From: Lachnospiraceae bacterium 28-4
GTDB taxonomy: Bacteria > Bacillota > Clostridia > Lachnospirales > Lachnospiraceae
Length of the DNA stretch: 45,288 nucleotides
Assembly (NCBI GenBank): GCA_000403275.2
Contig: KE159600.1
Span: forward strand, 842,576-887,863
Reading direction: 5' to 3'
Part shown: piece after piece, positions 1 to 45,288 of the stretch
Layout of the letters: the number at the start of each line of letters is the position of its first letter
Position numbering within the stretch: position 1 is the first letter of the stretch
The notes under the pieces: model-generated
The model's database searches: none
What the model was told of the DNA's origin: nothing
Seen by the model: the letters and a program-made list of their open reading frames with translations, nothing else
Program-made: the position numbers and the translations under genes

Positions 1-689
<689 letters not shown>

Positions 690-842
690 ATCGTGGAGGA
701 GCGGGTGGTGGAAGAAGGGGTATCTGTAGGATACGGTATTCGGTTTTGAGGGTATGAATATACTATAGTATGAGCATATTTTAATATGATCATATCTTGA
801 TATGGTTATATCCTGATATACATTTAATATGTTATATTGAAT
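690..842 (+). other. 23S-tRNA spacer without a 5S rRNA gene
   Basis: This stretch separates the 23S 3' end from the first tRNA. It turns AT-rich after about 740 and holds several short repeats of the type ATATGATCATATC/TTGATATGG/ATCCTGATATAC, which could form weak hairpins used in processing. No 5S-like sequence (about 117 bases with paired ends) can be recognised here or among the tRNAs that follow, so 5S must lie elsewhere, perhaps upstream of 16S. Confidence 0.6.
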
Positions 843-916
843 GGCCCGGTGGCTCAGTTGGTTAGAGCGCCGCCCTGTCACGGCGGAGGTCGTGGGTTCG
901 AGTCCCATCCGGGTCG
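843..916 (+). tRNA. tRNA-Asp (anticodon GTC)
   Basis: The cloverleaf has acceptor pairing GGCCCGG/CCGGGTC, discriminator G, anticodon GTC at 877-879 and a GGTTCGAGTCC T-loop. CCA is not encoded. It is the first of six clustered tRNAs that are probably co-transcribed with the rRNA operon. Confidence 0.97.
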
Positions 917-949
917 TTTAAAATGTGTACATTTTAAGAGAAATAATAT

Positions 950-1022
950 GGGATCTTAGCTCAGCTGGGAGAGCATCTGCCTTACAAGCAGAGGGTCATA
1001 GGTTCGAGCCCTATAGGTCCCA
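950..1022 (+). tRNA. tRNA-Val (anticodon TAC)
   Basis: Acceptor strands GGGATCT/AGGTCCC pair fully with a T-G wobble, the discriminator is A, and the anticodon loop CTTACAA gives anticodon TAC at 983-985. The T-loop is GGTTCGAGCC. CCA is not encoded. Confidence 0.96.
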
Positions 1023-1029
1023 TTTATAT

Positions 1030-1102
1030 GCCGATGTGGCTCAATTGGCAGAGCAGCTGATTTGTAATCAGCAGGTTATCGGTTCGAGTCCGATCATCGG
1101 CT
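1030..1102 (+). tRNA. tRNA-Thr (anticodon TGT)
   Basis: Acceptor GCCGATG pairs with CATCGGC, the discriminator is T, and the anticodon stem GCTGA/TCAGC encloses loop TTTGTAA with anticodon TGT at 1063-1065. It follows tRNA-Val after only 7 bases. CCA is not encoded. Confidence 0.96.
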
Positions 1103-1162
1103 TAAAGCTGAGAACTTAAAAGGCTGGCTTTTATGAGCTTCACGAATTGTAAAATAATATAT

Positions 1163-1244
1163 GGATGGATTCCCGAGTGGCCAAAGGGGACAGACTGTAA
1201 ATCTGCTGCAAATTGCTTCGGTGGTTCGAATCCACCTCCATCCA
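1163..1244 (+). tRNA. tRNA-Tyr (anticodon GTA)
   Basis: This is an 82-base class II tRNA with a long variable arm. Acceptor GGATGGA pairs with TCCATCC, the discriminator is A, and the anticodon GTA is at 1197-1199. The T-loop is GGTTCGAATCC. Confidence 0.96.
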
Positions 1245-1313
1245 TTCAGGTCTAAAGACTTTAGTGATTGCATATAATGTAATCCAAGAAAGAATAGTCA
1301 GATAATATGATAA

Positions 1314-1387
1314 CGCGGGGTGGAGCAGTCTGGAAGCTCGTCGGGCTCATAACCCGAAGGTCACAGGTTCAAATCCTGTCCCCGCTA
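1314..1387 (+). tRNA. initiator tRNA-fMet (anticodon CAT)
   Basis: The anticodon CAT lies at 1348-1350 and is flanked by three G-C pairs (GGG...CCC), the hallmark of initiator tRNA. The first acceptor position is an unpaired C opposite T, also typical of initiators, which lack a normal 1-72 pair. The T-loop is GGTTCAAATCC. Confidence 0.95.
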
Positions 1388-1393
1388 CTCAAT

Positions 1394-1466
<73 letters not shown>

Positions 1467-1480
1467 TTAACACATGGGGA

Positions 1481-1514
1481 ACCTTGTAATTATTTATATA
1501 ATTACAAGGTTTTT
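1481..1514 (+). terminator. Rho-independent terminator of the rRNA-tRNA operon
   Basis: A 12-bp perfect stem (ACCTTGTAATTA paired with TAATTACAAGGT, loop TTTATA) ends in a T-run. It lies 14 bases past tRNA-Phe, so it closes the rRNA-tRNA transcript before the SHOCT gene. Confidence 0.9.
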
Positions 1515-1535
1515 ATAAATATAATGGAGAAAATT

Positions 1536-2741
1536 ATGGGATGGGACAGTGAACGGGAAATAAAAGCTTATTATGGAAAATATAAAAAAGGCGGTTTATT
1601 TGGAAAACAATGTTCTATTGATTTACTACTTTATTCTTCTCGAATTGAAGGAAATGCTTTTGAGTATTATCAGGGAGAATTAAGTGATGATAGCTATCCA
1701 TTTGAAATTTCTTACGAATCTATACAAAAGATGTACGTAGGAAGGTTTAAAAGTGATGTCAATCTTACTATTGAATATAGAAGGAATTCAGTAGTGCAGG
1801 GCGCTTTGGCAACAATTATGTTGATGGGAATTGAGGAACCCCATAAGTGGCTCCAGATCATAGAAACAACAAGGGAAGAATATTTTAAAGAATTGGATAA
1901 AAAAAGAAAAATTGAAAGCGAAGAAAAGGAGAGGGAGAGGCAGCTTAATATTCAAGAAGAAGAGAATGCATCACGCTTTTATCAGAAATGCTATGAATTT
2001 CATATAAAAGAAACGATACCGGTCTTTTCATTATTTACTGATAAAAACAGGATGGCAGCTATCTATATTGACGAAGATAAAGGGCTGAATTTTTTAAGAA
2101 TAGATGGATATACACAGGAAGAAGATAAAGGGTTAATTACCTACGATAAGATACATTATTTTGAAAAAGCGGGAAATATCCATTATACTACCGATATCCA
2201 TGGAGATTATTCGTGTTATGGCGGGAGCATAGCTGGAGGGGACTTTTCGAAATTTGCCGCTATAGGAGGAGGATTATTGTTCGGCTTGATGGGAATGGCG
2301 GCTGGTGCGGCTCTGACCTATCAGCCAATGGAGCAAAAACCAGTTGAGGCAAATTTTGCTATTAATTCAGATGTTAGGATGATTGATGACAGGAATGTTA
2401 TTTTGAATTTTTATTCTGATAGCAAGGAACAATATATAGATATCGAATTGCCTTATAATGTTTATAACTTTTTATTGACATATTTGCCGGAGAAAAAATA
2501 TGGTATTGTAGATGAATTGGAAAAAAGGACGGCAGTTCATCAATCAGCAAAGTTAATTGAAGGTGGTGATTTGCTAAGCACACCTGCATCGCAAACTGCC
2601 CGAAAGATTGAGGCGGAAAATGAGGACAACGATATTATATTTGCACAGAAAGTAAAAAAACTGAAAATGTTAAAAGAAGCGGAATTGATATCGAAAGAAG
2701 AGTTTGATGCAAAGCGAAAAGAACTTTTAGATATGATCTGA
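1536..2741 (+). CDS. SHOCT-domain protein of unknown function
   Basis: The product is about 401 residues. The start at 1536 is chosen because GGAGA sits six bases upstream; an ATG at 1524 has no such site. The N-terminal third is a mixed, probably globular region. Residues ~120-145 are strongly charged (many E, K and R) and likely helical or coiled. A Gly/Ala-rich hydrophobic stretch at ~240-262 may insert in the membrane. The last ~32 residues match a SHOCT motif (a short helical tail of the form LKKLKMLKEAELISKEEFDAKRKELL), a domain often found at the C-termini of membrane or PH-like proteins and thought to mediate oligomerisation. It stands alone between an rRNA-tRNA terminator and tRNA-Lys, so context says nothing about function. 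Confidence 0.8.
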   Translation: MGWDSEREIKAYYGKYKKGGLFGKQCSIDLLLYSSRIEGNAFEYYQGELSDDSYPFEISYESIQKMYVGRFKSDVNLTIEYRRNSVVQGALATIMLMGIEEPHKWLQIIETTREEYFKELDKKRKIESEEKERERQLNIQEEENASRFYQKCYEFHIKETIPVFSLFTDKNRMAAIYIDEDKGLNFLRIDGYTQEEDKGLITYDKIHYFEKAGNIHYTTDIHGDYSCYGGSIAGGDFSKFAAIGGGLLFGLMGMAAGAALTYQPMEQKPVEANFAINSDVRMIDDRNVILNFYSDSKEQYIDIELPYNVYNFLLTYLPEKKYGIVDELEKRTAVHQSAKLIEGGDLLSTPASQTARKIEAENEDNDIIFAQKVKKLKMLKEAELISKEEFDAKRKELLDMI

Positions 2742-2794
2742 AAAAGAAAGATATAGGGATGAACTCTATAAATAGAATTATGAAAAATTAAAGA

Positions 2795-2823
2795 TTGACT
2801 TTTGCATATTCTTATGATAGCAT
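2795..2823 (+). promoter_or_regulatory. candidate promoter of tRNA-Lys
   Basis: TTGACT and TAGCAT are separated by 17 bases and lie about 40 bases before tRNA-Lys. The -35 is close to consensus and the -10 matches four of six positions. Confidence 0.55.
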
Positions 2824-2861
2824 ATAAAGCGTTCGTAGATTAATATTATTTTACATGGTAT

Positions 2862-2934
2862 GGGATATTAGCTCAGTTGGTAGAGCACTTGACTTTTAAT
2901 CAAGTTGTCCGGGGTTCGAATCCCCGATGTCTCA
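2862..2934 (+). tRNA. tRNA-Lys (anticodon TTT)
   Basis: Acceptor GGGATAT pairs with ATGTCTC through one G-T and one T-G wobble, the discriminator is A, and the anticodon loop CTTTTAA gives TTT at 2895-2897. The T-loop is GGTTCGAATCC. It is a separate unit with its own promoter and terminator. Confidence 0.96.
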
Positions 2935-2943
2935 TTGTAGGCG

Positions 2944-2979
2944 ATTGCTTCGGGCTTGTTATGCCCGGGGCAATTTTTT
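2944..2979 (+). terminator. Rho-independent terminator after tRNA-Lys
   Basis: The 12-bp stem is ATTGCTTCGGGC paired with GCCCGGGGCAAT (two G-T pairs), with loop TTGTTAT, followed by a run of Ts. It begins 10 bases past tRNA-Lys. Confidence 0.9.
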
Positions 2980-3052
2980 ATGTCCTTTTGTGCATTTCAT
3001 TATATTAATTAGAATAAAATTTATCCGATATACTTATATTAGGAGGATAGAT

Positions 3053-4444
3053 ATGAAGGGAAAGAAACTGCCATGGAAAAAGTTGGGAATAGCTGCATTG
3101 GTTTCCACATTAGTTTTAATTGGAATGACCTACGCTGCCATTTCTTTATATTTTGAAAACCATTATTATTATCATACAATGATAGGCGGGGAAGATATGG
3201 GATATAAGACTCCTATGGAAGTGGAGGAATTATTATATTCCCGTATTAATAATTATATTTTGGAAATATACGGACGAGAAGAGATGGAGGATGCTATTGT
3301 ACCGGCAGAGATCAATATGCGTTTTCTAATTGACGATACCTTAATAAAGATAAAAAAGGAACAGAAGCCGGAGTGGTGGATATTGGGATTTTTTCAGGAA
3401 TATCGTTATGATTTTCCATGGAAGGCCGTATATGATAAGGAAGCCTTGGAGCAAAGAATAGAAGAACTTGTTTTTTTTCAGATGAAAAATATTAAAATGC
3501 CTAAAGATGCTTATCTTACATATTCGGAGAAAGAAAAAGAATATGTAATTGTAGAGGCTGATCCGGGCACACAGATTGTAAAGGAAAAAATGAAGGAGAC
3601 GATAGAAGAAGCTCTTGTATTATTGGAAAGAAAAATAGATTTGGAAGAGAAGGGCTGTTACAGAGTGGCAAAGACGGAGGAAGAAAATAAAATATTAACA
3701 AGCGCAAGGGATAAGGCAAATAAATATATGCAGTCGGAGATTGTATATAACTGGAATGGAAACGAAGTCTTGGTAGATGCGCATATGATTCATGACTGGG
3801 TGATTATTGATGGGAATTCGGTAAAACTGGATGAAGAAAAAATAGGGGAATTTATAGCGGAGCAGGCAAAAAAATATGATACTTATGGAAAAAACAGGAT
3901 ATTCCATACAACGGATGGGAGAGAGATAGAACTGAAAAGCGGTGCATATGGGTGGAAAACGAATAAGGATGAGGAGAAAAATGAATTAATTGAAGATTTG
4001 AAAAAGGGGGAGGTAATAGAACGGGAGCCGGTATATAGCTATACGGCAGCACAGCCTGGAGATAAGGACATTGGAAATACATATGTGGAAATTGATTTGG
4101 GAAACCAGCATCTTTATCTTTATGTAGAAGAAAAAATGATTCTGGAGAGCGATTTCGTATCAGGAAATGCGTCCAGAGGATGGAATACCCCGGCGGGCGT
4201 TTTCGGATTGACATATAAAACCAAAAATGCGGTACTTAGGGGGCCGGGTTATGAAACACCGGTAAATTATTGGATGCCTTTTAATGGGAATATAGGTATG
4301 CATGACGCTACGTGGAGGAGTTCTTTTGGAGGCGATATTTATTTGACAAATGGATCCCATGGCTGTATTAATCTTCCTTTTGAAAATGCAAAAATAATTT
4401 ATGAATATGTATATACTGGATTCCCTGTTGTATGTTATTATTAA
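3053..4444 (+). CDS. membrane-anchored L,D-transpeptidase (YkuD fold)
   Basis: The product (463 residues) is a cell-wall enzyme predicted to form 3-3 cross-links or attach proteins to peptidoglycan outside the membrane. The start at 3053 has AGGAGG at 3041-3046; upstream in-frame codons run into tRNA-Lys. A single N-terminal membrane segment spans ~12-31. The middle (~60-330) resembles the putative peptidoglycan-binding YoaR-like domain usual in clostridial members. The C-terminal ~130 residues are the YkuD catalytic domain, with GMHDA and SHGCINLP motifs; His436 and the nucleophile Cys438 are present. It appears complete and monocistronic or first in the run of genes that follows. Confidence 0.92.
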   Translation: MKGKKLPWKKLGIAALVSTLVLIGMTYAAISLYFENHYYYHTMIGGEDMGYKTPMEVEELLYSRINNYILEIYGREEMEDAIVPAEINMRFLIDDTLIKIKKEQKPEWWILGFFQEYRYDFPWKAVYDKEALEQRIEELVFFQMKNIKMPKDAYLTYSEKEKEYVIVEADPGTQIVKEKMKETIEEALVLLERKIDLEEKGCYRVAKTEEENKILTSARDKANKYMQSEIVYNWNGNEVLVDAHMIHDWVIIDGNSVKLDEEKIGEFIAEQAKKYDTYGKNRIFHTTDGREIELKSGAYGWKTNKDEEKNELIEDLKKGEVIEREPVYSYTAAQPGDKDIGNTYVEIDLGNQHLYLYVEEKMILESDFVSGNASRGWNTPAGVFGLTYKTKNAVLRGPGYETPVNYWMPFNGNIGMHDATWRSSFGGDIYLTNGSHGCINLPFENAKIIYEYVYTGFPVVCYY

Positions 4445-4510
4445 GCAGAAAGGGTGTGAATAACTTGAGGTATGAGTTTAAAAGTTACATGTTATGGAAA
4501 AGGCATGGTT

Positions 4511-5113
4511 ATGAAAATGAAAAGTAAGAGAAGGGTGAACGAGAGGGAAAGAGAAAAATTCAGGAAGTTTTTCGAAAAGCAGAAGGAATGGAACGGATTG
4601 TTAAAGGAATACGGAAACGATATCCTGATGTCCGATAATTTTCTGAAAACAAGAGATTATATTCAACATGGAAATATGACAGTAAACAGTCATTGTATTA
4701 ATGTGGCGATCTATAGTCTCGCGATCAGCCGGAAGCTGAACATATCCTGCAATCAGCGGGATCTTGTGAGAGGAGCGCTGCTCCATGATTATTTTCTTTA
4801 TGACTGGCATGATAAGTACCACAGGGATATTAAGCGCCTTCATGGTTTTTACCATCCGGGTATAGCGCTTAGGAATGCTTCCAGGGAATATAATCTTACG
4901 GAAAGAGAAAAAGACATTATTAAAAAGCATATGTGGCCGCTGACAGTGATCCCTCCTCGATGCAGAGAGGCATGGATCGTAACTACCGCTGATAAATACT
5001 GTTCTTTGCTGGAAACGATGAAATTCCACAGAGAGCATAGACGGTATATAGCAAATAAGAAATCAGGAAGATCCTTTCATAAGGAAGGGATGACGGTACA
5101 GTGTCAGGGATAA
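4511..5113 (+). CDS. HD-domain protein (putative phosphohydrolase)
   Basis: About 200 residues. The start is uncertain: ATG codons occur at 4472, 4505, 4511 and 4517; AAAAGG seven bases before 4511 favours that one. The fold is an HD-type metal-dependent phosphohydrolase: an early His in SHCINVAIYSLAI, the HD pair in GALLHDYFLYDW, later His residues in HGFYHPG and KKHMWPL, and a final Asp in VTTADKYCSLLE. Substrate cannot be told; relatives include nucleotide and phosphate-ester hydrolases. It ends 4 bases before the decarboxylase gene, so the two are probably co-transcribed. Confidence 0.82.
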   Translation: MKMKSKRRVNEREREKFRKFFEKQKEWNGLLKEYGNDILMSDNFLKTRDYIQHGNMTVNSHCINVAIYSLAISRKLNISCNQRDLVRGALLHDYFLYDWHDKYHRDIKRLHGFYHPGIALRNASREYNLTEREKDIIKKHMWPLTVIPPRCREAWIVTTADKYCSLLETMKFHREHRRYIANKKSGRSFHKEGMTVQCQG

Positions 5114-5117
5114 AAAA

Positions 5118-6581
5118 GTGGCAGAATTATACAAACGATTGGTTGAATATGAGAATTCGGATTATTATCCATTTCATATGCCAGGGCATAAGAGAAATCC
5201 GGAATCAGCAGAGGGAATTTTAGCCGGAGCATATGGCATTGATCTTACGGAAATAGACGGATTTGATAATCTTCATCAGGCGGAAGGAATTTTAAAAAGA
5301 GAGCAGAAAAGGGCTGCCGCGCTTTATGGAGCGGAAAAAACATATTTTCTTGTAAATGGAAGCACATGCGGAATATTAAGTGCTGTTTCCGCCGTGTGCG
5401 GAAGAGGCGGAAGAGTTCTTATGGCAAGGAACTGCCATAAGTCAGTATATCATGGCGCATATTTGCAAGAACTGAAAATTACGTATCTTTACCCTGAACT
5501 TTGGGGGAAATGTAAAGCGGCCGGAGAAGTGAAGCCCGAATCGGTGGAGAGGGCGCTGAAGCAACTGCCGGATGTGGAAGCGGTTATTATAACGTCCCCC
5601 ACATATGAAGGAGTCGTGTCGGACGTAAAAAAAATAGCAGATATTGCGCATAAATATGGAAAACCGCTTATTGTGGATGAAGCCCATGGGGGGCATTTTG
5701 GATTTCAGAAAGATTATCCGGAAAATTCGATAAAGTTAGGCGCGGATCTCGTGATTCATAGTCTGCATAAGACATTGCCGTCTATGACGCAGACCGCTTT
5801 GCTGCACGTGAGTGGGCATCTTGTTGACAGAGGAAAGCTGGAAAGATTTTTGAGGATTTTTCAGACAAGCAGCCCGTCTTATGTATTGATGGCATCTATG
5901 GAAAGCTGTCTGGATATACTGGAAAGGGAAGGTACAGAACGGTTGGCCCGGTTGAAATATATTAGGGACAGAATGTTAGAGAAGGTTAGGGAAAATCATT
6001 TTATAAGGATAGAAGAAAAAGAGGGAACAGATCCGTGCAAAGTCATAATATACGCCGAAAAGGGGACATTGGCCGGACAGGATCTTTATCAAATTTTAAA
6101 AGAAAAATATCATTTGCAAATGGAAATGGCGGCTGGAAGATATACGCTTGCAATTCTTTCTATGATGGATACGCAGGAGGGAATAGAACGCTTGGAAAAG
6201 GCGTTATTGGAAATGGATCAATGGGTAAAAGCAACGGACATTTCCAAAGAAAAAGATGGATGGATACCGCCGGTGATTGATGGCAGAAATGAGACGGTTA
6301 TGTCCATTTTTGAAGCATATGAAAGCGGGCAGGAGTCTGTAGAACTGAGAGAAGGCTGTGGACGGATAGCGGCTGAATTTATTAATCTGTATCCGCCGGG
6401 CATTCCGCTTGCCGCTCCCGGAGAAAGACTGAATGAAGAAATAATAGGAGAGCTTTTATCATATGAAAGAATGGGTATCCAGATTCAAGGAATAGAAAGA
6501 GGCTGCATCAGGGTAATAAAAGATGCGCAGAATGCAAAAGCTATGAAAACGGCATTTTCAGAAATAAAAAACAGATCATAA
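5118..6581 (+). CDS. Orn/Lys/Arg decarboxylase family PLP enzyme (YaaO/SpeA-like)
   Basis: The product is a 487-residue, fold-type I PLP enzyme of the short decarboxylase group typified by Bacillus YaaO and SpeA, predicted to decarboxylate a basic amino acid in polyamine synthesis. The N-terminus has the family motif HMPGHKRN (~20-27). The PLP-binding lysine is Lys218 in HSLHKTLPS, and Asp187 in VDEAHGGHF should contact the pyridine nitrogen. The C-terminal domain (~370-487) includes the YPPGIPLAAPGE segment. The start is GTG with CAGGGA upstream. In Bacillus subtilis yaaO lies next to tmk-yaaQ-yaaR-holB, which matches the genes after pyk here. The exact amino acid used is not decidable. Confidence 0.9.
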   Translation: MAELYKRLVEYENSDYYPFHMPGHKRNPESAEGILAGAYGIDLTEIDGFDNLHQAEGILKREQKRAAALYGAEKTYFLVNGSTCGILSAVSAVCGRGGRVLMARNCHKSVYHGAYLQELKITYLYPELWGKCKAAGEVKPESVERALKQLPDVEAVIITSPTYEGVVSDVKKIADIAHKYGKPLIVDEAHGGHFGFQKDYPENSIKLGADLVIHSLHKTLPSMTQTALLHVSGHLVDRGKLERFLRIFQTSSPSYVLMASMESCLDILEREGTERLARLKYIRDRMLEKVRENHFIRIEEKEGTDPCKVIIYAEKGTLAGQDLYQILKEKYHLQMEMAAGRYTLAILSMMDTQEGIERLEKALLEMDQWVKATDISKEKDGWIPPVIDGRNETVMSIFEAYESGQESVELREGCGRIAAEFINLYPPGIPLAAPGERLNEEIIGELLSYERMGIQIQGIERGCIRVIKDAQNAKAMKTAFSEIKNRS

Positions 6582-6595
6582 GTAAAGGAGACAAT

Positions 6596-8008
6596 ATGAG
6601 AAGAACAAAAATTATTTGTACGATAGGACCGGCGAGTGAAGGTGAAGATAAACTGCGGGAATTAATGCTGGCGGGTATGGACGTAGCACGTTTTAATTTT
6701 TCTCATGGAAGTCATGAGGAGCATAAAAAGAAATTTGCGAGAGTGATAAAGATAAGCGGGGAGTTAAAACTTCCGGTAGCTACATTGCTCGATACGAAAG
6801 GCCCTGAGATCAGGCTTCGGGATTTTACCGGGGGAAAAGCGGAGTTAAAAGAAGGGCAAAAATTTGTATTGACGACGGAAGAAGTCATGGGGAATTCTGA
6901 AAAAGCCTCCATTACCTATAAAAATTTGAAAAATGATATAAAAGAGGGAATGTCCATTTTGATCGACGATGGATTGATTGAGATGACAGTGGATGAAATA
7001 GGGGAAGAGGAAATTGTATGTACGGTAATTAATGGAGGATGGGTATCTAATCATAAAGGAATAAATGTTCCGAATGCTGTTTTGTCCATGCCGTATATTA
7101 GCGATACTGACAGGGAAGATATTATCTTCGGCTGTGAATTGGGATATGATTTTATTGCGGCTTCTTTTGTGAGGTGTAAAGAGGATATTTTGGAACTGAG
7201 AAAGATTCTGAAAGAGCAAAACAGCTTTATGAAAGTAATTGCTAAGATTGAAAACATGCAGGGAATTCAAAATCTGGAGGAGATCTTATCCGTATCGGAT
7301 GGGATCATGGTAGCCAGAGGAGACATGGGCGTAGAGATTCCTCTGGAAGAAGTTCCGGTATTGCAGAAAAAAATGATAAAAATGGCGGAAGAGCAGGGAA
7401 AACATGTTATTACGGCAACGCAGATGCTGGAATCCATGATCAGGAACCCAAGACCGACGAGAGCGGAAGTGACGGATATTGCCAATGCGATTTATGACGG
7501 GACTACAGCTATTATGCTTTCCGGTGAAAGCGCGGCAGGGGCATATCCGGTGGAGGCCGTAAAGACTATGGCTAAAATCGCAGAACGCTCGGAACAGGAT
7601 ATTGATTATGTTTCCCGGATGAAAAAACGGATTAGTACCGTTTTTCCCGATGTAACGGCGGCGATTTCCCATGCTACATGTACGACGGCATCGGATCTGC
7701 ATGCGGCGGCTATTGTTACCGTAACGATGTCGGGATTTACGGCAGGAATGATAGCCAGATATAAGCCATGTTGTCCGGTGATTGCATGCGCTGTGAATCC
7801 AAGGGTGTGCAGACAGCTCAATTTATCATGGGGAGTGGTGCCGCTTTTAATTGAAAAAGAAGAAAATGCAGATGACTTATTCAATGAGGCGATTCATGCG
7901 GTAGAAGACAATGGGTACGTAAAGAAAGGGGATGTAGCAGTTCTGACTGCCGGAGTGCCGCTGGGAATAGCGGGTAATACAAATATGATCCGTGTTATTG
8001 AAGTGTAA
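6596..8008 (+). CDS. pyk: pyruvate kinase
   Basis: A 470-residue cytosolic enzyme converting phosphoenolpyruvate and ADP to pyruvate and ATP, the last step of glycolysis. Characteristic motifs are present in order: RRTKIICTIGPAS at the N-terminus, RFNFSHGS, DTKGPEIR, the active-site block IAKIENMQG, MVARGDMGVEIP, and ATQMLESM followed by PTRAEVTDIANAI and SGESAAG. The length fits the short form, without the extra PEP-utiliser-like C-terminal domain seen in many Bacillus enzymes. The start has AAAGGAG upstream. It sits between yaaO-like and yaaR-like genes, where tmk and yaaQ lie in Bacillus. Confidence 0.97.
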   Translation: MRRTKIICTIGPASEGEDKLRELMLAGMDVARFNFSHGSHEEHKKKFARVIKISGELKLPVATLLDTKGPEIRLRDFTGGKAELKEGQKFVLTTEEVMGNSEKASITYKNLKNDIKEGMSILIDDGLIEMTVDEIGEEEIVCTVINGGWVSNHKGINVPNAVLSMPYISDTDREDIIFGCELGYDFIAASFVRCKEDILELRKILKEQNSFMKVIAKIENMQGIQNLEEILSVSDGIMVARGDMGVEIPLEEVPVLQKKMIKMAEEQGKHVITATQMLESMIRNPRPTRAEVTDIANAIYDGTTAIMLSGESAAGAYPVEAVKTMAKIAERSEQDIDYVSRMKKRISTVFPDVTAAISHATCTTASDLHAAAIVTVTMSGFTAGMIARYKPCCPVIACAVNPRVCRQLNLSWGVVPLLIEKEENADDLFNEAIHAVEDNGYVKKGDVAVLTAGVPLGIAGNTNMIRVIEV

Positions 8009-8032
8009 GTTCCGGGACGGGGAGGAGTTTGT

Positions 8033-8473
8033 ATGGATATCAAGGTTAATCAGATCAATAAACCGATGCAGGTGGAACAACCGGTTCAACAGCAGCAGGG
8101 AGACGGGGCTTTTAAGTTTACATTGGTCAGCCATATCGAAGAGCAGGAACTTCAAGTACGGCTTACTTCCCTGATGGAAGAGATCACGATGCAGGGGGAT
8201 AAACTGGCAAAACACCGGGATATCCGGGATATGAAACGGTATCGGGGGCTGGTAAAGGATTTTTTAAATGAGATTATAAACCGTTCCCATTCTTTTTCCA
8301 GGGAAAATTTTCTGGACAGGCGAGGACGCCACAGGGTATACGGTATCGTGCGCCTGGTGGATGAAAAATTGGATGAACTGGCACAGGAGCTGGTAAAAGA
8401 TGAAAAAGATAATTTAAATATACTAAGCAAAATAGGTGAGATCAGGGGGCTGCTTTTGGATATTTTCACCTAA
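8033..8473 (+). CDS. yaaR: YaaR family protein (DUF327)
   Basis: A 146-residue, mostly helical protein with the YaaR pattern: a short flexible N-terminus rich in Gln, then a helical core with [24 protein letters not shown] and [18 protein letters not shown]. The biochemical role is unknown; the family is conserved next to holB in Firmicutes, and that arrangement is preserved here, with the delta' gene starting 12 bases downstream. GGGGAGG lies before the start. Confidence 0.9.
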
Positions 8474-8485
8474 GGAGGTTTATAA

Positions 8486-9493
8486 ATGGCAAGATTTGTG
8501 GATATTATAGGACAGGAGCAAATAAAGGAGCATCTTCAGAACGCATTGAAGCTGAATAAGGTATCCCATGCATATATTCTGAATGGAGAAAAGAATTCTG
8601 GAAAGGAATTTATTGCAAAGGTTTTTGCTTCGGCATTGCAGTGTGAAAAGGAAGATATGTCTTCCGGCATGCCGGAGCCATGCGGGGAGTGCCATTCCTG
8701 TAAACAGATGGCGGGAAAAAACCAGCCGGACGTTATCTATGTATCCCATGAGAAGCCTGGAAGCATCGGCGTGGAGGATATCCGCAGACAGATCAATGGC
8801 GATGTGGCGATTAAACCTTATAGCAGCCAGAGAAAGGTATATATTATAAACGAAGGGGAGAAAATGACGGTACAGGCTCAGAATGCGCTGTTAAAAACGC
8901 TGGAAGAGCCGCCGGAATATGCGGTGATTCTGATTTTAACGACAAGTTTGGAATCGCTGCTTCCCACCATTTTAAGCCGTTGCATCGCGCTTCATATGAA
9001 GCCGGTAAAAGATAGCCAGGTAAAAAAATATCTGATGGAAACTTTGCAGGTGCCGGACTATAAGGCGGATATTTGCGTAGCTTTTGCGAGGGGAAATATC
9101 GGTAAAGCGAAGATGCTCGCTTCCAGTGAGGAATTTGACCGCGTAAAGGAAGAGGCAGTTACCCTTTTAAAATATATTAATGATATGGAGATCAGCGAAA
9201 TTGTAGCTGCCATTAAGAAAATTAATGAATACCAGCTGGATGTGAACGATTATTTTGATATTCTTTCCATATGGTACCGGGATGTGCTTTTGTTTAAAGC
9301 GACAAATGATGCGAATCACTTGATTTTCCGGGAGGAAATACAGTATATTAGAAGAGTGGCGGATAGAAGCACGTATGAAGGGATTGAAAAGATCATTCAC
9401 GCCCTGGACAAGTCGAAGCAGCGTTTAAACGCTAATGTAAATTTTGATTTGACGATGGAACTTCTGCTGCTGACAATTAAAGAAAATTCGTGA
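8486..9493 (+). CDS. holB: DNA polymerase III subunit delta'
   Basis: A 335-residue clamp-loader subunit acting with delta and tau/gamma to load the sliding clamp. The AAA+ core starts with DIIGQEQIKEHL; the P-loop GEKNSGKEF lacks the usual Ser/Thr after Lys, consistent with delta' not hydrolysing ATP. A zinc-binding cluster (CGECHSCKQM preceded by another Cys) follows at ~65-85. EKMTVQAQNALLKTLEEPP and the conserved SRC motif (ILSRC) are present. The C-terminal domain is helical. AGGAGG precedes the start. Confidence 0.95.
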   Translation: MARFVDIIGQEQIKEHLQNALKLNKVSHAYILNGEKNSGKEFIAKVFASALQCEKEDMSSGMPEPCGECHSCKQMAGKNQPDVIYVSHEKPGSIGVEDIRRQINGDVAIKPYSSQRKVYIINEGEKMTVQAQNALLKTLEEPPEYAVILILTTSLESLLPTILSRCIALHMKPVKDSQVKKYLMETLQVPDYKADICVAFARGNIGKAKMLASSEEFDRVKEEAVTLLKYINDMEISEIVAAIKKINEYQLDVNDYFDILSIWYRDVLLFKATNDANHLIFREEIQYIRRVADRSTYEGIEKIIHALDKSKQRLNANVNFDLTMELLLLTIKENS

Positions 9494-9505
9494 GGTTGAT
9501 AGATT

Positions 9506-10414
9506 ATGATAAAAGTAATTGGAGTGCGTTTCAGGACGGCGGGCAAAATATATTTTTTTGATCCGGGCCGTTTAAATATAAGAAAAGGCGATCATGTGAT
9601 CGTGGAAACCGCAAGAGGAATTGAGTATGGAACTGTAGTGGGCGGAGTAAGGGAAGTCGAAAATGATAAGGTTGTTCAGCCGTTAAAGCCTGTTTTGCGT
9701 ATCGCGACGCAGAAGGATAATGAGCAGGAGGCGTCGAATAAGGAAAAAGAGAAAGATGCTTTTAAAATATGTTTGGAAAAAATCCGAAAGCATAATCTGG
9801 AGATGAAGCTTATCGATGCGGAGTATACTTTCGATAACAATAAAGTATTATTTTATTTTACGGCGGATGGAAGGATCGACTTCCGCGAATTGGTGAAAGA
9901 TCTGGCATCTGTGTTTAAAACGAGGATAGAATTGCGCCAGATCGGAGTGCGGGATGAGACAAAAATAGTGGGGGGCATCGGCATATGCGGACGCGCGCTG
10001 TGCTGCCACACGTATTTATCGGAATTTATTCCCGTATCTATTAAAATGGCGAAGGAACAAAATCTTTCTTTAAATCCGACTAAGATTTCCGGTGTTTGTG
10101 GGAGATTGATGTGTTGTTTGAAAAATGAAGAGGAGACTTATGAGGATTTGAACCGCAGACTGCCGAATGTAGGAGATTATGTTACGACGGACGATGGGTT
10201 TAAGGGGACTGTCCATAGCGTAAATGTGCTGCGCCAGCTGGTGAAAGTAATTATTGAGAAAGATGATGAAAAAGAAATTCAGGAATATAAAGTGGGCCAG
10301 CTCAGGTTTAAGCGGAAGCATAAAAATATGAGAATGGAAGTAAACGACGAGGAGTTAAAGAAGCTGGAAAAATTGGAAAAGCAGGAAGGGAAATCGAAAC
10401 TGGATGACAATTAA
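9506..10414 (+). CDS. ricT: RicT/YaaT, PSP1-domain protein
   Basis: A 302-residue homologue of Bacillus RicT, which with RicA and RicF forms an iron-sulfur complex that promotes RNase Y-dependent mRNA processing and affects sporulation, competence and biofilm. The PSP1 C-terminal domain covers ~60-150. The cysteine-rich core ICGRALCC and VCGRLMCC, which binds Fe-S clusters in the Bacillus protein, is complete. The C-terminal tail is highly charged. The gene overlaps trmN6 by 11 bases, so they are translationally coupled. Confidence 0.93.
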   Translation: MIKVIGVRFRTAGKIYFFDPGRLNIRKGDHVIVETARGIEYGTVVGGVREVENDKVVQPLKPVLRIATQKDNEQEASNKEKEKDAFKICLEKIRKHNLEMKLIDAEYTFDNNKVLFYFTADGRIDFRELVKDLASVFKTRIELRQIGVRDETKIVGGIGICGRALCCHTYLSEFIPVSIKMAKEQNLSLNPTKISGVCGRLMCCLKNEEETYEDLNRRLPNVGDYVTTDDGFKGTVHSVNVLRQLVKVIIEKDDEKEIQEYKVGQLRFKRKHKNMRMEVNDEELKKLEKLEKQEGKSKLDDN

Positions 10415-11141
10415 TCTGAAGGAAAACGAAAGACTGGATGAATTGCAGCGGAATGGTTATCAAATCATCCAGAACCCGGAGAAATTCTGCTTTGGGATGG
10501 ATGCCGTTCTTTTATCCGGCTTTGCAAAAGCAAAGAAAGGGGATAAGACGCTGGATCTCGGTACCGGTACGGGGATTATTCCTATCTTGATGGAGGCAAA
10601 AACGAAAGCAGCACATTTAACGGGACTGGAGATTCAGGAAGAAAGCGCGGATATGGCAAGGCGCAGTGTGGCGTTGAACGGGCTGGAAAGAAAAATTGAG
10701 ATCGTACAGGGCGATATCAGAGAAGCAGGGACGTTATTCGGCGCTGCTTCTTTTGACGTTGTTACATGTAATCCCCCGTATATGACGGGAGGGCATGGCC
10801 TGATGAATCCGAATACGCCGAAGGCAATAGCCAGACATGAGATTCTATGTACATTGGAAGATGTGATAGAGCAGACGGCAAAACTGCTGCGGCCAGGAGG
10901 AAATTTTTTTATGGTTCACCGTCCTTTTCGCCTGGCGGAGATTATGGTTCTGTTATGCCAATATAAATTGGAGCCGAAAAGGATGCAGCTTGTATATCCG
11001 TTTGCGGATAAGGAGCCGAATATGGTGTTAATCGAGGCAAACCGCGGCGGAAAGCGGCGGATGACGGTGGAGAGACCGCTGATTGTTTATGAGAAACCGG
11101 GGGTCTATATGCCGGAGATACATGAGATTTATGGATATTGA
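10404..11141 (+). CDS. trmN6: tRNA1(Val) (adenine37-N6)-methyltransferase
   Basis: A 245-residue SAM-dependent class I methyltransferase. The SAM loop LDLGTGTGIIPILM (~47-60) and the N6-adenine signature NPPYMTGG (~122-129) are both seen. The family (YfiC in Escherichia coli, YabB in Bacillus) modifies A37 of tRNA1(Val). The position between ricT and rsmI mirrors the Bacillus yaaT-yabA-yabB-yazA-yabC order. Target choice in this species is inferred from homology. Confidence 0.92.
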   Translation: MTINLKENERLDELQRNGYQIIQNPEKFCFGMDAVLLSGFAKAKKGDKTLDLGTGTGIIPILMEAKTKAAHLTGLEIQEESADMARRSVALNGLERKIEIVQGDIREAGTLFGAASFDVVTCNPPYMTGGHGLMNPNTPKAIARHEILCTLEDVIEQTAKLLRPGGNFFMVHRPFRLAEIMVLLCQYKLEPKRMQLVYPFADKEPNMVLIEANRGGKRRMTVERPLIVYEKPGVYMPEIHEIYGY

Positions 11142-11154
11142 AAAGAGGTGGCAT

Positions 11155-12018
11155 ATGGCTGGAATGCTGTATTTATGCGCTACGCCGATAGGAAACTTGG
11201 AGGATATTACGTTCCGGGTATTGGATACGCTTCGGAGCGTAGATATAATAGCGGCGGAAGACACAAGGAATAGTATAAAATTGTTGAATCATTTTCAGAT
11301 AAAGGCGGCGATGACGAGTTATCACGAATACAATAAGGTGGAGAAGGCACATTATTTGATCGGACTAATGCAGGAAGGAAAAAATGTGGCTTTGATTACG
11401 GATGCAGGAACTCCGGCGATTTCAGATCCGGGGGAGACATTAGTGAAGCTTTGCCAGCAGACGGGAATCAGGGTGACTTCCCTGCCCGGAGCGGCGGCCT
11501 GTATTACGGCACTGACTTTATCGGGATTGAGTACGAGAAGGTTTTGCTTTGAAGGATTTTTGCCTTCGGATAAAAAAGAAAGGAAAGCGGTGTTGAAAGA
11601 ACTGGCAGAGGAAAGCAGGACGATTATTCTTTATGAAGCGCCGCACCATTTGAAAAAAACGTTGGAGGAGTTGGGGAATGTCCTGGGAAACCGGAAGATT
11701 ACCATATGCCGTGAATTAACGAAGAAATTTGAAACGGTAATGCCGCTCATGATGAAAGAGGCATTGGAATTTTATGAGGAGAACGAGCCAAGGGGAGAAT
11801 ATGTATTGGTGATCCAGGGAAAAAGCCTGGAGGAAAAGAAACGGGAAGCGGCGTTGGAATGGATGGAAATGAGTATAGAAGAGCATATGCAATATTATGA
11901 GGGACAAGGTATGGAACGAAAAGAGGCAATGAAAATGGCAGCCAAAGACAGGGGAATCGGTAAGAGGGATGTTTATCGGATGCTTCTGGAGCATGGGAAG
12001 GAAGAGGCTGATTCGTAA
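11155..12018 (+). CDS. rsmI: 16S rRNA (cytidine1402-2'-O)-methyltransferase
   Basis: A 287-residue tetrapyrrole-methylase-fold enzyme that 2'-O-methylates C1402 of 16S rRNA. The start at 11155 has AAAGAGGTG just upstream and gives the typical N-terminus MAGMLYLCATPIGNLEDIT; longer in-frame starts lie inside trmN6. Family motifs are AAEDTRNSIKLLNHF, DAGTPAISDPGE and LPGAAACITALTLSG. The C-terminal ~50 residues form a helical, charged tail. Confidence 0.95.
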   Translation: MAGMLYLCATPIGNLEDITFRVLDTLRSVDIIAAEDTRNSIKLLNHFQIKAAMTSYHEYNKVEKAHYLIGLMQEGKNVALITDAGTPAISDPGETLVKLCQQTGIRVTSLPGAAACITALTLSGLSTRRFCFEGFLPSDKKERKAVLKELAEESRTIILYEAPHHLKKTLEELGNVLGNRKITICRELTKKFETVMPLMMKEALEFYEENEPRGEYVLVIQGKSLEEKKREAALEWMEMSIEEHMQYYEGQGMERKEAMKMAAKDRGIGKRDVYRMLLEHGKEEADS

Positions 12019-12057
12019 GAGAACGATAGGACGGATGCCCTTAAGGGGGCAAGGGGT

Positions 12058-12747
12058 ATGAAAATGGAGTATATGCTTTTTATTATTGATATCATCGGAA
12101 CGATTGCGTTTGCTTTTTCCGGGGCGATGACGGCTATCCGGAAGGAAATGGATATTTTGGGAGTGATGATCCTGGGAATGGTGACTGCCGTCGGGGGCGG
12201 GATTATCAGGGATATTATTCTGGGAATTGTGCCGCCGCAGGCATTTGCAGAACCGGTTTTTGCGTTGAGCGCTATGTTTACGTCGGCGCTTGTGTTTGTA
12301 GTTTTTTATTTCCGCGGGCAGCGGATCAGGCGGCTGATGGATGCTGCCGGTGCAAAGGGATATCGGGAGGTATCAGGGCAGCGGTTTCAGCAGATACTGA
12401 TGTTGGCGGATACGTTAGGACTGGGCGTATTTACTGTGGTGGGAGTAAGGGCGGCTTTTGACCATCATATGGGAGTAAATTATTTTTTGCCTGTTTTTTT
12501 GGGAACCATTACAGGAGTAGGGGGAGGTCTTCTGCGGGATATGATGGCAGGAGACCGGCCTTATATATTTGTAAAACATGTATATGCCAGTGCGTCCATT
12601 CTGGGCGCATGTGTATGTGTTTTTCTTTGGAGAAGGGTCGGAGAGGAGGCGGCGATGCTGACGGGAGCGGGCAGCGTGATTGCGCTTCGATTTCTGGCGA
12701 TTCATTATCGGTGGAATCTGCCGAAAATTACATATGACAGATCGTGA
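12058..12747 (+). CDS. trimeric intracellular cation-selective (TRIC) channel-like protein, UPF0126
   Basis: A 229-residue integral membrane protein with two homologous UPF0126 repeats, each carrying a glycine-rich turn: TAVGGGIIRDIILG (~41-54) and TGVGGGLLRDMMAG (~149-162). About seven hydrophobic segments are visible. Bacterial homologues form trimeric cation channels; the substrate in this group is uncertain. It has its own strong AAGGGG site and lies 39 bases past rsmI. Confidence 0.9.
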   Translation: MKMEYMLFIIDIIGTIAFAFSGAMTAIRKEMDILGVMILGMVTAVGGGIIRDIILGIVPPQAFAEPVFALSAMFTSALVFVVFYFRGQRIRRLMDAAGAKGYREVSGQRFQQILMLADTLGLGVFTVVGVRAAFDHHMGVNYFLPVFLGTITGVGGGLLRDMMAGDRPYIFVKHVYASASILGACVCVFLWRRVGEEAAMLTGAGSVIALRFLAIHYRWNLPKITYDRS

Positions 12748-12840
12748 CCGGCGGATTGTCCGGTATCGGAAGAATTTCATATAAGGACGGATGCCGAAAT
12801 ATATTTTAATAAGAAACGGCTTATAAAATGGAGGAAGGCT

Positions 12841-13506
12841 GTGCTAAATTATATTTGGGCTTTTATGATTATGATCGGAGTGATCTACGGAGCAATGACA
12901 GGAAATATGCGGGAGGTGAGCAACGCTGCGCTGAATTCCGCAGGAGAGGCGGTCTCTTTGTGTATCACGATGATGGGTGTAATGGCGTTGTGGGTGGGGC
13001 TGATGGAGATCGCCCAGACTTCAGGGCTGATTGCGAGGCTGACAAAGGGGATCCAGCCTTTTGTGTCGTTTATGTTTCCCGGGATTCCTAAGGGGCATGC
13101 GGCGAGGGAGTATATCTCTACGAATATTATTGCGAATGTGCTTGGGCTGGGGTGGGCGTGTACGCCGGCAGGGCTTAAGGCCATGGAGGAGTTGGCGAAG
13201 CTGGAGGAGGAGAGGGGGAATCCGGGGTATATGCATGCGGACGGGATTATTACAAGCGGCGGTGCGGAAATGGCTGGCGGAAAGAAAGGAAAACAAGAGC
13301 GAATTGCCAGCAATGAGATGTGTACGTTTTTGATTTTGAATATTTCTTCCCTGCAGTTGATACCGGTGAATATGATTGCGTACAGAAGCCAGTATGGCAG
13401 TGTGAACCCGGCAGGGATTATTGCGCCGGCAATTGTGGCGACGTTTGTCAGTACGTTGACGGCGGTGGTGTATTGTAAAATGAAAGATAGGAGACGGAGA
13501 GTGTGA
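12841..13506 (+). CDS. spmA: spore maturation protein A
   Basis: A 221-residue membrane protein with a nucleoside-recognition/gate domain; in Bacillus SpmA and SpmB affect spore core dehydration. The start is GTG with GGAGGAAGG upstream. Hydrophobic segments occur at ~1-20, 38-60 and near the C-terminus. The stretch GLKAMEELAKLEEER (~111-125) marks the point from which the downstream partial copies match. A poorly conserved linker (~126-155) leads into the conserved tail RIASNEMCTFLILNISSLQLIPVNM. SpmB, normally next door, is absent; a terminator lies over the stop codon and the accessory island begins there. The last ~110 codons probably came with the most recently inserted block. Confidence 0.9.
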   Translation: MLNYIWAFMIMIGVIYGAMTGNMREVSNAALNSAGEAVSLCITMMGVMALWVGLMEIAQTSGLIARLTKGIQPFVSFMFPGIPKGHAAREYISTNIIANVLGLGWACTPAGLKAMEELAKLEEERGNPGYMHADGIITSGGAEMAGGKKGKQERIASNEMCTFLILNISSLQLIPVNMIAYRSQYGSVNPAGIIAPAIVATFVSTLTAVVYCKMKDRRRRV

Positions 13507-13526
13507 GGACTCTCCGTATTTGTTTT
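13494..13526 (+). terminator. terminator overlapping the spmA stop codon
   Basis: ACGGAGAGT pairs with ACTCTCCGT around loop GTGAGG, followed by ATTTGTTTT. A related hairpin follows the spmA-like fragment ending at 24272, so the terminator may travel with the repeated 3' end. Confidence 0.75.
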
Positions 13527-13671
13527 GCGTAAATCAATTAGACTCATTTGAAAATAATATGAAGTAAAAAAATATATATTTATAAAAATATATTCTGTTT
13601 TATTGGATATAAATATATATTATACAAGATCTAATCGAATAATTGACCCAATAAAATCATAAAATTATATA

Positions 13672-13698
13672 TTGACTTATAGATAATATTGGTATAAT
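13672..13698 (+). promoter_or_regulatory. candidate promoter of block 1
   Basis: TTGACT is followed after 15 bases by TATAAT, which carries an extended -10 (TGG immediately upstream), in a very AT-rich region 30 bases before the block 1 regulator gene. Confidence 0.55.
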
Positions 13699-13727
13699 GT
13701 ATAATAAAATTATATGGGAGGAATAAA

Positions 13728-14708
13728 ATGGAGTATAAAGATATTACAGATAAATTTATAAAAGAATATTCAGACTATAAGAGTGATGTTATTAATTTTA
13801 GTGAGTATATAGAAGTAAATTGGAAAAATTCCTTGTCTGGAGATCAACTTCGTATTTTATTACAGGGTATAGATGTGGATTTTATATTAAAAAGCCTGAT
13901 TTATAATGTTGAGACAGTGAAAAGATATAAAAGTAAAACAAAAGCAAAACGCTATGCTACAGTAATTGGGCAGTTTTTCAATTATATAAGAAAAACAACG
14001 GATATTGTAAATCCCGATTTATATGATGCAATTTCATATAACCGATCGCGAGAAAACTCGTATATGCAGCAAATGATGGCTTATATAGATAAGTGCGAAA
14101 TGCTGGCTGGGATTGTTGAGCAGGAGCCGTTGACATCAACTGAAGCCGAAAAAGTATTAATATGGGCAAATGAACAATTTACTGCGCGGGAATGGGAGGA
14201 TGCAACCAGTTTTAGAAAAGCAGTGGCAGCTATAGGGATAAAGATGATGATGTTATATGGAATTACATATCGTGAATTAAGAAAAATGAAATGGGATGAC
14301 TATAATGAAGTGTATGATTGCATCACTGTTAATGGTTTTGAACTTCGGTTGCCGTTGAAATTATCTATTCAACTAAGAGATATAAAAGATTTCGTTTTTG
14401 ATAAAAAAATTGTAAATAAAGAAAAGTTAATGTTTGCTGGTTTTCGGGGGGAAGCATGGAATGATATAACATCATCTTCCGGAATACCTGATTATATGGG
14501 GATGCTGATTGGTATTACAAGTGTGACAAGTGTTGTAAAATATGGTATAAGTCAACTTTTGAAAGCGGGATTAAGTGATTCGGTTATAAAAAAGATGACA
14601 GGCGCGAGTGAAAAAGTTATTCAAGGCTGTTTGCTTCAGGAGGACAATGAGTTGAAACAGATTATTAATACAAAAGTACTTATGGCAGATTGGTATTATG
14701 AATTTTAA
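13728..14708 (+). CDS. catalytically degenerate tyrosine-recombinase-fold protein (MrpR-like)
   Basis: A 326-residue protein with the layout of a phage integrase: a helical N-terminal SAM-like region (~50-115) and a C-terminal catalytic-type domain. The segment LYGITYRELRKMKWDDY (~176-192) aligns with the box I consensus TGLRxxELxxLxWxDI, but Thr180 replaces the catalytic Arg. In box II (~264-272) the HxxR motif is absent, and KKMTGASEKVIQGCL (~288-302) has neither the usual GH nor the nucleophile Tyr, which is Cys301. It therefore cannot act as a standard recombinase. Enzyme-dead proteins of this fold, such as the SPbeta repressor MrpR, bind DNA as regulators, which is my preferred role. GGGAGG precedes the start. 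Confidence 0.72.
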   Translation: MEYKDITDKFIKEYSDYKSDVINFSEYIEVNWKNSLSGDQLRILLQGIDVDFILKSLIYNVETVKRYKSKTKAKRYATVIGQFFNYIRKTTDIVNPDLYDAISYNRSRENSYMQQMMAYIDKCEMLAGIVEQEPLTSTEAEKVLIWANEQFTAREWEDATSFRKAVAAIGIKMMMLYGITYRELRKMKWDDYNEVYDCITVNGFELRLPLKLSIQLRDIKDFVFDKKIVNKEKLMFAGFRGEAWNDITSSSGIPDYMGMLIGITSVTSVVKYGISQLLKAGLSDSVIKKMTGASEKVIQGCLLQEDNELKQIINTKVLMADWYYEF

Positions 14709-14749
14709 AATTTCGACTATAGAAAGAGGAAGAAATTTGGGAGAAATAT

Positions 14750-15634
14750 ATGAAAGATTTTTCTTTTTGGGAAGAGTATGAAGGTACACCTGAGGGTAGC
14801 GGCCGTAGCGAAAAAATATGGCTGATGAATCCTGACACAGGACGGACGGGTTTATTTAAATTTAAGAAAGATATTTCGACAACGGATCATGTTTCGGAAT
14901 GTATAGCAAGTGACTTGGCGAATATTATTGGGATTCCTTGCGCTAAATTTGAGGTTGGATTATATAAAGGCAGAGAAGGCTCTATGAGTTACAGTATAGT
15001 TGACAATAAAAAGGAAACTCTTATTGAAGGAATTTATTGTATTAGTCTGAAATACGAGCATTTTGATACTGAAACCTTAATGGACTCAAAGACAAAAGAT
15101 AAATATTCCTTGGAAATGATTAAAAAAGCATTGGAACCATTAGGATTGTTTTGCGATTTCCTGCCGATTTGCATATTTGATTTTTTGATAGGGAATACGG
15201 ACAGGCATCAGAGTAACTGGGCGTTAATAAGAAAAGATAAGGTAATGCGATTGAGCCCGCTATATGATAACAGTTCTTCTCTTTGCGCTTATGTCGCAGA
15301 GTCAAAGATCAATCAGTATTTGGGAAATGATTTAATGTTATGGAAATCATTGGTTGATACGAAGTCAAAGTCGATTATTCGCATTAGCAGCCGAGATACA
15401 AAACAGCCTACACATTTAGAGGTAATTAAATACATTCATAATAATTATTTCGAGCAGACAATAGAAATTGTAAAGAAAATAAAGGAATTGCTGACAGAAG
15501 ATGTGATTTGCGTGGTAGTAGATAAGTATATAGAAATGATTTCAATAAACAAAACAGACCTGATTAAAAAGTATCTTTTTTCAAAATTGCAGTTACTGAA
15601 AGAAGTATATGGAGATGTAGATTATGAGTATTAA
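14750..15634 (+). CDS. HipA-type serine/threonine kinase (HipT-like)
   Basis: A 294-residue protein matching the HipA kinase core but without the N-terminal subdomain 1. A glycine-rich segment EGSGRSEK lies at ~15-22; the catalytic loop GNTDRHQSNW (~148-157) contains Asp151 and Asn156; the metal-binding PLYDNSSSL (~170-178) contains Asp173. HipA/HipT toxins phosphorylate aminoacyl-tRNA synthetases and stop growth, so this may be a toxin or an infection-triggered effector. The downstream gene overlaps by 11 bases and carries the missing HipA N-terminal-like part. Target and toxicity are inferred. Confidence 0.8.
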   Translation: MKDFSFWEEYEGTPEGSGRSEKIWLMNPDTGRTGLFKFKKDISTTDHVSECIASDLANIIGIPCAKFEVGLYKGREGSMSYSIVDNKKETLIEGIYCISLKYEHFDTETLMDSKTKDKYSLEMIKKALEPLGLFCDFLPICIFDFLIGNTDRHQSNWALIRKDKVMRLSPLYDNSSSLCAYVAESKINQYLGNDLMLWKSLVDTKSKSIIRISSRDTKQPTHLEVIKYIHNNYFEQTIEIVKKIKELLTEDVICVVVDKYIEMISINKTDLIKKYLFSKLQLLKEVYGDVDYEY

Positions 15635-16316
15635 AAATGGTAATGATTATTTGTATTTAATTTGGAAGTCAGGGCAATCCGGCCAACAATACATTGTTGG
15701 TCAGTTGACGAAAAATAGTCGTTATGAATTTCAATATTGTGATGAGGTAAAAAATGCAATCGAGGATGGATTTGCACCATTACTATGTTTCCCTGACCTA
15801 AATAAGCAGTATGAAGATGAAAAACTTTTTTCAGTTTTTTCTAGTCGTTTGCCAGACAAAAAAAGAAAAAACATTAAAGATATTTTGAAGAAATATGAAT
15901 TAGAAGATTATGATGAGTATGCATTACTTAAAAGAAGCGGAGCAAGGCTTCCAATTGACAATTTGGAGTTTATTGATCCTATTCTGGATGGAGAAAAAGA
16001 TATAACGAGAATTTTTTTTGTATCAGGAGCCAGACATTACCTGAATTGTGAAGGGGATGATTGTTTAAAAGCGGTAGAAATTACAAGAGGAGATGAGGTT
16101 TCTTTAAAAAAGGATTCAGAAAACAAATATGATATAAATGCAGTGCAAGTGTTGGACCATTCAGGGAAAATATTAGGTTATATTCCGCGATATTATAGCA
16201 GTAGTGTGGCTGAATTGTTGGAAACAAAGAAAAAGATTTCATGTCATGTATATAATGTTGATAAAAATAAAAATTGTAATGAGTGTATCAAGATAATAAT
16301 GGAAATTAAAAATTAG
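15624..16316 (+). CDS. HipA N-terminal-like (HipS) domain fused to a HIRAN domain
   Basis: A 230-residue protein. The N-terminal ~90 residues, with YLYLIWKSGQ, QYIVGQLTKN and YEFQYC, resemble HipA subdomain 1, the piece that is a separate protein (HipS) in HipBST systems. Residues ~128-215 (RHYLNCEG, LKAVEITRGDEVSLKKDSEN, YDINAVQVLDHSGKILGYIPRYYS) match a HIRAN domain, a small fold that binds DNA ends or damaged DNA in helicases and also occurs alone. It overlaps the kinase gene by 11 bases, so stoichiometric partnership is likely. I infer an antitoxin or sensor role; it is not shown by sequence. Confidence 0.72.
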   Translation: MSIKNGNDYLYLIWKSGQSGQQYIVGQLTKNSRYEFQYCDEVKNAIEDGFAPLLCFPDLNKQYEDEKLFSVFSSRLPDKKRKNIKDILKKYELEDYDEYALLKRSGARLPIDNLEFIDPILDGEKDITRIFFVSGARHYLNCEGDDCLKAVEITRGDEVSLKKDSENKYDINAVQVLDHSGKILGYIPRYYSSSVAELLETKKKISCHVYNVDKNKNCNECIKIIMEIKN

Positions 16317-16396
16317 TATATTTATAGCTATGGTAAACGGATAGATGGTTTTAGCAAGTAATAAATCTTGGTTTTAAAAAAGTTATCAAAAAGTTC

Positions 16397-16414
16397 GTGT
16401 CATTAACTTGACAC
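16397..16414 (+). repeat. palindromic junction site, copy 1
   Basis: GTGTCA-TTAACT-TGACAC: two perfect 6-base arms around a 6-base centre. It is flanked by AAAAAGTTC on the left and by AAGGGG then GCTTGAAGGC, the start of the spmA-like fragment, on the right. The layout resembles a tyrosine-recombinase core site. Confidence 0.75.
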
Positions 16415-16420
16415 AAGGGG

Positions 16421-16698
16421 GCTTGAAGGCAATGGAGGAGTTGGCGAAGTTGGAAGAGGAAAGAGGGACACCAGGATATACTTCTGTAGACGAAAGACGC
16501 GTCGCCAGCAATGAGATGTGTACGTTTTTGATTCTGAATATTTCGTCTCTACAGTTGATACCCGTAAATATGATTGCCTACAGGCAGCAGTACGAGAGCG
16601 TGAATCCCGCGGGGGTTATTGCGCCGGCGATTGTGGCGACGTTTGTGAGTACATTGACTGCGGTGGTGTATTGTAAGGGAAAGAATAGAAGATGGTAA
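16421..16698 (+). pseudogene. spmA 3'-end fragment, copy 2
   Basis: Encodes GLKAMEELAKLEEERGTPGY, a shortened linker, then ASNEMCTFLILNISSLQLIPVNMIAYRQQYESVNPAGVIAPAIVATF, ending KGKNRRW. It matches the last ~95 codons of SpmA and has no start, so it is displaced debris rather than a gene. It differs from the intact copy in many synonymous and some amino-acid positions, so it is not a recent exact duplicate. Confidence 0.88.
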
Positions 16699-16945
16699 TG
16701 ATTTCTATATTAAGCAAGATTTTGATTATACATAAAAAGTTAATTCTTGTTAGTGAAGGTATAGGAGTAATTAAGTGAAAGTAGTACATTCTTTCTTGAG
16801 TCCTACATACTAAATAAAATTTAAATGTGTTTATGAAATATAAGGTGGAATTTGTGTGATTTATGCAAAACGCTAATTGTTTTTCCTTAAAAGTTTTGTT
16901 AAAATTACATATAACTAGTCAAACCTTATATTTTTGGAGGTTATG
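16699..16945 (+). other. AT-rich region before block 2 genes
   Basis: About 247 bases with no recognisable gene, RNA or strong terminator. It probably contains the promoter of the radical SAM operon, but no convincing -35/-10 pair stands out. The TGGAGG at 16935-16940 is the ribosome binding site of the next gene. Confidence 0.4.
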
Positions 16946-17914
16946 ATGCTTAAAGAAATTTCAATAGAAATCATTAGAAGATGTCCTAATAATTGTATTC
17001 ACTGTTCTTCATTATCTAACGAATACTGTGACGAAGTTCTAAATTATGATCTATTTACAGACGTAGTTCGTAATGCAGCGTCATTGGGCGCAAAGACAAT
17101 ATGTCTATCGGGTGGAGAACCTTTTCTGCATAGTAGAATTGTTGATATGGTCAAATTTGTTGCTTCACTTGGTTTACAAGTATACATATATACCAGTGGT
17201 GTTATTTTTAATATGCAGAATCAGCGAACATTTATTAGCAGAGATGTCCTAAAGACGATTTCGAAAGATGTAACAAAACTGATTTTTAATTTAGAAGCGG
17301 CAACATCGCAAACATATGATGCAATAATGGGAACAAAGGATTGCTTTGAAATTATGAAGCAGTCTATTTGTAATGCGCATGAAATGTCTATAATTACAGA
17401 GGCTCATTTTGTTCCAATGAAACTTAACGTTAGTGAAGTAAAAGAAGTTGTTGCTTTATGTAAGACATTGAATATATCAAAAATAAGTTTTTTACGTTTA
17501 GTTTTACATGGTCGCGCACAGCAAAATGAAGCGAAAGTGGCATTATCTGATGAAGAACTAGAACAATTGAAGAGCTTTTTAGAAAGTTTACAGGTGCATG
17601 CGGAAATAGATGTTCGTGTAGGGGTACCTCTTTCTATAAATACAGAGTGTCACAAATGTGAAGCAGCTAGAGGAAAACTAAATATTAAATATGATGGTCG
17701 GGTATATCCCTGCGAGGTATTTAAGAACGAATGTATGCCATATTGTTTAAAAGGGATGCAGCCAGAAAGTATTTATGATAGATCCCTAACTGATATTTAT
17801 ACTAATTCTCCATATTTATTGCTTGTCCGAGAATTAGAACAGAAATTTTCATGTATGAGGAAGTCCGAAACGTGTGTTGGACAATATTTGATTAATAAAG
17901 AAAGGAATAGTTAA
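16946..17914 (+). CDS. radical SAM protein with a C-terminal cysteine region
   Basis: About 322 residues. The start at 16946 is five bases from TGGAGG; ATG 16943 is possible. Near the N-terminus CPNNCIHC has the CxxxCxxC spacing that binds the 4Fe-4S cluster for SAM cleavage, followed by the GGE-type motif LSGGEPFLH. The C-terminus has CHKCEAARGKLNIKYDGRVYPC and more cysteines, like a shortened SPASM/Twitch auxiliary cluster region seen in peptide- or protein-modifying enzymes. It lacks the viperin-type NxHCxxxCxxC motif. It is first in a tight three-gene operon with an HD protein and a DUF2284 protein; the substrate is unknown. Confidence 0.85.
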   Translation: MLKEISIEIIRRCPNNCIHCSSLSNEYCDEVLNYDLFTDVVRNAASLGAKTICLSGGEPFLHSRIVDMVKFVASLGLQVYIYTSGVIFNMQNQRTFISRDVLKTISKDVTKLIFNLEAATSQTYDAIMGTKDCFEIMKQSICNAHEMSIITEAHFVPMKLNVSEVKEVVALCKTLNISKISFLRLVLHGRAQQNEAKVALSDEELEQLKSFLESLQVHAEIDVRVGVPLSINTECHKCEAARGKLNIKYDGRVYPCEVFKNECMPYCLKGMQPESIYDRSLTDIYTNSPYLLLVRELEQKFSCMRKSETCVGQYLINKERNS

Positions 17915-17916
17915 TT

Positions 17917-19521
17917 ATGGGGGAAAATAAAGATCGGCAGATGTTAGAAAAATGCATTTCCGAAGATGCAATTGCGGTATTTGCAGCTGCTCAGTGTGAT
18001 GAACATCCGTTAGATGAGGATGTTATCAAAAAGCTTCGTGGTCTTTATGAGAAAATTGACAAAGATAGTGATGATTTTTATATTTTTAGATTTCGTCAAG
18101 ATATTATTGATCCACTTTGGAAGGAGTTAATTGAGAAAGCAATAAAGTGTCTGAGATATTGTGATGGACGTGAACCATTTAAAAAAGCAGAAGAAAACGG
18201 GGAGAAAAAGACTCCTAAAGCTTATGGAATAAATGAATTAAAGGAATATTATGATAAATATATAGAGTTTGAACGTTTATTATATGGTTCAAACCGTTAT
18301 TATAGGGATCATGTGGTTCATGTTTTTAGAACATGGTTGTCTGGAACAATGCTGATGGTTAAAAATAATGGGGCATATTTAGAGAAACTTACCATTAATG
18401 AAAAGGATTTTGAAATTATACTTTCTAATGAAGAAAAATTAAGCATGTGGACGATTATAGCGCTTACACATGATTTGGGTTATCCGCTACAAAAAGCAAA
18501 AAATATCATTGATACGACTAGGTCCATGGTGTCTACTTTTATTGCAAATCCTAATATTTCTATGGATTTGTCTTTTCATGGTGTACAAAACTACATGAAT
18601 GATTTTATTGTACGTTTAATGAGTTCAAAAATGGTTAAATATAGAAAAGAGAAGATTGAAGTTAATGGAGTAGAACAAGAAGAACAGTTATACGCGGCTA
18701 GATTGCAACCAAAATATTATTTTAAATTTCAAAAATCTTTAGAAAATAATAGTCATGGCATATTAAGCACTTTGATTATTTATAAATTGCTCACCTATTT
18801 TTTAGAATCTGATTATAGTATAAACGAAGATTATGTATTTAAGTCAGAAGATCAGCGCCAATTTTATATTCGGAGAGAAATTTTAAGAGCAATTGCTTCT
18901 CATACTTGTAATGATATTTATCAACTTTACATGACCGCTTTTTCTTTTTTATTGAGGATATGTGATGATACACAAGAATGGGGACGTAAAAATATTTCAG
19001 AATTATATGTCAGCCAGTCACAAAAGTATGTGCTAAAGGATATTGATTTATATATTGGAGATAAGGACAATGCTTATGTATGCACGATTGATGAAGAATT
19101 TACTGTAAGCGAAAGACAAGATGTTATTATTTTAATTAAAAGATTACATGAACAATCTTTGGACTATGTAACGATATTTCGAGATGGACAAGATACAGGT
19201 TCAAGAAATTTTTCATTTATAAGAAAGTTGTTAATTAAATGTGGGGAAATACAAGTTGCTCTTGAATTAAATATTCTGAAAGATTCGGCATCTGAATTGA
19301 CTGGAAATATTCAATATACTTCAGATGATAGTATAAAAAAAGATTTTGGTTTATCTTTTTTCCAAAAAATTAATGTTGATTTTCAAAAAGGAGTTTGTTT
19401 TTTGAATAGAAAGAAAGAGGAATGTGGAACTATGAAATTTAATAAGAATGGGAATATTAATGAAATAAGAAATTATTCTGATTGGGTAAGCGGAGAGTTT
19501 ACCATATCTTTATTAAAATAG
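17917..19521 (+). CDS. large HD-domain protein
   Basis: A 534-residue cytosolic protein starting 2 bases after the radical SAM stop codon. An HD-type metal site is visible: RDHVVHVFRTW (~131-140, His132 and His135), then ALTHDLGYP (~182-190) with the HD pair at 185-186, and a later His in ASHTCND (~325-331). The first ~110 residues are charged and helical. The C-terminal ~150 residues have no feature I recognise. HD enzymes hydrolyse phosphate esters, including nucleotides and cyclic nucleotides; dNTP depletion is one defence use of the fold. The pairing with radical SAM and DUF2284 is unusual, so a specific role cannot be given. Confidence 0.75.
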   Translation: MGENKDRQMLEKCISEDAIAVFAAAQCDEHPLDEDVIKKLRGLYEKIDKDSDDFYIFRFRQDIIDPLWKELIEKAIKCLRYCDGREPFKKAEENGEKKTPKAYGINELKEYYDKYIEFERLLYGSNRYYRDHVVHVFRTWLSGTMLMVKNNGAYLEKLTINEKDFEIILSNEEKLSMWTIIALTHDLGYPLQKAKNIIDTTRSMVSTFIANPNISMDLSFHGVQNYMNDFIVRLMSSKMVKYRKEKIEVNGVEQEEQLYAARLQPKYYFKFQKSLENNSHGILSTLIIYKLLTYFLESDYSINEDYVFKSEDQRQFYIRREILRAIASHTCNDIYQLYMTAFSFLLRICDDTQEWGRKNISELYVSQSQKYVLKDIDLYIGDKDNAYVCTIDEEFTVSERQDVIILIKRLHEQSLDYVTIFRDGQDTGSRNFSFIRKLLIKCGEIQVALELNILKDSASELTGNIQYTSDDSIKKDFGLSFFQKINVDFQKGVCFLNRKKEECGTMKFNKNGNINEIRNYSDWVSGEFTISLLK

Positions 19522-19531
19522 GATAATAAAT

Positions 19532-20152
19532 ATGAATTTTTTTTGTTGTGCAACAACCAAGTCGGCTACAATTAAGTATGTCGTTGAAATGTACACATCT
19601 TCACCAAGTGGATGTTTCAAATATGAAGATAAAACAAAATTTGATAATTTGTGTAAAAAAGGATGCCCTAACTATTCATATAAATGGTCATGTCCACCGT
19701 ATGCTCCGTTATTTGAAGATTTTGTTTCAGGATGGGAAAAAATACATATTATTTTCATGCATGCTGATATGATTCAATTTGCTTATATTCAAAATGATTA
19801 TTTAAAAATTAAAGCGGCAAATAATATGCTGAAATCAAGAGCAGATCGATTTATTCGGGAAATGGCTAATCAGCATGGAAAATGCATATCAACTGGAAGT
19901 TGTAGACTTTGTAAATCATGCAAACGCAAATTGAATATGCCCTGTGCGCACCCGGAGTTAATGACATATAGTTTTGAGGCATTAGGAATTGATGTAGGTA
20001 GAATGATAAGAGATTATTTCGAAAAACCATTGATATGGTATAAAAGGAATTACTTGCCGGAATATACTTCAGTGGTTTGCGGTATTTTAACAAATGAGAG
20101 TCTTTCCGAGGAATATTTGCAAGTTATGTATAAAAAATATATTACATATTAA
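19532..20152 (+). CDS. DUF2284 cysteine-rich metal-binding protein
   Basis: A 206-residue protein with the DUF2284 pattern: GCPNYSYKWSCPPYAP (~47-62) and the cluster GSCRLCKSCKRKLNMPCAHPELMTYSFEALGIDV (~128-161). At least eight conserved cysteines could bind an Fe-S cluster or other metal. The family often occurs beside methyltransferase or corrinoid genes but its role is not known. It starts 10 bases after the HD gene and ends the block 2 operon. Possible roles include an electron donor or cluster carrier for the radical SAM enzyme; this is inference. Confidence 0.82.
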   Translation: MNFFCCATTKSATIKYVVEMYTSSPSGCFKYEDKTKFDNLCKKGCPNYSYKWSCPPYAPLFEDFVSGWEKIHIIFMHADMIQFAYIQNDYLKIKAANNMLKSRADRFIREMANQHGKCISTGSCRLCKSCKRKLNMPCAHPELMTYSFEALGIDVGRMIRDYFEKPLIWYKRNYLPEYTSVVCGILTNESLSEEYLQVMYKKYITY

Positions 20153-20225
20153 TTGTTCTTAGACTATTGGATAGAAAAAATTTAGTTAATGCAGTGCAAA
20201 ACAGAATTAATATGATGGTTATTAG

Positions 20226-20264
20226 AAGCAGGAATCTTAGTAGGATTAGATATCCTGCTTTTTT
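20226..20264 (+). terminator. terminator of block 2 operon
   Basis: AAGCAGGA pairs with TCCTGCTT around a loop of about 19 bases, ending in a T-run. It lies about 75 bases past the DUF2284 gene and just before the next palindromic junction. Confidence 0.7.
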
Positions 20265-20289
20265 ACTTCAAAAAAACTCCAAAAATTTC

Positions 20290-20307
20290 GTGTCATTAAC
20301 TTGACAC
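20290..20307 (+). repeat. palindromic junction site, copy 2
   Basis: GTGTCA-TTAACT-TGACAC, identical to the site at 16397, again flanked by AAAAATTTC and AAGGGG, then GATTGAAGGC of the spmA-like fragment. Confidence 0.75.
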
Positions 20308-20313
20308 AAGGGG

Positions 20314-20678
20314 GATTGAAGGCGATGGAGGAACTGGCGAAGCTGGAGGAAGAGAGGGGGACGCCGGGGTATGTGTCTGCAGGGGAAGGCATTTTTGCAG
20401 ACGGAAAGAAAAAGGGGAACAAGACAGGTAAGAGCGGCGGTGAGCTGCCTGTGTCGGCAAATGGAAAGAGCGGCAGGGTTGCCAGCAATGAGATGTGCAC
20501 GTTTTTGATTTTGAATATTTCTTCCTTGCAGTTGATACCGGTCAATATGATCGCGTACAGAAGCCAGTATGGCAGTGTGAATCCGGCCGGGATTATCGCC
20601 CCAGCGATCGTGGCCACGTTTGTGAGTACGCTGACGGCGGTGGTGTATTGTAAAATAAAGAATAGAAAACAGAGATGA
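20314..20678 (+). pseudogene. spmA 3'-end fragment, copy 3
   Basis: Encodes GLKAMEELAKLEEERGTPGYVS, a long Gly/Lys-rich linker (about 45 residues), then the conserved tail VASNEMCTFLILNISSLQLIPVNMIAYRSQYGSVNPAGIIAPAIVATF, ending KIKNRKQR. Its linker is the longest of the copies, showing that the copies come from different spmA alleles. There is no start, so it is not a gene. Confidence 0.88.
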
Positions 20679-20715
20679 TATTAACATTATTTAGACAATG
20701 TATATAATCTCTTTG

Positions 20716-20744
20716 TTGACGTGTTTTATGAGAAAAGATATAAT
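20716..20744 (+). promoter_or_regulatory. promoter of block 3
   Basis: TTGACG and TATAAT are separated by exactly 17 bases, about 37 bases before the first block 3 gene. Confidence 0.7.
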
Positions 20745-20781
20745 TATTTGAAACAGATGAAAAACGGAAGGCGTATAAGAA

Positions 20782-20991
20782 ATGCTGATTGCAGATAAAA
20801 GAGATTATAGAAGAGGATACGAAAAGCATTACCAGTCATATAAACGACTTAAAAGCCAAAATGCAGATATAAACAGCAGAAGATTACTACTGGTTTATAG
20901 TGTGGAGTGCGGTTTGAAATATAAGCTATTAGATAAATGGAATGAGGAAAATCCTCTAAAAATTTTGGAGGGCAGTGATAAAAAAAGATAA
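20782..20991 (+). CDS. HEPN-like protein, N-terminal part (frame-split)
   Basis: A 69-residue frame with SRRLLLVYSVECGLKYKLL (~32-50), which resembles the first helix motif (Y/F-x-x-E-x-x-x-K) of HEPN-type and related helical defence proteins. It stops at TAA right after a run of seven As (20980-20986). A one-base shift to the -1 frame in that run joins it to the next open frame, giving a protein of about 148 residues. I therefore treat this and the next entry as one gene, either broken, mis-sequenced or made by slippage. GGAAGG lies before the start. The HEPN assignment is tentative. Confidence 0.5.
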   Translation: MLIADKRDYRRGYEKHYQSYKRLKSQNADINSRRLLLVYSVECGLKYKLLDKWNEENPLKILEGSDKKR

Positions 20992-20996
20992 ATATT

Positions 20997-21227
20997 TTGA
21001 AATCCCATAATTTGGAAAGAATATTAAAAGAGTTAGGACAACAGGGAAATTTTAAATTTCCGCGATTGAAGACTGTGCATCAAAATATTGTAGACGCGGA
21101 AGCTTATCATCAGCTTTATCGATACTGCATTAACACACAGGAAAAACAATTAGGTAAAGAAGAAAAGATAGAGGACTCATTAAATGATATCGCCTGTTGG
21201 ATAAAAGAAGGGATGAGAAGACGATGA
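20997..21227 (+). CDS. HEPN-like protein, C-terminal part (frame-split)
   Basis: A 76-residue frame with only a TTG start and no well-placed ribosome binding site, which argues that it is the second half of the preceding gene. It begins KSHNLERILKELG, matching the 'H-x-L-x-x-L' helix that follows the first part in HEPN-like proteins, and contains AYHQLYRYCI and a final helix. Its stop codon TGA overlaps the ATG of the ATPase gene (ATGA), so the two are translationally coupled. Confidence 0.5.
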   Translation: MKSHNLERILKELGQQGNFKFPRLKTVHQNIVDAEAYHQLYRYCINTQEKQLGKEEKIEDSLNDIACWIKEGMRRR

Positions 21228-23851
21228 TGTTATATACATGGAAAGACATAGAAAGAGAGCTGTTGTTAAATAAAGATAAGTGGCAGGGAGTGATTTTCGA
21301 TTCGGAAATATATACTGATGAAATAATCATTCATTTAAAGAAGGGAAAAACTGAGGAAGATGCTAAAAGGATATTAAGGGGGATTTTTGGGGATAAATAC
21401 GATGGCGAGAAAATATTACTGGATTTATCGGTTGAATACTTAGGTGTGCTATTTGAAAGTGATGAGGATGAGGAAAATGATAGTGTAGTCACACCGCTTT
21501 TTAGAAATGTTTTGTATCAGAATACAGCGTATTTTAACGAGCTCATAGAAAAGGAATTACCGGGAGTTCCCGTCCTTGCTTTTCATTCGTACAAAGGAGG
21601 GGTGGGACGTACATTATCTTTGTTGGCTTTTGTTAAAGCATGGTCTGAGTTAAACAACTTAGTGAATGCCCAAAAACTTCTTGTTATTGATGCGGATATT
21701 GAGGCGCCGGGAATTACATGGCTTACTATGAAGCAAGAGGAAACGGCATTTAGTTTTTTAGATCTTTTGGAAGTTACGCAGGAAAAGGATAATACGGATG
21801 AGATTATTGAATTGATTGCAGATAAAATATCGGAATTGACTGTTAAAATAGAAACGGAAAGGGGAAGGGCAGAGCATATTGTTTTACCAACGTATAGATA
21901 TGTGGAGCAATTGCTTGACATGTATGCAAGCCCTGAAAGTCTTGCCACTAGCTATAATAAAAAATATATATTAGCGGAAGTTTTATCAAAATTAGGAAAG
22001 AAAGTAAATGCAGGGTTGGTGTTGATTGACTTGAGGGCGGGACTAAGTGAATTTTCTGCGCCGATACTTTTTGATCCCAGAGTAAAAAAATATATTGTGA
22101 CATCAACATCTTATCAGTCTGTTAAAGGAACAGAAATACTTTTACAACAGTTAAACAAAGGTCTGCCTTTGAATGAGAATTCTAAAATCCCCGAAGTTTT
22201 ACTGACTATGGTGCAAAATGGAATGAAAACAGATGAAATCATTAGCGAATTAGTTGCTGTCTATCATCCAAATGTGGCTGAAAGCGATGATTCAATAACG
22301 GATAATATAGTGACGGAGCTTCCATTTGCAAGTGAATTGGTACACTTAGAAACATTGCCTAAAATTATGGCAAATTTAAGCGGCAGAGATTTCTACAAAA
22401 ATATTTTTGAAATAGTTAAAAATAGTTACATGGTTTCCAAAGAAACAAAGGATGATAGTTTAAAGATATCAAGAAACAAAGTGATAAATAATATTCACGA
22501 GTTTGCCGCAAACCAAATTACAGCAGAAGGGAATGGAACATTTGAAGTATTAATGACAGAGTCAATTCAGAATTTAATTAGAAAGTACAAAAATAGTATT
22601 CCTAATACAGTAATTATGGGTGCGAAGGGATCTGGTAAAACATTTTTATATAGAGAAATGTTAAGAAATCAATATTGGGAAAAGTTCGTTGAACGTATGG
22701 GCAAAAATGAACCAGTATCGAAAGGCTTGGGCGGTGATGCATGTATACTGGCAGTACCCCTTTTGGCTTCAGGAAATGCGGGAGGATTTCTTGAGATTAT
22801 TAAAAATGCCATAGCTAATTACAACAAATGTGGAATGAAAGGGGGAATTAATAATTCAGTATATGTGAATAGTAAGGACATGCTGTTAACGCATGTGAGA
22901 AAAGACCATGATATTTTAGAATGGAAAGAAATATGGAAAAAAGTTATTTTATGTGCATTTGATAAAACATATCAGTCATTGGCAGAACTTGAGGAAGAAT
23001 TGCGGTATAAGCATATAAAGATTGTATTTTTGATAGATGGATTAGAGGAGATTTTTGAGCATACAATATCATCGGAAAATGAAAAAAATGCAATTAGGGC
23101 ATTATGCAGGGATCTGGTTGACGAAGTAAAAATAGCTTATCATAATGTGGGTCTTATGATATTTCTGAGAAAAGATATGGCAAGGGATTCGTTAACTATC
23201 AATTATGAGCAATTTTATTCTTTGTATCGTGATGTTGAATTGCAATGGTCTAATACGGAAGCATTAAGATTGGCAGCGTGGTTGACGAGCCAGGCAGTAC
23301 CAGATTTTTATCGGGGAAATATACCGATTGAAACAGCGTCGGGAGAAGTAATAGAACAGATACTTAATAGATTGTGGGGAGTTAAGCTAGGAAAACCGAC
23401 ATCTAATGAAGCAAATTCATCAAGATGGATTTTGGCGGCATTGTCAGATTTTAATGGACAGTTGCAGGCGCGTGACATTATCAGATTTTTGGAGAAAGCG
23501 ACTGACCATGTAGGCAAAGCAGTGTACGATGATAGATATTTAATGCCTACAGAAATTAGAAAGGCGGTTTCAGAATGTTCCAATGATAAGATTGGCGAAA
23601 TAAGAGATGAAATTAAAGCATTGGGACCGATTTTTGACAAACTGGAACATGCATCGGAAGAAAAAAAAGTTTTACCATTTGCGGCAGATACATTTAATCT
23701 TACGCAGGCAGAAGAAAAGATTATGAAACAGGAAGGTTATCTAAAAATTGATAATGACCGATATTATTTGCCTGAAATTATTAGACATGCTTTAAAGTTT
23801 AAGTATGAAAAAGGTGCGCGTCCCAAGGTGTTGTCTTTGCTGTTGAAATAG
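21224..23851 (+). CDS. KGGVGR-type ATPase with a second P-loop ATPase domain
   Basis: A large (875-residue) cytosolic protein. The start at 21224 overlaps the upstream stop codon as ATGA. The first ATPase domain has a deviant Walker A, FHSYKGGVGRTLS (~121-133), of the ParA/MinD-like class, with VIDADIEAPG (~153-162) as the switch/Walker B region. A second ATPase domain starts with GAKGSGKTF (~466-474) and has a Walker B-like KIVFLIDGLEEIFE (~596-609), like a STAND or AAA-type NTPase. A C-terminal winged-helix-like region may follow. KGGVGR ATPases occur in bacterial conflict systems; with a coupled HEPN-like partner, an effector-plus-sensor pair is plausible but unproven. Confidence 0.78.
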   Translation: MMLYTWKDIERELLLNKDKWQGVIFDSEIYTDEIIIHLKKGKTEEDAKRILRGIFGDKYDGEKILLDLSVEYLGVLFESDEDEENDSVVTPLFRNVLYQNTAYFNELIEKELPGVPVLAFHSYKGGVGRTLSLLAFVKAWSELNNLVNAQKLLVIDADIEAPGITWLTMKQEETAFSFLDLLEVTQEKDNTDEIIELIADKISELTVKIETERGRAEHIVLPTYRYVEQLLDMYASPESLATSYNKKYILAEVLSKLGKKVNAGLVLIDLRAGLSEFSAPILFDPRVKKYIVTSTSYQSVKGTEILLQQLNKGLPLNENSKIPEVLLTMVQNGMKTDEIISELVAVYHPNVAESDDSITDNIVTELPFASELVHLETLPKIMANLSGRDFYKNIFEIVKNSYMVSKETKDDSLKISRNKVINNIHEFAANQITAEGNGTFEVLMTESIQNLIRKYKNSIPNTVIMGAKGSGKTFLYREMLRNQYWEKFVERMGKNEPVSKGLGGDACILAVPLLASGNAGGFLEIIKNAIANYNKCGMKGGINNSVYVNSKDMLLTHVRKDHDILEWKEIWKKVILCAFDKTYQSLAELEEELRYKHIKIVFLIDGLEEIFEHTISSENEKNAIRALCRDLVDEVKIAYHNVGLMIFLRKDMARDSLTINYEQFYSLYRDVELQWSNTEALRLAAWLTSQAVPDFYRGNIPIETASGEVIEQILNRLWGVKLGKPTSNEANSSRWILAALSDFNGQLQARDIIRFLEKATDHVGKAVYDDRYLMPTEIRKAVSECSNDKIGEIRDEIKALGPIFDKLEHASEEKKVLPFAADTFNLTQAEEKIMKQEGYLKIDNDRYYLPEIIRHALKFKYEKGARPKVLSLLLK

Positions 23852-23886
23852 GTATTGATTTTGAGCCTCATGGAATTGTTAAAAGT

Positions 23887-23930
23887 ATCCATCTATGCGG
23901 TTGACTTGTAACCGTATGGGTGGATTTTTT
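23887..23930 (+). terminator. terminator of block 3
   Basis: A 16-bp stem (ATCCATCTATGCGGTT with AACCGTATGGGTGGAT, including G-T pairs) with loop GACTTGT is followed by six Ts. It lies 36 bases past the ATPase gene. Confidence 0.85.
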
Positions 23931-23940
23931 CACAAAGTTC

Positions 23941-23958
23941 GTGTCACTAACTTGACAC
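23941..23958 (+). repeat. palindromic junction site, copy 3
   Basis: GTGTCA-CTAACT-TGACAC: arms as in the other copies and one change in the centre. The following G-tract is expanded to nine Gs before CTGAAGGC of the spmA-like fragment. Confidence 0.75.
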
Positions 23959-23965
23959 AAGGGGG

Positions 23966-24272
23966 GGGGCTGAAGGCAATGGAGGAGTTGGCGAAGTTGG
24001 AGGAGGAGAGGGGGACAATGGGGTATCTTCCGGGGAATGCTGGCACAAAAAGAAGTAGAACAGAGCGGATTGCCAGCAACGAAATGTGTACGTTTTTGAT
24101 ATTGAATATTTCTTCCTTGCAGCTAATTCCTGTTAATATGATTGCTTACAGGCAGCAATACGGCAGTGTGAATCCGGCAGGGATTATCGCACCGGCGATT
24201 GTGGCGACATTTGTGAGTACGGCGGTGGCAGTGGTGTATTGCAAATTAAAAGATAGGAAGCGGAGAGTGTGA
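23966..24272 (+). pseudogene. spmA 3'-end fragment, copy 4
   Basis: Encodes GLKAMEELAKLEEERGTMGYLPGNAG, a short linker, then IASNEMCTFLILNISSLQLIPVNMIAYRQQYGSVNPAGIIAPAIVATF, ending KLKDRKRRV, the closest match to the C-terminus of the intact SpmA. It has no start and is a displaced 3' end. Confidence 0.88.
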
Positions 24273-24288
24273 GGACCCTCCGCTTTTT
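24259..24288 (+). terminator. terminator after spmA fragment copy 4
   Basis: AGCGGAG pairs with CTCCGCT, followed by TTTT. It corresponds to the terminator at the end of the intact spmA, with covariation (ACGGAG/CTCCGT versus AGCGGAG/CTCCGCT), which supports it as a real structure. Confidence 0.75.
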
Positions 24289-24395
24289 CATCTGGTAAAT
24301 ATGGCATTGAAATTATTCAATAAAAGAAGTACAATGAATAAAAACAACGAAATTAAATTTTCAACTATATTTTTACCATGTAATTAAGAGGAAGA

Positions 24396-25427
24396 ATGAG
24401 AATGGATGTAATGCTTAAATTTAAAAATGAATTTTTTGAAGAACGTAAAGATTTACTAAGTAAAAATCATGTTTACCGAAATCATATCACTAAATTTATT
24501 AAGTATTTAAGCTTGCCAGATGTGCAGTTATCAAACGCGCCTGCCAGAATTAATATAAATGTAATCGAAGAATGTATCAGATATTATCATAATGAAGGCG
24601 AACTTAATTCCAGATCAACCATGGAGTCGCATCTTGAGTCGGTAAAAAGCTTTTATGACTACTTAAGTGAGACTGGTAAAGCAACTGATATTTTCTCAAA
24701 TTACAATTACAGTAAATTTAAAGATGAAATTGTTGAGAAATATAGCTTACTGGAACCGGTAGAAAGAGGAAGTTATAAATGTGAGGATATCAAAACGATT
24801 CTAATTGAACTGGATAAGGCTATTGATAATTTTCAGGACGAAGTCGCAGGAGTCAGGGAAGAAGAAAGGCATCTACAAAGAATCATATTAAGGCTGTTTA
24901 TTAAGCTGACATTAATTGCGCCAGCTAAGAGAAGTGTAATTACAAGCATCAAAAAATCAGATTTTACGGAGGAATATAAAAAATTATTGATAAATGGCAT
25001 AGATGTCAATATACCTTGTGGTTTGTCCAGAGATTTATGTGCGGCATTAAAATATGCAGAATCAAAGAATAAGGGATCGATAAAGGAGGAAGATAATTTA
25101 TTTGAATATTTGTATAAATATAAGGGTAAATTCCGGGTGGAAAGTCTTAATACATGGTTTTATAATATTGCGCAAGATTTTGGGGTAATGGAGGATATGT
25201 GCAAAGGTAAAAAAACCTTAGCTGTGGAACCAATTAAAAATATGGTAATTCAAATGATGGTTGATAATTTGATCAATCCTGTATTTATATCAAAAATAGC
25301 GGGACTTACACTTACTATGATTGAGGCGACGTATTATCCCAAAGATTGGAGTGCTAAACGCGAGGAAGATATCAACAAGTGCATTAATAAAAGTATCGCA
25401 CAAAATGATTATTATTGTTATGTATAG
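24396..25427 (+). CDS. tyrosine-recombinase-fold protein lacking catalytic Arg residues (MrpR-like)
   Basis: A 343-residue protein with integrase-like layout: N-terminal helical DNA-binding region (~20-100) and a C-terminal recombinase-type domain. At box I, LIAPAKRSVITSIKKSDF (~173-190) aligns with the TGLRxxE consensus but places Lys178 where Arg should be. At box II, VEPIKNMVIQMMV (~277-289) has Glu278 and Lys281 in place of His and Arg. A Tyr is kept at ~313-314 (EATYYP). It is clearly diverged from the block 1 relative. As there, a DNA-binding regulator of the MrpR type is more likely than an active integrase. AAGAGGAAGA precedes the start. Confidence 0.68.
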   Translation: MRMDVMLKFKNEFFEERKDLLSKNHVYRNHITKFIKYLSLPDVQLSNAPARININVIEECIRYYHNEGELNSRSTMESHLESVKSFYDYLSETGKATDIFSNYNYSKFKDEIVEKYSLLEPVERGSYKCEDIKTILIELDKAIDNFQDEVAGVREEERHLQRIILRLFIKLTLIAPAKRSVITSIKKSDFTEEYKKLLINGIDVNIPCGLSRDLCAALKYAESKNKGSIKEEDNLFEYLYKYKGKFRVESLNTWFYNIAQDFGVMEDMCKGKKTLAVEPIKNMVIQMMVDNLINPVFISKIAGLTLTMIEATYYPKDWSAKREEDINKCINKSIAQNDYYCYV

Positions 25428-25459
25428 AATAACTTTTAAATATTGGGGAGAACGCAAGT

Positions 25460-27058
25460 ATGGGAATATATTTAAATCCGGGAAATGAACAGTTTGCAGT
25501 TTCTGTTAATTCTGAGTTATATGTGGATAAGACGGCTCTGATAACATATACGAATAGTCGCATCGGTAAAGACAGGCCACTGATCTGTTCCAGCAGACCG
25601 AGGAGGTTTGGGAAAACAATGGCTGTAACCATGCTGTCGGCGTATTATAGTAAGGGATGCCATTCTGAGGAACTATTTATGGGGCTTAACATAAGTCAAA
25701 ATGAATTTTTTAAGACGCACCTGAATAAATATAATGTAATTTTTTTGGATATCCAGTGGATGTATGGAAATGCGCTTGAGGAAATGAAGAGAAATTCGAC
25801 TCTTAAAGTAGTGAGTTATATTCAGGAACAGGTGATAGCTGAGTTAAGAAACGAATATTCCGAATGTGTCCAAGGGGATGATATTTCACTGCCTTCTGTA
25901 TTGGCTAAAATTAATGTGAAAACAAAAGAACAGTTTATCATTATTATTGATGAGTGGGATTGCCTGTTTCGGGAGGACAAAAATAACGAGAATCTTCAGA
26001 AAGAATATATTAATCTGTTAAGAGGGTTGTTCAAAGGCACTCCATCGGGAGCGTTTCTAAAGCTTGCATATATTACAGGGATTTTGCCAATTAAAAAGTA
26101 CGGCACACAGTCGGCTCTGAATAATTTCCGGGAGCATACGATGGTTAGTCCCAGACAGATGGCAGAATACGTTGGATTTACAGAGACAGAAGTAAGGATT
26201 ATTTGTAAAGAGCACGATATGCCATTTAAAGAGATGCAAAGATGGTATGATGGGTATTATTTTGAAAAGGTAGGGCATGTTTATAGTCCTAATTCTGTCA
26301 TTGAGGCTGTAGATAGCAGGGAATTCGGAAATTATTGGTCAGGGACAGAAACTTATGAGTCTTTAATGATGTATATTGCAATGGACTTTGATGGATTAAG
26401 ACAATTGATTGTAGACATGTTGGGAGGCCAGCGGTGTAGTATTGATGTGGAATCTTTTCAAAATGATATCACTTCATTTAACTCCGCAGATGATGTGGTC
26501 ACGTTATTGATTCATATGGGATACATGGCTTATGATAACAAGACAAAAAAAGTTTTTATTCCAAATGATGAGGTAAGGAGTGCTTTTCTGCGGGCCATTA
26601 AAAATGATGGGTGGGAAGAGGTAATCAGAGCAATTAGCGCATCGGAAGCTTTGCTTAAAGCGACTTTGGCAATGGATGAACAAGCCGTGGCACAGATGAT
26701 ACAGGGAGTCCATATGAAAAGCTCCTCTAGTTTAATATATAACAATGAAATTTCTCTGAGCAGTGTGATTGCACTGGCATATTATAGCGCGTGCAGAGAT
26801 TATACTCTTGTAAGAGAATTGCCGGCAGGAAATGGGTTTGCCGATATGGTTTTTCTTCCTAAACGCACATCCTCAAATCCGGCATTGGTTCTTGAATTAA
26901 AATGGGATAAGACTGCTGAGGGAGCGATAAGCCAGATTAAAAATAAAGGATATGTGTCAGCCCTCAAAGAGTATAAAGGAAATATTCTGCTTGTTGGAAT
27001 TAATTATGAGAAGAAAAGCAGGAAACGTCAATGTAGGATAGAAAAAGTAAAATGGTAA
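25460..27058 (+). CDS. AAA-ATPase-like protein with C-terminal PD-(D/E)XK nuclease domain
   Basis: A 532-residue protein of the family with an N-terminal AAA-ATPase-like domain and a C-terminal restriction-endonuclease-like fold (DUF1703-type). The N-terminus has YVDKTALI, then a non-classical P-loop SSRPRRFGKTM (~44-54), and a Walker B-like FIIIIDEWDCLFRE (~154-167). The C-terminal ~80 residues have GFADMVFLP and ALVLELKWDK, giving the D...ExK nuclease triad. The family is widespread in gut Firmicutes and Bacteroidetes, often in multiple copies in accessory regions; function is not established. It follows the MrpR-like gene by 32 bases and ends 22 bases before the next junction site, with no terminator. 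Confidence 0.85.
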   Translation: MGIYLNPGNEQFAVSVNSELYVDKTALITYTNSRIGKDRPLICSSRPRRFGKTMAVTMLSAYYSKGCHSEELFMGLNISQNEFFKTHLNKYNVIFLDIQWMYGNALEEMKRNSTLKVVSYIQEQVIAELRNEYSECVQGDDISLPSVLAKINVKTKEQFIIIIDEWDCLFREDKNNENLQKEYINLLRGLFKGTPSGAFLKLAYITGILPIKKYGTQSALNNFREHTMVSPRQMAEYVGFTETEVRIICKEHDMPFKEMQRWYDGYYFEKVGHVYSPNSVIEAVDSREFGNYWSGTETYESLMMYIAMDFDGLRQLIVDMLGGQRCSIDVESFQNDITSFNSADDVVTLLIHMGYMAYDNKTKKVFIPNDEVRSAFLRAIKNDGWEEVIRAISASEALLKATLAMDEQAVAQMIQGVHMKSSSSLIYNNEISLSSVIALAYYSACRDYTLVRELPAGNGFADMVFLPKRTSSNPALVLELKWDKTAEGAISQIKNKGYVSALKEYKGNILLVGINYEKKSRKRQCRIEKVKW

Positions 27059-27080
27059 TTTTTGGTATCAAAAAAATTTC

Positions 27081-27098
27081 GCGTCATTGACTTGACAC
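27081..27098 (+). repeat. palindromic junction site, copy 4 (diverged)
   Basis: GCGTCA-TTGACT-TGACAC: one arm and the centre each carry a substitution relative to the copies at 16397 and 20290. It is preceded by AAAAAAATTTC and followed by AAGGGA, then GCTTAGGGCC. Confidence 0.65.
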
Positions 27099-27104
27099 AA
27101 GGGA

Positions 27105-27240
27105 GCTTAGGGCCATGGCGAAGTCGGAGGCGGTCAGCGGCCCTGATAGAGGAAGTGTGGCGGACGGTCTGGGAGCCGCGGGCAGGAGGAAAGGCAAGTT
27201 GTAGAGGAGGGGTTGGCAAATGGGGTAGAGAGAGCAGTAT
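27105..27240 (+). pseudogene. decayed spmA 3'-end fragment, copy 5
   Basis: GCTTAGGGCCATGG matches the crossover start of the other copies. It is followed by a deletion and then recognisable but frameshifted pieces (CGAAGTCGGAGG..., GCGGGCAGGAGGAAAGGCAAG). The conserved tail (ASNEMCTF...) is missing. It is GC-rich like spmA and unlike the cargo. The right boundary is approximate. Confidence 0.55.
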
Positions 27241-27353
27241 TTACATCCGATACTCCTGCCGTTGAAGCTATTATATTTTTGGATTATATAAAATTGTGAT
27301 AGAAAATTTTATTGATGAAGAACAGGCAAAAAAGTTATTGGAGGTGTATTATT

Positions 27354-27542
27354 ATGAATGGAACGAAACCTAAATTTATGGAAAATTTGGTCATTGCCCC
27401 AAGCTATTATGAGCAGCCTGATCCATATGTTAATGCACCGTCTTGTCATGTAAATTTACTGGAACTTTCAAGATATGCAAAGCAATGTGGAAAAAAACTG
27501 GTTGAGCTTACGCAGGAAGAAGTGAGAAATTTTTCAATCTGA
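27354..27542 (+). CDS. small uncharacterised protein of the truncated fifth block
   Basis: A 62-residue protein. GGAGGTG seven bases upstream supports the ATG at 27354. It reads NGTKPKFMENLVIAPSYYEQPDPYVNAPSC and ends GKKLVELTQEEVRNF. I recognise no domain. In another frame just upstream (27296-27375) the peptide ENFIDEEQAKKLLEVYYYEW looks like the tail of a further, truncated small gene. It lies between a decayed spmA fragment and a truncated HNH-like gene, so it is probably a leftover from the oldest block. Confidence 0.55.
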   Translation: MNGTKPKFMENLVIAPSYYEQPDPYVNAPSCHVNLLELSRYAKQCGKKLVELTQEEVRNFSI

Positions 27543-27561
27543 TATTTTAAATACAGTAGTT

Positions 27562-27604
27562 GTAAAAAGCAGGAAGCCTTTATGAGACATATCTTGCTTT
27601 TTAC
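27562..27604 (+). terminator. hairpin with T-run after the small gene
   Basis: GTAAAAAGCAGGA pairs with TCTTGCTTTTTAC (one G-T) around a 17-base loop. The T-rich arm makes it a plausible terminator; the next gene fragment begins 72 bases later. Confidence 0.55.
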
Positions 27605-27675
27605 ATGATAAACAACAACAGTTTTCCAAAAAAATTAAAAAATTCAAATTGTTAAAAAATTAGAAGGTAATTTTT

Positions 27676-27846
27676 ATGCAGCTGCCATATTCAGAAAATA
27701 TAGAAATTCAATATTTAAGCAGGATATTTGATAATACAAGTGAATGCTATAAATTTTTTTGGTTTCAGGCGATTCTTTCTAAAGTGTTGGAAGCTAAGCG
27801 CCATATATTCTACATCAAGGCGCAATGTTCCCTAAAAACCAAATAA
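27676..27846 (+). pseudogene. truncated HNH-endonuclease-like gene (5' end only)
   Basis: A 56-codon frame starting MQLPYSENIEIQYLSRIF, continuing NTSECYKFFWFQAILSKV. This is the N-terminus typical of a family of HNH-endonuclease proteins of Firmicutes (recalled, not searched), which normally run several hundred residues. Similarity stops near codon 41-45, and the rest reads antisense into the 3' end of the leftward kinase gene until a chance stop. It therefore marks the right edge of the island, where the HNH gene was cut off. Confidence 0.65.
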
Positions 27847-29294
27847 CTATTATATTTTTCATCATACATTTCAGAAATTGCGCTGTCAGGGCGGTAGATT
27901 TCTCTGATTTTGATACATTGCTGAAATGCTTGGCGAAAGCTGCGATAGTATCCTTCGCCGATGGCGGCAAAGATCATAGCGCCCATCGTTCCTGATTCAT
28001 TATGGCATAGTTTGACTATATTTTTTCCAAAAATATTAGCTTTCATCTGCATCCAGTATTCGGAATTCGAGCCGCCGCCGGATGCCAGGATGTTTATTTC
28101 CTGTTGATTGTTTTTATATGGAAGAAATTTCTCTATGCAAATCTTGTCTTCAAAAGTAATGCCTTCCATGATTCCCTGGTAAAAGTCGATGGGGGATGTA
28201 TGGAAAGTGAAGCCTTTTATGGCCCCCCGGGCAGAACTGAGGATATCGGGAAAGCCGCGTCCGTTAAAATAAGGCGCTGCCATAAGCTGGGTGGGTTCTG
28301 TGCGGCAGAGGGATTGTATTTCTTTGTGCAGAGTAGCTTTGGGGGTTTTCGAAAATTTATCGGACATAAGAAAGCGGAGGCACCAGTCAAGGGAACTGCA
28401 TCCGGCAACGGGTGCCCAAAAGGAGAAATATTTTCCTTCATCGGCAGGGTATCTGACCTGCTGCAATTTTAATCTGTTTTTTTCCTCTTCGCCAATGAAA
28501 TTGATTACGGAGGACACGCACTCCACTGTGCCGGAGCAATTTAAAAGATGGCTTTCCGTAAGGCCTGAACCGATTGCGTTGCAAAGCTGGTCATGCCCTC
28601 CTGTATAGACCTTTGTGCCTGCCAGCAGACGGTAATTTGCGGACAGGGAATTTTGGCATACGCCGCAAAAACTACCGGCAGGAAGAACTTCCGGGAGTTT
28701 AGCGGAATCAATTTGTGCGGCGTCGAGCAACTTTTTGCTCCATGAGGAGGAACTCAGATCATAAGCCATAGTTCTCCAGGCGGTCGATTCGCTGGCGAAG
28801 AAGGTTTTGGTCAGCATAAAAATAATATAAGAATCTATGGTGAGGAATTTATATGCTTTTTCATAGATGTCGGTATGATCCTTATACCATTTCATTTTGA
28901 CAAGTGAAAATCGTTTATGAGGAAACAATCCGGTGATACCGGTAATCTCTTTTTCCGGTATGTCATTTAAAATGGAGGATAATTCTTCTTCGCCGTTTTC
29001 CGCAGTCCGCAAAATAATATCGGAAAGAGGCCGGCCCTTTGGATCAATGGCAACAAGGCTTTCCCCGAAAGAGGAAACCGCCAGCGCATCGATCCGGTCG
29101 CCGGGAGATAATTGTTTGGTGATGGCGGATATACAATTTAAAACGGCATCCCAGATGGAATCTGCCGGAATGGAATGAACGGATCGATTCGGGTAACTGT
29201 AAGAAGCATGGGCGAGCTCCGCTCCGATTTCATTATATACGGTCATTTTTGTATTTGTAGTGCCAATATCGATGCCAGCCAGTTTTTTTTCCAT
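27810..29294 (-). CDS. FGGY-family carbohydrate kinase (xylulokinase-like)
   Basis: A 494-residue sugar or polyol kinase. The start at 29294 has GAGGTT upstream and gives MEKKLAGIDIGTTNTKMTVY, the ATP-binding phosphate-1 motif. A second FGGY feature is the glycine-rich ASGGGSNSEYWMQMKANIFG (~410-430), and TGGHDQLCNAIGSG (~240) matches the sugar-kinase core. It is last in the leftward operon after an ABC importer and a class II aldolase, so it probably phosphorylates the imported compound or a product of it before aldol cleavage. The sugar cannot be told from the sequence. Its 3' end abuts the island edge. Confidence 0.85.
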   Translation of the reverse strand: MEKKLAGIDIGTTNTKMTVYNEIGAELAHASYSYPNRSVHSIPADSIWDAVLNCISAITKQLSPGDRIDALAVSSFGESLVAIDPKGRPLSDIILRTAENGEEELSSILNDIPEKEITGITGLFPHKRFSLVKMKWYKDHTDIYEKAYKFLTIDSYIIFMLTKTFFASESTAWRTMAYDLSSSSWSKKLLDAAQIDSAKLPEVLPAGSFCGVCQNSLSANYRLLAGTKVYTGGHDQLCNAIGSGLTESHLLNCSGTVECVSSVINFIGEEEKNRLKLQQVRYPADEGKYFSFWAPVAGCSSLDWCLRFLMSDKFSKTPKATLHKEIQSLCRTEPTQLMAAPYFNGRGFPDILSSARGAIKGFTFHTSPIDFYQGIMEGITFEDKICIEKFLPYKNNQQEINILASGGGSNSEYWMQMKANIFGKNIVKLCHNESGTMGAMIFAAIGEGYYRSFRQAFQQCIKIREIYRPDSAISEMYDEKYNSYLVFREHCALM

Positions 29295-29325
29295 ACGTAA
29301 CCTCATGTCCGATTCTTTTTTTCCG

Positions 29326-30063
29326 TTACCACCATTTGATCATATCCGTCAGCTGCTTTCGTATTTCCACAAAATCAGGTGATGAAACTTTGCGCGGGCG
29401 TTCCAGGCCCACATCGATCTCAGTTTTAATAGTTGCCGGCTTATTTGTAAGAACGAGTACGCGCTCTGCCAGATAAACCGCTTCTTCCAGATTGTGGGTG
29501 ACAAACAGGACAGTACTTCCGGTAACTTTCCACAACCGTATCACTTCGTCTTCCAGATAGTAGCGCATTTTAATATCCATTTGCCCGTAAGGTTCGTCCA
29601 TCAGAAGCAGGTCGGGATTCATCGCGAATGCCCTTCCTATTACAACACGCTGTTCCATGCTGACGGACATATCTCTCGGATAAACATTTTTATAATCTTC
29701 CAGTCCCAGCAGAGCAAGGATTTTAGAACTTTGTTCTTTTATATATTTGTTGTCATATTTTTTAATCCTTAGTCCATATTCTATATTTTCTTCCGCGGTA
29801 AGCCAGGGGAAGGCGGAAGGCTCTTGGAATACGGAGGATATGTTATGAACTTTTGGATCCGCAGGAATGCCGTCAATGTAAATATTGCCGGATGTTGGTT
29901 CTATGATTTTGGTCAGCAGATTCAGGAAGGTTGTTTTTCCGCATCCGGTTGGCCCCACGATGCAAAGAAATTCTCCTTTTTTTATGGAGAAGGAAATATC
30001 GTCCAAAACCAGTAAGTCTCCGTATTTTTTTGTCAGATGTTCTACTTTTACTTTTTCATCCAT
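29326..30063 (-). CDS. ABC transporter ATP-binding protein (taurine/nitrate/sulfonate type), subunit 1
   Basis: A 245-residue SsuB/TauB-like ATPase. Walker A is intact (GPTGCGKTT, ~36-44), Q-loop VFQEPSAFPWLT and Walker B LLLMDEP with catalytic Glu are present, and the H-loop VTHNLEEAV keeps its His. The signature is degenerate: MSVSMEQR replaces LSGGMQQR. With the second ATPase of the operon it likely forms a heterodimer in which one site is active. GGGAGG lies upstream. Confidence 0.9.
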   Translation of the reverse strand: MDEKVKVEHLTKKYGDLLVLDDISFSIKKGEFLCIVGPTGCGKTTFLNLLTKIIEPTSGNIYIDGIPADPKVHNISSVFQEPSAFPWLTAEENIEYGLRIKKYDNKYIKEQSSKILALLGLEDYKNVYPRDMSVSMEQRVVIGRAFAMNPDLLLMDEPYGQMDIKMRYYLEDEVIRLWKVTGSTVLFVTHNLEEAVYLAERVLVLTNKPATIKTEIDVGLERPRKVSSPDFVEIRKQLTDMIKWW

Positions 30064-30077
30064 AAGGAACCTCCCGG

Positions 30078-30842
30078 TTATAATGATAAGTCAGTCTGTG
30101 TTTCGATCTGCTCTCTGATTCTTAAGAATTCAGGATCGAAAAGATCTCTTGGTTTCGGCAATTCAATGGGAAAAACTGCTTTTACGTGGGCCGGACAGCT
30201 GCTTAGCAAAATGATCCGGTCTGCCAGATAAACCGCTTCTTCTATATTATTTGTAACAAAAATAATGGTTTTTCTTTCTTTTTCCCATATTTGAAGCAGT
30301 TCTTCTTCCATTTGGTATCTTGTCTGTGCGTCCAAAGCGCCGAAGGGTTCGTCCATAATAAGAATATCGGGACTTACGGCATAAGCCCTTGCGATCCCTG
30401 CGCGTTGCTGCATACCGCCGGACAATTCATGGGGATATGAGTTTTCAAAGCCATGTAGGCCGACGAGGTCAATATACTTTTGGCAAATTTTTCTGCGCTG
30501 TTCTTTTTCTATTTTTTGGAATTTCAGGCCAAGCTCCACATTTTCCATAACCGTTTTAAAAGGAAGCAGAGCTTTTTTTTGGAAGACCATGGACATAGCA
30601 GGAGAGGGCTTTCCGCTTTCCGCGCCGTTGATATGGATTTCACCGCTCGTCCTGGTCTCCGTCCCGATCAGCATATTTAACAGAACTGTTTTTCCGCAGC
30701 GGCCGGGACCTAAAAGCACGAGAAATTCCCCGTCATATACATCAAAACTGACATCTTTTACAACTTCAAAAGAGGAGTTTTTCTGAAAGAAGATTTTGGA
30801 TAAATTTCGAACTTCGACTTTTTTTGTTTTTATCTGTTCCAT
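30078..30842 (-). CDS. ABC transporter ATP-binding protein (taurine/nitrate/sulfonate type), subunit 2
   Basis: A 254-residue SsuB-like ATPase. The signature LSGGMQQRAGIARA is intact, and Q-loop VFQKKALLPF and Walker B LIMDEPFGALD are present. Walker A reads GPGRCGKT, with Arg in place of the third Gly, and the H-loop is VTNNIEEAV, with Asn in place of the switch His. Its own nucleotide site is thus probably weak or inactive, the complement of the partner ATPase. The start lies inside the end of the permease gene, a 13-base overlap. Confidence 0.9.
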   Translation of the reverse strand: MEQIKTKKVEVRNLSKIFFQKNSSFEVVKDVSFDVYDGEFLVLLGPGRCGKTVLLNMLIGTETRTSGEIHINGAESGKPSPAMSMVFQKKALLPFKTVMENVELGLKFQKIEKEQRRKICQKYIDLVGLHGFENSYPHELSGGMQQRAGIARAYAVSPDILIMDEPFGALDAQTRYQMEEELLQIWEKERKTIIFVTNNIEEAVYLADRIILLSSCPAHVKAVFPIELPKPRDLFDPEFLRIREQIETQTDLSL

Positions 30843-31603
30843 GGCATCAACAACCTTTCTGCTCTTTTGAGAAGATACGAAAACATTGCACCAATAAAAG
30901 CAATAATGATAACGGCTCCGAGTACTAACGCCATATCATTGATTCCCCAGCCTTTCATGACAAGAAGTCCAAGCCCTTGCTGGGCTCCCATCATTTCTGC
31001 AGCGAGAACTACTGTCCATCCGCAGCTGACAGAGGTGCGGATGCCGGAGAAAATGGAGGGCAGAGCCGTCGGCAGTACAATTTCTTTTAAAATACTGATC
31101 TTACTTCCTCCAAAGATCTGTCCTACGTCCAAATTAATTTTATTGACAAGGGAAATACCGGAGGCTGTGTTCAGCATAACCGGGAAAAAGGAACCCAGTA
31201 CAATCAGCAGTATTTTGGGCAGTTCTCCTATTCCGAACCACATAATCATAATGGGTATCCAGGCAATAGGAGGAATCGGCCTGAAAATTTCCAGGAAACT
31301 TCCGAGGGTAGCTTTTAAATAACGATTGCTGCCCACTAAAATTCCGATGCTGATGCCGGAGACGCAGCTTATGAATAAACCGGTCAGAACTCTTTTTAAA
31401 CTGATCAGAGTATGGCCGATGATAGTCATGCCGGCGATTGGAGTTTCAAAAGTTTTCAGTATCCTGCGGACAACAGAAGCAGGGCCGGGAAAGATAATGC
31501 CGCCTGTGGCAAGGGAAAAAGCGATCCAGGACAAAATCAATGCGGATACGGAGACCAGCGGTAAAATCTGATATATTAAATTTTTCTTTTTGAATTGTTC
31601 CAT
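30830..31603 (-). CDS. ABC transporter permease (SsuC/TauC-like), subunit 1
   Basis: A 257-residue inner-membrane permease with about six hydrophobic segments. The ATPase-contact EAA-type loop is QIFGGSKISILKEIVLPTALPSIFSG (about residues 155-180). It pairs with the neighbouring permease as a heterodimer. GAGGAGA lies before the start, and the stop codon overlaps the ATPase gene. Confidence 0.9.
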   Translation of the reverse strand: MEQFKKKNLIYQILPLVSVSALILSWIAFSLATGGIIFPGPASVVRRILKTFETPIAGMTIIGHTLISLKRVLTGLFISCVSGISIGILVGSNRYLKATLGSFLEIFRPIPPIAWIPIMIMWFGIGELPKILLIVLGSFFPVMLNTASGISLVNKINLDVGQIFGGSKISILKEIVLPTALPSIFSGIRTSVSCGWTVVLAAEMMGAQQGLGLLVMKGWGINDMALVLGAVIIIAFIGAMFSYLLKRAERLLMPWNR

Positions 31604-31630
31604 AACTGTTTTCTCCTCTATATATCAGGC

Positions 31631-32455
31631 TTATTTCCAGCGCAGAAGATATTTCTCCAGCGATGAAAACAGAAATGATAAGATAGCTCCCAGGACGCCG
31701 ATAAGAACCATGCCAAGCACGACAACGTCGGCCCGTGCGAACTGGCGTCCCATCTGGATCATAAATCCAAGCCCTGCGGATGCGGCGAGCATTTCCGCAG
31801 CAACCAAAGTTGACCATGAATTTCCAAGCGCTATTTTAATACCGGTCATTACCATGGGCAGTGAGGAAGGAATACCGACCTTTATAAAAGTGGTAAAATT
31901 ACTTGCACCGAAGGTTTGAGAGACGTTGATAAAGGTTTTATTTGTCAACTGTATTCCGGTGTATGAATTGATGACGCATGGGACAAAGGCGGAAAAGAAA
32001 ATGATAAGAACCTTTGCGCTCAATCCAACGCCCATCCAGACAACGACGATAGGAATCCAGGCGATCGGCGGGATAGGACGAATAATCTCAAAAATGGGCG
32101 TTAATGTTTTATCCAGTATTTTGTACCATCCCATCAGAAGCCCGAGGGGTACGCCGATAATAACCGCAGAAAAAAAGCCGAAAAGAGAAACTTGCAGACT
32201 TGCCAGAATATTTGCGGAAAGAAGATTGCCGTCGGGCGCTTTCTTCGTCAGCTTGGCAAGAAAAGTTTCGTATATTTTGGCCGGGGAAGGCAGCGTGCGG
32301 GAATCCACAATACCTTGGTCTGCGACAAACTGCCAGAGGCCAAAAAATATTATGATAGTCATAACAGTAAGAATTCTGAATTTGAATATATTGCGGTTTT
32401 CTATTTTTTTATGGTCAAGCCGCAGTTTTTCCAAATCATTTCCCTTAATTTCCAT
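31631..32455 (-). CDS. ABC transporter permease (SsuC/TauC-like), subunit 2
   Basis: A 274-residue inner-membrane permease. After a ~25-residue charged N-terminus there are about six membrane segments; the EAA-type loop is QTFGASNFTTFIKVGIPSSLPMVMTG. It is clearly homologous to the adjacent permease (shared RPIPPIAWIPI segment) yet diverged, as for the two ATPases. GGAGG lies upstream. It follows the hairpin that separates it from the binding-protein gene. Confidence 0.9.
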   Translation of the reverse strand: MEIKGNDLEKLRLDHKKIENRNIFKFRILTVMTIIIFFGLWQFVADQGIVDSRTLPSPAKIYETFLAKLTKKAPDGNLLSANILASLQVSLFGFFSAVIIGVPLGLLMGWYKILDKTLTPIFEIIRPIPPIAWIPIVVVWMGVGLSAKVLIIFFSAFVPCVINSYTGIQLTNKTFINVSQTFGASNFTTFIKVGIPSSLPMVMTGIKIALGNSWSTLVAAEMLAASAGLGFMIQMGRQFARADVVVLGMVLIGVLGAILSFLFSSLEKYLLRWK

Positions 32456-32495
32456 GCGTTTTTACCTCCATGACAAAGCAGTTGTTGTAAAACCG

Positions 32496-32537
32496 GGTAA
32501 TCTGGCGGCCGGAGCCGGTTCCGGCCGCCAGATTACC
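32496..32537 (-). promoter_or_regulatory. strong intergenic hairpin between binding-protein and permease genes
   Basis: A perfect 18-bp stem (GGTAATCTGGCGGCCGGA with its complement) and a 6-base loop sits in the 118-base gap. There is no clear T-run, so a partial terminator or an mRNA-stabilising structure is more likely than full termination. Such structures raise binding protein over permease levels in many ABC operons. Confidence 0.75.
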
Positions 32538-32573
32538 TTTGCTGGCAATGTGAACGGACAAGTCCGGGGCGTT

Positions 32574-33749
32574 TTACTTCCCGCAGATTTCGTCTACAAA
32601 GGACGAATCCACATGTCCTACAAAACGTTCGTCATCGCCTTCCTGGTAATTGCCTGCGGAGATAAAAAATTCAAGTACGTCTACGATGCGCTGTTCTATG
32701 GTAACATAGGTATCTCCGTCTTTTACATTGTGCAGCATATCGTAATTGTCTTCCAGGGAGTAATAAGTTTCACTGTTTAAAATAATTTTTGCAGCTTCGG
32801 CAGAAGTGGTCTTGCCGGATTCTTCGTAGAAAGCCACGAGATCGTTGACAACCTCTTCTTCTTCCTTGTGGGCGTCGATCCATTCCACTGCTTTCAGGTA
32901 AGCTTTCAGGAAAGCAACGATTTCATCATGCTTTGTTTCGGCGGAACTCTGGTTGGCAATAACAACGCCGTCAAGCCCTGCATCAGAGGTAGCGCCGTTT
33001 GCAGCAAGCACATAATCGGCTTTGTCCGCATCAAAGGAAACAACGCCTGTCAATACGGCTACATCTCCTTCCCCTGCAAGAAAAGCGGAATTGGTAGTAG
33101 GAGTATCCATGCCGACAAATTCAACATCATCTATGGTCAGCCCGAAGCCGTCAAGGACTTTGATGAGCATATATTGCAAAACCGTACCGGCGGAACAAAG
33201 GACTTTTGAGCCTTTCCAGGAATCTGCGTCGCCGTAAATTGCTTCATTTAAACTATTATTTCCCTGGCCGGCCGCCGCAATAGCGGAATCAGGGCGCACG
33301 TAAATGGTCTGTGTGCCGTTATCCGTATTGGAGGATGCGATGATTTTTGCATCATAGCCGATAACGCCGGCCAATATACCGCCAATACCTGTAGTCGCAA
33401 GATCCCAGGTGGAAATTGCTTCTACTTGGACAGGGCCGTTCTCATAGAACGTCACATTTACATTTAAATTTTCTTCTTCGAACCAGCCATTTTTTTGAGC
33501 GATATAGATTGGAAATCCCTGAAGGCCGCCGGCTGTTGCGGCAATTTCGATGGACATCTGTTCGCCCGTGCTGCTTTCCTCAGGGGCTTCGGCAGGAGCT
33601 TCGGCAGGAACTTCCTGCGTGTCGGATGATGCTTCTGATTGTGCGGTATCTGCCGGTGGTGTTTCGGTATCTGCCTGCGTGCTGCCGCAGCCGGCGCAGG
33701 TAAGTGTCATAACTGTTGCCATCAGTAGTGCGAGTACTCTCTTTTTCAT
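32574..33749 (-). CDS. ABC transporter substrate-binding lipoprotein (NMT1/SsuA-like)
   Basis: A 391-residue secreted binding protein. The N-terminus is a lipoprotein signal peptide with lipobox CAGC (cleavage before Cys21). A low-complexity linker rich in Ala, Glu, Pro, Thr and Ser follows to ~65. The mature domain starts EIAATAGGLQGFPIYIAQKNGWFEEENL, the pattern of the NMT1/THI5 and sulfonate/taurine-binding fold, with STWDLATTGIGG as another family segment. It starts 1 base after the aldolase gene, with AAGGAGG overlapping the aldolase 3' end. The ligand is unknown. Confidence 0.9.
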   Translation of the reverse strand: MKKRVLALLMATVMTLTCAGCGSTQADTETPPADTAQSEASSDTQEVPAEAPAEAPEESSTGEQMSIEIAATAGGLQGFPIYIAQKNGWFEEENLNVNVTFYENGPVQVEAISTWDLATTGIGGILAGVIGYDAKIIASSNTDNGTQTIYVRPDSAIAAAGQGNNSLNEAIYGDADSWKGSKVLCSAGTVLQYMLIKVLDGFGLTIDDVEFVGMDTPTTNSAFLAGEGDVAVLTGVVSFDADKADYVLAANGATSDAGLDGVVIANQSSAETKHDEIVAFLKAYLKAVEWIDAHKEEEEVVNDLVAFYEESGKTTSAEAAKIILNSETYYSLEDNYDMLHNVKDGDTYVTIEQRIVDVLEFFISAGNYQEGDDERFVGHVDSSFVDEICGK

Positions 33750-33750
33750 G

Positions 33751-34749
33751 TTATCCTCCTTGTCTTGCTGTAGTTTTCATAGAACTGCCGCATATATCCA
33801 TTTTGTGCTGATAAATAGGTTTTAATTCTTTGCGGATAATTTCCCGGTACAATCTGCTGTCTATTACCTCAGGATGCTCTGCAAGAACTTTTCTTGTAAT
33901 TGCAGTGGAAGGTATCCAGCCATCGGATGCAATGTTTATTTTGCATACGGCCATTTTACTTGCCTTCATGATGTTTTCGTCGGGAACCCCTACCGTAGTT
34001 TCCATTTTTCCATTGTACTGTCTAAACATTTTGACGTATTTTTCGGGAAGGGCGGAGCATCCGTGGAGAACTAAGGGAAAATCAGGTGCCAGTTCTTCGA
34101 TCCTCCTTATAATGTCATAGCGCAATCCTGAAAAATTCAAATTGTCTGCGATGGATTTATTCAATCCGTGTATGGTGCCTACGGAAACAGCCAGGCAGTC
34201 TGCGCCTGTACGTTCCATGAATAATTTGGCATCTTCAGGGTCTGTGAAGATATTTTCAACGATCGGTCCTTCCTGCTTTTCATCAAGATCCTCAAATCCT
34301 GAAAGCGCTCCGACTTCTCCTTCTACGGCTGCTCCTCTTGGGTGGGCATAATCAACGACTTTTTTTGTCAGCTTTATATTGTCTTCCAGGCTTAGCCTGC
34401 TTCCATCAATCATCACGGAGGAAAAGCCGTTGTCTATGGCCAGCTTGCATTCCTCAAAAGTAGTTCCGTGGTCTAAGTGCAGTGCAACAGGAGAATTGTT
34501 TTTGCATTGCCGCAGCCTTTCGACGCCGGCCTGTGCCATGCGCACCAGCATTCCGGTTTCGAATTGCCGGCAGTGCTTTGGGGATACCATAATGATTGTA
34601 GGAGAGTTATTTTCTAAAATAGCATCGATAATCGCATTTAACTGTTCTTCCGTTATATAATTTAAAGAAGGTATGGCATAGCGATTATCGTATGCGTCTT
34701 TTAGCATTTCTTTTGTGTCAGAAAAACCAAAATCTTTATACTTGTCCAT
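33751..34749 (-). CDS. class II (zinc) ketose-bisphosphate aldolase
   Basis: A 332-residue aldolase of the FbaA/GatY/KbaY superfamily, cleaving a phosphorylated ketose into dihydroxyacetone phosphate and an aldehyde. Motifs are LHLDHGTTFE (zinc His and catalytic Asp), VMIDGSRLSLEDNI, AVEGEVGALSGFED, SVGTIHG and LHGCSALPE. The sequence differs from housekeeping fructose-bisphosphate aldolases in several stretches, as expected for a dedicated catabolic enzyme. It is the first gene of the leftward operon and directly follows the promoter at 34812-34839. With the FGGY kinase and importer it implies a path of uptake, phosphorylation and cleavage. Confidence 0.88.
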   Translation of the reverse strand: MDKYKDFGFSDTKEMLKDAYDNRYAIPSLNYITEEQLNAIIDAILENNSPTIIMVSPKHCRQFETGMLVRMAQAGVERLRQCKNNSPVALHLDHGTTFEECKLAIDNGFSSVMIDGSRLSLEDNIKLTKKVVDYAHPRGAAVEGEVGALSGFEDLDEKQEGPIVENIFTDPEDAKLFMERTGADCLAVSVGTIHGLNKSIADNLNFSGLRYDIIRRIEELAPDFPLVLHGCSALPEKYVKMFRQYNGKMETTVGVPDENIMKASKMAVCKINIASDGWIPSTAITRKVLAEHPEVIDSRLYREIIRKELKPIYQHKMDICGSSMKTTARQGG

Positions 34750-34811
34750 AATTAGATCTCCTGCGTGTGAAAAGTTTAAATATACTATTGCATTGACCGG
34801 TCGTTAATTAT

Positions 34812-34839
34812 ATTATATGTTATGATTAATATTAGTCAA
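34812..34839 (-). promoter_or_regulatory. promoter of the aldolase-transporter-kinase operon
   Basis: Read on the minus strand, TTGACT (34839-34834) and a perfect TATAAT (34817-34812) are 16 bases apart, about 63 bases before the aldolase start. Confidence 0.75.
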
Positions 34840-34845
34840 TATATG

Positions 34846-34890
34846 GCGCAAAATATGCGCATTTGAAAGTAATTAATCTAAAATGCACAT
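34846..34890. promoter_or_regulatory. candidate operator for the divergent DeoR-family regulator
   Basis: An inverted repeat GCGCA-AAATA-TGCGC (34846-34860) lies next to the operon -35, and two related palindromes, ATGCGCAT (34855) and ATGCACAT (34883), are spaced 28 bases apart. The location between divergent genes suggests binding by the adjacent regulator; this is inference from position and symmetry. Confidence 0.45.
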
Positions 34891-34984
34891 ATTTATTAGC
34901 ATAAATGATCATAATTTTAAAGGTTGATGGAAATGGGAAGAGAAAAAATGCAGACTGCGGGGAGCGGCAGGGAAAGGACAGGAT

Positions 34985-35731
34985 ATGAAAGAAAGACAAC
35001 AGAAAATTATAGAATTGCTGGATGAGTACGGATTTGTTTCGGTGGAGTATTTGAGCAAAGCATTATTTTGCAGCGGCGCGACCATAAGGAGGGAACTGGC
35101 GGCGTTGGCGGAAAACCAAAAAATCAAACGGACGCATGGCGGTGCCATGCATTTTAACGGGATCAGCAACGATTCTCCTTTTCATTTGCGCAACAACCGT
35201 AACATCAATGAAAAGCATTATATTGCCAATTTAGCAATTCAGAATGTTCATGACGCAATGACTATTTTTATTGATTCCAGTTCGACTGCGGCATGTCTGA
35301 CCAAATACTTAGGCAATTTTCATGATTTGAATATCATCACAAATGGCCTTCAAATCGTGTATGAACTGGCAGAACAGCAAAATGTGCAAGTATTTGCGAC
35401 AGGAGGGCAGATCAAAAATAATGTAACCATGCATGGCGCTCCTGCGCTTCATATGATTTCGAAACGTTATGCGGACGTCTTCTTTTTTTCCTGCACCGGC
35501 TTTTCGACCGATCATGGGACCAGCGAAACCAATGAGGAGTCCGTGGAATTAAAGAAGGCGATGTACCAGAATGCGGCTAAGAAAATATTGTTATGTGACC
35601 ATACGAAAATGGGGCTTGTGTATTCCTATAAATGCTTTTCTTCCAATGAAATCGATATGATCATTACCGATAGAAAACCCCAGGAGGAGATTATGAAAAA
35701 TATGCCGAGCAATCTTGCATTAGTTTATTGA
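34985..35731 (+). CDS. DeoR-family transcriptional regulator
   Basis: A 248-residue repressor with an N-terminal winged helix-turn-helix (RQQKIIELLDEYGFVSVEYLSKALFCSGATIRREL, ~3-38, then RTHGGAMHF) and a C-terminal DeoR sensor domain (FIDSSSTAACL, TNGLQIVYEL, FATGGQIKNN, DHTKMGLVYSYK) that usually binds a sugar phosphate. It is transcribed away from the aldolase operon and probably represses it until a phosphorylated intermediate accumulates. AAGGACAGG precedes the start. Confidence 0.9.
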   Translation: MKERQQKIIELLDEYGFVSVEYLSKALFCSGATIRRELAALAENQKIKRTHGGAMHFNGISNDSPFHLRNNRNINEKHYIANLAIQNVHDAMTIFIDSSSTAACLTKYLGNFHDLNIITNGLQIVYELAEQQNVQVFATGGQIKNNVTMHGAPALHMISKRYADVFFFSCTGFSTDHGTSETNEESVELKKAMYQNAAKKILLCDHTKMGLVYSYKCFSSNEIDMIITDRKPQEEIMKNMPSNLALVY

Positions 35732-35748
35732 GCATTGGTTACTTTCCC

Positions 35749-36624
35749 TTATTTAATACAAAATGCAAAATATCCGGCACCCGTGTTGAATAATAAACTG
35801 TAACTAAAATATTCCGCAGAAAATTCCGTCTGAAACTGTTCGGGAGTCATGAAATGGCTGCTTTCCAGTTGATATTGCAAAGAGAGCCGAAAATGCAGGA
35901 TAATTTGGTCAGCGATTTGCTGTGAAAGTTCTCTTACGGCATTGGCGACCAGTTTATCCATTTTCGTTAATGGCATATCCAGCATGGAACTTACAGTATG
36001 CAATATCAGACTTTCTTCAAGAACCAGAAAAATCTGTATTTTCTTCTTTTCTTTTGAGCGGTAGATCAACCGGACAATCATACTGTTGCCGAAATTTTCC
36101 CCATTATAATGCTCGCTGACAATTTCTGCAGGCAATCCCCAGATTTTTTGTACAAAGTCAGTCAGAGCGCCTTCCAGGGCCGTTATATTTTTGCCGGCAT
36201 TATCTTTCTTCCATCTGTTGGGAATTTTTCCGGTAATGGCGCGGTCTTCGATCATGATGTGCGCGGCCAGCCATCCGAGGCAAATGCCAATAAAATGATG
36301 AATAGATTCCTGGGAATAATCGGATTCCAATAAATCTTTTTCAAGTGCGGGAAGTGTTTTGGAGCGCATGTCATCATGCAGATGCTTATGCACCTCATAT
36401 CCCTGATAACCGATCGACTGCATATAGGCTTCCTCATCCGTAAAATGCTGTATTGCATAACTTTTAAAATATTTGATACCCTCGGCACATGCCCATGGCC
36501 CGTTATTTTCATCTTCGCTTAGGTGTATCAATTTGCGTACGATGGAAAAAAGCTTGCGGTGTGCATGGTCAATGGAATCAACTCCAATATTAAATTGTTT
36601 TTTCCATTCCGCTGTTGTAATCAT
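35749..36624 (-). CDS. bacteriohemerythrin with a CheX-like C-terminal domain
   Basis: A 291-residue protein. The ATG at 36624 has AAAGGA upstream and gives MITTAEWKKQFNIGVDSIDHAH. The hemerythrin diiron ligands are all visible: His22, His60, Glu64, His79, His83, His122 and Asp127, in HFTDEE, VHKHLHDDM and AAHIMIED contexts, predicting O2 or NO sensing or storage. Residues ~150-291 contain VANAVRELSQQIADQI, resembling the CheC/CheX phosphatase fold, which would tie oxygen binding to chemotaxis-like signalling; that part is tentative. It is convergent with the DeoR gene and divergent from cas3. Confidence 0.82.
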   Translation of the reverse strand: MITTAEWKKQFNIGVDSIDHAHRKLFSIVRKLIHLSEDENNGPWACAEGIKYFKSYAIQHFTDEEAYMQSIGYQGYEVHKHLHDDMRSKTLPALEKDLLESDYSQESIHHFIGICLGWLAAHIMIEDRAITGKIPNRWKKDNAGKNITALEGALTDFVQKIWGLPAEIVSEHYNGENFGNSMIVRLIYRSKEKKKIQIFLVLEESLILHTVSSMLDMPLTKMDKLVANAVRELSQQIADQIILHFRLSLQYQLESSHFMTPEQFQTEFSAEYFSYSLLFNTGAGYFAFCIK

Positions 36625-36724
36625 TTTTTTCCTTTGCTTTTGAGGGGATTTTAATATTAATATATGTTGGGAAATGACAATATGTGTCGAGGATTGAAAG
36701 AGTTTTATTAATATATGGTATTTG

Positions 36725-36753
36725 TGGACTAAATTGTCAAAAAATAGTATAAT
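36725..36753 (+). promoter_or_regulatory. candidate promoter of the cas operon
   Basis: TGGACT and a perfect TATAAT are 17 bases apart, ending 63 bases before the cas3 start. Confidence 0.6.
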
Positions 36754-36816
36754 TAGACGAGAAACAAATGATAAATAAATAGTATTTTTATAGAAGACAT
36801 GAGGGGAGGAAAAGAT

Positions 36817-39246
36817 TTGACGGCGCATGTTTCGGATGACGGACTGAACAGAGAGGAGTCGGTGGCGGAACACACGGAAAAGACGACATTTTTGTGTGGA
36901 AAAAAGGGAGAACGGTGCGGGCTTTCCCGGCTCATGTCATTGTGCGGTATTTTTCATGATATGGGGAAAAACAAGAAAAAATTTGACGATTATATTCATG
37001 CGGATGACGGGATAAGGCAAAGGCTGCGGGGAACCATTGGCCATGCGTCAACGGGGGCGAAGTATATTTACGACAAGTACCACGGGGAATCCGGCAATAT
37101 AAAATATATGGTGGAAATCGTTTCTTATGCGATTGCGGCCCACCACGGCTTGTTCGATTGTGTTGATGTAGAACATGCGGATCTGTTTTCAAAAAAGCTG
37201 GACAGAGTTGAAGACTATGACGAAGCATGCGGCAATGCAAAACAGGAATATTTGGATGGGTATGAATGGGATGAGATTTTTGCGGGGGCAGCGGAAGAAT
37301 TCCAATTATTATGGAGTACAATAAAAAAAGCGTATGAGAGACTAAAACCCTTAATGCCGGATAAGCATGGGCAGGAGGCCAGAGAAGCATTGGCCAATTA
37401 TAAGCTTTTCATGTTCGGATGTGTGCAGCGATTGGTATTATCCATGCTGATCGATTCGGACTGGGAGGCTACTTCGGATTTTATGGGTGATGTGGATACG
37501 CTGTCCAAAGGAGAGGTATTCCATAAGGAAGAGATCTTTCGGGAGGCGAAGGAAAATTTTGAGGATTATATGCGGAAAAAGCAGGAGTCTGTCAATATTT
37601 CCAACCTTGCCGGAAAGGAAAAGAAAATATGGGACGCGAGAAATGAGCTGCAGAAGGAATGCAGGGATTTTGCAAAATATCCGGCGGGAATATATTGTCT
37701 GCTGATTCCCACAGGGGGCGGGAAGACATTGAGCAGCCTTGCTTATGCGCTGGAATATTGCAGACGGCATCCGGAAACGGAACGTATTATTTATGTATCT
37801 CCTTATATCAGCGTGACGGAGCAGAATGCACAGGTATTCCGTGAAGCGGTTGGCGGGGAAAAGTGGATTTTGGAACATCATTCATCGGTAGTCAGGAGCG
37901 GGGACGGTGAAGGGGAGGATTATCGGGCAGATAAGTTTTCGAGATATGACATGAATTGGGAGGAACCGTTTATCTGCACCACCTTTGTCCAGTTTATGAA
38001 TACGCTTTTTTCGGATAGAAGGGAATCAATACGAAGGATGCACCGGCTGGTGAATGCGGTGGTGATCATCGACGAAGTCCAATCGATGCCTATAAAGTGT
38101 ACACATACGTTTAATTATATGATTAATTTTTTAAATACGGTATGCCATACAAATATTATCCTTTGTACGGCCACGCAGCCGACTTTGGAGGAAACGGAGT
38201 GTCCGGTTTGCTATAGCGAACCCAAATATATGATAGAAAATGCTGCCGGCTGGTTCGATCAGTTTGAACGGGTAAAAATTTGCACGCCGAAGAAAGGCGG
38301 GAAGTATACGTTTGAAAGCCTTGGAAGTGAAGTTGCCAGGCGGACGGAAAACTGCCGGTCGATTCTTGTGGTATTGAATACGAAGTCCGCGGTAAGGAAA
38401 TTATATGACATTTTGAAATCCCGGAATATCAACGTGGAATATCTTACAACGAATTTATGTGCCGCGCATAGAAGCGATAAGATTGAGTCGATCAAAGATA
38501 CGCTCAGAAAAGGGCAGGAGAATATCGTCGTGGTCAGTACTAATTTGATCGAAGCAGGAGTGGATATTTCGTTTGAGTGCGTATACCGGTCTATGGCAGG
38601 GTTGGACAGCCTGGCTCAGACCGCAGGGCGGTGCAACCGAAACGGTGAAATGGAATACGGAACGATCCATCTGATCGAACTGGAAGGTGAGAATACCGGC
38701 AATATGGAAGAACTGCATCGAAATAAAAAAGCGGCGGAGGGTCTGATCGATCAGTACAATGACAGCGAAAGGCAGGAAAGTCTGCTGGCGCCGGGATGGA
38801 TGGAGGAGTATTATCGGCGTGTGTATGCCGAAGCATCGGATCGAATGAACTTTCCTATCGGAAAATGGGATACAAATATTCTGGAGCTTTTGTCCCGGGG
38901 ATTTTATCCTAAGGAAAGGAAAAATGTTATGAATCAGGCATATAAAACGGCGGGACAGGAATACCGGGTGATAGACGACGGTTCTTTTGGCGTTCTTGTG
39001 CCATATGGGAAAGGGGCGGAAATTATAAGATCCATTCAGGAGGCAGACAAAGCGGCGGATATCAAAAATTATATAAGACAGGCGCAGCGGTATACAGTCA
39101 ATATCAGGGGAAGTCAGCTGAAAAAACTGGAAGGGCTGGTGCAGCCGGTAAGCGGTAAAATACCGGATCTTTATATGGTAGCCGCGCCGGGAGTTTATCA
39201 CAGCGATTACGGAATTGCGCCAGAGTGGGAAACGCTTATATTTTAA
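36817..39246 (+). CDS. cas3: CRISPR-associated helicase-nuclease Cas3 (type I-C)
   Basis: A single-chain HD nuclease plus DExD/H helicase that degrades target DNA after Cascade binding. I take the TTG at 36817, with GGGGAGG six bases upstream; ATG at 36799 (815 residues) is possible but has a weak site. The N-terminal HD domain has AEHTEKT, IFHDMGKNKKKF, HASTGAKYIY and AHHG. The helicase has Walker A IPTGGGKTLSS, the DExx-type VVIIDEVQSMP and motif VI-like LAQTAGRCNRNG. Length and order are normal for type I-C. It is the first gene of the operon. Confidence 0.96.
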   Translation: MTAHVSDDGLNREESVAEHTEKTTFLCGKKGERCGLSRLMSLCGIFHDMGKNKKKFDDYIHADDGIRQRLRGTIGHASTGAKYIYDKYHGESGNIKYMVEIVSYAIAAHHGLFDCVDVEHADLFSKKLDRVEDYDEACGNAKQEYLDGYEWDEIFAGAAEEFQLLWSTIKKAYERLKPLMPDKHGQEAREALANYKLFMFGCVQRLVLSMLIDSDWEATSDFMGDVDTLSKGEVFHKEEIFREAKENFEDYMRKKQESVNISNLAGKEKKIWDARNELQKECRDFAKYPAGIYCLLIPTGGGKTLSSLAYALEYCRRHPETERIIYVSPYISVTEQNAQVFREAVGGEKWILEHHSSVVRSGDGEGEDYRADKFSRYDMNWEEPFICTTFVQFMNTLFSDRRESIRRMHRLVNAVVIIDEVQSMPIKCTHTFNYMINFLNTVCHTNIILCTATQPTLEETECPVCYSEPKYMIENAAGWFDQFERVKICTPKKGGKYTFESLGSEVARRTENCRSILVVLNTKSAVRKLYDILKSRNINVEYLTTNLCAAHRSDKIESIKDTLRKGQENIVVVSTNLIEAGVDISFECVYRSMAGLDSLAQTAGRCNRNGEMEYGTIHLIELEGENTGNMEELHRNKKAAEGLIDQYNDSERQESLLAPGWMEEYYRRVYAEASDRMNFPIGKWDTNILELLSRGFYPKERKNVMNQAYKTAGQEYRVIDDGSFGVLVPYGKGAEIIRSIQEADKAADIKNYIRQAQRYTVNIRGSQLKKLEGLVQPVSGKIPDLYMVAAPGVYHSDYGIAPEWETLIF

Positions 39247-39315
39247 GAAAACACGATTTAAGGAAACATGTTTTAAAAAGCATGGAAAAAGAAAGAGTCG
39301 GAAAGGATGGCGGAT

Positions 39316-40071
39316 ATGGATAAGCCTAATATAATTGAATACAAGGTATCGGGAAGATATGCATTATTTACGGATCCCCTGTCGAAAACGGGCGGTGAGA
39401 AATGCAGCTATCAGATACCGACTTACCAGGCATTGAAAGGGATCACCGAGTCCATTTACTGGAAGCCTACGATCACATGGATCATCGATGCATGCCGGGT
39501 AATGAAGCCGGTGCAAACGGAATCGAAGGGGATGAGGCCGGTCAAATATAACGGAGGAAATGATCTGGCCTATTATACTTATTTGAGCGATGTGGAATAT
39601 CAGGTGAGAGCGCATTTTGAATGGAATGAGAACAGGAAGGATCTGGCGGACGACCGGAATGAGAATAAACATTATGATATTGCACGGAGAATGGTAGAGA
39701 GAGGGGGAAGAAGGGATATTTTCTTAGGGGCGAGGGAGTGCCAGGGATATGTGGAGCCTTGTTCGTTCGGCGAGGGAGAAAGCGCATATCATGGCAAACG
39801 ATTATCTTTCGGCATTATGGTACATGGCATCACTTATCCAGATGAAGCTGTCAGGGAAGAAGAAAAAGGAAAGATGACGGTGCGCCTCTGGAATGCCCGG
39901 ATGGAGGATGGAATTATATGTTTTCCGAGTCCTGAAGAATGTGAGATAAGGCGTATATTGAGAGATGCAAAACAGAAGGAGTTTGTTTTTGGAAAGAATT
40001 TCCGGGGATTAAAGGAATGGGAGGGAGGCGGTTTGCTTGGCGTGGATGAAGACTTTGGCAGAAACTTATGA
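39316..40071 (+). CDS. cas5c: Cas5c, crRNA-processing Cascade subunit
   Basis: In type I-C systems Cas5 replaces Cas6 as the pre-crRNA endonuclease and stays on the 5' handle. The start at 39316 is favoured by AAAGGATGG nine bases earlier and by the typical N-terminus ending in [23 protein letters not shown] 39307 is also possible. Residues corresponding to the catalytic Tyr, Lys and His of the Bacillus halodurans enzyme are seen at Tyr48, Lys118 and His119 (ENKHYDIA), so processing should be intact. It overlaps cas8c by 35 bases. Confidence 0.95.
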
Positions 40072-41980
40072 TGTGTATGCTCACTTGGCGGGAAAGGAGG
40101 AGAATGAGCAGGCGGTATTGCTGCCGATTTCTCATTCGACATTTAATGCGCAGATCGAAGTGACAGTGGATGCGGACGGTAATTTCCGAAAGGCTGAGAA
40201 GCTGGATAAGGGAAAAAATGTAGTTACGATCATTCCGGTAACGGAAGATTCGGCGGCCAGAAGCAGCGGCATTGCGCCCCATCCGTTATGCGATAAGCTT
40301 TGTTACATAGCCGGGGATTATACACGGTATACGGGGGAAGACAAGGAAAAATATTTTGAAGCTTACCTGGAACAGCTGAGGGATTGGGCGGAATCGGAAT
40401 ATACCCATCCTATGGTAGCGGCGGTATATCGATATCTGGAAAAAAAGTCATTAATTCATGATTTGATAGAAGAGAAAATATTGGAATTGGATGGCAGCGG
40501 TAAATTGACAGATGATGCAAAAATACAGGGATTGGGTCAGACAGGGGCTAATGTAAGGTTTGTGGTGTGTGAGAATTATAAGCTGCAGGATGTGTGGAAG
40601 AGCCAGGAGCTGTATGAAAAATATAGCGAGTATTATCAGCAAAAACCGGGAGAGAGGAGGCTGTGCTATGCGTCGGGAAAAGTGGAGGCATGTTCCGATA
40701 AACATCCTTCTAAAATACGGAACAGTGCGGACAAGGCGAAGCTGATCTCAGGAAACGATGAGTCCGGCTTTACGTACCGGGGCAGGTTTGATTCAAAAGA
40801 AGAGGCGGTTTCCGTAGGATACGAAACATCCCAGAAAGCGCACAATGCTTTGCGGTGGCTGATTCAAAAACAGGGATATACAAGGGATGAATCGGCGATT
40901 GTCTGCTGGATGGCCAACAGGGATATGCAGGTTCCCGATATCATGAAGGATTCCCCTAACGCTTATCAAAATATCGATAACTTTGACTTTGATTTCGATG
41001 ATGTGGACAATGACGAATATTGGGACAAGAAAAAACAGGATACCGGCAAATATTATGCGGAACGGTTTCATAAGGCGGTAAACGGATATGTTGGGAAATT
41101 TAAGGCAGAAGATAAGGTCGCGATCATCGCGCTGGATGCGGCTACGACCGGTCGCCTTTCGGTTGTATACTATGATGAAATGGGAGGAAAACAGTATATG
41201 GATGCGGTCTTGCATTGGCAAGGCCACTGCAAATGGCGCAGAACCGTAAGGATAGAAGGCAGGGAGGAAGGTAAAAAGAGAATCACCTGCGAATGTACGC
41301 CCTCTCCAAGAGATATGGCGCTGGCGGCATTTGGCGTACAAAGGTCGGAATGGCTGGATGCGGACAGTAAACTGATAAGGGCGACGGTAAAAAGGCTGCT
41401 CCCATGTATTACCCGAAAGGGAGTAAAGATTCCGGAGGATATGATTAAGGCGGCGGCAAGGAGGGCATCCATGCCCCAGACGATGAGCGATTTCGTATGG
41501 CGCAACGATGTGTTGTGTGTCGCATGTGCGATGATTCGATTCAATTACGAAGAGGAGGATAAGACGATGGATAGTTTCCTGAAAGACAATGAGGATGACC
41601 GGAATGTTCTGTTCGGAAGGCTGCTGGCAGTATATGATTATATGGAGCAGAGGGCTTTGTTTGAGAAGGATGACAACGGAAAAATAAAAGAAATGCGTAC
41701 AACCAATGCGAAGCGCTATTGGAATGCATATTGCAGCAGGCCGGCTAAAACATCCGATACGATCAAGAAGAATCTGATCGCTTATGAAAGAAAATTAAAG
41801 CATTATGAACTGATGAAGTTTGAGGAGTGGACCGGAGAAATTATGGTGCGCTTGAAGGGAAACGAGTTTGACAACAGGGCATTATCGGAACAGTATTTAC
41901 CGGGATACTATTTGCAAATGGAAGAAATGAAAAAAGCGTTTCGGAAAAAAGACAATGATGGAGGAGAAGACGATGAGTGA
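40037..41980 (+). CDS. cas8c: Cas8c, large Cascade subunit (Csd1)
   Basis: A 647-residue protein of the Csd1 family that recognises the PAM and helps unwind target DNA in type I-C Cascade. The TTG start gives [12 protein letters not shown], the usual beginning of clostridial members, and GGGAGG lies upstream. In many I-C loci an internal start within this gene also yields a small Cas11-like subunit from the C-terminal region; the C-terminal ~120 residues here are helical, but I cannot confirm a start. Confidence 0.94.
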
Positions 41981-42818
41981 ATTTACAAATAAAATCGATT
42001 TTGAAGTTTTGGTAATGGTGAAAAATGCAAATCCGAATGGAGATCCATTAAACGGGAACAGGCCGAGAGAGACTTATGACGGTTTTGGAGAAATATCGGA
42101 TGTATGCATTAAGCGAAAGATCAGAAATCGGCTGCAGGATATGGGAGAAAATATTTTTGTGCAGAGCGACGAACGTTCCGATGATGGATGCAAGAGTCTG
42201 GCGGACAGGGCGAAGAGCAACGAAATAATGCAAAAAGCATTGAAGAGCAAGGATAAGGAGGCTTATGCAAAGGAGGCCTGCAAGACATGGATCGATGTCC
42301 GCGCTTTTGGCCAGGTATTCGCCTTCAAAGACAATAGCGTATCCGTAGGCGTAAGGGGGCCGGTTTCCATTCATTCCGCTTTCAGCGTATTGCCCGTAGC
42401 CATTAACAGCATGCAGATTACGAAAAGCGTCAACAGTGAGACAAAGGAGAAGAAGTCTTCGGATACTATGGGGATGAAACATAAAATATATTCGGCATTA
42501 TATGTAATAAAGGGAAGCATTAACCACCAGCTTGCGGAAAAGACAGGGTTTAGCGATGAGGATGCGGAGAAAATAAAAGAAGCTTTGCGCACTCTGTTTG
42601 TAAATGACAGTTCTTCCGCAAGGCCTGATGGAAGCATGGAGGTATGCAAATTATACTGGTGGAGGCATAATTGTCCGATGGGCCAGTATTCTTCGGCAAA
42701 GGTTCATAAGTTGATCAGGATTACGCCCGAGGAGGATGATCCGAAGGAATTGGAAGATTATAAAATAGAAATCGATACTTTGCCAGGTCTGGTGCTTGAA
42801 GAAATCGAAGGTATTTGA
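41973..42818 (+). CDS. cas7c: Cas7c, Cascade backbone (Csd2)
   Basis: A 281-residue RAMP protein that coats the crRNA in several copies. ATG 41973, six bases after GGAGGA, overlaps the end of cas8c. The N-terminus FEVLVMVKNANPNGDPLNGNRPR is the Csd2 signature; GVRGPVSIHSAFSVLP is another family segment. It overlaps cas4 by one base. Confidence 0.96.
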   Translation: MSEFTNKIDFEVLVMVKNANPNGDPLNGNRPRETYDGFGEISDVCIKRKIRNRLQDMGENIFVQSDERSDDGCKSLADRAKSNEIMQKALKSKDKEAYAKEACKTWIDVRAFGQVFAFKDNSVSVGVRGPVSIHSAFSVLPVAINSMQITKSVNSETKEKKSSDTMGMKHKIYSALYVIKGSINHQLAEKTGFSDEDAEKIKEALRTLFVNDSSSARPDGSMEVCKLYWWRHNCPMGQYSSAKVHKLIRITPEEDDPKELEDYKIEIDTLPGLVLEEIEGI

Positions 42819-43480
42819 TGATGTATGTTGAAGAAGATTATTTGATGCTTTCCGGCATTCAGCATTTTGCTTTTTGCAGAAGGCAGTGGGCGATGATACA
42901 TATTGAACAGCAGTGGGCGGAAAATTACAGGACGACTGCCGGTGAACTCATGCATAAAAAAGCGCATGAGGAAGGTTCTTTTGAAAAAAGGGGCGGGTTG
43001 CTCATCGTCAGAGGCTTGCGCATTTCTTCCCGGGAACTCGGGTTAAGCGGGCAGTGCGATGTGGTTGAATTCCGTCAGGATGAAAGCGGTGTGGATCTGT
43101 TCGGATACGATGGAAAATGGAAAGTAACACCGATCGAGTACAAGCGTGGAATGCCAAAAGAAAATAATGCGGATGAGGTACAGCTTTGCGCGCAGGCGAT
43201 TTGTCTGGAAGAGATGTTTCAGACGGGCATAGCGGAGGGATATTTATATTACGGGGAAAACAAGAGGCGCAGTCATGTGGAATTTACGGATGGACTGAGG
43301 GAAGAAGTAAAGAAGATGGCGGAGGAAATGCACGATTTATTTCACAGGGGATATACTCCGAACGTGAAGCCGGGGAAGCAGTGCAAGTCATGTTCTTTGG
43401 AAAATTTGTGCGTTCCGAAACTGCAAAAGACAACAAAGGTCAGGGAATACATGGAAAAACACATAAAAATGAACGATTAA
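42818..43480 (+). CDS. cas4: Cas4, prespacer-processing nuclease
   Basis: About 220 residues, with a RecB-like fold and Fe-S cluster, trimming prespacers to a PAM-defined end with Cas1-Cas2. The start is ATG 42818 (overlapping the cas7c TGA) or 42821. The N-terminal Cys in FAFCRRQW and the C-terminal CKSCSLENLC supply the four cluster ligands. The nuclease motif is QCDVVEF then VTPIEYKRG (D...ExK). Confidence 0.95.
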   Translation: MMYVEEDYLMLSGIQHFAFCRRQWAMIHIEQQWAENYRTTAGELMHKKAHEEGSFEKRGGLLIVRGLRISSRELGLSGQCDVVEFRQDESGVDLFGYDGKWKVTPIEYKRGMPKENNADEVQLCAQAICLEEMFQTGIAEGYLYYGENKRRSHVEFTDGLREEVKKMAEEMHDLFHRGYTPNVKPGKQCKSCSLENLCVPKLQKTTKVREYMEKHIKMND

Positions 43481-43493
43481 GGGGAGGAGAGGT

Positions 43494-44525
43494 GTGCGGA
43501 AATTATTAAATACATTGTATGTTATGACAGAGAGCTGCTATTTGTCTTTGGATGGCGAGAATATTGTGATACAGGATGGTGAGAAAACTCTTGGCAGATT
43601 TCCGCTCCATACACTAGAAAACATTGTATGCTTTACTTATAAGGGGGCCAGTCCGGCGCTGATGGGCGCTTGTGCGGATCGGAAAATAGGAATGAGTTTT
43701 TTCTCGCCGAGAGGAACATTTCTGGCAAGGGTGGCAGGAAAAGAGTATGGGAACGTGCTGCTTAGAAAAGAGCAATATCGAATATCGGATCGAGAAGAGA
43801 GAAGTATTGCATATGCTAGAAATATGATTGTGGGAAAAGTTTTTAACAGCAGATGGAGCATAGAGCGCACGCTGCGCGATCACGCATACCGGGTGGATGC
43901 TGAAAAACTGAAGCGGATATCCTTGGCTTTGTATGACGCGCTGCCTAAAATAGACGGCGCGCAGGATTTGGATGAGCTGCGGGGAATGGAAGGAAAGGCA
44001 GCGGAACAATATTTCTCCGTATTTAACGATATGATATTAAATCAAAAGGAAGATTTTGCGTTCATGACAAGGAATCGAAGGCCGCCCCTTGATAATATAA
44101 ACGCTGTCTTATCGTTTGCTTATACGATACTTGCCGGTGATTGTGCCAATGCGTTGTCAGGTGTGGGGCTGGATCCATACGTAGGGTTTATGCACGGCGA
44201 CAGGCCGGGAAGAAAATCCCTCGCACTTGATCTGATGGAAGAATTGCGGCCTGTTCTGGCGGACAGATTTGTTTTAACATTGATCAATACAAAGGCAATT
44301 CAGGCAGTTCATTTTGAAAAGCAGAAAGATAATGCGGTTTTGCTGAACGATGATGGAAGAAAGGTATTTTTTAATGCATGGCAGAATCATAAAAGGGAAA
44401 AGATAACGCACCCATATTTAAAGGAAAAGATAGAATGGGGATTGGTTCCTTATGTACAGGCCCTTTTGCTTGCCCGGACGATCCGGGGCGATGTGGATGA
44501 ATATCCGCCGTTTTTGTGGAAGTAG
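43494..44525 (+). CDS. cas1: Cas1 integrase
   Basis: A 343-residue Cas1 of the I-C type, joining prespacers into the array with Cas2. The GTG start has GGGGAGGAGAGG upstream. The metal-binding core is visible: Glu in NAVLSFAYTILAGDC context, His in VGFMHGDRPGRKSLALDLMEELRP and the following Asp/Glu. Length is normal. Confidence 0.96.
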   Translation: MRKLLNTLYVMTESCYLSLDGENIVIQDGEKTLGRFPLHTLENIVCFTYKGASPALMGACADRKIGMSFFSPRGTFLARVAGKEYGNVLLRKEQYRISDREERSIAYARNMIVGKVFNSRWSIERTLRDHAYRVDAEKLKRISLALYDALPKIDGAQDLDELRGMEGKAAEQYFSVFNDMILNQKEDFAFMTRNRRPPLDNINAVLSFAYTILAGDCANALSGVGLDPYVGFMHGDRPGRKSLALDLMEELRPVLADRFVLTLINTKAIQAVHFEKQKDNAVLLNDDGRKVFFNAWQNHKREKITHPYLKEKIEWGLVPYVQALLLARTIRGDVDEYPPFLWK

Positions 44526-44534
44526 GTGTTGGGG

Positions 44535-44825
44535 ATGTTAGTATTGATTACATATGATGTTTCTACTCAGGATGCGGCAGGAAAGGCACGCCTTCGTAAA
44601 GTTGCGAAAGAGTGTGTCAATTATGGACAGCGAGTCCAAAATTCCGTATTTGAGTGTATGTTGGATGCTTCGCAATTATTATTGTTAAAAAACCGGCTGG
44701 TATCTTTAATTAATGAGAAAGAGGATAGTCTGCGCTTTTATTATCTGGGAAACAATTATCGGACGAAAGTAGAGCATTTTGGCAGTAAGACTACTTATGA
44801 GGCGGAGGGGATTCTGATGATATAA
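44535..44825 (+). CDS. cas2: Cas2
   Basis: A 96-residue ferredoxin-like protein that bridges two Cas1 dimers. ATG 44535 is preferred over the GTG at 44526 because it gives the standard MLVLITYDVST, with AGGTG upstream. NYGQRVQNSVFEC and YYLG are conserved family segments. Confidence 0.96.
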   Translation: MLVLITYDVSTQDAAGKARLRKVAKECVNYGQRVQNSVFECMLDASQLLLLKNRLVSLINEKEDSLRFYYLGNNYRTKVEHFGSKTTYEAEGILMI

Positions 44826-44990
44826 GCCGGTGCGGGTGGCAAGCGAACATAAAATGGCAGGGGGGTTCGCACCATAGAAAGTAATAAAAAAATAATAAGT
44901 AGTATAGTAAAATGAAATGAGCAATACTGTAATTTATTAGTATTGCCTAAATAAAAATCAATATTTGAAAAGAAATATGTGATTTTTGAT
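44826..44990 (+). promoter_or_regulatory. CRISPR leader
   Basis: The 165 bases between cas2 and the first repeat. The first part has GGTGCG...CGCACC and GCGAAC...GTTCGC inverted segments, as commonly seen between cas2 and type I-C arrays. The second half is AT-rich and holds an 8-bp hairpin, GCAATACT/AGTATTGC (44921-44946). It should contain the array promoter and the integration-guiding sites. Confidence 0.75.
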
Positions 44991-45288
44991 GTCGCTCCCT
45001 TCGCGGGAGCGTGGATTGAAATAAGAATTGAAACGGTCAATGAGTATTGTATCATTGTCGCTCCCTTCGCGGGAGCGTGGATTGAAATAAAACAGATGGT
45101 TGCTATTTATTCTGCCCTTCAGTCGCTCCCTTCGCGGGAGCGTGGATTGAAATTTTCATGGAATCGTCAAGATTTTCTGCCACCCTGTGTCGCTCCCTTC
45201 GCGGGAGCGTGGATTGAAATAAGAAATACCGAGATAAATACGGCGAATAATTGAGTCGCTCCCTTCGCGGGAGCGTGGATTGAAATCT
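44991..45288 (+). CRISPR. type I-C CRISPR array, leader end, five repeats visible
   Basis: Five identical 32-base repeats start at 44991, 45057, 45122, 45189 and 45255. They begin GTCGCTCCC, contain the hairpin CGCTCCC/GGGAGCG around TTCGC, and end GGATTGAAAT. The four spacers are 34, 33, 35 and 34 bases. The array continues beyond the window. The orientation, with the 5' handle side ATTGAAAT leading each spacer, is consistent with transcription rightward from the leader. Confidence 0.98.

Follow-up and report, generated by a model that had tools for sequence, protein, structure and literature searches.

In streptococci, elements that lack integration genes (CIMEs) keep their att sites, stack at one gene together with ICEs and IMEs and move with an integrative element (passages of PMC5704250); the tandems described there mostly occupy the 3' ends of rpsI, rpmG and rplL and involve tyrosine integrases (passages of PMC5357655). 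Composite SCC islands and pseudo-SCC elements at orfX/rlmH depend on large serine recombinases, leave the gene intact and include recombinase-less elements in tandem (passages of PMC6243372), and the Enterococcus cassette chromosome (ECC) is a related cassette system (PMC6222049). Another type of element, ICEs with serine-integrase triplets, carries the three genes in the same orientation next to a disrupted target gene (mutT, traG or hsdM) and shows direct repeats of 2–8 bp (passages of PMC4701971). Additionally, the phage master repressor MrpR/YopR has a tyrosine-recombinase fold from which most catalytic residues have been lost (passages of PMC10516654).

The locus considered here lies in a window of 45,288 nucleotides from Lachnospiraceae bacterium 28-4 (contig KE159600.1), the whole stretch of DNA that was analysed. 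It probably represents an accretion array of four non-autonomous cassettes that were stacked and carried by visiting elements with three large serine recombinases (LSRs), each cassette comprising, in the same joint reading, a cargo module set between a spmA 3' end (B') and a half-site of a serine integrase, called P.

The spmA locus and its four units

The window contains an intact spmA gene and four units (E1 to E4) of 3.1–3.9 kb each between successive spmA ends, with the following features:

12841..13506, + strand: intact spmA (Pfam Gate PF07670, below cut-off; gene name from first-pass sequence reading)
13140..13190, + strand: attB-like site B.B' (GTACGCCGGCAGGGCTTAAGG), crossover region at GGG (junction comparison)
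From 13171, codon GLKAMEEL, + strand: 3' part of intact spmA, the restored 3' end preceding the E1 cargo
13507..16419, + strand: E1 cargo (Pfam and PADLOC matches; relatives' loci)
13728..14708, + strand: E1 tyrosine-recombinase-fold protein, catalytic residues lost, cluster c42 (residue alignment; Foldseek on AF2 model)
14750–15634, + strand: E1 HipA_C protein (Pfam; in PADLOC candidate pair PDC-M03A/B)
15624–16316, + strand: E1 HIRAN and Couple_hipA protein (Pfam; in the same PADLOC candidate pair PDC-M03A/B)
16397..16418, + strand: P half-site (GTGTCATTAACTTGACACAAGG), E1 right end (motif search)
16420..16698, + strand: displaced spmA 3' end, E2 head (direct repeat, genome match, junction comparison)
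16934..20152, + strand: E2 cargo, radical SAM/SPASM, 534-aa protein and DUF2284 (Pfam, PADLOC)
20290..20311, + strand: P half-site, E2 right end (motif search)
20313..20678, + strand: displaced spmA 3' end, E3 head (direct repeat, genome match, junction comparison)
20782..23851, + strand: E3 cargo, two small ORFs and an 884-aa protein (Pfam, PADLOC)
23941..23962, + strand: P half-site, E3 right end (motif search)
23967..24272, + strand: displaced spmA 3' end, E4 head (direct repeat, genome match, junction comparison)
24396..25427, + strand: E4 tyrosine-recombinase-fold protein, most catalytic residues lost, cluster c20 (residue alignment, Foldseek)
25460..27058, + strand: E4 cargo, AAA-ATPase_like protein and PDDEXK_9 nuclease (Pfam)
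27081..27102, + strand: P half-site with 1 mismatch, E4 right end (motif search)
27104..27310, + strand: ruined spmA 3' end, the most decayed copy (alignment)

The original prediction that the spmA 3' end recurs from one codon after a common site was borne out, with starts corrected to 16420, 20313, 23967 and 27104 (the last one ruined), as was the presence between these ends of unrelated, AT-rich cargo (28–40% GC in 1 kb windows vs 42–50% in the 5 kb to the left). Stretches of this end recur as direct repeats at 13168/13273, 16417/16471, 20310/20448 and 23964/24039. Matches to spmA at E <= 0.001 in the genome itself number four, all at this locus, one full length and three beginning at residue 108–110; the ruined copy at 27104 was missed by tblastn and is 51% identical to the intact end over 207 columns. 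The intact end and copies 2–4 show 76–82% pairwise identity, which rules out a recent tandem duplication.

The sequence GTGTCAyTrACTTGACACAAGG precedes each displaced spmA end by 1–4 bases and is thereby present at 4/4 junctions of the window (four sites observed, one with 1 mismatch, vs 0.00 expected). Allowing <=3 mismatches, the whole 4.28 Mb genome contains these four places and two on contig C1. The right end of the units is attR-like (P.B') and their left end is B.B' or P.B', not of the attL type B.P'. A viral source was considered and rejected: one exact pattern match in IMG/VR (L121), lying among phage-structural-like frames, looks like chance, and searches with the c20 protein of E4 at E 1e-5 drew a blank among 72,556 plasmid and 50,697 phage records.

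The cargo had been called defence-like, a description that fits E1, with a very strong PADLOC match to a candidate defence pair, and fits E2 and E3 weakly (the E2 radical SAM/SPASM protein resembles the viperin model; the E3 884-aa protein matches PDC-M28B and, below cut-off, AAA_31 or STAND-like families), while E4 has no PADLOC match; the 534-aa protein of E2 has no Pfam family above cut-off. Judged by these matches, some cassettes carry putative defence genes, so the array would serve to store modules of this type. A Pfam scan that covered the nine larger ORFs in E1 to E4 gave no resolvase, integrase catalytic or relaxase family, and the idea of an active integrase inside the cassettes was abandoned, none being seen in these nine ORFs. 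None of the window's units has a recombinase gene whose product keeps its full active site.

Serine recombinase triplets and the junction site

In genome G283, spmA stops at codon 111–112, at the core, and runs on into other DNA. On another contig than this 5' part, an element ends with an LSR triplet, followed by P and a spmA 3' end:

L152 2150–7161, G283: three tandem LSRs (Resolvase, Recombinase and Zn ribbon)

The two ends of the G283 element lie on separate contigs and are paired by inference; its flanks, joined in frame, give an open spmA of 227–228 aa, and its two half-sites form an imperfect dyad with 15/24 matches, a score reached by 5/5000 shuffles. The P.B' junction of the window equals the right junction of this LSR-triplet element interrupting spmA. 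Because LSR-triplet elements, including the one in G283 spmA, have an attachment site that the junction site matches, involvement of a recombinase is likely; the initial statement that no integrase is evident stands for the nine larger ORFs and has to be qualified by these LSRs and by the tyrosine-recombinase-fold ORFs.

The exact P core ACTTGACACAA occurs in 4/30 stretches of 1.5 kb downstream of LSR matches (three of the four, L208, L213 and L230, being new), in 0/30 upstream, in 0/30 on the opposite strand and in none of 40 Markov-resampled rounds. When one mismatch is allowed, it occurs in 10/30 downstream stretches, of which four (L206, L224, L231, L233) are places already met by motif search, vs 1/30 upstream and 1/30 on the opposite strand (resampled mean 0.3, maximum 2); the P core is missing from 20/30 downstream stretches, many of the matched LSRs being proteins that need not end a triplet. 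P-like sites also follow LSRs of elements with other targets, and L042 and L049 have LSR remnants interspersed with their spmA fragments. A resident spmA helper in the own genome was rejected as a candidate (best match to the third G283 LSR 40%, with 3/30 candidates scored); this genome has 21 matches to a related LSR. Helper and cassettes were not found together in one spmA array, the nearest case being another locus of the own genome.

In the proposed scheme, an LSR-triplet element would enter spmA by attP x attB and generate B.P'-helper-P.B'1-cargo-P.B'2. Excision of the helper from its attL to a downstream P.B' would carry cassettes along; in a new host, helper and cassettes would integrate and the helper would then leave alone via the nearest attR. 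Its exit would yield B.B'1-cargo-P.B'x, that is, an intact spmA with the donor 3' end and an array lengthened by one cassette on its 5' side. Canonical reactions would suffice for the whole scheme, which takes the cargo between B' and P as given, and the 0.3 kb spmA ends may also recombine or convert among each other.

Exchange among relatives and alternative readings

When related spmA loci were inspected, as had been proposed, they showed 0, 1 or 2 sites: P.B' is present at 16/80 loci, once in 13 and twice in 3. The spmB gene lies <=40 bp from spmA in 7/80 loci, and 10/80 loci with <1.2 kb after spmA were set aside, L100 and L106 among these still showing spmB. E1 is 92.6% identical over 3065 bp to a unit of L150 (G264) and 76% to L082, E2 is 75.5% identical to L084 and 75.8% to L046, and E4 about 84–87% to units of several loci. 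The whole E3 unit is 98.2% identical to L056 over 3649 bp with spmA 5' halves at 74.5%. In comparisons of spmA tails (array label from tail fragments, plus L038, L058, L035, L071 and L074 by hand; pairs not independent), L035 and L065, which have cargo in common, share 97.6% in the 3' tail vs 67.6% in the 5' half, and the intact tail of L056 is 98.8% identical to L072 and G264 (L149), with 5' halves at 65.7% and 64.8%. The same cargo in species with 65–75% alike spmA 5' halves argues that the units move, and on these alignments they appear to do so between species. Repeated insertion at one spmA codon, with the target left intact and with differing cargo and numbers in relatives, was thereby upheld; the outcomes named as contrary to it, a fixed arrangement everywhere or same-age duplications without exchange, were not found, numbers being variable and modules exchanged.

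The right boundary of identity falls at P in 5/8 pairs profiled, and the other three are uninformative on the right, because of a contig end in L056 second unit/L071, different cargo in L035/L065 and, in E1/L082, the lack of a recognisable P site to the right of the E1-type unit (the place of L251, G268). Each unit had been thought to bring its own spmA 3' end, which holds as the general layout and fails in E3/L056 and L040/L059 (2/8 pairs), where cargo is 95–100% identical in 60-bp windows, the adjoining spmA end mostly 73–95% and its linker lower still. Repeated ends less identical than their cargo suggest that they are also exchanged or converted. The crossover codon does not in every case mark the left boundary of exchanged units, a pattern that homologous recombination also explains.

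Right boundaries at P would also be expected if single cassette circles moved directly via B.B' x P.B', with LSRs in trans or a tyrosine-recombinase-like protein helping, a reading regarded as unlikely. It agrees with the same cassette in different positions (E3 is third here and first in L056) and with an E3-type cassette with a P site at a non-spmA place in G273; if true, the array would be a store resembling an integron, entered through a protein gene. However, attP of serine integrases normally recombines with attB. The candidate assistants, the c20/c42 genes, open E1 and E4 and mostly come first in their unit elsewhere (exceptions are L038, where a 115-aa ORF precedes it, and L049, where a c42 remnant precedes c20), but E2 and E3 lack such a gene among their larger ORFs by Pfam, and in 14/14 aligned family sequences three or more of the five catalytic residues are lost (the first Arg is kept by 1 sequence, the first His by 0, the second Arg by 3, the later His/Trp by 0 and the Tyr by 2). 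The c20 protein matches the N-terminal Phage_int_SAM_1 domain below cut-off; it has a chance match only in a PDB sequence search, and hhalign against a genuine tyrosine recombinase aligned the N-terminal domain alone (probability 3.5%). The predicted models (pLDDT 64–65, pTM 0.39–0.49) support kinship of c20/c42 with tyrosine recombinases, and weak Foldseek hits of c20 include MrpR/YopR structures 8a0a and 8bj6 (E 0.094 and 1.1). Under accretion by visiting LSR elements, the dead gene at the head of many cassettes may encode a DNA-binding regulator like MrpR or an accessory factor.

It is quite unlikely that homologous recombination acted alone, with cassettes spreading, after a few founding LSR events, through RecA-mediated crossovers within the 0.3 kb spmA ends and flanking DNA. 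Exchange boundaries that fall within the spmA 3' end or where it stops (E3/L056 from +335, L040/L059 from +294) and near-identical copies within arrays (L045, 98.2%; L056, 99.4%) are of the kind it predicts; however, identity falls at P and not within the next spmA end in the five informative pairs, and a late single crossover predicts a donor-like start of the fragment behind E3 in L056, which was found to be L071-like. An old tandem duplication of spmA, filled with genes later and never mobile, is scarcely credible: the copies have diverged and the last one is ruined, but cargo is common to species with 65–75% similar spmA 5' halves, unit number varies, the junction site also lies behind LSRs elsewhere, and module exchange between species, its named refuting outcome, was found.

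Comparison with described systems

Accretion by LSR-triplet elements would explain how recombinase-less, partly defence-like cassettes could gather at one place and pass between gut Lachnospiraceae, with a chimeric sporulation gene, its 3' part from other species, as a result. The P core beside a repeated gene end offers a searchable signature for stores in other genes, of which recQ is a second example; the intact recQ form of the motif is diverged (EIGRCARDQEPGEC) and was missed by the search pattern. A general serine-recombinase-driven cassette system of Lachnospiraceae, with the half-site P shared, different conserved gene ends and dead tyrosine-recombinase control, is conceivable but doubtful; its targets would be spmA, recQ and an S8-type protease, possibly also polysaccharide deacetylase, tsf and others. 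If it exists, it would be an integron-like defence store with coding sequence as entry site, whose stacks are shuffled between species while a conserved gene stays intact. Attention is also drawn to a so far uncharacterised family, that of the dead tyrosine-recombinase proteins.

These share with MrpR a predicted fold and the loss of most catalytic residues; MrpR is a phage master repressor, whereas the role of the cassette proteins is putative and their structural match to it is weak. Integron gene cassettes are defined by IntI and attC sites; the window's recombinase-like proteins lack most catalytic residues. Unlike genomic islands that restore a gene end with their own active tyrosine integrase, the units encode none in their nine larger ORFs. 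The G283 helper has three tandem LSRs at the element end, as the triplet ICEs do; spmA and cassette arrays are absent from the passages of PMC4701971. By titles and abstract starts, the literature gave no report of spmA as an element target, a result that leaves room for its existence, and no paper combining spmA, integration site and genomic island was found.

The original prediction knew of no described system with this layout, which does not stand, as CIME accretion and SCC composites are alike in principle (passages of PMC5704250 and PMC6243372). Similar to CIMEs, the units lack integration and transfer genes (Pfam, nine ORFs) and are stacked at one gene; here, serine triplets are involved, the units measure 3–4 kb and the joining points lie farther from the gene end, from ~0.3 kb (spmA) to 1.3–1.5 kb (recQ). 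LSRs, an intact gene and recombinase-less elements in tandem at one site are shared with SCC and ECC as described in the passages cited, but those cassettes are defined by ccr and rlmH, with a CcrAB pair and the orfX end, whereas here the helper has three LSRs, the target is spmA and no LSR or ccr-like gene lies in the window units. As far as these sources go, the layout is known in principle, and what differs is the target, the triplet helper and the units of one module.

Repeated spmA 3' ends in the window and in relatives

The 3' end of spmA had been predicted to recur at one and the same site, and the window bears this out with three displaced copies and one ruin behind the intact gene:

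12841-13506, spmA, intact
16420 (start), displaced spmA 3' end
20313 (start), displaced spmA 3' end
23967 (start), displaced spmA 3' end
27104 (start), ruined spmA 3' end

Every downstream copy is preceded by GTGTCAyTrACTTGACACAAGG at a distance of 1-4 bases (the last site with one mismatch); the site occurs four times in the window and never in shuffles, and only two further sites are found in the whole genome with up to three mismatches allowed. The cargo between the copies is AT-rich and unrelated in all four units (E1-E4), again as predicted, and each unit ends on the right in the half-site P, followed by the spmA 3' end (B').

Block numbers were expected to differ among relatives, and the P.B' junctions indeed vary between 0, 1 and 2 among 80 spmA loci (10 of them with less than 1.2 kb of sequence after spmA). 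A junction was counted where the P core (at most one mismatch) directly precedes the GLKAM region of spmA; at least one such junction was found in 16 of the 80 loci, one in 13 and two in three (L035, L040, L045). The gene lying within 40 bp of spmA in seven of the 80, which we take to be spmB, likely marks the empty state of the locus; in the genome of strain 28-4 it is absent next to spmA and sits on contig C2. Among 397 genomes of the family, 12 carry the site within two mismatches, five of them at spmA (28-4 itself, G140, G264, G283 and G370). Downstream of spmA in loci L044 (10809-19099) and L051 (10855-18875) lies a gene row, headed in L044 by a Cas3-like helicase, that has the appearance of a CRISPR-Cas locus; neither of the two showed a P site.

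Movement and cargo of the units

To judge from sequence comparison, E1-E4 and their kin move between species. E3 is 98.2% identical to the first unit of L056 over 3649 bp, with spmA 5' halves at 74.5%; E1 matches a G264 contig at 92.6% over 3065 bp, and E4 shows about 84-87% identity to units of several loci and 95.7% to L040 across its last 2.2 kb. The gene itself is mosaic: spmA of L035 and L065 agree at 97.6% over 56 codons near the end and at 67.6% over the first 107 codons, and the intact L056 tail shares 98.8% identity with the tails of L072 and L149 (G264), with 65.7% and 64.8% over the first 107 codons. Array-bearing loci scarcely stand out in their 5' halves (mean identity 70.4% for 120 pairs versus 69.6% for 2145 others) but do so in their 3' tails (84.6% versus 75.7%), the pairs not being independent in either comparison.

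Of eight pairs profiled at their ends, identity falls at P on the right in five, the other three being uninformative. The left edge of the shared stretch is close to the crossover codon for the second unit of L056 against L071, at about +150 for L035/L065, and only at +294 for L040/L059 and +335 for E3/L056. Hence the spmA end does not always go along with the cargo, and the repeated ends recombine as well. No P site could be recognised at one E1-type unit, that of L082 (a place identical with L251, G268). Outside spmA, an E3-type cassette (85% over 3280 bp) lies in L155 (G273, contig C75, about 8043-11319); it lacks the spmA end on the left but is bounded by a P site on the right.

The cargo had been called defence-like, a label that is well supported for E1 only, since the PADLOC matches of E2 and E3 are weak and that comparison gave none for the AAA-ATPase_like/PDDEXK_9 protein of E4. 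E1 encodes HipA_C and HIRAN/Couple_hipA proteins matching the candidate pair PDC-M03A/B (E 4e-128 and 1.7e-104). The products of E2 are a radical SAM/SPASM protein (viperin model, 1e-12), a family-less protein and DUF2284, and E3 encodes an 884-aa AAA_31/STAND-like protein (PDC-M28B, 1e-16).

A dead recombinase family and possible other target genes

The proteins encoded at 13728-14708 (cluster c42) and 24396-25427 (c20) are members of one superfamily. The top Foldseek matches of both models (pLDDT 64-65) are tyrosine recombinases (Cre, XerA, Tn1549 integrase), followed further down for c20 by SroF, YopR and MrpR, the last described in PMC10516654 as a repressor of the dead-tyrosine-recombinase kind. 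When 14 members were aligned with a genuine tyrosine recombinase, none kept more than two of the five catalytic residues (first Arg in 1, first His in 0, second Arg in 3, later His/Trp in 0, Tyr in 2). Matches (E <= 1e-8) occur in 13 of the 397 genomes. In 11 regions beyond 28-4, the gene directly follows spmA in two, tsf in two and a GWGALCVRDSLPL gene in one, precedes CRISPR-Cas-looking genes in one (L252), and lies elsewhere or at a contig end in five, the tsf and cas labels being read from the gene listing. Its position about 0.13 kb behind tsf in L255 and L257 (G052, G315) suggests that tsf is another target.

Array-like layouts were found at other places as well. In G361 (L205, contig C3, 432000-451900), two recQ 3' parts, 1.3 and 1.5 kb long, come after a full-length recQ (833 aa). 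A P-like site precedes each part, and the cargo that separates them is of the TIR and ADP-ribosyltransferase families. On contig C1 of 28-4, a triplet of tandem large serine recombinases (LSRs) precedes two P-like sites (1226079 and 1234589; L140, L141) separated by 8.5 kb, the first leading into two DEAD helicase genes and the second into DUF2397/DUF2398/SbcC-type genes, presumably Wadjet-like. Directly after these sites comes a short frame similar to the C-terminal end of a G195 protein ending in GWGALCVRDSLPL, which we take to be an S8-type protease. P-like sites also stand ahead of a polysaccharide deacetylase frame in L142, L143 and L146 (G315, G349; PF01522 in L142), a possible further target.

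Serine recombinase triplets and the proposed carrier

In G283, spmA is broken at codon 111-112, at the core, on contig C34, and contig C108 carries three tandem LSRs followed by P and a spmA 3' end; we infer that the two contigs hold the ends of one element. In-frame joining of the flanks yields an uninterrupted spmA frame 227-228 aa long; the half-sites form an imperfect dyad (15/24 matching) equalled in 5 of 5000 shuffles. The exact P core was present in 4 of 30 windows downstream of LSRs versus 0 of 30 upstream (resampled mean 0), and with one mismatch in 10 versus 1 (resampled mean 0.3), four of these ten being places already met by an earlier motif search. Targets behind LSR and P include an aldo/keto-reductase-like frame in L230 (read from translation) and, in G232, an enolase C-terminal part (L198, 7940-8836, LSR triplet); enolase may be split there, because a search of this one-contig genome found no second copy of that part. 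In L042 (18616), L049 (17786) and L078 (11859), spmA is joined at another point, around codon 170, with a different P variant, TTAGTCCTAACTTGACACC, and with LSR remnants close by in L042 and L049. Streptococcal ICEs likewise carry serine-integrase triplets, disrupting mutT, traG or hsdM, according to PMC4701971.

A mechanism in which such a triplet element acts as carrier is likely as a whole. The sites, the exchange of units and the G283 element are direct observations, the carrier step itself being the part that we infer. The visiting element would enter spmA and, on excising at a farther P.B' junction, would take the cassettes along; in a new host it would leave alone, so that the cassettes would stay behind an intact spmA. 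This cycle would call for no reaction beyond the canonical ones, attP x attB and attL x attR.

The original prediction, which knew of no system with such a layout, holds in part. Streptococci are known to have CIMEs, accretion in tandem and composite elements that transfer together (PMC5704250, PMC5357655), and staphylococci SCC composite islands, including recombinase-less members (PMC6243372). As far as our searches reach, the novelty lies in the target gene, in the helper with its recombinase triplet, in the small size of the cassettes and in the family of dead recombinases.
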